A stretch of 64,000 nucleotides of DNA from Trebouxia sp. TZW2008 (lineage: Eukaryota > Chlorophyta > Trebouxiophyceae > Trebouxiales > Trebouxiaceae): assembly GCA_002118135.1 (NCBI GenBank), contig BDIU01000016.1, positions 124,001 through 188,000 on the forward strand. The letters are read 5' to 3'. The notes under the pieces are model-generated. The model searched no databases and was not told the DNA's origin. It was given only the letters and a program-made list of their open reading frames with translations. Made by a program: the position numbers and the translations under genes. The stretch's first letter is position 1; each line of letters begins with the position of its first letter. This document shows, one piece after another, positions 1 to 64,000 of this stretch.

Positions 1-174
1 CAGAAAGTCAACCTCTTCAAGCAGATAACTTGAAAGGGACTGTACCTGAGCATGAGCCCCTGCTTGCTTTCTGCAGTTGCTCTTTTTGTAACTGTTGGCA
101 GCTCTTGACCCCTGTCTTTCACCAGAATGTCAACCTTCTCAAGGTTATGATTTGAAAGCAAGCGCATCTGGGCA

Positions 175-343
175 TCAGCCGCTGCTTGCTTGCTGCAGTT
201 GCTGTTTTGTAGCTGTCAGCAGCTGTTGACTCCGCTCTGGAACCAGAAAGCAGCATCTGTGCGTCAGTGTGTGCTCCAGAAATGCCTTCCAAGGAGGGCT
301 TTTCTGCAAAGTGGCCCTGTGACCAATCACCCATATGCTGCGC
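175..343 (-). CDS. SEN1: Helicase last exon, after motif VI
   Basis: The acceptor ...TTTTGCGCAG precedes the exon, and its first base completes the AGG of ALTRAR. It reads [15 protein letters not shown] followed by WKAFLEH, matching the 'W-x-L-G-N-x-x-T-L' segment that follows motif VI in SEN1/UPF1 helicases. It then reads a Gln-rich tail to a TGA at 175-177. A diverged copy of the tail lies at 1-110 and stays open with a GT donor at about 45, so an alternative C-terminus past the window edge is possible. Confidence 0.75.
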
Positions 344-3300
344 CTGCGCAAAACAGGTAACACTGCGTTGCCAACAATTCACAAGCAAACAATGTCTGCA
401 TGACAGTTTAGGCAACCATGAATGACTGACTCCTAACATTACCTGCTTCACACAATCACCCACATCACCCGTCTGCAAATGCACAGCCTCATTTGCCCCA
501 AATGCCATTGAGACCAATGCAGAGGCAAATCAGGCTGGTGCAACACCATCTGCTTCCGGCTTTCCATTCATTTGATTCCAGTTTCATTCCGAAAATGCTA
601 GGCAGGCTCAGCAGGTCCAGCTAGGTACATACTACTTTGGTCCTGAACCCTTTGTACTGAGCATGCGGTCCTTCTCACGTCGAGGATGCTGTGCAGCAAT
701 ACAACCAGACAAGTAACCCGACCTGCAGTGACAGCGTGTTTTGCTATGCAGATGACTTGTGCTTACACAGCTGTGGCTGCGGCGGTTTTTAAACGCATGC
801 ACATCACTGCCCCAGAAGCAATTGGGCTTTGTTCAATTGCATTTGCTTCCCTAGCCAATATCAATAGTTTGAGGGCTTTCTCACATGCTTCATGTGCATA
901 CTGAATTTGGCTGGAAGTGCTCATCACTTTATTTTGCTGAGCATTCATCAGCAGGCAGTGGCAGATCAGTGTCACAGTCACACAATATCAACCGAAGCCC
1001 AATGAACGCGGCACAAGCTAGACTACCTTGGGTTCAGAAAGCACCACAGAGATATGGGCAATCGCAGTGGCATAAATACTAAAAGAATGATGGACAGCTT
1101 GGTTGCTGAATTCCATTGCATTCCATCTGAAAATTCATTTAGTTTCTGTTACACCAGGCTGGTCACAAGATTGTGAAAGTTGACACACACCTGGCTGTTG
1201 CAGTGCGTATTTGCCGACATATACAGCAATTGTTGTTACAGTGATTACTACAAATCCTGTCGTACAGAGCCATGCTCTTTGTATGCGGAAAGCAAATAGT
1301 CCTGGCAAATGCAGGCCGCATGAATGTGGCAAGCAATGAAGGCAAATACGATATGTGCGTATTTAGCTCCATTGCTTGCCACATTCATTCAGGGCACATT
1401 TGCCAGGACTATTTGTACCATAAAACTTGCCATACAAAGCCATTGTCTTTGTATCGATTGCGGACCTGGCCCTTGTGAGTGCCACATTCATGCGGCGCAC
1501 ATCTGCCAGGAAGCCCACTCCTCTTCTTCCGCCCCCAACAGCCCCAGGGCTGTCTCCTTCATGTGCCCTTACACAGCTGAACAGCACCACATCCGCTTCT
1601 TTGCCCTGTATGCACGCACAGACTCTAAGGTGCCATCAGACTGGTCTTACATGAGACACCAGAAGAAGAAGATGAGGAAGAGATCTGGACAAGAAGAAGA
1701 GCAAGCCCCAACGGCTCCAGAAGTGTCGCCTTCATGTGCCCTTACACAGCTGAACAGCACCACATTTGCCTCCTTGCCCCGTGCATGCATTTAGAGCTCA
1801 GGGTTTAGCGACTTCACCCGCACTCAAAAGCTGCAAGCAGGCTGAATGTGGCCAAGAAAAAGCAGAGGAAGTTGCAGCTGTCGCCAGAATCAAATTGAAG
1901 ACACTGGGTGCACACATGCTGCAAGTCTCCGTAAGAAAGCATGAAACATTCCATGCTTGGGCAGATCCTAGTTCACATGCTGCTGAAGTACCATCTGACA
2001 TAACCTTGGATGTGACAGATTGTGAAGATGAGTCACACTAAATGCTTGAAAGCTACATGCATTTACATGACACTCACAAGAAAAGTGTCAACATCATCTG
2101 ATGCACAGGCTACTTGCTTCAAAGCTGCATACTTAGAATACTCAACATCACAGTGGACGTCAAAAAGGCTCAAAATGAAATGCCTTTGCTGCAGGCCGTT
2201 TTCTGTGGCAACTTTGCCATTGGGAGGGCTGATGCAGCATGCGTTACCTGCCACTGACTTACCTGAAGCCATCTATGATAGCGCAATTGACATTGTGGGT
2301 TGCTGACTGGTGTGTTTTACCTGAAAGCCATCCACTGTAGCAAACTCAACATTGGAGAGAGTCGATTTGGCATGCTGGCGAGCAAAGGTGGATCTGAGCA
2401 GTGCCAACTGTGCCTTATAGGGCGTCAGAACAGCAACTGAGGCGACTTCTGGTCCAAAGTCCTGCATTAGACCTGCAGCAAGCCACAGCTTTTCCTAACA
2501 ATGGAGCAACGGGTTCAATTCCCACGTTGGGAAAATTGAGGATAGTTGCAAAAACCAGGCGAAGTGCCAGTTTGAAAGTTGGCAGCTTTCATGGGCAGCA
2601 GTGCCGATTGTGCCTTAGGGCGTCAGAATGGCAACCAAGGCGATTCTGGTCCAAAGTCTTGCATTAGGCCTGCAGCAAGACAAAGCTTGTGGGACCATGC
2701 AACAACGGTTCAATTCCCATATTGAAAGAGTTGAGAATGGTTGCAACAACCAGGCAAAGTGCCTGTTCGGAAGCTGGCAGTTCTCAACTGCAGCAGTGCC
2801 GACTGTGCCTTGTGAGGCGGCAGAACAGCGACTGATGCAGTTTCTGGTCCAAAATCCTGCATCAGACCTGCAGCATACCACGGCTTTGTTGTATAACGGA
2901 GTGATGATTCAATTCCCGAGTTGGAAAACATTGAGAATCGTTGCAAAAGCCAGTCAAAGTGCCACTTCAGGAGCCAGCTAGGCATCAAGATTGCCACTGA
3001 GACAACTTCTGGTCCAAGTTGGGGATTTTTGGTTGCAAATCTCAGGCAGTGTGCGAGTTTGTATGACAACATTACTGAAGTGCAGCAGTGCCAGCTGCGC
3101 CTTATTGGGCGTCAGAACGGCAACTGAGGCAACTTCTGGTCCAAAGTCTTGCATCAGACCTGCAGCAAGACAAAGCTTTTCCTTGACAATGTAGCAACGG
3201 TTCACCTCCCAAGTTGAAAAGTCATGTTGCCAAAGGTGGACTTGAGCAGTACTAGCTGTGCCTTGTAAGACGTCAGAATGGCAATAGAGGCAATCTCTGG

Positions 3301-4177
3301 TCCAAAGTCTTGCACTGTACCTGCACCAGGACCAAGCTGTTGTTGGCAATGGAGTCATTGTCCAAATCTCAAATCAGAAAATCAATTTGCCAAAACCAGG
3401 CAAAGTGTCAGTTGCACACAGCAGCTTTTAAGTGCAGCAGGACTTTACAGTACAGAAGTAGCATGTGCACAGTGCACAATATATGAACGTTGCAGTATCT
3501 GCGAATGGCAATTGCAGCAATATCGTGGTTGCGAAGATGTCAATGTTGATGTGGATGCTGCAGTCACTACAATTATCAATCACAAACATGTCACGACAAG
3601 CAGCGCAAAAGGGCACAACAGTACAGACTCAACGGCATTTAGTAGCCATGCATTGTTGATAACAAGCCCATGATCATTGTAACAATTCTACTGTGTTGCC
3701 ATTTCACATGCTCTCATGCATGACAAAAGTGTTTCTTTTGCAAAATGTCACAGCTGTTCAAGGGCGAATCTCATGAATGCTTACTTAGCATTTGAAAGCA
3801 AGACAGCATACCTGCAAATAGCGTGCAGGCCACATCTGCTTCACTATGGTTGGAGAGGGAGGTGCTCGTGGGCCCCCCTCCACCCCTGATCCCACCCCTC
3901 TCTGACCCCAAGCTGCAAGCCAAATGACCTTCAGCCATGCATACTTGCAAATATGTCAATTGCAACAGGTTGTATTGGAGAAGCAATGCAAGTCATTGAC
4001 GCACTGCAAACAGGGTGCAGGCCACATCTGCTTCATTATGCTTGTAAAGAGATGTACGACTATGTGTTGCACCAGACAGACAAAGAAGTATACAAACAAG
4101 TGAACAAAATGAAGAAGAACAACTAGCAACAAATGAGCCCAATCAGCAAGCAACAGCAGCAGCAGCAGCGGCGGCAG

Positions 4178-4213
<36 letters not shown>

Positions 4214-7200
4214 TTGAAGAAGTCGAGGGCAAAGCAGCAGCAGAAGAAGAAAATGAAGTAGAAGAAGCAGAATATACCTGCAGTCAAAAAAGGCAAGGGG
4301 CGGGAAACAGGGCCGTTTGTGAAAGTCCGCCGCCCTGCTGCCAACAGCCCCTGCTAGGGCTGATGTGCCATCCTTCAAACTGCCCTGATAGAAGAAGAGG
4401 GACGGCCAGACGCTGATCTCCGGGTGCATGCGGTACTGCTCTGACAGCATTGTCACTGGATAGCCAGCCTGGATCAAAATGATAATTATTGGAAGGAATT
4501 GAGACAGTAATCACAAAAATGACAATATTATTCTAGTGTGCCTGGTAGAAGAAGAAGGACGGCCAGGCGCTGATCTCTGGGCGCATGCAGTATTGCTCTG
4601 ACAGCATTGTTACTGGCTAGCCAGCCTGCATGTTCACCACGATTCTGAAACAGCAATGAAAAGTGACAACAACAGTGACACCAACAGCCAGGAGAAACCG
4701 CCCTGATGGAAGCAGACTTTGCGAGTTGCAGATGAGAAACAAGGCAGATTACATCACACCTGTTGACGCCTTCAAGAGGGACTTAGCCAGAATCCCTAGC
4801 CTGAAGTGCGCCAGACAGGCTTTGCAGTGCAGTACCGTGCAGCATGTTGGCACGGATGAGCCAATCTCAAGTTGCCAATTGGTCAGATTCATGACAGCAT
4901 AGCTTGTCGCAGTCAGACCTACTAAAGCCTCTCAGACAGGGACTGAGCTAGAATGCTAGCCTCAGCTGCACAGGACAGGCGTTGCAATGCAAGATGTATT
5001 CTGCACAATGTAGATTGTTCAAAATTGACTTGCCAGTTGTTCATGGAGCACAAGAACCAGATTGCAGCAGAGTTCAAGGTGCCAGGGACAGACCTCTTGG
5101 AGACTGTCAAAGAGGCATTGAGCTGCAATTTGGCTTTGCCGCATGCTGATTGGACATAAGACGGATTGCAGCAAAGCTCAACCTGTCAAGGACAAACCTG
5201 TTGAAGCCTCTCAAAGAGGGATTGAGCCAGATTGCTAGCCTCTGCTGCCCTTGACAACACTGTTGGGGGTAGCTGCTTGGGGTCCCCCACCAAAACCACA
5301 TGACCCCCAGGGGCAAGAAGCTGAAGAGGCACTAATGCTGCTGGTTCTAGCGCCTGTGCTGCCTGCAGAGCCACCAAAAGAAGGTGAACAGGCACAAAGC
5401 TTGACAGCCAACACAATTGCACTTGGAGCCCTGGCTGCCTTTGTCTGCTGTGACATGTTTAGACGTGCGTCACAGCAGCGCTATTGGTTGCAGCTAAAGG
5501 CATCAGTCATGATGCCACTGAACACCTAAGACTGGGTCATCAAGTGAAATCAGTGCTTTCACTGAAGGTTCGCCGGCTAATGCAGCACAGCAGCAGCTGT
5601 CCTGGCAGCTGCCTTCATGGCCTTGAACAGTTTGCTTGGGGTTGACCCCGCACCCTTGACCAGGCAGCGTATGCAGTTCACTTTCATTAGACCGCTCATT
5701 GTGCATTCAGATCATGGGCCACATCTGACGTTGTCAATCATGATGGCGTTGAACAGAATGTTTGGGGTTGACGGCCCCTTGAATAGGCTCAGCAGATCTC
5801 CCGCTGCTGATGACAGAGTGCATGAGCACTATAGCTATGGGTAAATGCAGCGGTTATGGCGGCAGCTGACCTCATCAATGACGATGGCATTGAACAGCAT
5901 GATTGGAGTTGGCACCAGTGCCTTGACAACATAGCACATGCAATGCCTCTTACAAATTTTGGTCGCATGTGCACTGCAGCGCAAATGACAGCAGCAGTTG
6001 TTGGAAAGGTTTAGGAGGAGGTGGTTCAGAGGGAAAAGGGGAGGGGTTTTGGGTGGCAGCCACCTCATCAATTATGATTGCATTGAACAGCACAAAAGGG
6101 GTTGACACTGCACCCTTTGCCAATCTCAGCAGATCCACCCCTGCTGATGCCAGGGTGGATGTGTGTTGCGGCTATGAATAAACGCAGCAGTTGAGGCGGC
6201 AGCATCATCAATCATGACGGCATTGAACAGCATGGTTGGGGTTGACCCCGGCCCCTTGACCAGGCTCAGCACATGCCACGCCTTTTTCAAAACATGCATG
6301 GAGCATGAGCACTACAGCTACAAAAACAGCAGCATTTGCTGGGAAGCTCAAGGGAGAGACAAGGGGGATGGAAGGGAGGGTGGTGCGGGGGGCAGGGGAG
6401 GTGGTCAGTTTGGGTTGCAGCCAACCTCATCAATCATGATGGCATTGAACAGCATAGTTAGGGTTGATCCCGGCCCCTTTACTAGACTCAGCAGATCCCC
6501 CCCTGCTGATGAAAGGGTGCAAGCCACGACTTCTGCACTCTGCACCACAGCCTGCCTGACCCCCCTCTTAGCCCTGTGGGCTGCCTCCTTACCCTCTTTG
6601 ACCTGCATGAGTATACACAAAAAGCTGAAAGAGACAGAATGGCCTCACACTTAGAAGGTCTAGGGAAGAGACATCAACTGCAAATCTGACAACAGCTGCC
6701 TGGAGACCCTGAACAACAGCCTGCATTGACCCTCTCTTAGCCCTGTGGGCTGCCTCCTTACCCTCTTTCACCCGAACCAATACATACAGACTATGGTCAG
6801 GATACATAGACACACACCCAGAAGATGGAATGATAGAGTACGGCTGCATCAACCCAGAAGAAAGTTTGATCTATCAGGCGCCAAAGAATGATGACACCCA
6901 ATTCCTTATTCCTGCCTTCAAGCAGGAGTGTTCCTTGAGATACATGTGTCATTCAGTATAATACTGATACAATAACTGTAAAGACTGTTGTCATGTGTCA
7001 GACCTTCATCAGCCGTTCTTACCATGACACTCAAGACAAGCTCGTTTGGCAAGAAAGCTTGTGCCACACACGACTAGCATCTCTTCAGAGTGTAAGAGAC
7101 ATGCATGTTATGCTGTGATCACTAGCACTTATCATCATGTTCAGATTTCTACCTGTTGCCTGGCTTCTTGGAGCTGACCATACAGCAGTCTCCGTTTCTG

Positions 7201-10200
7201 CTTTAGTCCTGGTAGATCACTTGGCTGAGCCCCTTTGATCCTAGGATCAACCCCTGATCCCCCAGCTTTGACATCATCCTTTCTGTCACTCTTGACTTTG
7301 GCGCCTTTGCTACTGTCCAGCTTCACATCAAGGTCTGTTGTAGCCCTTGACTCTTCTTTTTTGCCAGTTCTGCCAGACACAGCAACCTCTGTCCTTTTGG
7401 TAGAGCTTGATCTGACATGAGTAAGGGATGACTCAGAGGCTGCTGATTTGTCAGTCTTCTTTGCTTTGCTGCCTGTCGGCATGTGATGTTGATGGTGTCC
7501 TTGATCATCCTGAACATCAGGGCTTGATCCTGATTCATCCCTCTTCCGCTTTTTCTTCTGCTTGTCGGCTGCAGCTGCTTCTGCAGCTTCTGATGGGCGG
7601 CCAGAAGTCAAATTTGGAGAATGGGAGGGAGTTGTCCTGACTGGACTGAGTGATCTGGACTTGCTTTCCCGCCTAGAATTTGAGTGATCTGCTGCAGCGC
7701 GCCCAGGGACAGCATGTATTGGGGCAGTAGTGTTTGGCAAGGGTGCATCATGCTGTGCATGCTGTGCATGCTCTGCCAGCTTGATTTGATCTGAAACAGC
7801 GTCCAATTGGCTTTTGATGTCATCACAGCGCTTCCTGCCATCATTGCTTGCAGCTGCACGGAACACAAGTAAATGTCTCCTGGCATTTGTACTTCCTTCA
7901 CAATGAATCAGGCTTGTGATTGGAGTAATAGCGAGGCAGAATCAGAATGTGAATGGCAGGCATCATGACAAAGAGACAGTCTGCGACTGACGGCATGAGA
8001 ACAAACGAATCTGCCAATTTGGATGACAGCATGATTTCAAAGCTACCTGGAATCTGACCCTACACAAGTTGGGATGTGATCCCAAATGCAATCTTGTTTT
8101 TGGGGGATGCAGATGTTTGCTGAACTAAAGCATGAGACACAAGCATCCAGGGCAAATATTGCAATATACCAACAAGCATGAGACACAAGCATCCAGGGCA
8201 AATATTGCAATATACCAACAAGCATGAGACACAAGCATCTAGGGCAAACATTGCAATGTACTAACAAGCCCTAGTGCACTTGCCATCAGCACAGACCCCT
8301 CTGCAATAATTTCATTAGGCAAGCAATTAGCTTGATTGATAGGATTTGAAGCAGACAGTATTGCTCAGCAGGGTGATTCAGACGCAACGCTTTGGCTGTC
8401 AGAGCCTGCTTGGGCGTTTGTAATTGCTGCTCACCTGCAGCCTTCAGTGTTTGTCCGTCCTTCTGTGCATAGCGATCTGCCACTTGATCCATAGCCCACA
8501 TGACAACCCCAGGGCTCATTGTTTCATCCCGCCCCATTCTTACCATTCCTGGCTGCCTTCTGGTTTTCCCAGTGCCTATGGGTCATGTGCAATGCCATCA
8601 GGGTCTTTACAGGGTTTGAACCTTGTAGCAATTGCTGTCAAGTCATCACAAAATCATGGATTTGGTCTTGCAGCACAGGGTTAATTGCGGCCCATTCTTA
8701 CTATACCCGGCTTCTTCTGGCTTTCCCACTGCCCATGGGTCATACGTAGAATCAGGGTTTGGGTAGGGTTGAACCCTTCTTGTGTGCGCATTTGTTTGCA
8801 GAAGTAAGGAGTGGCGCATTTTGATCACAAAGCTCATTGTTTGCCCCATTCTGACCATTCCTGGCTGCCGCCTGGCTGTTCAGTGCCCATGTGTCATGCA
8901 CAATGCCATTCTCAGGTGTCAATCAGCTTCAGACTTTTTAGCACTAGCACTCAACATACTGTTGCACAAAACAGTGCATTGCAACTTTGGACGCCCCACC
9001 AGCAGGACAATGTACCCTGTTGATGCCATGTGCGCCCTAAGGGTCGCGAAGAACCTGAGCGAACCCTGTTGTGTGCGGCCGCAGCTAACGCGCAAAACCA
9101 TTACGTCAAATTCCGTGAAGTTGGGGCGTCCCAACATGTTCGAAGTGCAGCCTTGCTGTCTGCATCTCCGTCAAGCCTTAGCAAGCCAGGGTTGCCATTT
9201 GGCTATGCCTATGCGACCAGAACATGTCACTGGCTTTCACTGGTCCCTGAACTAAAGTCAGGATCTATATTGGTGCACAGCCAGCATGCAAAAGCACTGC
9301 TGGAGGTTGTGTAGTTGGTCACCAGTCACTTGTAATGCGGATCATGTGGTTTGTCATGTGCCATTTTGCATAACTCACTGATGACTCACCCATTAGTAGC
9401 CCAGGGCTTGCTAGCCTGGCAATCAGCTCATCAATAGCTGCATTGGACTGCGCACAAACCAGAATTCTGAACTTGGGCACAGGGGCAGGGGCAAGGGCAT
9501 TTGCTGATCCAGCCCTGCCCTTGCTGGGGACCTGCCCTGAAGCTGCAACCTTGTCATTGCCATGTGATGCGCCCTCCCAAGGAAGCTGGTTGGAAGCCAT
9601 GACAGGTGCTGAAGAAGAGGAAGGCGGTGCAGGGGCTTCAGCTGGAGGGCCATTGGGGGCAGCCCTAGGATCAGGCTGCTGGGCCTTAGGGTTTGGAGGT
9701 GTGTAATGCTTAGCTAACAGTGCTGAGATGATGGCAATGATGGCAGATGTCTTGCCTGTGCCAGGTGGACCCTGCGCATCACACGAAGGTATATTTGCCA
9801 TCTCACGTCAACAGGCAGAAAGATGAAGGCTAGAACGACCTGTGGATCTGCGCTGATTGCAACAGCAGCAACTTCTTTGTTCATGTTTTTCCCCATGTCA
9901 TGTAAACACAAGGTAGCAAAACGCTAAAGTCCAAACACACACAAACTGAGAAGCAGTGAACCACCATACGTACTCGATACGCAATAGTAGTGAACAATAC
10001 GCAGTATTTGCATATATCACTTACTCAGTGCAAATTGTGGAGGATGCAATATGTTGGGGTCGATATGCAATACCTGACACACAAGTGTTTTACAGCATTA
10101 ATCACTGAAATGAAGAGCATGGCAATTCACTGCTGAAAAAAAAATTCGACCTGAAGCAGACTGAACAAGGCTTGGCCAGGATTCACAACAGTGGCAATGG

Positions 10201-13200
10201 CTGCCTGTTGTGAGCTGTTGTAATGCTCTCTCAGCTGTTCCTTCAAGCCTGCAGCTATGCCTGTGCACCTGTGCCATACATACCACCCTCAACGTCGTCC
10301 AAAACACACAACATATGTAAACATGGAACAGCCTTACAATAGTAGCGATGATGGTGTTATGTATGTGCAGTAGCTTTCAGCAACATCTGCCAGATTTCAG
10401 TGGCACCAATCTGAATTTGCTAGATTGGCCGCTGCTCCGCATCTCTGTATGTGCAACAAATGTCCAAAGGCAGCCTTGCTGCCTTGATCTTTGGATTGCA
10501 TGTTACAGTAAACTCTCTTTGTAAAGACACTCGATGTAAGGACAATCTTGATATAAGGACAACGCCGTTGGTACCCAATCAATGCTTTCTGACTGCAGCG
10601 GTCCCTCTGAGTAGGGACAATTCGATGTAAGGACAATTTTTTTGGTAACCAAAGCAGTCGTTACAAAGAGATATTACTGTATACACAATCACACCTAAGA
10701 AAGATGTGTCAATGGATTGTCCCAAGAGGCCGATGGTTGATGGTGCATGTGACAGGCAAATGCATAAGCAGCATGTTGTGTAAGCAGTGTTGTGCATGCG
10801 CATGATCTTTTGCAAGATGTATGCAGATATGTCCCCTCATGAACACAGTTGCAAATGCCACCTGACATGCCCTCTGATGTCAGCATGGGGGTGACATAGC
10901 AGAGCTGATTGCAGAATTCATGCCGCCACAAGACATGTCTTCTCTGCATAAAAAGAGAGAGAAGGAGAATTGCAACAGGCAGAAGAAGAGCACAAGAAGA
11001 TGATCACTTAGCCAGGGTAGCTGGAGATGTCTTGGGGGGTGCAGTTGGGTGAAGAAGCTGTGTGCGCAGCGGCTGCGGTAGCTTGGATGTATGGCACAAA
11101 GCCTGCAAGCAAAGATACACCAGTGTTCAGATGCATGTGCTATCTTTGCTTTCAATGTAAGGCCACAACACAAGAGGGGATAACACAAGAGGGGAAGTGA
11201 TTGCCTACAATGACTTGACCTGCCACTTAGGTCTTGCGTGCTTTGGATCACCTAACGTACGTCCTCAAATTGGTAGCGCATAAATAATAAAATCTGCCCT
11301 GCGCGATCAGCTCGGGTAACTATCTTGCCCCTGCGCAAAGCGCTCTGCGCGAAGCAATTCAATAATTGTTTTGGCTAAAAAGTCCCCAAAACGCTTTAAA
11401 TTCACGATTTTCGGCCGATTTTGGCCATGTTTTGCCAACTGCACGATGCCTCAAAACCCCTCAAGGCCCTGCGCAAATAGAGTGCTCAAAGCCCTAAAAC
11501 AATTCAAAATTTTGGGATGCGCGATTGATTCGAGGACGTATGGTACTACAGTGCTTGCAAGTGGTTTGGCACGAGTCAAAATGCTTTGCTTGGCAAGATT
11601 GACAAGAAGAGCTTGCCTTTGCATTTGGCTATGCAGCAAATGACCACAAGGGGAACCTGGTTACTCGAGATTGAGTCAACGAAGCAAACAACTGCAGAAA
11701 ATACGCTATAGGGCAGCGGCACAGTTGTGGATTCCAACACATCAGGCAGCAGGACCGCTTGGCATGCTTAGCAGAATAAAGAAAACAATTTGACGATAGC
11801 AGTAAATATAACAAGACGTAATAAATGAAGAAAACAATTTGAAAATAGCAGTCAATATAACAAGACGTGCTAAATGAAGAAAACAATTTGACAATAGCAG
11901 TAAATATAACAAGACGTAATAAATGAAGAAAACAATTTGACAATAGCAGTAAATATAATCAGACGTGATGCCAGTCTTGCTGAGGTCAACACCGTGCAGG
12001 TATGTTGTCTTTGAGGTATAGGACACATGACAAATGCAGGTGCCGGCGGCTTACAATGAACTGGCGAAGGTGGGGAGTCCAAGACATCAGACGGCGGGAT
12101 TGCCACATGGACTGAAGCGTAAGAGCCCGCTGAGCTTGAGCGCTGCTGCTGCTGCTACCTGCATCAATTATAGTACTTAGGGCTGCTGTTGATGGCAACT
12201 TGTGACATATGCCACAAAAGAGCACCTTGGCTGCCGAGTCGAGTGAGTTTAAGGCTGTCTGGAGTTGAGGTTCTGACGGAGCTGTTCTCATGCAGCAAGC
12301 AGCAGACAGCAAGCAGACTGCAGCTTGGCTGTGTCTTGCACAATAGACTAACGCATTTTGCCTGTGTTGAGCTGTGCAGCTGCACATTCTGCTGAAGAAT
12401 TTCAAGCGCGACCTCGTAATTGAACCACACACGCAATAAATCTAATTTCTTGATTTTGTTCAGCAGTCAGGCAGACTGTAACATATGCCACAAGTTTTTC
12501 AGTAATACATGATGCAGATAATCTGGTTTGCAACTGGGTCAATAGCTGAAACCCTAGACCTTTGTTCTTCTTCAGCTCACCAGACAGACAGACAGTAGCA
12601 TATGCCACAAGCTTTCTGGATCCATCCAATTCTTTCTCACTTTCCACCTTGTCAACCAGCGCCATGAGGGCTGCAGCCCTCTGCCCTGCCCTGCCAGCTT
12701 CCGCCTTGACTCCCTCACTGGTCAAAGAATGAGTCAACAGCAACAGATCTTCTCCCCTTACAGCCTCCCTGAACAAGTTGAGGTTTAGTAATGTCATTGT
12801 GAGGGCGATTCCCTGGATGATCAACATCAGGGCTGCAGCTTTCTGCCCTGCCCTGCCAGTGTTTGCGTTGAGTCCCTCACTGGTCAAGGAATGAGTCAAC
12901 AACAGCAGGTCTTATCCCCTATAGCTTCTCTGAGCAATTCAAAAACTAGCCAAGGGCACTTTTGTGCTTTTATTGAAAGCTTTGAGTCATCTCAGGTGAG
13001 TTTTGTGTCATTGCCGTCTTGACAAGCTTCAAACATATACCCTCCACTCTGCTGCTTGTATTGAGACCCCATCTACTTATACATATGTACACACTCTGGA
13101 AACCACGTCACAGTCCAGGGAGTCACAAACAAGTAATTACTTTGGCCGTGGTCATCTGAAAGCTGGCCTGTCATCAAGGCTCAAGCACAAGCTGAATAGC

Positions 13201-16200
13201 ATACAGGTCATTGCATTTCGGCATAGCCCTTGTCAAGCTGGTCTTCAGCCACACTCTGTTACAAACTCACAACAACACAAGATTGAGCCTCACTGCGCTA
13301 TCAGGGACCATGGAGTTCGCATGAGCGTTGACTTGCCAAGAAGCTAGCCTGTCATCAGGGCCCAGGGCAAGCTCAATAGCATATGGTCGCTGCATCTTTC
13401 TGCAAAGCCCTTGCCAAGGGGGATCAACTCACAACAATGTCAAGCTGAGCCTCCATGGAATGATGACTTGCCAAGAAGCTAGCCTGTCATCAGGGCCCAG
13501 GACAAGCTCAATAGCATGTGGTCGCTGCATTTTTCTGCATAGCCCTTGCCAAGGGGAGTCAAATCACAACAATGCAAAGTTGAGCATCCCTGGAATACGG
13601 ACTTGCCAAGAAGCGAAACTGTCATCAGGGCCCAGGATAAGCTCAACAGCACATGTTTGACTGAGCCAACATACAGCCCTCAACTACACGATCAATCCCA
13701 TTGATGACGCACCAAGCACAAGCACCATTTTAAGAGCAAAGGCAGTACTGAGCAACTGAGTTCTGAATAAAGGCTCACCTGTCATCAGGGCCCAGGACAA
13801 GCTCAATAGCGTACAGGTCGCTTCGCCTCTGCATAGCCCTTAACTGCACCAGGGCAGATCCAGGAGCTGCCCTGCTGGAGTGCCCCTGCCATTCCTCTTC
13901 TGCCTGCATAGCCACAGACAAGTTCAGTAGCACGCTTGGTTCCAGATGGTTACCACCAAGCTACCAGTTGGCTTACTGTTGGATGCAACAGAGAATGGAA
14001 ACTGCTGTTCAGAATCATGGACACAGCCTGCCTGCCCAGGAGAAATGAGCAGGATAGCCTCTTCTTCTTACTTCCCTGTCTTCCCATTATGCACATAGCT
14101 ACCTGAAGAAGATGCGCTGTGAGCTCCTCAAGCTGCAGCACTTTGCACACTTGACAGTATTCTTGCACATAAGAGAAAGCTATTGGTCAAGCACACAGTC
14201 TGCCTCTAGACATTTTTGCATACAAGGAAGCAACTGGGTTATTGTTAATCATGCACACATGCCTGAAGAAGATGCGCCTTCAGCTCCTCCAGCAGCAGCA
14301 CTCTGAACAGTTGACAGTACTCTTGCAGGCTCTGAAATTGTATGGGAACTCTTTTCATGCCTGATCCCGTCAGGGCTTTTCCTGGAGATGCCCTGATGAT
14401 GGTGTCGTAATCCCAAGTCAGCAAATCTCGCTGCACATCTTGCAGTGACAGCCCAACCTGCAAATTCAGCACACATTGTGACACAATAGGCAAAGCATAG
14501 CACAGTGTCCTGCTGATATGTACGGCATGTGCAAGGGGATGTTGATGCCACACCCCTGCAGGGCTTTTCCTGGGGATGTCCTAATGATGATCTTGTAGTC
14601 CCATGTCAGCCAATCCCGCTGCGCATCTGGCAGCGCCAAACCAACCTGAAGAGCCAGCTTACACAGTAAAATGTATGTTGCATGGTTTGTGTAGACCATG
14701 TGCGGCATGTGCATGCACTTCAGCGCCACTTGCAGAGTCGGCATACAGTGTTACAGTGAAATGTCAAAGAATACAACACGTGTAGGAACAATTTCTGGCA
14801 AGCGCAGACCACCTTCCTATTGGCCTATACAGCACACTTGGGCGGAAGTTCTTGTAGCGTCCATTCAAACACCATGTCCTATAACGGGTGGATGCAATGC
14901 CATTTGGAGCATGGCGCAAATTGAATGGATGTATAGACGCATTGGCGATCATCATGGTACAGATTTTGCATCAATGATGAGCATTGATCACGCATGAAGA
15001 GTCAGGGTGCAGACAGCTTTGCAATTGTGGCTCTGTACACATGTGTAATGTCAATGAGTCATACCTCAGGGTTAGTGTCTTTAGGGTTCTGACGCCGCTG
15101 CGCCCACTTAGCATTAGTCATGGTGCTGGTAGCAGCAGGTGCTGGAATTGTGATAATCTGAGCTCTGCGAGGTGGTTCTGCGCTAGGGGCAGAGGGCAGA
15201 CCCACAAGTGCCCTCTGTCCTTGATGCCTGTACAGAAACCTCTCTTTATAAGAACACTCCGTGTAAAGACAATTTCGATGTAAGGACAATGCCATTCGTA
15301 ACCTAACACTGCATTCTGACTGCAGTGGTCCCTTTGAGGACAGATTGATGTAAGGACAAATTTCTTGGTAACCAAAGCAGTCGTTACAAAGAGACTTTAC
15401 AGTCAAACCATGCAGTGTTATGCTGACTAGGAAACAGGATAATCAAACAAGGTCAGAGTGTAAACCATCGCTGGAACCTGTGATCTACTGTACCGACTAT
15501 TTGTGCTTACCTGTTGAAAGAGGCAAGCTGTGCATCAAACTCATCATCTTCCATAAGCACGGGGGAGGGGCTTCTAGAACGACCCTGCCCTTGGCCCTGC
15601 CCCCGGCCCTGCCCTGATGACTCATTGGTGGTGGTCTCATGCGGCCCAGGACGCAACCCTACAGGTTGTGCCATTTGTGCCTTGCGCTCAAATTGGACAC
15701 AGGTCATGAATTTTGACAAAAGCATGAGTCATGCATCTAAGATCTGATCTCTTAGCACAGCCATGCTGACGTGCTGTCAAAGACGTACAAGAAGTGCATT
15801 GGCATTACAACCGTGCTGTGCTGTTGTTAGAATCAAACTGCATGAAAGGGTCACAGTCGTGCATGGCACTCAATCGCTCAAGACGAGGGTATGTGCGCAT
15901 TCGACCCTGGGGCGTATGCAAACTTGATAATGGCGATGACAATGACCAAAGCAATGGCGACTGTGACTACACTGTTCCTGGCACTGCCTTATGCATGTCC
16001 ATGGGTTGTCTTGTGTCTCAGACTGGGCGTGCGCATCTGATTCTGGTGCACTTGCAACCCTGTCCAGCAAGCAGCATTCAAATGGTGACAGTACGACTGC
16101 ACTGTACCTATCATTGATGTGTAATGCGTGCCAGTTGATTGAGCCAAGATGAGGCTTAGACTTGTGTATGCATTTGATCCTGTTGCACTTGCAAAACTTA

Positions 16201-18256
16201 CCAGCAAGCAATCAAATTGTGATGGTACGACTACACTATACCTGTCACTGGCCTATGGTGCATAGCAGTCAGCTGCTCAAGACGCGCCTCAGACTGCGTG
16301 TGCGCATTTGAGCCCGGCGCACCTCCGATCTGCCCTGCCAGGCCTGACTGGGGCTGAGCCAAGTGCCCTGTAGAGGGGGTTTGATGTTGGCCCCAGGGGG
16401 GTTGAGCCCAGACCCCAAAGCTAGGGGCTGATTTGATTGGGGAGGTCTGAGCTGCACTGCTTGTGCCAAACCATGGCACGCTTGAGAACTGTGCCTGCTG
16501 TGCCTGCTGGGCCTGCTGAGCTTGCTGAGATTCACATGTGGTGTTTGAAGCAGCAAAAGTAGCAGCAGCAGCACTAGGCCTTGTATGCGGCATTTGCTGC
16601 TGCTGCTGTTGTGCATTGTATGCACTGCTGTTGACACCTCTGTGTGCACTTTGTAAGGCAGCCGGTCGATCTTGCTGAGCACTGTGTGAGGTTGACTGTA
16701 CGGTATCTGGGTGAAGATACTGCGCCGTCAGCGACATCTTGCCCTTTTGCTTGCTCTTTCCTTTGGCTTTGTCTGGCACTGCAGCCTTCCCTCCCCATTC
16801 TGGCGGCAGCAATGACTCTATGTCCCCTCGAAGCTCAAGAGGCCGTTTCACCCCTTTCTTTTTGGTTACGGCCCCTGTGGCCTGTTTTGGCTGCTGCCGC
16901 TGTTGCTGCTGTGACTGGTGCTGACTAACAGGCTGCTGATGTGTAGTAAGGGATGACTGATTTGAGTTCCTGCCATGCAATCTTTGCTGCCAAGCATGTT
17001 CGATGAATTCATTTGAGTGGCCACCAGGGAGGGCTGTTCCTGACATGCCCTCATTGAGAGCGGCTCCAGCCAAGCCCTCTGGAGACTGCTGAGCAGCTTC
17101 CTGAGGAGCTGCATTGTTGACAGCATGCGGAAACTGCTGAAATCCTTGACCCAAAAAGTTAGTCAACGAGGACTGTTTCTTTCTGGAAGAAGTTGAAGGG
17201 GCTCCTGGTGAAGAAGCAGACACCAAGCCTGGGGACAGTCTGGATGCTTTGCCTGCTGGGGACGAGGCTGAAGGGGCACTAGCAGCAGGGGAAGAAGTTG
17301 AAGGGGCAGGGGTTGGGGATCGAGAGGCTCTGCTGGGGAGATTACTCAAGGATGATGTCATGCCCAAATTTCCTGGAGCTGCATGGCCAAATAATGGCGC
17401 CAGCATAAGCCTGTTCACAGTCACACAGTTTAGTCACAGTCTGTCATGAACGTGACATGAGAAAAAGAAGCGCATCAAACAGCAGCATCAGCGCCAGCCT
17501 GTCTAAAGTCACGCAGCCTGAGTCACAGATTGTCGTGATCATGACACGAGAAGAAGAAGCACATCAAAGGAGGGAGCAGCAGCAGCGGCAGCAGCAGAAA
17601 CAATGACAGTTGGATCAAGAGGAACAGCAATCAAAAGGCAAACAGATCTCCTGGTGCTATACGGCCAATGAATGGCGCTGACATGAGCCTGGAGACAGCC
17701 ACATAGCTTGAGTTGCACCCAGTCATATGTCACAATTGTGACATTAGAAGAAGAAGCGCATGAGAAGGCGCAGTAGCAGCAGCAACAACAGCTACAGCAG
17801 ATTGTGCTTGTGCTTGACATTTGTGCTTCTGCTTCACTTGTCACAAGTGTGTCACATGTCACAGCTGTGTTGCATGTAACAAATGTGTCACATACGAGAG
17901 CCAGCAGTATGTGACCCATGGCTGCAAAAATGAGGACGCAGAAGGACAGGAAGAAGAAGATGATCATGCAACACATGACGCAGAAGAAGAGAGAAGAGAA
18001 GGGGAACAATGAAGGCTTCCTCTAATTCAGGTCATTGTATGACAATCAAGCAAAGTCTCGACAAAAAGATACACATCACAAGGACGTTCTTCATGTCACA
18101 TCAATGTGGTTGGGGGCCAGTCATTGCATCATTTCAAATGCAATGGTACTCAGAAACAACCCAATGTAAAGTCAAGTTTGGTGGTGAGCAGTGCAGATGG
18201 CATAACAAAAAATTACTGTCCCTTGGTCTGTCTGGCAGGCCAGCTTTGAGCCCCGA

Positions 18257-18306
<50 letters not shown>

Positions 18307-21300
18307 TGATCCAGAAAACGTCAAAGGCAGAGTCAAAAGCAAGGGAAAGAATAAAAGAATCAAGAACAGGAGGAAGAAGGAACAGACAAGACTGAATGCT
18401 GTTCATGCTGGTGGGAATGCACGGCTGTACCTTGGCTTGTCAGGCAGGCCAGCTTTTGGTGAAACACGCCCTGTGGCAGCTGCTCAAACACAGGATGGGG
18501 CAAACTTCATAGTGAGATATCCAGGACATGAAGAAGATAATAAACACAAAGGAGGAGACAACGGGAAGAAGGCCTATCAAAGGATTCCAGACAAAAGACA
18601 GTTCATTGATTGTGCCTTGGCTTGTCAGGCAGGCTGGCTTTTGGTCCGAGCACAGCCGCAGCTGTAGTCAACACATCCTGCGGCAGCTGCTCAAAGACAG
18701 AAGAGAAACCGCAACTGCGATAAAGAGCACATGCAAGACAATGCGTGTCAAACAAGAAAAAGGTAAGCAATAGATTGTACCTTGGCTTGTCAGGCAGGCC
18801 GGCTTTGGGTCCAAGTACAGCAGCAGCTGTAGTCAACACGTCCTGTGGCAGCTGCTCAAAGACAGGATGGGGCAGAGTCTCCAGAATCTGCAGGCAGGGC
18901 ACAAACAATGAAGCGGTTAGCTCAGGTCATATTTTGATCAATAAGACCAGCAGGCACCGTACAGACAGTGTCAGGACAGGACAATGTGAGTCCACTGTAT
19001 GTTTACTGCACATCACATTCAGTGACCATGACCAACATATGACTGAGCTGGCCAGTTTGTGGTGCTGTTCAACTAATTTTGCCATTCTTTGACATAGGTC
19101 TTTATTCCAGCAAGCATACTGGTTGTTTGCAGCCCCTGTGACAGCAAGTATGCTGACTGTTTGAACTCGTCAGATCTGTATGTGTAGATTATGCACACCT
19201 CGCAAGCTGTCAATCAGTCAGTCATTCTGCATGTATGACATCAGTCTCAAGCAGTTCTTTTAGTTTAAATGACAGACCAAAGCCACTCAGAAAGCTTCTG
19301 TTTGGTTTTGCACCTGGTGAAATGGCAAAAGATCAAACGCTCTTTGATGCTGACCAGATACATTGCCTCAGCCTAGCTAATGACACTGGCAGAAGAACAG
19401 ATTGGGCTCCATTTCAAAGTCGTTGGCAAAGCAGATTTTCCTCATAGGGCTGACTCATCAACACGCCGTGCATGCTGTGCATGCTGTGTCGCTGGTGAAT
19501 GCAAAAGTCTCAGTACACTCACCTTCTGGATTGCCTCAGCCCAGCTCATGACTTTGGCAGAAATGAGATGGGACCCATTCTAAAGCCATTGCAAAAGCAC
19601 GTTCTCTTCCTAGGACTCATCAGCACGCTGTGCATGCTGTGCATGCTATGCCGCTGGTGAATGGAAAATTCTCAGTACACTCACCTGATGCATTGCCTCG
19701 GCCCAGCTCATGACACTGGCAGATGAACAAATTGGACCCCATTCCAGCCCCATGGACAACCACAGCAGATCCATCTTTGAACCTTGCTGCTCAGCACGCT
19801 GTGCATGCTGTTCATGCTGTGCTGCTGGACTGTCCACGGTCAAATCAAGCACCTCGTCCTGCGGCTTTGCATGCTCTGCTGACCCTAGACCTTTTGCAGG
19901 TAGGGTTTTCAGCCGCGCCCATAGCTGTGGAAGTAGCTGGAACAGGTGCTGCAGACTGCTCTGTGCCTGCAGCGTATTTGCTGGTGACTTCAAGCCTCAT
20001 GTAACAGTCTTGACACTGCTGGATGCACAGTAAAAGACAGCAGCACTATTGTAGTTGCAGTTGCAGCACACCCAAAAGCTCCTGCACTGACTCTCAATCA
20101 AACCCTGACTGCTGTGCTGACATAAAAAGATGCAATTCTGACAAGACCACCAATGATACAACCCACACATATAAGCTATATGCTGACAAGCTCAAGTCAC
20201 TGCCCAAAAAAGGTGCACAAGCATCTTACATGACATTAGCCAGCTCTGACATGACATTTATCAAATTTGACAATGAGGGTCAATGGCGCATGCGCACAAA
20301 GAACTTCAGCCTTCACCACTGGTAGTTTGGCTGCAGCTGCTGCTGAATGCAGAATTCCCAGCAAAGCAGATCCCACAGCTGTGGTCTGCCAAACTAACAG
20401 ACTGAGTGGCTGCAATTCCCCACACTGCAACATGTCTATCATATTTGACTAAATGATCTGATTTCACATGCGAACAGGTCACACATCAGATGTGAGAGGT
20501 TAGTGATGGAAATTTTGAGGTCAGAGTTCACCACTGATAGTTTGGCTGCAGCTGCTCCTGACTGCAGAATCCCCAGCAAAGCAGACCACAGCTGTGGGAC
20601 CAGAAAGCTGCTGCTCTCAGCTGCCACATAGGTCGACAGCAACTGCAAGATATGCGCTGTTGACGCCCTTGTCAGCACCTGCAAGGATCACAACAAACCA
20701 TGATATCATGTTTGTCTACACATGCTGCAGCATGTGTGTCAGGTGTGTGAGGCCCAAGTCCTGTCCTGCCAGATTGATTCAATTTGCAGCAAAGCTCCTC
20801 AGAAGGCCTTCAGTAATTCCCAGCAAAGCAGACCACGGCTGTAACAACAGGACGCCGCTGCTCTCAGCTGCCACATAGGCAGACAGCGACTGCAAGATAT
20901 GCGTGATTGGCGCCCTTGTCAGCACCTGCAAGGCTCATAGCAACCCATGGAACTATGTTCAGTTACACATGCCGCAGCACGTGTGTTAGGGGTCTGAGGC
21001 CCAAGCCCTGTCCAGTCAGAACGCTTGGGTTTGAAAAGCTCCTCAAAAAGCCTCAGGTGATCCCCAGCAAAGCAGACCACAGCTGTGGCACCAAGATGCC
21101 AGTGCTCTTGGCTGCCACATAGGCAGCCAGCAACTACAGAGTATGTTCTGTTGGTGCTGTGATCAAGATCTGCAGGCGCCACAGCAAAGCATGTACAAAA
21201 CCGCAAGATGCTCACTCTGCTGAAGGGCTTTGCCACAGATGTTGCAATGATACTGTTATCATGTGTATGTGGCAGTCAGGAATTGAGCTGAGCTGCCAGG

Positions 21301-24300
21301 ACGGGTGACCAAACGCAATAAGAGATTGCTGTCTTTTTCAGGTATACCAACCTTCGGCGCTAAAAAATACTGCCTGTGCGTAATCCCTCATGACTGACAG
21401 CAGCAGCTCAGCCGACAGCGCAGCGCAGTTCAGAACATCCTCAATCGCAGACAGCTTCAGATCTACTCAATTCGACCACATGTGTTTGCTGAGGCGTGGT
21501 TCATTTGCAATTTTTGCCATGGGACATCAGCAAACACGATAAGAGCTTAGCCATGTACTTGCTTGCTTTTACATGATCCTTGAGCGAGTTCCTGAAACAG
21601 TCACAGACTTGCTGACGGCCATTCAGCACCCACTGAGAACAGAGCATCTGTCTTTGCGCTGAATAGCGCGGTCTCTTGCTTTCTTTTGATCACAATCAAT
21701 GTGCAAAAAGCCAGACAGATGCCAAAAAGCTAACTGACGTAGCCACAGCATTACATGAATCTGACAGGCAGGTTGACAAGTCAGCTTCCTCTTGTTGAGC
21801 TTGCTGTCTTTGGCAGAACACTGTTGCACAGTCTGTGAAGCTGTGTGCAATTTGCCAGTTGCACACTCATGAGTGCATTTGCAATGAGATAGTTACGCTT
21901 TGATTGAAGGCATGTGCAATGAGGCAGTTACGCATTCAGTATCAGTAGCACATGGGCAAGCATGTCGTTGGACTTTTCAGTGCTTGCATGCGCGATGATG
22001 GCCAACTCGCATAGGTCAGCTTGTTGCTGTTTGGTGCTCCGAAGACTGCAATGCTGTGTTGCTTCTGCTAACAGAAGCTTCCAAAGTGTTTGTGACGGCG
22101 TCACTATTGCTTTTCTGTCTCTGTTTGGTTGCATGGCAATGAGTCATCACCTGAGCAGCTGAAGTATGTTCCAGCAGTGAAACTAGCTTCTCCGCAGCTG
22201 CTTGGACTTGAGCTGCAGTGTCAGCTGCCACATTTGTCATCAACACCAGTACAGCTTCCTCCACAGCTTCTGCATTAGTCACTGCCAGCAGCAGCTGCTT
22301 GGCCAGTCCTCTGAGCCTGGGGTCCACACCAACCTGAGTCAACAGATGACTCATTGCAGTGTAGGCAGCAGATGACTGATCACAGTCTAGTCATCTGACA
22401 GAGACTGCTTGTGATGCAGAAGCTGCATCTCACTGTCCTGACTACATGATTATATATGCATATAACAGCAATTGCGACAAGGCAGACTGCTACCAAGAGT
22501 TTGGTGATTGTCAATAGACCGCCAGCACAGGTGTCAAATCAATTCATCAATCACTAGGCCATGTGCGACTCAGAGAGAAGCACGTTTTTGGCAATGAGGA
22601 TCTTGGACAGACAGAAAGAGGTTCTGCAAAGAAAAGACCAGCTGAGCGTGAACATCAACCTCTTCAATTGTTGAGTCAGGTAAGGTTGCCAAGCTCTACC
22701 TCCAGCTTCAAAAGATTCACCCTTGAGCATGACCAAAGCCAGCAGCAAGCTGGTTTGCCGGAGTATGTATTGCCACACTTTCTGGATGATTTACATTGTT
22801 CTCAAAAGTTTGAAGCCTTGTGAAAATTCCCAGATTAAAAAGCAAAATTTAGTTGAATTGTTTCTTGCCCAAAGAAAATGTGCAGCACCCTCACCATGAG
22901 CACCAGCAGGTCGGCAACAGCCTCCCGAGGCAAGGTTGCTTGTCTAGATTGCACAGCTTGTTCAAGCTGGCTCGCTAGGCACTGTCGCAACACGCCTAGC
23001 AGCAGTCCAGGGTGACTTGCAACCCTGCACAAATCACACAAATACCCATTTGGCTGAAACTTGAATGCATCTAGCAGCTGAACTGTCGGAAGGCTTGATT
23101 CCGCAATGAATTCTATGTTATGTTCTCTTGCAATTTTTGCGATTTGGGTCTGCTAACTTATGCTGAACAGCAGTCCAGGGCGACAGCAACCCTGCACATC
23201 AACAGCACAGCATCAATTGTCATCTTTGGCCCAAAATGGCAACAGATGAGTGAGGATGCCTCTGCATGGGCTGCTGCTTTACTTGTGGCACTGCGGCACT
23301 GCCAACAGCCATCTGAACATGTGTACAAACAGCTCACCTGACTTTCAGCGCAGTTGCGTCCACCTGCTGCTACTGCATGGCCTGCGGCTTTACCTGTGGC
23401 GCTGCAGTACTGTCAACAGCCGTATGTAAAGTATGACTCAACAGCTCACCTGACTGTCTGTGCAGATGAGTCAAACTGCTGCCACTGCATGGCCTGCTGC
23501 ACTTCCAGTGGCGCTGCAGCACTGCCAACAGCAATGCAAGCATATGACTAAACAGCTCACCTAGTTCTTTGTGCAGATGCGTCATGCTGCTACCACTGCA
23601 CGGTTTGCTGCGCTTCCTGTGGCGCTGCAGTACTGTCAACAGCGGTATGTAACGTATGACTCGACAGCTCACCTGACTGCCTGTGCAGATGAGTCAAACT
23701 GCTGCCACTGCATGGCCTGCTGCACTTCCAGTGGCGCTGCAGCGCTGCCAACAGCAATGCAAGCATATGACTAGATAGCTCACCTAATGCTTTGTGCAGA
23801 TGAGTCATGCTGCTACCACTGCATGGTTTGCTGCGCTTCCTGTGGTGCTGCAACAACAGCTATGTGAACATATAAGCAAAAGGCTCACTTGGTTGTCTGA
23901 GCAGAAGAGTGATGCTGCTGCCTCTGCATGGCCTGCAGCTTTTCCTGTGGCACTGCAGTACTGCCAACAGCCATATGTAAAGTATGACTGAACAGCTCAG
24001 CTGACTGTCTGTGCAGATGAGTCATGCTGCTGCCACTGAATGGCTTGCTGCACTTCCTGTGGCGCTGCAGCTTTGCCAACAGCCATGTGAACATATGATC
24101 AACAGCTCACCTGACAGTTTGTGCAGATGAGTCATGCTGCTGCCACTGCATGGCCTGCTGCATTTCCTGTGGCACTGCAGCACTGCCAACAGCTGCATGG
24201 AACCCTGCACTGCTACTTCTATTCTTGCCAGCTGCCATTGCACTACTGCCTGTGGTGAATGCTAGCAGAGCGCCTGCTTTCATTAGCGGTGCTATTCCAC

Positions 24301-27300
24301 AAGAACAGTTGCACAGACCCTGCAGATACACACACTCCACATTTGTGCTTGCACAATCTGGTACTGTTGCTCTTGTTTTTGCCTGCTGCTGCTGCACTGC
24401 TTCCTGTTAAAAAGGCAGGCACAGAGCCTGCTTTGACTAGCGGTGCTATTTCACCAGCACAGTTGCACAGACCCTGCAGATACACACGCCCCACATTTGT
24501 GATTGCAAATCTGGCACTGTTGCTCTTCTTTCTATCTGCTGCTGTACTGCTCCCTATTGTGAAGGCAAGGAGAGTGCCTGCTTTGAGTAATGGTGCTGTT
24601 GCACCAAACAGTTGCCCAGACCCTGCAGACACTCACATTCCACAGTCGTGATTGCAAAAATTGGCGCTGCCACTCCTGTTCTTGCCTGCTGCTGCTGCAC
24701 TGCTTCCTGTTGTAAAGGCAAGGAGAGCGCCTGCTTTGAGTAACGATGCTATTGCACCAGAACATTTGCACAGACCCTACAGATACACACGCCCCACAGT
24801 TGTGCTTGCAACTACTAGCACTGTTGCTCTTGTTCTTGCCTGCTGCTGGACTGCTCCCTGTTGTTAAGGCAAGGAGAGTGCCTGCTTTGAGTAGCAATGC
24901 TGTTGCACCAGGACATTTGCACAGACCCTACAGATACACACGCCCCACAGTTGTGCTTGCAGCTACTAGGACTGTTGCTCTTGTTCTTGCCTGCTGCTGG
25001 ACTGCTCCCTGTTGTGAAGGCAAGGAGAGTGCCTGCTTTGAGTAGCGATGCTGTTGCACCCGGACAATTGCCCAGACCCTGCAGATGTACATTCCTTGTA
25101 ACCATAAGCACCAGCACTGCTGGTCCTGTACTTGCCAAAAGCTCCAGCACTATTGCCTGTCGCAAAGGCAAGGAGAGCGCCCTTCGGCAACCCTCCCAAC
25201 TCAGCAAACTGCAGCGTCTGTACATGTGTCAGCAATCTGCAGCGTCTGCAAATGTGTTGAGCACTTGAGGCAAGCTTGTACATTTTCTTTCTCTCTTTGG
25301 TTGTCATGGATAAACGCCACAGTACACATCAGACAAGTGCATTGCTCACAGTGCAGCACAAACACCTGCTGTTACTGGTATCCTGCTACGTTGCCGGACA
25401 ACATGCATATGCAAAAAATGGCGTACAACAGACCTGTTATGACAAAGTCAGCAAAGCCAAGCTCACCTGCTGCCTCTAAAGTCAAAGCAAACAGAAGGAG
25501 AAAAGGATTGGAGTTGCTGCTTACCTGCCACAAGGCTGGACAACATTCATGGAAAGGTGCTGACGCAGATGCTGACATGACATCTTGCGTATTGGCCCAT
25601 TCTTGTTGATTCCAATGAAAAAGACAGTAGCCAACTGCTGTCAACATGTCATACTGTATGACGCCATTGTTCACTGTGCACACTACAGCACAAAGTCTTT
25701 ATGTTGCTGCTTACCTGCCACAATGCTGGGCAACATTCATATGAAGGATCTGCTTGGGGCTGCTCTGTGTGTTGTGCTTGGCCCCATTCTTGCTGATTCC
25801 AATGGAAAAGACTGTGGCCATCTGCTGCCAACACAGCAGTTGCCAAGCATTGCGCAGCATGTGTGTTGAGCCCTGACGCTTCTGATGAGCCTTCTTGAAG
25901 CTTCCTGTATGCAGTCAAATCTAAACCTGAGGACCCTTCAATTGACTATGTTGTGTGTCACCCCATTCTTCCTGATTCCAATGATATAGACTGTCCCCAT
26001 CTGCTGCCACCACAGCAGTCGCCAAGCGATGCACAGCATGTGTGTTGGGCCCTGATACTTCTGATGAGCCTTCTTGAAGCGTCCTGTATGCAGTCAAATC
26101 TAAACCTGAGGACCCTTCAATTGACTATGTTATGTGTCACCCCATTCTTCCTGATTCCAATGATATAGACTGTCCCCATCTGCTGTCATTACAGCAGTCG
26201 CCAAGCGTCGCGCAGCATGAATGCTGAGTCCTGCTACTTCTGATGAACCCTGAAAAAGCGTCCTATGGAAAAAAACGAGAGTTCAGTCTACACTGTTGTG
26301 CATCAGCATGCATGCAGCCGCAATGTGCGCAAAGGGCATGATCAGGCTAATCTATGAACCTGCCTTGAAATCAATTGCAAACACGCAGCATTTTGAGCAA
26401 AGATGCAGCCAGAACACGCATAAGCTAGCGTGACATTGCTTCAACATTAGAACACGTTGTTTCGTATAGCTTTTGTGAGTATTTCACCTGCAGAGTGAAG
26501 GCCCCCATATAGCAACACAGCAACTCTGGCCTGTATACTGTATTCAGTCCTCCGATAGAGCAATCCTCCAATAGTTGCAAGTTTGCGCAAAGTTGTTGCT
26601 GCCAACATTTTGTTGCTATTCGCAGCAGTACCATTACCTGCAGAGTGACGGCCCTCAGATAGCAACACAGCCGTTCACAGCGACTCTGTGCTGTCCCAGC
26701 AGAGCATAGGCATTTGCAACAACCATGCAATGCGTAGCATGCGCACAGTTGTTGCTGCCAACAATTAGTTGCTGGTGGCAACAGTACTGTTACCTGCAAA
26801 GGGACGGGCCCCAAATGGCAACACAGCCGTTCACCGCAACTCTGTGCTGTATGCACTCTTCCAGTAGAGCATAGGCGGATGCCGCAGCCATACTGTGTGT
26901 TGCGTGTGCAAAGTTGTTGCTGCCAGATATTCGCTGCAGTAGAAGCACCGTCACTTGCTCTAGCAACTGATGCAGTGTGTCAGTACCTGCAAGCACCAGC
27001 AACAGGCCACCATACTCCACATTGTTGACTGACTTCACTATTGTTGAAGGTGCAAAGCAATGTGGGCACAGCCCAAGATGTATGAGACACAAGGCAAACG
27101 CTGGTGCTGCAGCAAAGCAGGACCTGCAAGCAACAGCCATGAGCAGCACTGCTTGACATTTTCAGGACGAAAATGTTTCTGCCATCAGCACACTGCAAGA
27201 GAAGCACTGTGACTTGCTTTAGCAGTTGTTACACAGCAATTGGCTGTCTGACTTATTGCTGCCGACTACACATTGTAGAAGCAGTGTGATCTGCTTCAGC

Positions 27301-30300
27301 AACTGCTGCACTGTGTCGTGATCTCCAAGCAGTAGCAGACGGTGGTCATCCTTGCTGGTGGCAAGCAACGCATGCACAGCAGAAAGCATAAGAGACACGA
27401 TATGAAAGCGGCAAGAAAGCGCAGTAGGGGTTTGACGTTTTCAGGATGATTATTGGGCATGACAGACAGCCAGAGGAGACAAGAGGCACAAAGCAAAAGC
27501 AATGAAGTTGCAGCATCCTCATGTGCTAGCAGCTTTCGCTTTACACTTGGCAATGCATCTGTCACAGAGCTTCAACCTTGGCAATTACGTATGTGAGCTG
27601 CTGCTACAAAAACCGATGCTCGACAACTCCGATGCAAAGCGTTATATCGACAGGCTTAATGCGTATCTATGGTACCAGGATGCCAAGGATTGTTAAAGGC
27701 GTCAGCGACGGCATGTGTACATGCCGAATGCACTCTGGAGCCTTGGTCAGGAAGCCACTCTATGCATCAGTTCAGCAGGCATGTCAAACCACATGCATCA
27801 CGCAATTTGCATGTTGCCAAGTGTGCATCACATTATGTGCATTTCATATGAAGCGGCATGCAGCAGTTGCATATTTGGGTCTGCGTCAAATCAAAGTCGC
27901 AGTCTCTTGTGAATTTTCACAAGAAAAAACGGATGTCACCAGCATGCCATCTGCTTTTGAAGGCCGTAGCAATGGCATCTATGTCTGCTCTATGCACTCT
28001 GATGTTTTGAGCCAGCGAGCCCTGCAATAATTCAGCTCAGCAGGCATGTCAAAAAACACGCATCACATAATTTGCATGTCGTCAAGTGTGACCACGTGAC
28101 ATGCGTTTCACATGGAGTGGCACATAGCTGTTGGGTGTGTGGTTTTGTATCAAGTACAGGTTGCAGTTTGACTGTTTAGATGTTTTAAAAGCAAGGGTAT
28201 TACCAGCACGCCAACTGCTTTTGAAGGCCGCAGCAACGGCGTGAATGCCCGCCCTGTGCACTCGAGTGTCTTGAGTCAGGAAACAGCTCCTCGCAACGCT
28301 GGCTACAAAGTTGGTAGCGCCTATGTCTACCAGCTGCCAAACCTGCATGCAATAGCTGGCGTTGCTGTTTGCTCAGTCATTGCAGATGTCATTATCCGTA
28401 TGTGAAAACAGCTCAGAAGCTGAGTGCAAGCACTTTTTAGTGGGTAAAGAACATCTATAGCAAATCTGCCTGGGTTCTCAAAACAAAATTGTGTGCGTAT
28501 GATACTCAACACTCAAGCATGAAACAGGCCTGTTTTCAGTCGACTGTTGATGCTACCATGAAAGCAGTGACAGTTTTGATCAGTGCTCTAAACTGGTTCA
28601 GCATGTGAACAGACTAAGTTCCCCAAAGCCAGTCGCTTGGTGACTACACATACCTGGCAAGGCCTTTGAGCCCAACTAGTATGTGTTTTAATGCATGTAT
28701 CATGTCAGCATGAAACCCTACCTGCGCACTGAGAACCCAGAAGATGCTTTGCACACACTCCACGCTTACCAGTGAAGCGCTGTAGGCGACCCTATCTGAA
28801 TGTGCAAAACCCTGGACAATGGCTCTCAGGCAACCCATAGCGATTCATAATTGAGGGCCGGCCTTGCCAGCATGCTGAAGAAGAGTATCGACCAGTTCCG
28901 GCCAAGTATGCTGAAGAACATTCTACTGTAAAAACCACAGCGCTGTGAAAAACCCTACCTGTGCATCCAAAACCTGAACAATGGTCCTCAAGCAACCCAT
29001 CACCATCCACAAGTGAGGGCTGGGCTTGCCAGCCTGCTGAAGAAGAGAGTTGACCAGCCCCGGCCAAGCATGCTGAAGAAGTATGGTCATTGCTTCTGGC
29101 TTGATCAGCGTCAGCAGCACATTCATGGCAAGCCAGACTAAGTGCGGCGGCTGATGAAAATTTTCACCTGTTATTTGTGCAATGTCCTGCACGCAAGAGA
29201 AACGTTACAGAAGGATCTGCAGTCAAGATGCACCTGAACAGTCTTGCTTGCTGGATGAAACATTGTAATTGCAGAACAGGTTGAGTGCAGAAATGTGGTG
29301 AAGCCACACAAAGTGCGGTGGCTGTTGGACTTTGTCATATGTTGTTTGGGCAATGTCTTGCATGCAAGGGAACTGCGACTGAGCCAACAGAACCCTGAAG
29401 GCTAATGCTATGCGTCTCATGCCGAACAAAAGCTGCACAACACACCACATTTTATGAACAAGTCATGCACAACTTGAAAGAGTGCTGTCAAGGCAAGAGT
29501 AAGGCTATCATCATGCACTTTGCAAGAGCGTATGTAGCACCTTTGGGCTCATGCTCCTGATCAGCATCTGTGACTTGATCTCCTAAGTTGTTAAGACAGT
29601 TCCATCACATGCCTCAAGAACATGAAATTGCTGACAGACCAAAAGACATTCAATTTGCCTCGGTCAGTGATGTGTACATATTGCACCTGAGATTCTTGAT
29701 GCTCAACAACTTCACTCCAGTGCTGTAGAACTGGTTGGATGCTGGCAAGGTCTGAGGCATCTTCGAACCGCCCTAGTGTCTTGATCATTGGGTGCACCTG
29801 CAGCATACACACTCACTCAGACAGGTGGTTGCTGCAGCATCTCAGACAGATGCTTGATGCAGCTGGGTGTTGTTCATTGACAATTCCAGCCCAGTGCTGC
29901 AGAACGGATTGGATGCTGCCAAGGTTTGAGGCGTCCTCAAAGTGCCCAAGAGTCTGGATCATTGGGTGCACCTGCAGCATGCACACACACTCAGACAGAT
30001 GCTGCCAACAAAAATGGTCCTAGAGTCTTGATCATTGCGTGCACCTGCAGCATGCACACACTCTCAGACAGGCGGTTGCTGCAGCATGCACACACGCTCA
30101 GACAGATGCTGCCGAGGTCTGAGGTATCTACAAATGGCCCTAGAGTCTTGATCATTGGGTGCACCTGCAGCATGCAAACACTCTCAGACAAATGATTGTT
30201 TCAGCATGCATACCATAGCTCTTCTCTGGGCACGCAAATGGTACAGTGACTTCTCTTTGTCAGGACACTCATTGCAAGGACACTCTTGACATAAGCACAA

Positions 30301-32217
30301 CCACAACCCAAACACTGCGTTCTGACTGAAATGATACCCCTGAGTAAGGACAATTTAAAGTAAGGACAACTTGAGAAGCAAAGCAGTCGCGACACAGAGA
30401 AGCCACTGTACAACAGCAATGCTATCATGGCATAAGCCCTGACAGTATAAGCCATCAGATCTGTTTGTTTGACACAAAAACAATCTTACCATGGCCCTTA
30501 TCTGGGCGTTTGGGTGGGCCATGAGCTGGTACAGCCCCTGATACCGCCCCCCATCAGTCAGCGCCAGCTCATGTGACTGCTTGAGGTGAAGAAGAGCGGA
30601 TTCTAAAGCCTGGTTGACCCTCGAAGAGCTCAGCAGTTGTGGGAAGCTGAGAACCTCAAACAGGGCAGTGACTAACCCAGTGGGCAACTCATCACCTACA
30701 ACAGTCAAGCTCTGAGGATGCAGGCACTGCCTTTTCATATGACCCAGCCAGACAGCATCAATATTGCATGTCCCAGTAGGAATGCAATGATGGACTGTCA
30801 CATTGGGGATAAGCCATGCACCAATTCCAAAGGCATGTAACACAGGCCTGCTTTTCTTAGGGCAGCTTTCAATGCATCTGCTACCATGCTCCTGTCAGCT
30901 CTGCTGCCAGGAACTGTGCAGCTTATGTTTCATCTTAGTCAGCTTAGTCACCTCGGTCAGTTGCTCACAGAAATGAGGTTGCACACAACATATTGCATCA
31001 AGTTGCTACAGCTATACAGAGATGCCTACACTGCAACCTATGTATGTATAGTCTGTCAATTGTGCATATGTTCATGTACATCGGCCAGCTTAAAAACACA
31101 GATCACATCATGGAGTGATAGGCAACTGAAACATTGCATACTCTGGATACAGGTTCATGTGCGAATTTGCCTTTGGTCAAGATATTGTGCTAGAGAATGT
31201 GCTGGCCTTTGAGAGGCGAACAACTTGGAAGCCAATCAACTGCTGATGCACTACTAAGGATTTCTGCAACTGAAGGACCGCCTTGGCAAGAACTCAGAGT
31301 CAGCACCTAGTAAGGCTCAAGGGTCAGACACATTTGCAACACTAGCAAGGCACCGCTAGACTCAGCCAGGGTCTGCAAACGTCAGCAGGACCTGTACATG
31401 CATTGGCTGGAAACAACAGCTAATCAAGCCTTGTAGTTTGCACACCTGACTGCATTGACATGGCCTGTTGCACTGACTCATATCAACAAGCAATGAAGCC
31501 TTGTGGTTTGCGCACCTGACTGAATCAACATTGCCTGCTGCAGTTTCAATTTCACTTTCAGCTGTTTCAGATTCTGATGCTAACTTTGATTTAGTTTCAG
31601 GTTCAGGCTCTGTTTGCCGTGGGTTCAAGCTTAGCATCAGCTTCAGATTCAAATTTGGGTTGTCAATCTGCTTGAGAATGAAGGAAATTCTGTACAAGGC
31701 TATGTGAATGAGCCACACCTGACTGGATTGACATGGCCTGCTGCAACGCATTGTGCAGTCTGTTGTGGTCCAGGTGCTGTAGCGAAGTTAGCAACGCTGA
31801 TTGGTCATCTGAACCTGGCACTTGCTTGTAGTGAGCCTGCTTGCAACGCACTTGTCAAGCTATGCTGTTGGGATCAATGCATTACATGTTTTGGAGTTAT
31901 TGATGACAGCAGTGAGCGTGTACAGGCATCAGAGAGCGTGCCTGTGCAGCATGGTACTGGACCACACAAAGTGCGCAGGAAGATAGCTGTGCTGAAACGA
32001 TACCCCAAAGGCGCTGAACAACAGGCTGGTCACGGTATACGAAGATCTCCGCGAAATGCTCGACAAGGGTTGTGTGCTGACACCACCAGTGATCGTTGGA
32101 CTGCAGGAAGGCGGCAGCCTCGCTGAACCATTGCTGGCGCTGAGAATCTTCGACGTTGTCAACACGCGCTTGCATGAGATTCCATCTCGTCAGCAACTCG
32201 CTCTGAACGTCCGACAT
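175..32217 (-). CDS. SEN1: SEN1/senataxin-like superfamily 1B helicase, long spliced gene
   Basis: This is one gene of about 32 kb read leftward. The proposed start is the Met at 32217, in a helical N-terminus containing CALCVVQYH, which resembles the Cys-rich start of senataxin. The C-terminal eleven exons (10151-10268, 9390-9771, 8435-8548, 7153-7853, 6426-6602, 5198-5362, 4278-4468, 3812-3912, 2321-2472, 1466-1605, 175-343) join in one phase and carry every SF1B motif in order: [59 protein letters not shown] and [11 protein letters not shown]. The family unwinds RNA:DNA hybrids and acts in transcription termination and genome stability in the nucleus. Disordered inserts sit between motifs I and Ia and before motif II. 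The joins between N-terminal exons are partly unresolved. The stop at 175 could be bypassed, because a second copy of the last segment lies at 1-110. Identity is secure; the outer limits are less so. Confidence 0.85.
1466..1605 (-). CDS. SEN1: Helicase exon with motif VI
   Basis: The exon is bounded by the acceptor CATACAG (1606-1612) and a GT donor at 1464-1465. It reads [17 protein letters not shown], then a Gly/Arg loop, then [19 protein letters not shown]. This is motif VI; its Arg residues contact the ATP gamma-phosphate and complete the active site. It joins in phase 0 to the motif V exon, giving [12 protein letters not shown]. An upstream copy at about 1700-1795 has lost its AG acceptor. 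Downstream fragments at 1255-1455 include an inverted copy. Confidence 0.85.
2321..2472 (-). CDS. SEN1: Helicase exon with motif V
   Basis: The exon follows the acceptor TTGCTGCAG and ends CAG before a GTAAAA donor. It encodes [19 protein letters not shown] and, later, [10 protein letters not shown]. This is the RecA2 strand and motif V that bind nucleic acid and sense ATP. It joins the exon at 3812-3912 (phase 1) and the motif VI exon (phase 0). Five more copies of its first half fill the upstream intron at 2597-3345. Confidence 0.85.
2597..3345 (-). repeat. Five acceptor-side copies of the motif V exon
   Basis: Diverged repeats of about 160-240 bp each hold the start of the motif V exon ([18 protein letters not shown]) with its TGCAG acceptor and upstream intron. 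Centres are near 2640, 2830, 3000, 3130 and 3290. All lie upstream of the intact exon at 2321-2472. Some keep an open frame; others have frameshifts. Confidence 0.85.
3812..3912 (-). CDS. SEN1: Helicase short exon between motifs IV and V
   Basis: The exon lies between the acceptor GGCTTGCAG and a GTATGC donor. It reads a Gly-rich loop and then [14 protein letters not shown], matching the 'S-x-x-N-x-x-E-A' helix that precedes motif V in SEN1 proteins. It enters in phase 2 (completing the Arg/Ser codon after FFDC) and leaves in phase 1, which fits both neighbours. A partial copy lies at about 4003-4040. Confidence 0.75.
4150..4212. repeat. CAG/CTG microsatellite
   Basis: Two interrupted CAG runs (about 4153-4170 and 4184-4211) lie in the helicase intron directly after the motif IV exon. 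On the coding strand they would read Leu or Cys if not spliced. Confidence 0.9.
4278..4468 (-). CDS. SEN1: Helicase exon with motif IV (QYRMHP)
   Basis: The acceptor TTGATCCAG is followed by [19 protein letters not shown], the motif IV signature of UPF1/SEN1 helicases. Then come the 'F-Y-x-G-x-L-x-D-G' loop and [15 protein letters not shown] donor follows. The upstream copy at about 4534-4631 carries a stop (Tyr codon to TAG) and has QYRMHP changed to QYCMRP, so only this copy can be functional. Confidence 0.9.
5198..5362 (-). CDS. SEN1: Helicase exon with motifs II and III
   Basis: It begins [14 protein letters not shown] and continues [19 protein letters not shown], then QSLFERLQQ. With the preceding IDE codons it forms the Walker B DEAA box; GDPKQLPP is motif III. 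Acceptor GCTCTGCAG, donor GTTTGTCC, 55 codons, phase 0 on both sides. Copies of its 3' end occur in the downstream intron at about 4765-4830, 4915-4975 and 5090-5125. Confidence 0.9.
5595..6310 (-). repeat. Five donor-side copies of the IDE exon
   Basis: Copies of the [11 protein letters not shown] junction occur near 5600-5660, 5735-5800, 5870-5935, 6058-6150 and 6195-6290. Those at 5870 and 6058 keep an open frame and a GAG|GT donor. The 5735 copy has lost the Glu and donor, the 6195 copy has lost the donor, and the 5600 copy has lost the IDE codons. All lie downstream of the full exon at 6426-6602. Confidence 0.85.
6426..6602 (-). CDS. SEN1: Helicase exon ending in the first half of the DEAA box
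   Basis: This exon has 59 codons in phase 0, acceptor ACTCATGCAG and donor GAG|GTTGG. It reads [27 protein letters not shown] and LFNAIMIDE. The middle matches the 'A-D-V-I-x-T-T-L-S' strand before Walker B in SEN1. It is the only full-length copy: five copies of its 3' half lie downstream at 5595-6310, and a copy of its 5' half lies upstream at about 6700-6776. Confidence 0.85.
7153..7853 (-). CDS. SEN1: Helicase exon with basic disordered 'prong' region
   Basis: The exon has 233 codons, acceptor CCGTGCAG and donor CAG|GTAGAA. The middle is a disordered Ser/Lys/Asp-rich stretch with KKKRKR, KAKKTDK and other candidate nuclear-localisation clusters. The ends look helical: [19 protein letters not shown] at the start and [19 protein letters not shown] at the end. 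In SEN1 this place between motifs Ia and II holds the helical 'prong', here enlarged. Phase agrees with both neighbours. Confidence 0.8.
8128..8265. repeat. 46-bp minisatellite, 3 units
   Basis: Three nearly identical 46-bp units start at 8128, 8174 and 8220, each containing GCATGAGACACAAGCATC. They are intronic in the helicase gene. Confidence 0.9.
8435..8548 (-). CDS. SEN1: Helicase exon 'VRMGR' between motifs Ia and II
   Basis: The acceptor GGCAGCCAG is followed by [15 protein letters not shown], matching the conserved 'V-R-x-G-R' strand of SEN1 proteins. Donor CAG|GTGAGC. Phase 1 in and phase 1 out, fitting the exons at 9390-9771 and 7153-7853. Two degenerate copies of its 5' half lie upstream at about 8690-8750 and 8815-8900. 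Confidence 0.8.
8992..9135. mobile_element. Possible short inverted-repeat element
   Basis: The left end reads TTGGACGCCCCA and the right end reads TTGGGGCGTCCCAA, giving roughly 12-bp inverted ends about 145 bp apart. The interior is richer in CpG than the surrounding intron. No second copy was seen in the window and the target duplication is unclear, so this is a weak call. Confidence 0.3.
9390..9771 (-). CDS. SEN1: Helicase exon with Walker A and motif Ia
   Basis: It starts with [19 protein letters not shown], the P-loop that binds ATP. A Pro/Ala/Ser-rich insert of about 80 residues follows, then [18 protein letters not shown] (motif Ia). Most SEN1 proteins have only a short linker there. 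Acceptor GATGCGCAG, donor GTGAGT. The preceding exon ends in the Gln of the usual '[10 protein letters not shown]'. Confidence 0.92.
10151..10268 (-). CDS. SEN1: Helicase exon with Q-motif
   Basis: It reads [17 protein letters not shown] and ends GQALFSLLQ before donor CAG|GTCGAA. This is the adenine-recognition Q motif ('N-x-S-Q-x-x-A-I') directly before Walker A. Two acceptors fit, with the exon's right end at 10260 or 10268. A diverged copy ([15 protein letters not shown]) lies at about 9815-9895. Confidence 0.8.
10507..10679 (+). mobile_element. MITE family A, copy 1
   Basis: A non-coding element of about 174 bp, flanked by TA on both sides (10504-10505 and 10680-10681). Its ends are inverted repeats (CAGTAAnnTCTCTTTGTAA at the left, the complement at the right). 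Inside are repeats of 'GTAAGGACAA'. The TA target and terminal CAGT fit a pogo/Tc1-mariner-derived MITE; no transposase is present. It lies in a helicase intron. Confidence 0.8.
11258..11540. mobile_element. TA-flanked MITE, family B
   Basis: A 283-bp AT/CG-patchy segment begins TACGTCCTCAAAT and ends with GGATGCGCGATT...GAGGACGTA. The ends form an imperfect inverted repeat of about 20 bp with TA at each border, as expected for a non-autonomous Tc1/mariner element. It holds no ORF of note, and its base composition differs from the helicase intron around it. Confidence 0.6.
11781..11976. repeat. 49-bp minisatellite, 4 units
   Basis: Four units of 49 bp start at 11781, 11830, 11879 and 11928, each with GAAAACAATTTGA and ATATAACAAGACG. 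They are AT-rich, unlike the flanks, and intronic in the helicase gene. Confidence 0.9.
12402..12902 (-). CDS. SEN1: Helicase region: candidate helical exon with internal copies
   Basis: One long open frame contains two copies of a helical segment ([10 protein letters not shown], then GRAGQ and AAALM) and two of KLVAY-x-TVCL. The copies are diverged. The arrangement suggests one true exon in the middle (about 12590-12790), with a copied 5' end upstream and a copied 3' end downstream. The helical character fits the SEN1 N-terminal half; exact borders are not known. Confidence 0.45.
   Translation of the reverse strand: MLTHSLTSEGLNANTGRAGQKAAALMLIIQGIALTMTLLNLNLFREAVRGEDLLLLTHSLTSEGVKAEAGRAGQRAAALMALVDKVESEKELDGSRKLVAYATVCLSGELKKNKGLGFQLLTQLQTRLSASCITEKLVAYVTVCLTAEQNQEIRFIACVVQLRGRA
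13779..13905 (-). CDS. SEN1: Helicase exon '[11 protein letters not shown]'
   Basis: An open frame ends [15 protein letters not shown] at a canonical donor CAG|GTGAGC (13773-13778). The upstream border is approximate. Four diverged copies of its 3' end follow downstream at 13150-13660; in them the donor has changed to CAG|GCTAGC, so this copy is the likely working one. Confidence 0.55.
14263..14457 (-). CDS. SEN1: Helicase exon just N-terminal to the helicase core
   Basis: The exon has 65 codons, acceptor TTTGCAG and donor CAG|GCATGT (a GC donor). It contains [15 protein letters not shown] and [10 protein letters not shown], the conserved 'F-x-s-x-x-e-Y-x-x-x-F-x-x-L-L-x-E-E' block that precedes the Q motif in SEN1/senataxin. 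A copy of its 5' half lies upstream (14480-14650). A copy of its 3' half, with a normal GT donor, lies downstream (13960-14168). Confidence 0.75.
15233..15403 (+). mobile_element. MITE family A, copy 2
   Basis: Same element as at 10507-10679: starts CAGAAACCTCTCTTTATAA after TA and contains CGATGTAAGGACAA twice. The right end (GAGACTTTACAGTC) has decayed from the family's ACTGTA. It lies beside a helicase exon and in the same orientation as the other five copies. Confidence 0.75.
15511..15700 (-). CDS. SEN1: Helicase region: Gly/Arg and acidic exon
   Basis: The open frame ends ...[10 protein letters not shown] at donor CAACAG|GTAAGC. It holds [18 protein letters not shown] followed by MEDDEFD, so a Gly/Arg patch beside an acidic patch. 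The acceptor is uncertain (right end about 15665-15705). An adjoining open frame at about 15068-15225 ([19 protein letters not shown]) is probably the next exon. Confidence 0.5.
16242..17410 (-). CDS. SEN1: Helicase region: 390-codon disordered exon
   Basis: One long exon, acceptor GTGAACAG and donor GACAG|GTATAG. It is rich in Ser, Pro, Ala and Gln and has runs such as [13 protein letters not shown]. It holds KKKGVKRP, a likely nuclear localisation signal, and [11 protein letters not shown], which resembles a PCNA-interacting box. Copies of its 3' end lie downstream at 15870-16130; copies of its 5' end lie upstream at 17455-17530 and 17640-17765. Membership in the helicase gene is inferred from strand and position. 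Confidence 0.6.
18217..18700 (-). repeat. Donor-side copies of exon 18781-18887, one with a CAG expansion
   Basis: Three copies (18217-18310, 18430-18500, 18608-18700) repeat the end of the exon, GLPDKPR|GTAC or a close variant. In the farthest copy the short Ala run before GPKAGLP has grown into about 16 CAG/GCT triplets (18258-18303). Confidence 0.8.
18781..31814 (-). CDS. SEN1: Helicase N-terminal helical exons (group)
   Basis: Exons with good borders: 18781-18887, 19685-19966, 20532-20678 (49 codons), 22151-22333 (61 codons), 22895-23024, 26794-26986, 28204-28342, 28959-29186 (76 codons), 29687-29797 (37 codons), 30490-30695 and 31719-31814. All follow YAG acceptors and end at GT donors. 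They encode Leu/Ala-rich helices such as [43 protein letters not shown] and [14 protein letters not shown]. This fits the armadillo-like N-terminal domain of SEN1/senataxin, which binds partners and not ATP. A further exon probably lies at about 25715-25905 (ECCPALWQ). Joins between these exons were not all proven, and more exons are likely. Confidence 0.55.
20310..21180 (-). repeat. Copies flanking the YVAAESSSF exon
   Basis: The intact exon is 20532-20678. Upstream of it, at about 20800-20930 and 21040-21180, lie copies of its 5' half ([18 protein letters not shown]). Downstream, at about 20310-20420, lies a copy of its 3' half ([16 protein letters not shown]) with the same GTGAA donor. Confidence 0.8.
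23332..24113 (-). repeat. 112-bp exon-donor array, 8 units
   Basis: Eight units carry the donor motif GCTCACCTG (reverse: CAG|GTGAGC) at 23332, 23444, 23555, 23667, 23778, 23883, 23995 and 24105, so spacing is 105-112 bp. Units at 23444/23667 and 23555/23778 pair as near-identical 223-bp dimers. In one frame, units ending at 23444, 23667, 23883 and 24105 are open (AMQWQQ-like); units 23332, 23555 and 23778 have TAG. Unit 23995 has lost the donor. Confidence 0.85.
24240..25180 (-). repeat. About 152-bp array, 6 units
   Basis: Units are marked by CACAGACCC or CCCAGACCC at about 24311, 24466, 24615, 24770, 24920 and 25071. Each has a TATCTGYAG acceptor-like site on the minus strand and a similar Ala/Leu/Gly-rich frame. 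The working exon is probably at the upstream end (about 25090-25190, [20 protein letters not shown]). Confidence 0.75.
29680..30190 (-). repeat. Acceptor-side copies of the VHPMIKTLG exon
   Basis: Exon 29687-29797 ([19 protein letters not shown]) is followed upstream by copies at about 29870-29975, 30005-30050 and 30115-30170. Each begins at a CTGCAG acceptor; the second and third are truncated. Confidence 0.85.
30244..30408 (+). mobile_element. MITE family A, copy 3
   Basis: A 165-bp copy, TA|CAGTGACTTCTCTTTGT...GAGAAGCCACTG|TA, with both TA sites intact (30242-30243 and 30409-30410). Intronic in the helicase gene. Confidence 0.85.
31149..31212 (+). pseudogene. Stray fragment of oxygenase exon 5
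   Basis: On the plus strand, after ...GGATACAG, the frame reads [17 protein letters not shown]. Oxygenase exon 5 (36042-36299) starts FMREMPFGQDILLENVL. The DNA is about 70-75% identical over some 56 bp. It lies 1.8 kb upstream of the oxygenase start, inside a helicase intron and antisense to it. Confidence 0.75.
31950..32217 (-). CDS. SEN1: Helicase first exon
   Basis: It opens at Met 32217 ([16 protein letters not shown]) and stays open to about 31897. The segment [12 protein letters not shown] matches the 'C-x-x-C-x-x-x-Y-H' element near the start of senataxin-type proteins, which supports this as the true N-terminus. The donor is not settled: GT sites and a GC site are all close to AQARSL. 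Confidence 0.6.
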
Positions 32218-32966
32218 GATGGCGTCCCGCAGCTTATGTTAATGTCCGAGACAATATCGTGGAGCAAAACCTTCAGCTGAGACGCTTGCTGATATAACGC
32301 CTCAATCCAACATCAGCGGCTTGAGCGGTAATGTCCCAGCGCTACATTTGTGGTGGTGCGTCGAATGGGTGTCAGTGTGCACCTCGAATCGCAGCGTACA
32401 TGGCGTCACAGACGAGTCCGACAAGACACAAGACAAACCAAGCTTGCGCACGACACGCATATTTCCAACGCGGCTAGAGTGCAGCAGCCGCATGGACAGC
32501 TGCACGCAGCGCAACGCTGTCGTAACTGCATTCGTGGAAGTAATTGACACATTGAAGAAGAGCCATTGTCTGTGTGTCCGTCATGAAGCTAAGAGGGCAT
32601 TTGAGTTCGCCGTTTCATATCCCTGGCCACTCACAGGCCAGACCTTACGTCAATTTAGCAACAAACGACGCTTATTAAACCCTCTGCTACGAGCTGACTC
32701 AATTTGAGACAACGCGCTTGCCATAAAGAGCCTTAGCTGTGCAAGACGAGCAGTTGTTTTAGGGACGTCAGTTGTTTATTCTTAGCTTTTGTTGCGACAG
32801 CTGAGCACAACAGCAGGGACTTTTGCTCACAGTCTACCTGAATGCAAGGAACTCTACTGCCGTCCTCGCAAATCCATCAGGCCCCACCCGTGGCGGCAAA
32901 CCTTCCTCGTCCGTCAAATTTGCATAGACAGGTGATCAGGCAGTCCAATAGTACAACTCAGAGCTT
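32218..32966. promoter_or_regulatory. Divergent promoter region, helicase/oxygenase
   Basis: About 750 bp lie between the two divergent start codons. The stretch 32050-32700 is richer in CpG than the introns around it, as expected of a promoter with 5' UTRs. A plus-strand open frame at 32321-32707 and a minus one at 32302-32550 overlap here and resemble no known protein. No TATA box was identified. Confidence 0.4.
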
Positions 32967-35900
32967 GTGAAATCCTTTACCAGTCTTCTTACTACATCTG
33001 TGTACCAGTTGCAGAGGCATCAGCACAAACCATTAGCAGGAAAGGTCAACAGACGCTCAAGGAGCAGTCTGTCAAGGGCGCCATGTCGTGCCACTCTGCA
33101 AATTGACCGGCCAAGTGAGCAAAAGCCTTCAACTCCAGGTGATTCACTGCAGCAGGTCATTCATTGCTTCCATCACTTTGCAGCTGCACCTGCTACAGCA
33201 AAAGTGCTGATTTGCGCCATGACCTTGAGTTGCAACAGTGCCTGACTTGCTGTTTCTCAGTTCATGCATGTCCTCCTCTCACGAGGGCCCTGGAAATTGT
33301 GAGTCATAGCGTGCAAATATCAGACTGGTCAAAGACAGTGGACTGCTCCAGGACGCACGAAGCTGGGCCTGCTGAGCTTTTCTAGCATACATCTTGAACG
33401 AAATGAATTGAAATGAATGACTGAATGCATGTTGATACTGCAGAACCAGAGACAGTTGACAATCAAGAGCAAGGGCAGTACTCATGGACCAAGCAGTGGT
33501 ATCCTGTGGCGCTTGCAAAGGATTTGGAGACCTACAGACCTAATGCAATCAAGCTCTTGGGCAAAAATCTGGTTGTTTGGATGGGCAAAGATGAACAGTG
33601 GCACTGTTTTGATGATGCCTGCCCGCACAGGTCAGCCACCATCAGCAGTTGCTGCCAGTGCCAAGTTGTGTTTGTACAAAGTGCTGCCCTGCAGCAGTGT
33701 CAACACCAGTTGCTGAATTGTCACGTGTACATGAAGGCTGATCGGTCAGGTTTTGTTTCCTATACTTTTTCAGGCAAAATTTTTGACTCCCCTTGTGCAG
33801 ACCTGCATTCCAGTCATGCTGCATCATGGTGCATCAATGCAACAGGTGCATTTTGTGCTTGATATTGGGCAAACTTGCAACCTAGCAGACTTGCAACCGT
33901 CCCTGCCTTTTTGCAACTACTTGCTCTTGCATGCTGGCACCTAGCTGTGTTTGTCAGGCTGATGTAGTTGTCAACATTTGAGGCCGACTGTATTGCGCAT
34001 TCTGTCGCCGTCCTGTCATGCAACAATGAACCAAATGTCAATCACAGCCCACACTCATGCAGACTGCCGCCATTGTCAGCAGGGAGAACTAAGACAGATG
34101 CAATGCGGTAATGCGCTTACCGTGGGCGGCGCTTCAATGCTGAGGGTGTTTGCACAGCAGTGCGTCAGGCTGTAGTTGCAGTGTAATAAGTTGTGTCATA
34201 AAACCCTGTGACAGTCTCGACATAGACCAAGGCCCACACTCATGCAGACTGTGCCATTGTCAGAAGGCAGGATTGAGACAGTTGAAATGCTGTGCTTATT
34301 ATGCTTGCTGTGTGATGCTAAGATGATTGAGACACCGATTGCTGCTGACTGTTCTGCAGACTAGTGCGTTTGTCAGAAGGCAGGATTGAGACAAAAGGGA
34401 CGCTGCAATGCGCTTACTATGGCTGCTGCTTCCTGCACGATTAGTATCTAACGCTGTGACAAATCTAGACAGAAATCAATGTTCATGCAGACTGGTGCCA
34501 TTGTCAGAGGGTAGGATTGAGACCGATGGCACGCTGCAATGCGCTTACCATGGATGGCGCTTTGATGCTGAAGGCAGTTGCACAATAGTGCCTCAGGCCG
34601 TGAAACCAGAAGAAAATCAGAAGGCAGCAGGCCATCCTAGGGCATGTGTCGCCAGCTACCCTATTCAGGTTCTTACTCGTGTCTCAGCTGTATTCCCTGT
34701 TTAATGGTGGTCTGTCATTGTGCTGATGTTTGTAGTCAGATATCATAAAAAGGTCCCTGGGAGCTCATGTTGACAGCGTGGCTGGCTTGCTACAACACCT
34801 TAGCATGCGCACACCAGTCAACATCAGTCATACTATTGTTCCATACATGCTTGGTGGGTGGTCACAAAGTACACTTGTTACCAGTTCCACCCTAGATTTC
34901 ACCTCTGTCTTGCCACATTGTAGTTTGCACATGCACCCAAGGCACTGTCTGGTTTGCACTGGATGGGCCATTCCGTAAAACACTCACGTCAAAGGGCAAG
35001 GCAATGGATGCTGCTGGTCAACCTCTATGCTGATGTCATTGCTGATCTACATCTATTCTATTGCAGGTTCAGCATCACTTGTTGTGGGTGTGGGCTGATG
35101 CTAGCCCAAATGCCCAGCTTGAGTGTCTGTCAAAGCAGCCAGCCGTCGTAGAGGCTCTTCAGCAGGAAGATAAAGTGATATACATGCACCCTTGGTGAGT
35201 CACAGGCCTGAGCCTGAGCTTTTCATGTTTCTAATAGTTAACAGAAACAATAAGTACACATTCCAGTACATGTGCTGAGTGTGTGTGGCCCATGTCTTGT
35301 CTCGCCAGGCAGGCTTGTTCTGAGCGTCTTTTCAGGCATGGCTCATATTCATGTCATTGAATTCTGATGTTCTTTAGCCTGTTTCTCTGCGCATTTGGCG
35401 CCCGTTGGCTGTTTAGCTGTTTCCAACCTGCCAATCATGGCACCTGCTGCTGCATTTGTTGTCATATGCCTGGCAGAACCCATTGTTTGGCTTGACGCCT
35501 ACTTAGTCACAAGCTCAGTTTTACTGACTTTGCCCTCTATGTCCGGCACTCACTGGCTGCATGGGTTCTTTGCAGCCGGCCTGTTTTTGCAGCTGCTGCT
35601 ACGTCTGTTGCTGTATGCCTAGCACAACATGTTGTTTGGCTTGATGTTTACTTTGTGACATCTAGGCTCAGCTTCACTAGTTTTGTACTCTATGTATCTG
35701 GTTTTACTGGACGCATGGTTTGTTTCCAGCCGGCCTGTCATTGCTGCTGCTGCTGCTGCATTTGCTGTCTGATAGCTGGCACATCCCCTTGCATCAAGTC
35801 AAGTTCCTTGCATCAAGCCAAGTTCCTTGCATCAAGCCAAGTTCCTTGCATCAAGCCAAATTTCTCTTCATGACATTCAACACATATTCATGATACGCAG

Positions 35901-38900
35901 TATCATGTGTCTTTACAGTTACGACATCCATGAACATGTATGTTGGGTCACCTGTATACTGTTCCCCGTTCTTTCCATAGCGCATCAAGAGCTGCAGTAA
36001 TGTATATCGCGACAGGCCTGGATATACAAATTGGCCTACAGGTTCATGCGTGAGATGCCCTTTGGTCAAGACATTTTATTGGAGAACGTTCTAGACCCTT
36101 CTCATGTTCCCTTCTCCCATCATGGAGTCATAGGAAACCGAGACAAAGTCATGCCCAGCACCATCCAACAGCTGGAACCAGCAGCACAGGAATCTGGATT
36201 CAGCGTGGGCATTTCTGTCAATAAAAATGGCACCAATCGCGCACAACAGGGCTCTGGCAAAATGACTAAATTGACCTTCCAGCCGCCAACTCTTGTCAAG
36301 TAAGCGTTGCTCCTTCTTCTGCTTCTGACGCTGCTGCTTCTTCTACTACTTTCTGCCAGAATGTGCAGCATGAGCATGCACATGTCATTTCTGCAGTCTC
36401 TATATTTAGGGTTTTAGGGTTTATGGTTTAGCCTACCCTAAACCCTGTTGCTTATCTTTGTCAGCTGCGCTTATGGTGTTTTCTGCAAGTTGCACAGCAC
36501 CTTGTCCAACTGAGTCACGCATACAATCTTGAAGAGTTTCATTCCGACAGCAGATAGGCATACTTGCTTTCATCATGGTGTTTGCAGCCATCTTGTGGGC
36601 TTCAGGATTTACAGCACCTTGTCCAAGCAAGTTGTGCATTTAATGCTTGAAGTTTTCCATTCTTTGGTTTGACATACTTGCTTTCATCATGGTCCTTGCA
36701 GCCATCTTGTGGACTCCAGAATTGAGTGCATTGCCTGTTTGCATTAAAGAAGCAAACAAAGCAGCCATTGCTTTTGGCTAGCTACATAGTTGCTGAGTCT
36801 GGCGACTGGCTAACCCGTACCAGCATGCTTTTGTCAGCATGCTGTGTGCTGAGTTTGGCTGATCAACACACCATGTCGCCTATCAGTTGGTTTTCAGTGG
36901 GCTGAGCGGCTTGCAGCTCAAGTCAAGGCAGACGGCAACATGCAGCTGCAAATGTCACCACATTTGTGTTGTGCTTCCAGTATGAGTTTGGGGATCAGGC
37001 GTGCAGATGATCACATACTGCACACTGTGTTCCACTGCCTAGTGGCAGAATAAGCAAGTCACTCTTGCGAGGCTTTGACCTCGAGTTGCATCACAAACCT
37101 TTGTTGTGGCATGGCACAGGTATGGGTTCTGGGCCCAGGTATGCAGACGATCACATACTGCACACCAACCACACCTGGCTGCAAGTTCTGCACCTCAAGG
37201 CAGATAACACAAGTTCCTGTTGGCATATTGCAACTTTGCTATCTTTGTGTTGATGCAGGTATGAGTTTGGGGGACCTGGCATGCAGATGATCACATACTG
37301 CACACCAACCGCACCAGGCCGCAGCCGTGTGTTCTATGCCCTGGTAGCAGATAAAGGAAAGGCCCCAAAGGCAATGAAGCGTGCGATGGCGCTTCGGTCT
37401 AGCTGGCTAACCTTCCTTAACCACTTCCAGCGTAACCTGGTTCTGGATGGTGACGGCATCTTTCTGCATTATCAGGTGCGTAATTACAGCATGTTACAGC
37501 GTATTGCAGCTGGTTCATTACTCTCTGTGTGCGGCCAGACTGGCTGACCTTCCTGAAGCACTTCCAGTATAAGCTGGTTCTGGATGGTGACGGAGTCTTC
37601 CTGCATTACCAAGTGTGTAGTTACTGCTGTTGCATGATGGTGCACAGCGTTAGTACAGCATGTTACTGGTTCATTGCTCTTTGCGTGCGGCCAAACTGCC
37701 TGATTTTCCTGCACCATTTCCAGCGTAACCTGGTCTTGATGGCGCCAGAGTATTCTCTGCATTGTCAGCGGCGTGACAGGTGCTATCACAGAGCCATGTG
37801 TTGCGCATGCCAGCAATAGCATGTACAACATGTCCACTGTCGTGACGAACGCCTGAACTGGGCCAAGCAATCAATGCAAGGTGTGTCTGAATTGTTGTCC
37901 ATGCACTTGACTTGACTCTATGTGTGTCAGGCCAATCACCTGCATCAGGGGATTACATCACCTGTATCAGGGGGTTGTCAAGTCAACATGAACTACATCT
38001 GCATTGTTGTCGTGCATAAATTTGACTGCACACAGGTAATGCTGTTGTGCGTGCATCTGATTCAATCTTGTGTCTTTCAGGATCGCCATTTACATCAAGG
38101 GGCCGGCAATCAAAAGTACTACATGCCCACAAGCATGGACAAGGGCATTACTAATCTGAGGCAATGGCTTAGTCACATGGCAGGGCCAATTCCCTGGCCA
38201 GGACATCAGTCATCTGAAGTTTGGGCCAAGGATTACAGCAGACGTGAAATGCTGGATAGATACGCTCAGCACACACAACATTGCAAACACTGTTCCAAGG
38301 TAGGCAGCATGAGAGGCGTACATGAGCTCCTGGAGCGTATTTGACACTCATGCCTATGTAGTATCGCAGACAGCAGTGTCTTGTGCAGACTGTCTTGCTG
38401 TGGTTCAAATGTATGCTGGTCACACAATACGTAGAGACCAAGATGCAACGTTCTTGCCTTCAAAACATGAGTGATTCGTGTGATAGGCATGGCAAGTGGT
38501 CAGCCACATTGCAGCTGGTGAATTTTTATTCAGCCATGCATGAGAGAAAATTGCTGTTGCTCATGTTGTGACAAAATCTCATACTGTGCCACAGTTTGCT
38601 GCTGCACACGTTGTCTCGTGAGCAGCAGCAAATTGTGTCACACCCCTCACTCAGGCTGTTCCAAATGCCCAATGTGCTGATTTTGATGGAGCATCTGCTG
38701 TGATGCCTCACAGAGTAGCTTTGTCATGTTTCTTTGCTTTCTGCTAGAAAGTTGCGAGCTGCTTCTATCTCTGGAACCTCCAGCCATGACTCCTGATAGC
38801 ATTGAAACTTCTTCTCTGCGCCGCCCTGAGCTCTGCTACAATCCTGTTGCTTATGTCTAATGCAGGCTCTGAAGGTAGTAGAATGGTTACAAAAAGCAGC

Positions 38901-39081
38901 TTTTGCGGCAATGGCAGCAGCAGCCTTGGTAGCAGCTGCTGCGGCAGGTGCTGGGTCAGCTTCAACTGCAGCATGGGCTGCTGTGGCTGTGAGCACTGTG
39001 TCAGCGGCTCTAGCTGCATGGAAGCTGGGACAGATACGGCAGAAGTTCCTTTTTGTAGACTATGTGCAAGCTGATCACTGA
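32967..39081 (+). CDS. Pheophorbide a oxygenase/TIC55-family Rieske oxygenase
   Basis: Eight exons join in phase into 524 codons: 32967-33138, 33444-33630, 34491-34668, 35067-35194, 36042-36299, 37259-37475, 38081-38299 and 38866-39081. Exon 1 is rich in Ser, Arg and Gln and looks like a chloroplast transit peptide. The Rieske [2Fe-2S] ligands are CPH (exon 2) and CAYHGW (exon 3). The mononuclear iron region is LLENVLDPSHVPFSHHG in exon 5. Exon 7 ends in HTQHCKHC, the CxxC typical of PAO/PTC52/TIC55. Exon 8 has two Ala-rich membrane helices. The family acts at plastid membranes, with PAO opening the ring of pheophorbide a in chlorophyll breakdown. Which subfamily this belongs to is not decided. 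The length is normal for the family. Confidence 0.92.
34050..34440 (+). repeat. Three dead acceptor-side copies of the Rieske exon
   Basis: Copies of exon 3 start after CAG at about 34052, 34231 and 34362. Each keeps the junction and the LSEGRIET-like start. None keeps the CAYH of the cluster: the His is Arg in the first and Tyr in the second and third. The first also has an in-frame TAA. Only 34491-34668 is intact. Confidence 0.85.
35400..35864 (+). repeat. Intron 4 repeats of the oxygenase gene
   Basis: Two diverged copies of a roughly 190-bp unit occupy about 35400-35780 (both contain GTTTGGCTTGA and a CAGCCGGCCTGT). They are followed at 35789-35864 by a 19-bp minisatellite, TTGCATCAAGCCAAGTTCC, four units. 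Confidence 0.8.
36405..36446. repeat. Interstitial telomere-like tract, inverted
   Basis: It reads TTTAGGGTTTTAGGG and then a degenerate repeat, followed after a few bases by CCCTAAACCCT. So G-strand and C-strand telomeric repeats face each other within about 42 bp, in intron 5 of the oxygenase gene. The unit is of the plant/green-algal TTTAGGG type. Confidence 0.75.
36480..36725. repeat. Two-copy repeat in oxygenase intron 5
   Basis: Two diverged units of about 115 bp share ACAGCACCTTGTCCAA and CTTGCTTTCATCATGGT. On the minus strand they read HKMAANTMMKASM-like. No family was recognised. Confidence 0.6.
36975..37200 (+). repeat. Acceptor-side copies of oxygenase exon 6
   Basis: Two copies of the start of exon 6 (YEFGGPGMQMITYCT) lie upstream of it, at about 36980-37030 and 37117-37180. 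Both retain ATGATCACATACTGCACAC or a close variant. Confidence 0.85.
37505..37775 (+). repeat. Donor-side copies of oxygenase exon 6
   Basis: Two copies of the end of exon 6 (WLTFLNHFQRNLVLDGDG) lie downstream of it, at about 37520-37620 and 37690-37770. The first ends CATTACCAA|GTGTG; the second has lost the GT after CATTGTCAG. Confidence 0.85.
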
Positions 39082-39763
39082 CGGCTCATGCAGCATCCAT
39101 GCAACAAGAAAGGAGAAAGTTATACTGTTAGGACTGCAGACTATGCAAGTAGACGCAGCCTGAGATGATACAGCATCAATGCTGGTCAAGCAAGCCGTTC
39201 ACAGATGCCTGTTGCAAAATCAATGCCGGTTGAATCCGTGTGTACCTCTTTAACTTGACAGCGTACAGTAATCTCTCCTTGTAAGAACCCTCAATGTATG
39301 ACAAATCTTGATGTAAGGACAACACAACTGGTATCCAATCACTGCAGTCTGACTGCAGCGGCACCTCTGAGTCAGCACAACCAAATTTAAGGACAATTTT
39401 CTTGGAGACCAGAGCAGTCTTCAGAAAGAGAAGTCACTGTATGTGGGAGCATAGCTTGCTACTGAGCTTGGGGGCTAGCTGGCCAGTCAAGCAATGATGT
39501 ACATTCTATATTCTGTGCAAACGTCTGCAGCAACTGTATCAGTTCAGGAGTAAGCAGAGTCACAGATACTCTCATGCCCAAGCCACACATATGACCACAT
39601 GCACGTGCTTGCATTTCGCTGAGTCCTAAAGCTGTACTGCCATCCGGGCTCAACTCAGGCACAGACGTTCTTTTCTTTTGTTTTCCCTGCTTTTCCTCTT
39701 CATCTCAGGGTCCCTCTATGGATAGAAATCAGTGATGCAAGTTGTGGCGCCTGTTGCCTCCTC
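39082..39763. other. Convergent intergenic region, oxygenase/monooxygenase
   Basis: This holds both 3' UTRs and MITE copy 4. A minus-strand open frame at 39459-39709 (KRTSVPELSPDGSTALGLSE...) looks coding and is preceded by an AG acceptor. It could be an alternative last exon of the monooxygenase, but the phase does not fit an obvious donor. Confidence 0.4.
39266..39439 (+). mobile_element. MITE family A, copy 4
   Basis: A 174-bp copy, TA|CAGTAATCTCTCCTTGTAA...GAGAAGTCACTG|TA, both TA sites present (39264-39265 and 39440-39441). It lies between the two convergent genes. Confidence 0.85.
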
Positions 39764-42700
39764 CTATAACAAGGCACAGCAGCTGATTGATCTGTGCAAA
39801 TAGTTGAGGGCACTGTGCTGTTTGCAGTTTTCAAGTGAAACTGAATAGCGGGGCTGGGCTGACTGGCATGGCATTCCGTAGAGTCTGAGTGTTTGGATGT
39901 GAAGCATGAAGAAGTTGATTGTGTCAACTCTGTATATCTGGGTGTTTACTGCTGGTTTGCATTTTACCATTGATTTTCGGAGAAGTTTCAGTTCAAGGCT
40001 TTGGTTAAAGAGAAGAAGAAGAAAGAGTGCATATTTTGCAATTGGCCAGCCAACAAATGTGGCTATGACTATGCCCATGAGGTTCAAGCAGTTTGTGACA
40101 TAATCAAACATCCCCAGCAAATCATGCTGCGAAATACAAGCACCAATCAGTACATGTGTAAACAAATAGCCTGATCCTGACCTGCTGACGCCAGAGGGGT
40201 TTGAAAGTGGGCTTGAACAGCAGGCGCTCCCGTTCCTCATAGCTTGCATTGTCCACACCCCTCACATGTATCACCTTCACGCGCTCGGGCCTCTCAGTTT
40301 CGTAGCTGCAACACCACAAAAGTGTACAATCGGTTACTACCTCACATGACATCCGCCTGACACCCCTTGCATGTCTTGCCTTCACACTCTCTGGCATATC
40401 AGATTTGTAGCTGTACACACCACACGAGTGTACAGTCTGTCACACACATCTCATCAATACGCGTATTGGCTTCACGTGCTCTAGCCTCTCAGATTTGTAG
40501 CTGTAACATTACACAAAAGTCTATCATGACGGCCGATCCTTGAGTTATCACAGCAAGCGTGGAGTCCAATGGTAATATGTGCACAAAATTTCACACAGCT
40601 CATGCAGGTTTGACAAGTAGCATGTGATGCTGTGATGCAGCAAACATGTTGTGAGATCAACAAGACTGTTTTGTGTGGCCTCACAACAAACAGCTATCTT
40701 CATGCAGCAAGCGCACACTTTATTTCTGGAGGTGTGTCTGTGTGCTTTGCTCTTATTTCAACTGACCTGCGAAGGGCTTGCTGATCAAGACCAAGCCTGT
40801 TGAGGTGCCAGCCAAAGACAACAGCATCCTCCAATTAGTCATATGTTTGTTGCGTTTGATGTTTGACAAAGGATTTCTTCAATGATCCTTCATTTTGTGT
40901 TTGTTACTGACCTGCGGAGGGCTTCCTGAGTAAGGCCAAGTCTCTTGAGATGCCAGCCCAAGACAGCAGCGTCCTCCAATGCCAATGCCAGTCCCTGACC
41001 TGCATGCACAATACATTGCAGTCAAACAGTGACTGTCGCAGATCGGACTTGAATCCACAACTACATCCTGGCAAGGAACCACACTTAAGACCAAGTCTCT
41101 TGAGATGCCAGCCCAAGACAGCAGCGTCCTCCAATGCCAATGCCAGTCCCTGACCTGCATGCACAATACATTGCAGTCAAACAGTGACTGTCGCAGATCA
41201 AACTTGAATCCACAACTACATCCTGGCAAGGAACCACCCTTAAGGCCAAGTTTCTGGATATGCCAGCCCAAGACAACAGCGTCCTTCAATGCCGATGCCA
41301 AGCCCTGGCCTGTTTTGGCTCCACAGCCTTTTGAGCACCTTACCTGACTCCTCTGATACACAAGCAGCAGCTCAGCCCCTGACACAATGCAAGCGCTGTT
41401 TGCCAAAGTCCTTCTATCTATATTTCTATCCAAAAAAAAGGCATGCCAGTTAGGCTCAAAGGCCTTGCTAGGTATGTATAGTCACCAAGCATTGATCTCT
41501 GAGCAGCCAGTCTGTGCACATGCTGAAGCATTAAAGACGGACTGGTCAAGAGTGCCACGACTTCCATCATAGCATCAGTGCTTACCATTAGGAATAGTAG
41601 CATGGGCTGCATCTCCTAGCAGTGTCACTCTGCCTTGGCCTCACAGCTTTTTGAGCACCTGACCTGACATCTCTGACTCACTTGGGCTCGACTGTTATGT
41701 TGCTGGTACAAAGCAAAGGGCTAGGGCAAGTGAAGAATATTCTTATCAGCTCAGCTCTCAACACAATGCAACAGCTGTTGCCAGAGTACTTACCATTAGG
41801 AATAGTAGCGTGAGCAGCATCTCCTAGCAGTGTCACTCTGCCTCGACCCCACAATTGTTCCAGCTCCTTGCTCAACCCCTCTGACGCACAAGCATCAGCT
41901 CGGCCCCCAAAACAATGCAGCAGCTGTTGCCACAGTGCTTCGAGCAGGAGTAGTAGCATGAGCAGCATCTCCTTCCGAGAAATACATGCTTACAAAGGGC
42001 TGTTGCCAAAGTGCTCACCGTTTGGAATCGTAGCGTGAGCAGCATCTCCTAGCAGCGTGACTCTGCCTCGGCCCCATAATTGTTCCAGTCCCTTGCTCAA
42101 CCCCTCTGATTCTGATTTACTTGCCAAGGTGGCATTGGTGCCTTTGGGACTTGACTGTGCCACTTGCTTGTCTCCAATTTCTGCAGCTTCAAGTGTAAAC
42201 TCAACTGCTCTACATGAAGGTGTCCTTTTCATTCAATCACGTCAGCCGTCTTCAATGTAACCACATTGCTGGGCATGACTGCGCTGGTTGCGTGCAGAGC
42301 TGGCATTGGTGACTGCATCCCTTGGACTTGACTGTGCCGCTTGCTTGTCTTCACCTTCTGCAGGTCCAACAATGCTGATGTCAGTGACATCAACTATTGT
42401 GAACGACTGTCTGTTTCACTGTAAATCACATCACATTGGATCACATCGACAATTCTCAATGTGACATCAACAGCTGTGTATGACTGTGCTGATTGTCTTC
42501 AACACTTACAGCCTTCAATGCAATGTCGTCCCCGGACATGACTGTGCCACTGACTTGTTTTCAGAATCTGTAGCCTCAATTGTGACATCAACTGCTGTAC
42601 ATGACTGTGTCTTTTGCATCAAATCGCATTGGCAGCTTTCATGTGGATGAATGTGACATGACCTGTGAAACATGACTGTGCCGCTTGCTTGTCTCCAGAT

Positions 42701-45700
42701 TCTGCAGCCTCAAGCATGACATCAACCGCTGTCTATGACTGTCCCTGTCAACAACAAACCACATTGGCAGCTTCCATGTTGTTCAATGTGACACGACCTG
42801 TTGAACATGATTGTGCCACTTGCTTATTTTCAGGTTCTGAAGCCTCCAGCGTGACATTAACTGCTGTCTATGACTGTGTCTGTCAATATCAAACCACATT
42901 GGCAGCATTCATGTTGATCAACGTGACACGTCTGTTGAGCATGACTGTGCCGTTTGCTTGTCTTGAACACTGGCAGCCTTTGATCTTTATCGCCTGTTGT
43001 ACTTTGTCCTGCGATTTGCTTGCCTTTGACCGTGGCAGCCTTGAATGTGACATGACCTTTAGTATGATTAAACCATTTGCTTGTCTTTGACAGTGGCAGT
43101 TTCAATGCAACGTCACCTGTTGGACTTTGCTGTACTAGATGCTTGTCTTCAACTTCTGCAACTTCAAGTGTAAGGGCATTTGCAGCCTTGGTGAGGGCAG
43201 CCTCAGGAGGCCCTGGCTGGGGTGCCTGAGAAGCTGCCTTTGAAGCTGACTTCTCTTCCTCTTCTTGAGGAGGGGTACCAGGGGATGCTGGCTGGTCCAC
43301 AGGGGGTTTGCTGGGGTTTGCATCAATCTTCACGGGGTCTGAATCTGAGGATGGGTTTGGCTTGGGAGTAGGGTTTGGCTTAGGGTCTGAGTTGAAATTG
43401 TGGGCTACGAGGGGGTGCATCGAGGGGTCTGATAGGGGTCGCATGTACAAGCCATGCTGGGTGACTGTAGAGGGATCTGTTTGCCTCACAACGTCCATCA
43501 ATTCTGCTGGCATTTGCTTGAAAATCTTCAAGGCATTCTGCAACACAGCAACAAACAAAGAACGTCTGCTTGAATTTTGCGCAATCTGTATCTTTCACAA
43601 TGTCCAGCAGTTCTGCTGGCGTTTTCCTGAACATCTTCAAAGTATTTTGCAACGCAGCAATAGCAAAAGAAAATGCACAATTTTCATCTATTCTGTTGGC
43701 ATCTGCACAAAACTCTTTAGAGCGTTTTGCGGCGCAGCATATCAAAAATTACCTTTGGTTTGCAGATGGTAAGCAAATTCTGCAGAGCAGCAACAACAAA
43801 AATAGCATTTAGCATAAGAGCTACAGTGCATTCACAAACGCAGCAACAACAAGAAGAGTTGGCTTGAGTTCTTGTGTTACCGTTATATCATGACTAGTAT
43901 TACTTCTATCATAAGTGACCGTGCTGGCAGGGTTTACTCACCTGAAGGGCAGACTCTGACTCTTCTTCATGCTGGATGGCTTTCAGGCCTTTGATTGAGG
44001 GGTCAAACCCCACCCCTGCTTTCTTGAGGGACCCCATGGGGGCCCCCAAAATCCAGGTCCAAGGCTTATGCTTGGTTTCCTCTAGTGTTCCCATGGGCAG
44101 CAGCATTGCAAAAGGACCGCTCATGATAGGTGAGTCTGGTGTTCTCCAACTTCTGCAGTGAAAGGACATCTTCACAAAATAGCTGCATTGGTTTACATCA
44201 ATTACCCTTAGTCAGAATCACCACTGCAGTCAAAACAAGAGTTCTTGTGGGCAACAGCATTGCAAAAGAACCCCTCATGAGGGGTGCTTCTGGCGTCCTC
44301 CAACCTCTGCAATACACTGATCGTCCTTCAGGCAGACCGCTGCTCACTCATGGGCGACAGCATTGTAAAAGTACTGCTCATGTTAGGCGAGTCTGGTGTT
44401 CTCCAGCTTCTGCAGCGAACAGATCTTATCATATCACGGCTGCATTGGCTAACAACTTCTGCACGAGTTCTGCATGAGTTACAGCATTGCAAAAGGAGCG
44501 CTCATGATCATGATAGGTGAGTCTGGTGGTCTCCAACTCCTGCAATACACTGATCTATCTTCAGGCAGACAGCTGATCACTGAAGAAACTTGTTCTTGCG
44601 TTGGACTGCCCTTACTCACAAGCACTAGGACCGCTCATGATAGGTGAGTGCAGTGTTCCCCAGCTTCTGCACTGAAGAAATCGTTTGATATTGCGGCTGC
44701 ATTGGTTAACATCAATTACCTCAAGTCAGAACCACCACTGCAGTCAAAAACTTCCCATGGGCAACAGCATTGTGAAAGGACCTATGGAAAAAATGGCCTA
44801 CGCATGACAGCTGTCAGTCCTTGCCAAACAAACACGAACTAGTGTACGGGATGACACAAAGTCCTACATGCAACAGCTGGCAGTGGTATGACGACTTTGC
44901 ATTCTCGCCAACCATGAGCCATCTAGTTTATATGAAGCTGGCAAACAAGAAGTAGCAGAAGAAGTAGCAGAAGAAGAAGCTGCAGGTCTGATAAGAAGAC
45001 TTACGCAGCTGAGTCATCAGTGAGGCCCTCCGGTTTGGCAATGCGCGCCCTCCACATCACACAACCCTGCATACCACCTCTGCTAAACTTTGCAGGTTTA
45101 GACAACAATGTTTCTTATGCTTTGCGAACTGTTTTGTTGGTTTGGTTGAGGCCTTTCTTACAGAATTCCAAATAACAAGGCACGCCCTGCACACCAGCCC
45201 TGGCCAGGCAATGTCTGACCAAGTTCTGTTGCTTTGGTTCAGCGAGCTATGTTTGCTGTTGGTCATGTGCTGTTCTGGAGAATACATGAGCATTCAATAA
45301 TGCGCAAGCATCATCAAAGTCATACAGCAGGGCTGTTTCTGATTGGCAAGATCCCAAGGTGTTGTTGAGCAAAGCAACAAGCACAGCGAGCTGAAACATC
45401 AGCAAGCTTGTGAGAGGTACTTGCATGATTGGCAATGTGGAAGCAGACTTGCAAAAGTGCACTGACATAAGCTTTGCAGAAATGTTGAGACCATACAGCA
45501 GCAAGATTGAAGCATTTGAGCTTAGAGCAGCCATTGAGGTCCATTTTTGATTGCTTGGTAAGCAAACATACGCGCTGTCAACATTGACCAAGAGTGCTTA
45601 CAGCAAGTCATCACGCATAGCTGGTGTTTACAGTTACAGTACAGGTACGTACAATACAGTATACCTACGTACAGTACAGGTACGTACAATACAGTATACG

Positions 45701-47787
45701 TACGTACAGCATACTTATGGTACAAGAGTGCTTGCAAGGAGCTTACGGTGAACATGGGAGGTCCGTCATTGAGGCACTGCTTGCGAACTCTGGAGAAGTA
45801 ACCGTCTGCCCCAACCACCAGCTTGGCACGCACAGACGGATGGCCTTTGTCAAAGTGAAGAGTGACGCCCTGATCATCTTCTTCATACCTCCGGAACTGC
45901 AGCATTGGAATGTTTCAGTCGAAACTTGTGTGTGTTAGAGTTGTACTGCAATGAATTTGCAGTCAGTGCACAATGGCAAGCATGGAGCTGTTTTGAAGAT
46001 GCAGTTTCTGACACTGAATTGATAACTAAGTCACTTGAGCTTGCAAACATTTTGTTGCACCATTAGCAAAGGTACAGACTCCATTAATTTCCCTTTGTTA
46101 GGACACTCAGCATAGGGACATTCTCAGAGTAAGGACAATGCAACTGGTACCCAATCACTGCATTCTGACTGCAGTGGCACCTCTGAGTAAGGACAATTCA
46201 ACATAAGGACAAATTTCATGGAACCAAAGCAGTCATCGCAAAGAGAAGTTGCTGTACTCCTGCCAGAAAGCCGCACTAAGCCCTGCCGTAGGACCAAGAT
46301 CCGCTTCTGGGTCCTACGGTGTCAAGGCTCAAGTGGAACTCAATGCTTGAACTGCTTGCAGTATGGGCTTTGGTTCAATCATGAAGTCCAAAGACAAACT
46401 TTGCATGAAGAAGAGTATGCATCAGTGCGAAGGCCTGGACAAACTGTGAGTCAAGGAGGGTTGCACAGCCAGCACTACTGGATGCAAAATCACCAGGATG
46501 TAAATACAGTAACTTCTCCTACTACGGACATTTCATGTAAAGGCGTTCTTGCTGTAAGGACGTCCATGTCGACAATGCAATGGGGACAACCACTGCAATC
46601 CGACTGCAACAGCATCATAGTAAACACAACATGACATAAGGCCAATGGTGTTGGCGAACAAAGCACTTCTGACAAAGAGAAGTCACTGTGAGTTTGACTC
46701 AAAAGAAGGAAAGGGGGCCCTGCCTGTCTGTCAAATTCAACAATGCCTGCAGGCAGATAGTCAAACAGCAGAGATCTGATCTCATGCCAGCCCAATAGCA
46801 TAACTTGTTTGCCATACTGCTGATGCAGCTTAGCCAGATCTTTGATGTTGTCCAAGGCCATTCCAAGAAATTTGCCTTCAAGATTGTACCGCCTGATGCC
46901 GTTGATGGGCAGTCCGTGCTTCTCAAAACTGCAAGCCAAGTTGAAGCAGGTGATTGCAGTTTCAAGAGCCAAAAACAGATGTATAGGTAGGGAATATGAT
47001 CCCAAAAGCAGCACTAAACCCTGCTGTAGCAGCACTAATTACAAGGTCCGCTGTTGGGTCCTACCCCTACTGCAAGTCATGCAAAAGCAGATGTTTGCAT
47101 CATTAAAGGTCAAAACTGCAAATTGAGTCAAAGCAGCTGTTTGCAGTCTTGAGAGCCAGAAAAGTTGGCCTGACAATTGAAGCAAATCAAGCTGAAATTG
47201 CTGATAAGCTAATTAGCACAGCGTTCATGCTGGCTTGTGTCAATGCTTTTGCCTGCAGAAAGGTCGTCTGCTGGCACTGTGATGATGATGGGTCATAATG
47301 TGACAAGCTGCTGTGGCGCACCTCTTGAGCAGATTTGGGTGAATCGCCTCCAGCGCATGTTGAGCGTTTGCTGACAGCCCGACAGCGGAGCCTTGCAATG
47401 TGTAGGTTGTTGAGCTTTCGTACACCTGCAAAGCAAGCTACTTATGTCGCAGTTCGCTGCGCAGCAACACTGCGCTGCGATGGTCGCCACTGATGCATTT
47501 CGTGTTCAGCTCCATGCTGCACGACAGTGCTGTGCGCAAATATGTCCAACGAGGCTAGTGTTGCTGATCGCTGCCGCCTACGGTGGAAGCAAGCGGTGCG
47601 CGTCAAAGAACTGATCGGGCAGGCTCAACTTTACACGAGTGTCTTTGCCGAGCGCAGACAAGATCGCGGCCGCTGTTGCAAGACCTCCTGGTCCTCCTCC
47701 TACCACAGCCACATCGACGGATTCGAGGGCTTGATCGCCGGCGCCATTTTCGGCTGCCATGCACAATTGTCTTTGCAAGCTCCACAT
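39764..47787 (-). CDS. Class A FAD-dependent monooxygenase (kynurenine/zeaxanthin-epoxidase-like)
   Basis: Eleven exons join in phase into about 688 codons: 47635-47787, 47322-47425, 46724-46928, 45747-45896, 45005-45066, 43942-44152, 43117-43537, 42019-42204, 40912-40999, 40182-40305 and 39764-40126. Motifs in order: VAVVGGGPGGLATAAAI (FAD ADP-binding), VVGADGYFSRVR (the second FAD/NADPH motif), MWRARIAKPEGL, and GRVTLLGDAAHATIPNG-QG (FAD ribityl binding). The family hydroxylates or epoxidises small aromatic or terpenoid substrates with NAD(P)H and O2. A Pro/Ser/Glu-rich insert of about 90 residues lies in exon 7. The last exon has two hydrophobic helices, suggesting membrane attachment. Intron 3 has a GC donor (CAG|GCAGGG). 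The substrate is unknown. Confidence 0.88.
40330..41340 (-). repeat. Junction copies around monooxygenase exons 9 and 10
   Basis: Copies of the start of exon 10 (SYETERPERVKVIHVRG) lie upstream of it at about 40330-40410 and 40450-40510. For exon 9 (QGLALALEDAAVLGWHLK), upstream acceptor-side copies are at about 41070-41160 and 41225-41325. A downstream donor-side copy is at 40755-40850. Confidence 0.85.
41590..41975 (-). repeat. Donor-side copies of the GDAAHA exon
   Basis: Downstream of exon 8 (42019-42204) its 3' end is repeated at about 41585-41680, 41790-41900 and 41935-41975. The 41790 copy keeps an open frame (LEQLWGRGRVTLLGDAAHA) and a GTAAGT donor. The 41585 copy has the Trp codon changed to TGA. 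Confidence 0.85.
42230..43060 (-). repeat. Donor-side array of monooxygenase exon 7
   Basis: About six to seven units of roughly 120-130 bp repeat the end of exon 7 (EVEDKHLVQQSPTG|GTGACG). Typical marks are GACTGTGCCRCTTGCTTGTCT and ATGACATCAACYGCTGT. Exon 8 itself begins with a similar segment (EIGDKQVAQSSPKG), so one unit has become the start of the next exon. Confidence 0.8.
44230..44680 (-). repeat. Acceptor-side array of monooxygenase exon 6
   Basis: Four copies of the start of exon 6 (SWRTPDSPIMSGPFAMLLP) lie upstream of it, near 44250-44312, 44347-44415, 44476-44545 and 44625-44672. A partial fifth is at about 44757-44785. Most keep a TGCAG acceptor. Confidence 0.85.
46075..46254 (+). 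mobile_element. MITE family A, copy 5
   Basis: Starts at TA|CAGACTCC with a few extra bases before the CTTTGTTAGGACACTC core; ends GAGAAGTTGCTG|TA. Intron 3 of the monooxygenase. Confidence 0.75.
46507..46688 (+). mobile_element. MITE family A, copy 6
   Basis: Starts TA|CAGTAACTTCTCC and ends GAGAAGTCACTG|TG, so the right TA has mutated. It lies in the same intron as copy 5 and 35 bp from the GC donor of exon 3. Confidence 0.8.
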
Positions 47788-48240
47788 TCAATGCTGAACG
47801 GCTGCGAAGAGTCGCTATCGCAGTGCGTAGCCTGTGCGTTGTGCCAGATTCGCCCCAGAACAGTGGCAAAGACAACTTCCTGATCACTGATTTTCGCCTA
47901 ATCCCTCGCATCTGGATGGCATCAGTCAGCGGTTCCTTGAGTCATGCTCAGGTGTCAAGGTAAAGAAGAAAAGACAGTTTCCGCCGGTTTCCTTCAGGCT
48001 GTTGCAGTCGGACAATGAAAAGTCGGACAATGAAAAGTTGTTCTCTGGCTGACTCGAAGTCCACTCGTGCATCAGCGTGTCTGGATCAAAGCTGACACCA
48101 AAGCTGAATCAGATGCATGTGTATGCCGAAAACGTTCGCACATTGTGCAATGTTGTCAAGTTTTACAGTAGATGTTGCTACACTTGAAAGCTGTTTCATC
48201 TTTATTGCAATGGAGATTTAGCTTGAGCTGAAGCTGTGCT
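47788..48240. promoter_or_regulatory. Upstream region of the monooxygenase
   Basis: The stretch from about 47500 to 47950 is CpG-richer than the introns and surrounds the start codon at 47787, as expected for a promoter and 5' UTR. The rest, to 48240, shows nothing recognisable. A perfect 16-bp tandem repeat, GTCGGACAATGAAAA, lies near 48009-48040. Confidence 0.4.
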
Positions 48241-50347
48241 TTACTTAAGTAAAGAAAGCTTCCCAGCCGACCACAAGTGCTGAACATCAAGCAGCAATTG
48301 GCAGCTTGACTTTTGCAGATACATATCTGAAGCCCAAAGTCCAAAAGCAACAATGAGCAGCAATCCAGGCACCTCTTCCAGCACAAGCACAGCAATCCCA
48401 GGCCCTGGGCACAACGAATACAAGCGCTGGTGGCAGGCCTGATGGAACGGCCTGAGTGTTGTGCACACGTGTCACTGCCAGTATGCCATGCACACATTGG
48501 AGCAGCAGCCTGCACAAGTCCCGTGCACACCAAGCTCAGCAACCAGACCTAGATACCCTCTGTGGCAACAATCAGAAATGTCCAAATCCTGAGGACACAG
48601 ATTGGAAATGCAGCAACCTCTGGTCTGAATGCATGGGGTCAGACTTGCATGCACCATCATTCACGCCCTATGAAGTCTGCATGCATGCCAACATCCCACA
48701 AATGCTGCAACTTGGAGTATGCGCAGCTACCATGTTGCAATAACATGCATGCTGACCTCACCAAACACTGTGAGTGAGTAGCTGCATACAATGCTGGCAA
48801 AGCTTACCAGACTACAGTGTGCTGGAATGAATGTCACACAGGCTCATGTGCCCAGTGCAAGCACACAGGTGCATGCATCCTCAGGCATATGATATCAATA
48901 TGAAGAACTTACATATATCTATTTACACAGATGCCAGGTGTACGTGGCCTGAGTTCTGTCTTGCTGGGCATGTAAGCGTTGGTGCAAACAAACTGTATTA
49001 TGGAGGGGATGCGGTACAACAGCTTGAAGAATTGGCAGGCCTGCTGGCCGCAAGACTGATGCTGCCAATGACTCAGGCAGGTTCAGCCGACACACTGTAC
49101 TCTTTTGATCGATACCTGTGCCCGCGCAAACGCGTGGGTATGCCTCACCCTGTTTCTACAGGCCATACATCAGGCTCATGCTGTTGTGAGCTTTTCTATG
49201 TTGAGGAGAGCCCAATGTGATGCATAACAGCAACCTCAATGCCGTTTTCTTCTGCTTGTAACTTCCTGTTTGCTTCTATTGAGGAGAAGTGCATTGCGCT
49301 GATACCAATCCTTGTGTCTTGGTCCGTAGCTGCCTCTATAAACAGAGACTCCTGTTTTGACACCTGACGGCATAGTGTCTGTTCCTCCTCTGTTCCAGCT
49401 GAGCTTTACACCAGCCGGATAGCAGTCAAGTTGTTGACAGAGTGCAAGAGACATTGTGCATAAACCTTGTATTGCATGATAGCAACCAAGCACCAGACCT
49501 GTCCAGACTCGTGGATGTGTCAACCCTCGCTTGTTACACACAGGCTCTTGAGCTCCTAAGAGCTCACACCTGAATTTTGAAGGTCACTTGAGCACCAGAT
49601 CAGATGCTCTGATGCTCATGCCATACATTTTTGTGCAAATTGTAGTCGTTAAATTGTCTGTTGCTGACTTTGCTGCTTTGATAGCTTCAGCTGAAGCTAT
49701 GCTGTAATATGGTTTGCCATCCACAAAGGGTTGGGCATCAAGCAACACATGGTATCATGAGGTTGCAGGTGACGGCCCGCACAGCGTAGTCCAAAGGCGG
49801 CTTCGAGTGGCGGTGTGAAGTCCACTGGATCAGGCACATCTTCAAGCACAAGCACAGCAGCTGCAGGCACTGATTCATGCGAATAATTAAGCTGTCTCAG
49901 TCTCGCAGCTGCAGTATCACGATCACTGGGCTGCCATAGGTGGTTCATGGCAAGGCAGATTACAGTCGCAGTGGCTGCAGCGATCACAGTGGCAAATAGA
50001 ACTGGTGATGATCAAACGATAGGCAAAGGCTGCCGCTGCTACCAGAGGCTGTACAGAGTGCAACAATGGCAATGACAGCTACAGTTGCCGTGGCAGTTGT
50101 GGCGGCAGAACATGTCAACGATGACAGTGAGCTGGTGCATCAAGCCCAGACCAGTCTGTGGTCTCGGAGCCAGATGCTCGCAGCTCCGCATGACATAAAC
50201 CCATGGGAACAAAGATGTGACTAAAGCACTGCAGACAGCAGGCTGCAAGTGCCATCTGTCCGGCACGGCACGAGCCCGGCGACACCTAGTAACAGCATGT
50301 CCAGCGCCTTCTTCACGCCGCACAAAGAAAAGACACCGCTCGCTCAC
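48241..50347 (-). CDS. Hypothetical protein gene, weak model
   Basis: The best evidence is a minus-strand frame at 49697-49987 (AAAVLVLEDVPDPVDFTPP..., then PHDTMCCLMPNPLW and a stop). A diverged copy of the same terminal exon lies at 48241-48410 (IAVLVLEEVPGLLL...). A short hydrophobic helix (TATVICLAM) occurs in it and again near 50055-50110 in another frame. The possible first exon is 50100-50347, in CpG-rich DNA. No family was recognised. Borders and splice sites are guesses; the two similar terminal exons suggest real coding origin. Confidence 0.3.
48900..49220 (+). other. Unexplained plus-strand open frame
   Basis: It reads HVSVGANKLYYGGDAVQQLE, then LAGLLAARLMLP, and has a protein-like composition. 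It lies between the two copies of the hypothetical terminal exon, on the opposite strand. No family recognised and no clear splice context. Confidence 0.25.
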
Positions 50348-50481
50348 GTTCCAACGCAGGACTGGCGTCGCAGCCGAATATAGCGACGCCGATTCACATA
50401 TCTGCAGCAGCTATCTGCAGCTGACGCCGACCCTCAGCCTGCGTCCGCGTTGCCTGCAGACGTTTGACCAACGGATACCAT
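50348..50481. promoter_or_regulatory. Divergent promoter region before the GH30 gene
   Basis: A short CpG-rich stretch between the GH30 start at 50482 and the possible start of the minus-strand hypothetical gene. No specific element was identified. Confidence 0.35.
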
Positions 50482-53400
50482 ATGCTCACGTGTCGCTGGT
50501 GCTTAGCACTGGTGTCCCTTGTCGTTTGCGGCAACAAAGTCAGCGGGTTCAGCCTTTCAAACCTCATCTCGCAAGTCATCCCCTTGAAGATCAGCACCGG
50601 CAAGAGCGCCCAAGACTTTCAAGGCTGGGGCACGTCTCTTGCATGGTTTGGAGAGTACGTCGGTAACCTAGAAGGTGATTACGACGGCCTGTCTATTCTC
50701 CGTCAAGCAGTTCAGCTTCTGCACATGTACAGGTATATGCTACTGCACATGTCAGCGACGTGGGTGCTTCAGTACGCAGTCATTGCACTATGCAGGCCCG
50801 GAGCAAGATCGCATTGCCGATCTCTTGTTTGATCCCGATTTGGGCTTAGGCTTGCAAATTGTCAGATACAACGTTGGGGCCAGCAACTCCACCTCAGCTG
50901 CAACCAGTAGCATGAGACCCTTTGCAGCAGTGCCGAGCATGATCAATGCAGATGGCACTTACAACTGGACTGCAGTAAGATCTGGCCCATTCACCCTGTC
51001 TCTGCCTGTCAAGCAATCACCCAGCTGCAGAGACATTATGTTAGCGCTAAGTACACAGCATGCAAAAGTTGCCAATGTGTCAATGATTGCATTGTTTAGC
51101 ACATCTGTCACTAGCATTGAGTTTGACTGTGGTCCATGCCATTTGCATGGAAGCGCAGTTAGCTGACCTTCCGGTCCCTGAATCTTGCACAGTACGTTCA
51201 GCAAATCACTAGGATTTGGCTTTCACCCTTCACACTTGATTTTTGTGGTTTTGCTGCCTTGTGCACCTTGACTGCTGTGTCAAGCACATGACTTTGTGTA
51301 CATGGATGCACAGAATACGTGGTATGAAGTTGACCAAAGTACTGCATTGTAAGGATGGTTGTTTGAGCTGATTCAGGGAGAAAAACAGATGTCAGTCTTG
51401 CTGGCAGCGCGTGACAGAGGAGTAATACTGTTTGAAGCTTTTGCCAACTCGCCGCCATGGTTCATGACTATCTCTGGAGATCCAAGGTATGGAGTTTGTC
51501 AGCGGCAAGTTTGCTTGGAAGACAGTGATTGCAAGCTATTCTTGTTTCATCTGGTATTGCATGTCGTGATCATACCTTCACATAGATATTGCCATGCTGC
51601 AGTTTAGTATTCTGCTTTAGCTGTTCTTGTTTGTTGTGATATTGTGCTGCCTCTTCTGCTATTGACAACATAGGCATCTTGTTCAAAGCACAACTTTTGT
51701 GATGTCTTGTCAGCTTGTCAATGGCTTTGCATGGCGTCTTTGTTCGACTCATGTTGATTGCCCATGTTGATCTAGACAAGAATCAAGTTCTGCCTTACGT
51801 TTTGATTTTGATCTCATCTGGAGCCAATCTCATCTTGGTCGTAGTAGACTTGATCTCACTAGCAAATGCACATTGCCAATTGAGCAGAATTCCCAGTGCA
51901 ATATGTTGACCCCAATCCCTGAAGCCTAGATTGCATCCCCTGCTGTGCAGCGGTAATGTCAATGGCGGGTCAGACAACCTCTCACCGAAGTACTATGATG
52001 CCTATGTGGACTACCTAACAGAAGTTGTCCAGTACTTCGGAGATGAGCTGAATGTCACATTCCAAACAGTGGAGCCGTTCAATGAACCCAGTTCAGCTTG
52101 GCACCAAGGCAACAATCAGGAAGGCTGCCACTATGAGGCCTCCACTCAACGCACCATTTTGTTGGTATGTCCTCTGACCTGTGTCTCATGTCTTGATGCT
52201 GATGTCATAGGTCCTTGAAGTGTTTGCATTGGCTGTCTCCTAGCCACATGTGGTTCATGTGTTGTTGGACTTGCGTATGATCATTAAGCAGCAATCAAAT
52301 TGCCCTGGAAGATCAAGAGGAGTGCCACTATGATGCCTCTGCTCAACATACTATCTTATTGGTGTGGCTGCACTGCCTTTTGAAACCAGTTAGAGTCTGT
52401 TTTTGGACACTACTGTCAAGCTTCCACTCAACGTGTCATGTTGTTGGCCTGTCCTATGTCTTATGTCTTGCGCCTTGTGTCTTATGTCATAAGTATATCT
52501 GCATTGCTTGTCTTTCAGCCAACATTTCATCCATGCACTGGAGGACTTGTGTATGATTGTCAAGCAGCAATCAAAAGCGCCCTGCAAGGTCAAGACGGCT
52601 GCCACTGTGATGTCTCTACTCAACGTACTATCTTGTTGGTAAGGCTTTGTTGTCTTTGTCCTTGATGCCATTATGTGCATGCTTTGTGGACTCATGAATG
52701 ATCAGCAACAGCGAGAAAGCAGCATGCTGTCAAGCGTACTGTAAGCATAGACTGGTCCCATTGACGCATTGCAGTCATACACATACTCAAGTCTGCAGAA
52801 TGCAAGCCAAGGTCAAGGGACTGGGTGATTTGCATGCTGCCTCATGATTGCTCAATGGACTGCAGAAACTTGCAGCGAGTCTCGCTGACAAGGGGCTAAG
52901 CCAGGAAACTGGCATCAGTGCGTCAGATGAGGACACCTACAACATTGCATTGGGAACATTCCTACAGTACCTGGGTGCTTTGCATGCTGTCTCATGAGTG
53001 CTTAAAGGACTGCAGAAGCTGGCGTCTTGTCAGTCTGCTGACAAGGGACTGCAACCAGAGACTGGTATCAGCACATCAGATGAAGACACATGTAGCGTTG
53101 CTTTGGCATTATTCCTACAGTACCTGGCCGTTTTGCATGCTGTCTCATAATCAGCTGATGGACTGGGGAAACTGGCAGCAAGTCTTGCTGACAAGGGGCT
53201 AAGCCAGGAAACCGGCATCAGTGCGTCAGATGAGGACACCTACGGCATTGCTTTGGAAACATTTCTACAGTAACTGGGTGCTTTGCATGCTGTCTCATAT
53301 GCGCTTGCTGGACTGCAGAAACTGGCAGCGAGTCTTGCTGACAAGGGGCTAAGCCAGGAAACCGGCATCAGTGCGTCAGATGAGGACACCTACGGCATTG

Positions 53401-56400
53401 CTTTGGAAACATTGCTACAGTAACTGGGTGCTTTGCATGCTGTCTCATATGCGCTTGCTGGACTGCAGAAACTGGCAGCGAGTCTTGCTGACAAGGGGCT
53501 AAGCCAGGAAACTGGCACCAGTGCGTCAGATGAGGACACACACAGCGTTGCTTTGGGAACATTCCTACAATACCTGGGTGCTTTGCATGTTGTCTCATGA
53601 ATGCTTGAGTGGCTGCAGAAACTGGCAGCGAGTCTCGCTGACAAGGGGCTCAGCCAAGGCACTGGCATCAGTGCGTCAGATGAGGACACCTGTGGCATTG
53701 CATTGGGAACCATCCTACAATACCTGGGTGCTTTGGATGCTGTCTCATACGTGCTTGCAAGCTGGCAGCCAGTCTTGCCGACAAAGTGCTAAGCCAGGAA
53801 ACTGGCATCAGTGCGTCAGATGAGGACACCTATGGCATCGCTTTGGGAACACTTCTACTGTAACTGGGTGCTTTGCATGCTGTCTCATAAGCGCTTGCTG
53901 GATTGCAGAAACTTGCAGCAAGTCTTGCAGACAAGGGGCTAAGCCCGGAAACTGGCATCATCGCGTCAGATGAGGACACATGTAGCATTGCTTTGAAATT
54001 ATTCCTACAGTACCTGGCCGCTTTGCATGCTGTCTCATAATGAGTTGATGAACTGCAGAAGCTGGCAGCGAGTCTTGCCGACAAAGGGCTAAGCCAAGAA
54101 ACTGGCATCAGTGCGTCAGATGAGGACACCTATGGCATCGCTTTGGGAACATTCCTACAGTACCTGGGTGCTTTGGATGCTGTTGACCAAATTGGCACAC
54201 ACGCTTATCAAGGTACAGCGCCATTTTGCTGTGATATTGACAACTTTGAGTATCAGACAATGCTCCATTGAGGTCATTAAACTAATTGACAGCGCCTAAA
54301 TTTGTCTGCTGAACCGAGACACATCTCAACAGCTCCAGCTTGAGCGGGTTCTCACCCTGGACCACCCAGAGCTTGCAATCTTCCTCTGTCTATAGCTGCT
54401 CAAAAGCAGGAAGAACGATGATTGCGATCTCCAGCATGCATTAGTGCTGTCACGAGCACCTCTTCATTTGCCGTGCCGTCATGCGCTACCTGTCCAAAGT
54501 GTTACATGTATAAGTTGCAGGACCTTGACGTGAGGCTTCACATACTGTGGCAAACAATTGGGGCCAACTTAGCCTTGCATTGATGTTTGAGCAACACAAA
54601 CAGCTGGCAATTTGCTGAGATTATATCGCGCATACATTGAGTTGCTCACAGACCTGTTTGTGTGGGGTCAACAGTTTTCAAAATTGCACTCTTGCAACTC
54701 CTGCTCAGAAGCAAGTTATCAAGTGACCTTTTGCACAGACTGTAATAGTAGCTCGAATTGCCCCATCAGCACATCTGAGTTGTGCATTGTTGCATCAATG
54801 TATCAATTTGTGCCACAGAATATACAGGTTGACTACTGGCTGAAAAGCAACTTTCAATGGCCTTGCAGAAACCCTAGCAGTGGCAGCATCAGTGCCCTTG
54901 AGGGTTGCAGCAGACGCTGCTGGGAAGCATTTGTAGATGACTGAGAACGCAGGTGGAAGTTACAATGTCACTGCATTTCTCCATTTTTCTGTTCACTCAT
55001 CAACTACAAGTATGGCTCTTGCAGAAACCCTAGCAGTGGCAGCATCAGTGCCACTTAGGGCTGCAGCAGATGCTGCTGGTAAGCGTCTGTGGATGACTGA
55101 GTACGCAGGCGGAAGTTACAATGTCACTGACATTGAGACAGGGCTAGCACTGTCAACTCAGGTGTGCTTTGGCAGTTGTGCCATTCTCTGCTGGCTTAGA
55201 TCTGCAAACCACTGCGCCACCTGATGAGTCACCTCAAGTGCCTGATGAGTAATCTTGACTTCCTGCCAGTGCCTGCCAGTGCATGGCAATGCTTCTGAGA
55301 TCTGTGTTTTCACATTATCATCACTGTTGACATGCTGAGCTCAAATGCATTTGCAATCACATTGTGACGTGCAGCGTTCCATGCAATAGCTGATAGTGAC
55401 TGTCAGCACACTTGACTGCTAGCAAATGGCTGACGTCTGTCACTGCAGGCTTTGGGCAAGATTGTTCAAAGGCAATGCCTTGCTTGCATATGCACCTAGC
55501 TGGGACATGGACCCTCACTAGAAAGCATGTCAACGATGATGATCATGAATATTGTGCCCGTGTGCAGATTTTGGCGGATTTGAAGAATGCTGGCGTGCAA
55601 GCTTGGATCTACTGGCAGGTCAGACATGGCTGCTCATGATCTTCACCTTGTTTCTTTTACTTCACCTGGTCTTCTTCTTCGCCTGCTTTTGTGCCCTCTG
55701 AGATTGTCACTGGACCACAAGCTTCCTATTACGCGGTTCATGCCATTGGAGAAATTTGCTGATGTTGTGAAAGGATACATAGCGCCATTTTTCCAAGAGG
55801 GCCATGAGGAAATTTTGCAGAGGCACTATGCATACAAGCATGCTCTTGTGCTAAGCGGATGTACACGGTCAACATCATGTCAGGCGTCGTGTGTTCTCAT
55901 TGCATGCTTGCATGTTTCATGGTTCATCATGGTTTAGGTTAGCACGTGATCGAACTGGTTGGAGACAGTTGATTGCTTCTGTGCGTACCTAGATGGGCCT
56001 GCTGAGCCTACCTAGCCCACGTTCACAATGAATGAATGAAAATAACACTTTCAGTATCATGTCAGGCGTGATGATGTTCTCACTGCATGCTTGCATGTTT
56101 GTTGTGCTTACTTTCCTGCGTTTGAGCTTGCACGGCAAGGCTTTGGTGGGAGATGTGAACCTGCAACTGCTGGCACTGCAGGCTGTTGAGAACATATATG
56201 GAACAGGAGGGCTGTGGGGCTTCTTGCAAATGCCCTTTGGGGACTTTGGTCCTCAAGACGTGCCATGGCCAAATGTGCCCATCCAGATAAGCAAGCAGTA
56301 CTACGCCATGATGCAGGCATGCTCTTCTTCACCTGATCTTGCATTTTGCATTTCAATGCTAACATACACCCCACTATGCCCGACGTCCCATTGTGTCTGT

Positions 56401-57274
56401 CACTTGCTGATCAGAGCGGCAAATGCTGCATTGCTTTGTTGTTCTAGCAATAAACTCTGCATAGTTCTTAATGATGTTGACTGATGATGACTACTGATGG
56501 TGATTGACAATGGTGTAAGAGCGATGACGGTGATGACTGTTGACATTGAGTGATACGACAGCAACATCACTGAATGATGTGCAACATGTGCTTGCCTTGT
56601 ACAGCCATCAGTGCGCCCGGGGTGATAATCTGATGCAGTCTCAACCAAAGCTGACAATGACTGCTTGCTGTCTGAGACAGCAAACACACCGAATGGGCTG
56701 CAAAGTCAAGCTCTGTGAACACATTGCAGTCTGACTGAGGCAATGCTGTGCCTTTGCTGCTGTTGGGGCAGAAATAGCACAGCATCAAGGATACTGTAGG
56801 ATCAAAAAGCGGACCTTAGTCTTGCTACAGCAGGGCTTAAATGCTGCTGTTTGGCAAGGAGATTCTGTGCCTGTGCCTCTTGTGGGATCGCTTCTGTTGC
56901 AGCACACATTCTGACTACCTGTGCCTGACATGCAGTACAGCAAATTCATAAAAAACGGATGGACTATTCTTGACACATCGCAAGACATCTGGACGCTTGC
57001 CGCCATGAACAAACGCGATGACTCAATGACTGAGATTGCTGTTGTCACGACCAATAAGGACTCAAGCACCACAACAACCAACTGGCAGTTTGGGTCTACG
57101 CCAGTACAGGATGTCGTGGAGGTCTATAGGACAAGCGCCACTGAGAACTGCACACGCTTGACAGATGCAGTGCTGCCGTCAAATGGTGGGCTGCAGTACA
57201 ATCTGCCTGGCAACTCCATTACTACATTTTACTTCATCACTGGTTCTGAGTCATCTGCGGCCACAGCAGGATAG
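50482..57274 (+). CDS. Secreted GH30-family glycoside hydrolase (endo-beta-1,6-galactanase-like)
   Basis: The chosen Met at 50482 starts a signal peptide (MLTCRWCLALVSLVV...). Exons: 50482-50674, 50796-50974, 51354-51485, 51951-52164, 54059-54212, 55025-55161, 55568-55618, 56182-56316 and 56936-57274; about 510 residues. Family landmarks: FQGWGTSLAWFGEY, IVRYNVG, FEAFANSPPWFMT, TVEPFNEP (acid/base Glu), WMTEYAGG (nucleophile Glu), VQAWIYWQ and KQYYAMMQ-YSKFI. Such enzymes cleave beta-1,6-linked galactan or related glycans outside the cell or in the wall. All joins but one are in phase. The 50974/51354 join is off by one base, so a very short exon is probably missing there. Intron 8 has a GC donor (CAG|GCATGC). 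Confidence 0.88.
52290..52645 (+). repeat. Donor-side copies of GH30 exon 4
   Basis: Three copies of the end of exon 4 (CHYEASTQRTILL|GTATG) follow it at about 52290-52360, 52410-52440 and 52590-52640. The first and third retain a GT after the TTGTTG or TTATTG. Confidence 0.85.
52850..54058 (+). repeat. 150-bp acceptor-side array of GH30 exon 5, 8 copies
   Basis: Eight copies precede the real exon 5 at 54059. The GCTGACAAGGG marker recurs at about 52886, 53036, 53186, 53336, 53486, 53636, 53778, 53927 and (real exon) 54077, so the spacing is 150 bp in seven of eight steps (142 and 149 in the others). Each copy keeps CTGCAG|AAACTGGCAGC and reads LAASLADKGLSQETGIS-like. Several have TAC to TAA in LQYLG, and none has the 3' part (IGTHAYQ and donor) found only in the real exon. 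Confidence 0.9.
54300..54865 (+). other. GH30 intron 5, unique part
   Basis: No exon was found between the IGTHAYQ exon and the next exon copy. Only unremarkable short open frames are present. Confidence 0.4.
54866..54985 (+). pseudogene. Dead copy of GH30 exon 6 (nucleophile exon)
   Basis: It repeats TTGCAG|AAACCCTAGCAGTGG and continues to AGGTGGAAGTTACAATGTCAC. The Trp codon before MTE is TAG and the Tyr of TEYAGG is Asn (TENAGG). It lies upstream of the intact exon at 55025-55161. Confidence 0.85.
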
Positions 57275-58161
57275 CGCTTCAAATACAAGTGAATGCGTTT
57301 GTATGTATGCAGGATTGCTTCACTGTCAGGTTCAGATTGCTTACACAGTCCCCAGTGTATATATAGCTAATTTGGTGCTGTCTGTTTGGGTTGACTCTGT
57401 GCATTGTTGTGTACAGTATCTGTGTGTTTCATTGGCTTATTGACCATGTATATGATCCATCCTCTGATGCTTGGTCAAACCAAGTGCTTTTATGTTGTTG
57501 GTCCAAGCTTAGGTCCTGCTCACGCAAGCTCGTTTTGTTGACTGCATGTGTGGGTTTCAGCCGTGATCAGACCGTGATCAGACAGTGTTTCTGCACTAGT
57601 ACCCAAGATTGCAATCAAATGGTTGCGGTGCCCGTTGTGCTGCGCTTTGCAAGTTTCTGTTGAAAGGCCGTTGCTGTTTCATTTGACAAATGTGCTGATC
57701 CATGGCTGATCATCATCTCTTGCTCAGGCGTCGACGTTGCATCGGAGTCGTCAGGCTCTGCAAAAGGCTGAAGCCAGTGAGATCCTCAGTGACAAAAGGA
57801 ATCTGAGCAAAATGTGCACGTGATAGATCTCAATTGTTGTTGCATTTCAAATGTGCTGCTCAGTGCCATTGGAAGCCGGGCGAAATTGCGCACAGCTTCA
57901 TAGCATGCGGCAGTCAAGCAGACAGATCGCTCATTGTCTTTACCGCAGAGCATAGCACAGCAAGCTCGAGCTCGCGATCAATCACACGTGCAGGGTCCGG
58001 GATCTATAACCTCAAACTGTCCGTCATGGTGCCGGCGATTCAGGTGTGTGCACCCTCCTTCCTTTGGCGCCTGCTGTGTGCAGGCACGGAGCAAGCTTCC
58101 GAAAATTGTGCTGCAGCTCGTTCAGTGTGCTGCCGATCTGCAGATTCGTTCTATAGCGGCG
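57275..58161. other. Intergenic region between GH30 and the small secreted gene
   Basis: The first part is the GH30 3' UTR, with no coding signal. From about 57890 to 58100 CpG rises, suggesting the promoter of the next gene. A Met at 58026 followed by CAG|GTGTGTG (58044-58051) and a later TGTGCAG acceptor could be a short first exon of that gene. Confidence 0.4.
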
Positions 58162-58467
58162 ATGCTGGCTGTCTTGTTGGTCTGTCAAATGGCGGTTCCA
58201 CTGGCTGGCGCGCGGTCTCTGTCGGCAGAGCAGGCGTCATCTGCAACACGATCATTGAAGCAGATCAGCTCAGAGACCATTCCCTCCGGCGACTGCACAT
58301 TCCCGTCTGCAGCAGGCCGCGTGACAGTCACCTGCGACAGCGGCTACTCTGCCTCCTGCTGCAACGCTTACAACACTTCTGGCGGTCAATGCCTGGCATC
58401 AAACGACGCCGACGTCAGCTGTGCTAACGGTGGAGGGTATCAGTACATCGCTTGTTGCCCAAACTGA
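58162..58467 (+). CDS. Small secreted cysteine-rich protein
   Basis: An open frame of 101 codons from Met 58162: MLAVLLVCQMAVPLAGARS is a good signal peptide. The mature part has eight Cys, including two CC pairs (SASCCNAY and IACCPN), a pattern of a compact disulfide-rich domain. The frame is open further upstream, so a longer N-terminus, or a first exon at 58026-58043, is possible. CpG content is higher than in the neighbours. It has no exon-junction repeats, unlike the other genes. No family was recognised with confidence; likely extracellular. Confidence 0.6.
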   Translation: MLAVLLVCQMAVPLAGARSLSAEQASSATRSLKQISSETIPSGDCTFPSAAGRVTVTCDSGYSASCCNAYNTSGGQCLASNDADVSCANGGGYQYIACCPN

Positions 58468-59126
58468 GGGGCGACACTGCGACGTATTTTTAAGGCGCCT
58501 AAGGACCAGAGGCCCTCTGCTGCTTCCAAACAATTACAACACTGCACTGTAATCATCATGAATCTCTGATGCCTTTCTTTTGTGTAGAGTTATAGCTTGT
58601 CTTGACAGCAACGTTTATAGACAAGCAAGGAAGCGACAGATGTAACATCAATAAGCAACGGGCCAGTCTCCTAGCAACAATTGTTTGCAAACTCTTTCTG
58701 GAGAAACGGACAATGCTGCATGCAGAGCTGACCATCAAGCTCTGCATGCCAGACATCAATGTGCACAATGCCCTATGCAGCTATTCTGACACACTGTTTA
58801 TTGATTTGCTTCTGTAAGCAAAGGCTGCCCATGAGCAAACAGCATCCCAGTTGACGTGCATGACATTTCGCTGCCACACACTGCCAGTGCAACTCTGGCA
58901 TGAGCACACTGCCACTGCCCTCTGCACACACTTGTGCCACTTGGCCTGCATCAGCTGATGCAAACAGACGCCCTTGACAAACAAATGAATACTTGTACAA
59001 AGCTTGTACAAAGCATGACAAATGAACACTTGTACAAAGCTACCTGCGCTATGCTCAGCAGTAGTCACAAACAGCTGAGCTGATTCTGACAGAGGGACTG
59101 CAACCATGCCAGGTGTTGTGTCAGGC
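58468..59126. other. Convergent intergenic region, secreted protein/tubby
   Basis: This holds the two 3' UTRs. Nothing else could be supported apart from two direct repeats of ACTTGTACAAAGC with CTTGTACAAAGC between them, at about 58991-59041. Confidence 0.4.
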
Positions 59127-60222
59127 TCAAAGCAGGAGCTTGGTGTCAAAGGTACTCAAACTGATTGCAAAGGCTTGGATGGCGTTGATCTCTGCTGGAT
59201 TGTAGTCCATAATGTAGGTTGAAGCATCCACTTTGCCAAACTGCATCAGCACACAACGCGTCAATGCACCATCGAACCGCCACTGGAGCAGGCCAGAGAT
59301 GTCATTCATGTCTGAAGTATTGAAAGTCAGCATGTTGGATTCATTTGGATCTTCCCTGCATGCACATGTGGTCTCTGCCGCCAATGGACTAGACTGCTCC
59401 AGACACCTTTGATTTGTCTTGCACTGGTCTCATAATACACAGTCACGATGCTGCTGAAGGCCTTCCATTGCAAACGCGTGAAGAATGCAAGAACGCTATG
59501 ACCGAGCTCCAGCAATTACTCGGCATTCATTCTCAAAAGCAGCATGCAGCAGGTCCGTCTCGCCGTGGCAATGTTATGCAAAAATGCTATATCGGAGAAG
59601 CAGTAATGACTCAACAACACTGCTGGATTGCAGCATGCAGCAGATTTGTCTGGCAACCCTACCTGCATGACAATGGTTTTGCTGGGGTCATCAGCCTTGA
59701 TCAGCTGGAAATTCTTGACAGACGCTAGCTTCACCCTACCCCGGAAGTTGAGGCACCAACAACGCAAGGTGTCATTCCAATGAGGAGGTTTGTTCCTCAA
59801 CTCGATGCCTTTTTGAAAGCTTGAGCACAATCTGGAGCTTGCAACAGCTGGAGTTTCTGTCTGGGAGTGCGTGGGAGTGCATGGACCAAGATGTACTTGG
59901 CTTGAAGAAGCAAGGGAGCCTTCAGGAGTTTGGTGATTGGAAGTGCTGGGGGACGTGGGGATGCTGCCATGTTCTGTGCCTGCAGCAAGCAAAGGGACCT
60001 TACAGGCAATGCTGCACACAGACGCATGCAGTCAGGTGTGCCAGTGATTGTCAGCAGTGCAGCATACAGTATGTGTGGCTGGCAATTGCATGGTTGCAAT
60101 GGAACGCGTGTGTGGTTGCTCTGGTCAGGCAGCTGAACCGCTTGCTGCATGTAAGCTGAACATCCATCATGATGTGCACAATCATGCATCAAGCAAGCGC
60201 AGTACAACCCAAATCGCATTAC

Positions 60223-60255
<33 letters not shown>

Positions 60256-63200
60256 GCGGGGATCAGGATGACGCAGCAATGCTGTGATTGCAGCAGGTGC
60301 TGCCATTGCCTTCTGCACAATGCTGCTACAGCACATGCACTGATATTTCCTGTCCTAGGCATGTTGCCAAGTGACATGCAAAGCTGCCAGGATGACACCT
60401 GTTTGCTCAGGAGTGAGTGGCGAGGCAGATTCTGTGCCAGGTGATGGAGTGACTAACAACGTGCCACTTTGGACGTGCTGGGAACATGCTGATCGGTGAT
60501 ATGCACAACCACCAGAATATCACCTGTTGGCTCAGGAGTAGACGGCAATGCAGATTCTGTGCCGGGCAAAAGATTACATAAAGTCTGCTGCCAAAGTTCC
60601 CAGTGAGTGTGTACACATGATGCCGCATGACAAACACAGCTGAACAGAGTATCACCTGTCTGCTCAGGAGTAGATGGCAGAGCAGGTTCTGTGGCAGGTG
60701 CAGGGGTGACTAAAAGCCTGCTGCCAAAGTCCTTGGAGAGTGTTCTGCTGCAGCAGCTGCCAGCTGCTGATGTGTCAAAGCATGCTAGGGCTGCAGGCGG
60801 CGGAAGGGAGACCCTCATCCTGCATGACTCAACTGATCAATCTGTATCATCACTACCTCAACTGATAATGATGCTAGGGCTGCAGGCGGCGGAAGGAAAA
60901 CCCCTCATCCTACATGACTTGAATGGTTAGTCTGTATCATCATTACTGATACAATTGGTAATGATGCTAGGGCTGCAGGCGGCAAAAGGGGCACCTCATC
61001 CTACATGACTCAAATGATCAGTCTGTATCATGGTCATTGATACATTTAGTGATGATGCTAGGGCTGCAGGCGGCAAAAGGGGCACCTCATCCTACATGAC
61101 TCAAATGATAAGTCTGTATCATGGTTATTGATACATCGAGTGATGATGCTAGGGCTGCAGGCGGCGGCAGGGAACCCTCAACCTGCATGACTCAAACTTT
61201 AGTCTATTGGAAATGATGATGCTGCGAGAGCTGCAGCCGGCGGAAGGGAACAACCTTGTCCTGCATGACCGCTTTTTTGATTGTGCATTGCAGGATGATA
61301 TTGTATGACATTGTGCAAATGATGCTTGACATGAATGAGTGACATTGTACAGGAGGACGTGTACAAATTGCATGACTGTTGCTATGATTGCCACGTGAGG
61401 ATTCCAGCAGTAGCCCTTAATATATCACGCCAGCTGCCTCATCAATAAATCCAGAATGCCAAGCTGTATGACATGAGGAACCCAGATGCTCACTGGAGAA
61501 TCTGAAAGAGAATCAGGGAGCAACCAGCAATGCTTCGCGAACGCATCTTCAAGTACACAGATCCAAAGCTGGTTGACGTAGTCTAGAAGCAAGCAAGTAA
61601 AATACCTTCTTGGCCGCATGAAGCCTCGTATGCGTGTTTTGTAATGCACGCCTCCCACAGATTTTGGCACTGTCTGACAAGAGCATGAGGGCATCTCTGA
61701 ACTGCCCTCAGCAGCAGGGCTGTTGCCCTGCATCTTGTCTGACCTTGACCTTGTGAAGAAGTTGGATGCAGCTGGCGAAGGCGGGCTGTTTGGCGCCAAG
61801 TTTGCGCTTGTTTGGCGCTGACTTGGGTAAGTTTGCTCCATTGCTGACTGACACCTTGCAACATGGCGGGAAGTAGCAACAGGAGAGGAAGGGCCTGGTG
61901 ATGATGGCAGGTTGGCGTCAGCATTTGAATTTGCTGGTGCGCTTGATGAGGCGGCAAAGGGCGATTGAAGCGCTGTGGCCGCTGTGCTCTGCTTGCCCAA
62001 TTTGAGTCTCTGAAGGAGCCCTGAAGCTCGTGGGGCCAAGTTGGGAGGGGAAACGTCACAAAGGGTGTCATTTGAAGCTGCCAAGTCAGCTTCAAACCCT
62101 GAGGCAGATGTGCTCAAGACATCTGGCGCCAAACTTGCTGATGCTGCTGCATGCTGGGGTGCGCCGTGCGAAGCACTTTGGGAGGGAGAGGGAGTCGAGA
62201 GCGCCAACTCAGTGCCAGATGTGGAGGGAAGATCCAGAACTGGTACATCAAACTCATCGCTGACGCTTTGCACGCTTTGCATGCTGTGCACCTGGTTTGC
62301 GCTGAGCAGCCTATCATAGGTCAGCAAGGGTGTGTGGCTGTGCATAGTTTCATGCTGGGCAAACGGTTGAACAGTGCTATCAAGCACAATCTCATATCTT
62401 GTTCCGAGCAGGTTTGTCTCAATCCGTGCACAAGGTGTGCCAGTGCAAGAAGAGGCAAGGTAGATTCTGATATCCAGCCTGCAAGACAATACTAACATCT
62501 TTTTGTTTTTGAACAAGAGAAGCCCCAGAGCTGATTGGCAAACCAAGAGCTGAGTGAGAACCTGATGCATTATGGCAGGGAAAGTGATGTGAATGCACGT
62601 GTCATACTCAAAGGAAACTGCATACATTGCATCTCACGTTGACACGGCAACAAACAAATGCATTGTCATAGATGCCATTCCTAGCTGGGGCCCCTGATGC
62701 TGCCTAGCTATGTATGCATTGCCATACATGATGTTCCTAGCTGGGGCCCCTGCGCCTGCCTAGCATGCTTTTTTTAATGTATCCATTGAAAATCAAGATG
62801 CCAATGCATGCGCACCCAGCTACATGTGCATTGCCATACATGATGTCCCTAGCTGGGGTCTTTGAGCCCGCCTAGCATGCGTATTTGATGCATCCAATAA
62901 AACATGAGATGCCAATGCATGCTGACCTGGATGCCTGTAGAGCAGTCATCAAAAAGGTGCTGCTGCTGAGTCGGTCTCCCTGCCGCAAAGTATACCTTAC
63001 AGACTTTTTCTGGCTTGAGTCATACTCTCGCTTCATGACGCACTTGACTAATTGTGCGCAGCTGTGTACTGGTGCAGGACTCTGCAGAAGGACAATGGGT
63101 TTGAATGCTTTGTGTTGGAAGGTCAGCGGAAGCTGAGTGCTCTGTGCATAAAGGGCGATGAGTTTGTGTGCTCTGTGTTGCAAGGCCAAAGGAAATTGCG

Positions 63201-64000
63201 TGCTTTGTGTGCATGATGCAACGGTTTGGGTACCATGGCATCAGTTTGAGAGGAGGCAATCAAAAGTTGAAGCTGGTATCTTGCAAGCATGCGCCATGAC
63301 AGGCATAGGACAGGGGCTTGTATTTCATGCAAGAACTCTGTTGCCGTGCAAAGAACATGGCAGCACATGTATAGATGCACACTGTCAAGGAGCAGGTTAC
63401 TAATGCCAGGTGAATACGTCATCAAGCGCATGGAATGGCTGGTGTGTGTGTTGCTTGTTGTAAATCAGTGTGAGAGTGAAGCCGTACCAGCTCTAGCAAC
63501 TGCACAGGATGCTTGATGGCTCCAGAACTACTCCACATGCTCCTGAAGAATATTCGCCGGCCTATTTGACGCCAAAGTTGCGAGACTGCAGTGACTGCAA
63601 ACTGTGTCTGCAAAACAAGCAAGAGCTTCAGCATCATGAGTTAGCAAAGGTCAACATGCAGAAGTTGTTTCTGACAGTGTCTGTGTCATCCCCTGCTGGG
63701 TCCGTCAGACAGGTAAAACGCTGATATAATGTAATGCACTCAGACGCAGATATTCACAATGGTTTTTCGATTCTTGAACCGGCTATGGGATGGGATGCTA
63801 GAGTTGAGACAGGAAGTAAGATGTCAAACAATTGGTAGCCAGCATGAAGCAATCAGCACCTGCTTGATTGGCTTGCTTGTGGAGTGTAATGGGGGTTGTG
63901 GCTCTTCCAGCAAAAGTTGCATGACAGCCTCGACCAAATGCTCAGGGAGAGTGCCCCATGCACTGCATCTGTCTGCCCTGTCGTCCATGCCTTCAAGCTG
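59127..64000 (-). CDS. TULP: F-box tubby-like protein, 5' end outside the window
   Basis: Exons, all joined in phase: >63860-64000, 63488-63607, 62927-63081, 61606-62478, 60656-60819, 59663-59979 and 59127-59240. The first holds [19 protein letters not shown], an F-box start; the second continues [14 protein letters not shown]. Tubby-domain landmarks follow: [69 protein letters not shown] and [13 protein letters not shown] with stop at 59127-59129. The domain binds PI(4,5)P2 at membranes; the F-box links to SKP1/CUL1 ligases. About 210 disordered residues interrupt the domain within exon 61606-62478, and a second disordered insert precedes NKPPHW. The C-terminus lacks the usual final CE. Confidence 0.9.
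60224..60256. repeat. CTG/CAG microsatellite
   Basis: About ten TGC triplets ending in CGCGGGG, in the tubby intron before exon 59663-59979. Confidence 0.9.
60420..60600 (-). repeat. Donor-side copies of a tubby exon
   Basis: The end of exon 60656-60819 ([17 protein letters not shown]) is repeated downstream at about 60398-60450 and 60515-60575, both keeping CACCTG or the GT donor. Confidence 0.85.
60868..61255 (-). repeat. Acceptor-side array of the same tubby exon
   Basis: Five copies of the exon start ([12 protein letters not shown] with CATGCAG acceptor or a close variant) lie upstream, marked by AGGGCTGCAGGCGGC near 60876, 60969, 61059 and 61151, and a variant near 61230. Spacing is about 80-93 bp. 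Confidence 0.85.
62655..62890. repeat. Three-copy repeat in a tubby intron
   Basis: Units contain CCTAGCTGGGGCCCCTG and GCCTAGCATGC, centred near 62690, 62745 and 62855, with GTGCATTGCCATACATGATG between them. They lie downstream of exon 62927-63081; similarity to its donor end is too weak to claim. Confidence 0.7.

Follow-up and report, generated by a model that had tools for sequence, protein, structure and literature searches.

Introns in this part of the Trebouxia sp. TZW2008 genome carry local copies of the ends of neighbouring exons, placed on one side only and beside a single intact exon. The window is a stretch of 64,000 nucleotides of contig BDIU01000016.1 (positions 124,001 to 188,000). 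In the introns flanking 70 exons of three curated genes, 116 exon-end copies lie on the predicted side and 2 on the opposite side. Copies of 5′ ends are upstream in 54 cases and downstream in none; copies of 3′ ends are downstream in 62 cases and upstream in 2, both of which fall on doubtful exon models. A preliminary description had proposed this arrangement, attributing it to tandem duplication across exon-intron junctions; the one-sided local copies bear out both points, and a random distribution over both sides is not what is found. Its ‘strict side rule’ stands as to the sides but not as a separate rule, because the sides are a geometric outcome of tandem duplication and the requirement for one intact exon.

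Exon-end copies in the genes of the window

Nearly half of the exon ends in the three curated genes have copies, many of them several, and acceptor and donor sides are affected alike (31 versus 31 exons). No complete second exon copy occurs among the 157 matches in the flanks of the 70 exons, in agreement with the earlier proposal that only one full exon is kept. Of these matches, 39 are internal (25 upstream, 14 downstream), eight of the upstream ones sitting in a single low-complexity stretch. Shuffled introns of the same genes gave no match, and none of the 70 exons contains an internal repeat. The helicase segment 20854-20925, curated as an exon, is itself a copy of exon 20532-20678 and is still included in the side counts; neither it nor helicase exon 29 adds anything to the 116 right-side copies.

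Exon structure in the oxygenase gene is supported by a transcript. The longest contig of P0001 has 2,556 nt against 6.2 kb for the locus and must therefore be spliced; its coding content is exactly the nine intact exons, and the transcript-derived protein uses these alone, with no repeated segment. Exon 37259-37475, the seventh coding exon of this model, had been numbered exon 6 in the preliminary description.

32842..39081 (+), Rieske/PaO-type oxygenase gene, spliced alignment of P0001 (538 aa, 100% identity)
32842-32931, 33015-33138, 33444-33630, 34491-34668, 35067-35194 (+), coding exons 1-5, P0001 alignment
36042-36299, 37259-37475, 38081-38299, 38866-39081 (+), coding exons 6-9, P0001 alignment
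34063-34173, 34251-34292, 34360-34431 (+), three 5′-end copies upstream of exon 34491-34668
36980-37025 (+), 5′-end copy upstream of exon 37259-37475, from its first base
37131-37183 (+), upstream copy of the same exon from its 13th base, counted as internal
37540-37611, 37688-37768 (+), two 3′-end copies downstream of the same exon

The helicase gene shows the same arrangement on the opposite strand. The acceptor border of exon 20532-20678 was taken from the preliminary description. Copy 4541-4625 differs from its parent exon by four synonymous and five other changes, including one stop.

1466..31836 (−), SEN1/senataxin-like helicase gene, about 30 coding exons, spliced alignment of Trebouxia homologues P0202 and P0203
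14263-14457 (−), exon, with a 5′-end copy upstream (14542-14645) and a 3′-end copy downstream (14103-14167)
20532-20678 (−), exon, with upstream copies of its first part at 20815-20925 (reaching the 5′ end) and 21060-21153 (starting 16 bases in)
20317-20384 (−), 3′-end copy downstream of exon 20532-20678
25715-25904 (−), exon, with two 5′-end copies upstream (25949-26083, 26128-26262) and a 3′-end copy downstream (25525-25646)
6426-6602 (−), exon, with one 5′-end copy upstream (6706-6771)
6205-6277, 6064-6157, 5871-5927, 5734-5822, 5501-5537 (−), five 3′-end copies downstream of exon 6426-6602
4278-4468 (−), exon, with a 5′-end copy upstream (4541-4625)
16242-17410 (−), exon, its 5′ end (17365-17410) copied upstream at 17643-17688

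Further examples come from a monooxygenase exon, defined by a gene-finder prediction and a Pfam FAD_binding_3 match, and from a tubby exon whose borders follow the preliminary description, the Tub domain being found in a different piece of the gene. The monooxygenase copy 41086-41154 is 99% identical to its parent over 69 bp of exon part.

40912-40999 (−), FAD-binding monooxygenase exon, with 5′-end copies upstream (41086-41154, 41241-41307)
40767-40835 (−), 3′-end copy downstream of exon 40912-40999
60656-60819 (−), tubby exon, with four 5′-end copies upstream (60871-60903, 60964-60995, 61055-61086, 61146-61180)
61223-61249 (−), fifth upstream copy of the tubby exon, near its 5′ end
60524-60610, 60399-60464 (−), two 3′-end copies downstream of the tubby exon

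The exons originally cited as examples and realigned here (oxygenase 37259-37475, tubby 60656-60819, helicase 14263-14457 and 20532-20678) hold, and two monooxygenase exons (40912-40999, 42019-42204) fit the side pattern. For helicase exon 16242-17410 the upstream copy is indeed one of the 5′ end, but the downstream copy corresponds to exon bases close to the 3′ end and not to the end itself.

Intron length, copied splice sites and distribution

Copies are present in 47 of 67 introns, and their number is correlated with intron length (Spearman 0.63), in line with the intron growth suggested earlier. By regression, each copy corresponds to 186 ± 45 bp of additional intron, a value near the 165-bp median distance between nearest junction copies (interquartile range about 135-190), which counts for growth by duplication. 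Detectable repeats cover about 35% of intron bases (62 introns, at most 1.6 kb each); the introns are therefore not wholly built from copies, and the expression ‘built from’ was an overstatement. Homology continues past the exon border into the intron further than the 95th percentile of mismatched pairs in 44 of 116 copies (23/54 acceptor, 21/62 donor).

Of 54 acceptor copies 44 retain AG, where decay predicts 37.9, and of 62 donor copies 37 retain GT, where it predicts 41.4. Scores reach at least the 5th percentile of true sites in 38/54 acceptor and 35/62 donor copies. Gapped re-alignment gives AG in 45/54 and GT in 40/62, but it is biased towards matches and the ungapped counts were therefore used. 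Purging of copied splice sites was considered and rejected, the loss of GT and AG fitting decay without strong selection.

Beyond the curated genes, contig C16 gave 647 self-matches over 264 kb; 509 of them are less than 1.5 kb apart, which shows that copies are local. These 509 cover 26% of the sequence, and the same scan of one locally shuffled copy gave none. In 22 other predicted C16 genes, 32 copies are on the predicted side and 0 on the other, with 9 internal and 2 whole matches, both of the latter at one unvalidated predicted exon. In seven chaperonin genes on seven other contigs, scanned without exons <30 bp, the counts are 8 and 0, with 1 internal match. A ‘genome-wide’ mode is contradicted by the three of these seven genes that lack copies (four have them) and by C1:100001-128643 (28.6 kb), where 0 of 45 junction sides have copies and near-repeat coverage is 0-1.4% per piece. 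Predicted exons of at least 50 bp and score 4 were used for the C16 genes, for C1 and for the retrained-finder counts given below.

Exon sets from the raw gene finder, a joint two-strand gene model, contain false exons within repeat arrays and gave 117 matches that follow the pattern and 31 that contradict it, besides 65 whole-exon, 22 internal and 115 exon-to-exon matches; for a retrained finder the figures were 124 and 9, besides 10 whole-exon and 55 internal matches. The raw counts were set aside in favour of homology-curated genes because the finder called copied exon ends as exons. In the window, no tRNA and no Rfam match above the gathering score were found.

Origin of the copies

Tandem duplication spanning junctions, combined with selection for one intact exon, very probably explains the copies. 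Segments of ∼165 bp would be repeatedly duplicated head to tail along these genes and their surroundings. Duplications within an exon or of a whole exon would be eliminated by selection because they alter the protein. Uniform duplication predicts ∼9% whole-exon events among whole-or-partial ones; none was seen in 62 (chance 0.003). When a duplication covers one junction, one copy would stay intact and the other become intron, so that 5′ ends accumulate upstream and 3′ ends downstream, each with a copied AG or GT. Each event would add about one unit to the intron, and the copies would afterwards decay under little constraint. The observed junction-spanning share of repeat pairs, 65%, falls within the means of 37-68% that simulations of uniform duplication with selection give, depending on the settings. 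Staggered-break repair with fill-in would suit the unit length, and so would the mis-joining of replication intermediates the size of a nucleosome or an Okazaki fragment.

Several observations count against this explanation. Copies differ from their parent exon mainly at synonymous sites, with an N/S of 0.35 against 0.57 for simulated duplicates dead at birth, and intron-side identity is 0.58 against about 0.70 predicted for such duplicates. A steadily running process would supply pairs of at least 97% identity; none is seen among 272 first-neighbour repeat pairs (median 80.6%). Density is very uneven, the 28.6 kb of C1 being nearly free of repeats. Finally, the junction-spanning share of repeat pairs in the curated introns is 65% (63 of 97 contain exon sequence), versus 44-57% in simulations of uniform duplication and selection whose settings match the observed repeat coverage.

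The coding-like character of the divergence was not foreseen in the preliminary description. The divergence analyses (gaps, frame, decoy-unique changes, simulation) omit helicase 20854-20925 and helicase exon 29; the gap and stop count also omits the internal matches of helicase exon 14, and the decoy-unique count that exon altogether. Copying from diverged alleles or copies remaining in use may be sources of this divergence.

The first of these is a variant of junction-spanning duplication, and a tentative but real possibility. In a very diverse population, template switching or unequal exchange between homologues would have joined two diverged alleles in the duplication, and neighbouring copies would have differed from the start, by synonymous changes in exons and by many changes in introns. 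Simulations that assume a neutral divergence of 0.15-0.30 before duplication give N/S of 0.36-0.24, a third/second codon position ratio of 2.1-3.0 (2.45 observed) and intron-side identity of 0.66-0.60. From one age class to the next the observed N/S climbs (0.26, 0.31, 0.45), as it does in the allele simulations but not in the dead-at-birth one, and the lack of pairs at or above 97% identity also fits. The variant nevertheless requires very high allelic diversity. Decoy-unique changes have an N/S of 0.64, closer to neutral; higher mutability at third positions alone yields 0.40, though not the intron pattern; and the nearly identical exon part of monooxygenase copy 41086-41154 stands against it. 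That intron edges in parts of the genome hold frozen exon fragments of other haplotypes, through allele-joining junction duplications, is correspondingly speculative and rather doubtful. If true, many intron edges would preserve past allelic diversity in a one-sided form that can be dated, often with plausible splice sites.

Alternatively, copies may be kept under coding or splicing constraint by occasional use, as alternative 5′ or 3′ sites or partial exons, and decay later. The 77 of 116 copies without stop or frameshift in the exon frame speak for this, as do the retained AG and GT and the site scores given above. Such use is unlikely, however: 44 of 50 alignment gaps break the frame, 29 stops are present (internal matches included), GT is lost about as often as predicted in the absence of selection, and no repeated segment appears in the oxygenase transcript protein or in 11 further proteins of relatives.

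Very little probability attaches to an assembly artefact, in which overlapping ends or a second strain’s sequence were wrongly retained in tandem. Two-strain mixing would fit the coding-like divergence and the missing pairs of ≥97% identity, but four probes, taken from the oxygenase, two stretches of the helicase and the ABC transporter, turned up no other version in the rest of the assembly: beyond their own locus matches reach only 28-41 bases, and the ABC exon probe matches its own locus only. Graded series of up to about nine copies occur in the arrays, the functional oxygenase exons are all 100% identical to one transcript protein, and the near absence of such repeats from C1 also argues against an artefact.

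A mechanism aimed at junctions, with splice sites or nucleosomes bound to exons as possible targets, would account for the 65% share exceeding that of the coverage-closest simulations. It is nonetheless highly improbable and not required. Three neutral settings with higher coverage reach mean shares of 65-68%; an initial run that started from ancestral introns of 100-200 bases gave repeat coverage above that observed (80-98%). The exonic extents of copies are spread broadly, from 21 to 156 bases, and 33% of predicted intergenic bases likewise lie in repeats. Random or transposon-borne insertion is unlikely given the sides and the locality of the copies.

Relation to known forms of intron change

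Intron gain by tandem genomic duplication, in which duplication of an exonic AGGT segment gives a new intron, is described in PMC3443670, with cases from Drosophila (PMC2891723) and potato (PMC4974935). Both processes involve a local duplication within the gene that doubles splice signals and leaves one copy intronic. Here, however, existing junctions are copied and introns lengthen; a new intron is not the outcome shown, none of the 70 exons having an internal repeat and the copies flanking existing introns. Small head-to-tail duplications are also produced in mammalian cells by CST/Pol alpha-primase fill-in at staggered breaks (PMC8355091), a possible source of the present copies. Internal tandem repeats and minisatellites occur in genes (PMC2812944); the arrays share with them units of about 100-200 bp but differ in that 63/97 pairs include exon sequence and in that copies flank many of the exons on either side.

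Introners and transposon-made introns place similar sequence in many introns, whereas here copies match their own gene (four probes). Mutually exclusive exon duplication gives a complete second exon, unlike any of the 157 matches. Partial duplications within genes are known; those seen here are denser, and their sides were tested against shuffles and simulation. In 2007 Zhuo reportedly described human introns formed from tandem arrays; those arrays, around splice sites, are tied to alternative splicing, whereas the copied sites here are candidates judged from sequence.

To our knowledge, intron lengthening without transposons is poorly documented. The titles and abstract openings of open papers gave no description of intron growth by junction copies, and the Trebouxia A48 genome paper contains neither ‘tandem’ nor ‘repetitive’ and has ‘intron’ in a reference only. 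With the exon serving as the conserved standard against which every copy can be measured, a single gene is enough to read the direction of the process, its unit size and the selective filter acting on it. True splice sites and their copies form many natural pairs, which offer a test of spliceosome choice. Gene predictors are liable to call copied exon ends as exons, as was seen in this analysis.

Gene models and the position of the copies

The DNA analysed comprises 264 kb of contig BDIU01000016.1 (C16; the window, at C16:124001-188000, with its flanks), 28.6 kb of another contig (C1) and seven chaperonin loci on seven further contigs of the 68.5-Mb, 527-contig assembly, the bulk of the data being drawn from a single contig. 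The oxygenase gene model is settled by P0001, a transcript-derived protein of 538 amino acids whose nine exons match the window with 100% amino-acid identity; the longest contig behind it (2,556 nt) must be spliced because the coding locus spans 6.2 kb. For the SEN1-like helicase (31 exons, in the window) and an ABCC transporter (30 exons, outside it), exon positions come from spliced alignment with homologues from Trebouxia and other sources, a few exon borders being decided by the gene finder or by an earlier reader's coordinate. The oxygenase shares 72% identity with a Trebouxia sp. C0010 protein, and the transporter aligns with a Trebouxia sp. C0006 protein at 85%; these homologues suggest an organism in or near Trebouxia. 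Together these genes form a curated set of 70 exons and 67 introns, in part a matter of judgement. At their 65 donors and 68 acceptors the consensus is CAG/GTAAG and TGCAG/G, respectively (83% of acceptors have T at -5, and 75% have G at -4); the donor of one helicase exon, 14263-14457, is GC in both homologue alignments.

When every curated exon is aligned with as much as 1.5 kb of the introns on either side of it, copies of the 5' end lie upstream in 54 cases and downstream in none, while copies of the 3' end lie downstream in 62 cases and upstream in two. These copies concern 31 exons at the 5' end and 31 at the 3' end; internal matches number 25 upstream (8 of them in one low-complexity stretch) and 14 downstream, and shuffled introns contain no exon copies. 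Both exceptions involve doubtful exon models: helicase 20854-20925 proves to be a copy, its true exon being 20532-20678, and for helicase 3812-3912 homologue alignment and gene finder use different frames. Similar counts come from 22 predicted C16 genes outside the curated set (32 for, 0 against, 9 internal, 2 whole) and from the chaperonin genes, with 57 predicted exons (8 for, 0 against, 1 internal). Two raw gene-finder sets are less clean (117 for versus 31 against, with 65 whole; 124 versus 9, with 10 whole) because gene-finding programs call copies as exons.

Probable tandem duplication, selection and intron length

A head-to-tail duplication across an acceptor would take in the end of the intron and the start of the exon; the rest of the exon would then follow the downstream copy only, and the upstream copy would have to become intron. 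Duplication at a donor would be the mirror image. The 'strict side rule' of the preliminary description holds in its counts, but it is evidence for tandem duplication, since only the downstream acceptor copy precedes the rest of the exon, and not a separate law. Selection is visible in the classes that are absent: the 70 curated exons have no internal repeats, and their flanking introns hold no whole-exon copies, which uniform duplication of such sizes predicts at ~9% of whole-or-partial events. A modest preference of duplication for junctions is possible. Junction-spanning pairs make up 65% of those observed (63/97), against 44-57% in the simulation settings with repeat coverage nearest the observed 35%; across the ages and ancestral lengths tried, uniform duplication plus selection gives mean shares of 37-68%. 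The introns in these simulations are random, indels follow simple rules and the range of ages was chosen by the author.

Junction copies occur in 47 of the 67 introns; the median length is 889 bp for introns with copies and 394 bp for those lacking them. Length rises with the number of copies (Spearman 0.63), by 186 ± 45 bp per copy in a regression, which is near the median nearest-copy distance of 165. The earlier view that introns are built from such copies is sustained to this extent, but detectable repeats account for 35% of bases (62 introns, each ≤1.6 kb), and much intron sequence is therefore of other or older origin.

Among copied acceptors, AG is kept at 44 of 54, where unselected decay would leave 37.9 and chance alone would give 3.4; among copied donors GT is kept at 37 of 62 (41.4 and 3.9). 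In score, 38/54 copied acceptors and 35/62 copied donors reach at least the 5th percentile of true sites, so that the spliceosome would face many plausible candidates.

Divergence of the copies

Differences between copy and exon are mostly synonymous relative to expectation. N/S is 0.32 at kappa 2 (bootstrap interval 0.27-0.38 over 62 junctions) and 0.35 at kappa 3.16, with a third/second-position mismatch ratio of 2.45, whereas simulated copies that are dead at birth give 0.57 and 1.54. The intron flanks of the copies have a median identity of 0.58 versus 0.70 in that simulation, the mismatched-pair background being 0.52. This unexpected pattern does not fit dead-at-birth duplicates. Raising third-position mutability in the simulation gives an N/S of 0.40 and leaves intron identity at 0.72. 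In polarised triplets, N/S is 0.64 for copy-unique and 0.18 for working-exon-unique changes (112 overlapping, non-independent pairs).

Three alternatives are considered. Copies may derive from diverged alleles: when the two copies are simulated with a prior coding divergence of 0.15-0.30 per neutral site, the observed N/S and codon ratio fall within the simulated range, and intron identity is off by 0.02-0.08. Copies may instead have remained in use for some time after duplication. Mixing of strains during assembly is the third, and the absence from the assembly of a second version of the genes (four probes) argues against it, if with less force than sequencing reads would.

It is established that introns can be gained when exonic AGGT segments are duplicated in tandem (PMC3443670, PMC2891723); unlike the process described there, existing junctions are copied here and introns lengthen.

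Local and dispersed repeats

Self-matches in the 264 kb of C16 number 509 at distances below 1.5 kb and 138 at greater distances; a single locally shuffled version of the sequence has none. The share of bases lying in near repeats is 31% for predicted exons, some of them false, 23% for predicted introns and 33% for intergenic DNA. The 272 first-neighbour pairs have a median period of 167.5 and a median identity of 80.6%, with four at ≥95% and none at ≥97%. Near-repeat identities in the 264 kb peak at 80-85%, again with none at ≥97%, which suggests a burst long ago, copies already diverged at birth or the collapse of young ones. In one monooxygenase copy the exon part is hardly changed, being 99% identical to the parent over 69 bp. 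Long tandem arrays in the window are diverged, with units 77-86% alike:
23243-24193, unit of ~111 bp, 8-9 copies
52820-54183, unit of 150 bp, ~9 copies

Repeat density differs sharply among genome regions. Copies occur at 25 of 117 junction sides in the 22 predicted C16 genes and in four of the seven chaperonin genes. In C1:100001-128643, where predicted introns are of similar, ordinary length and near repeats cover 0-1.4% of each piece, none of the 45 junction sides has a copy, which contradicts the proposal of a genome-wide mode of intron growth. The ABCC transporter gene (locus L015), at least 35 kb long and adjoining the window, is dense in copies, which the first gene-finder run took for exons. 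All matches to one of its exons lie inside the locus itself:
C16:221010-221258, ABC transporter exon 20, with five 5'-end copies, two further upstream matches and three downstream matches

A repeat of ~180 bp is dispersed in the window:
10500-10682
15230-15403
30238-30400
39264-39442
46082-46256
These copies are 73-84% alike (one pair 70%), and their likeness to the 39 full-length copies with the best scores on other contigs is 88-94%; an initial scan of the whole genome yielded 1,012 candidates, in both orientations, of which 40 were scored. The repeat is possibly a short mobile element, and one copy adjoins the acceptor of helicase exon 15065-15227.
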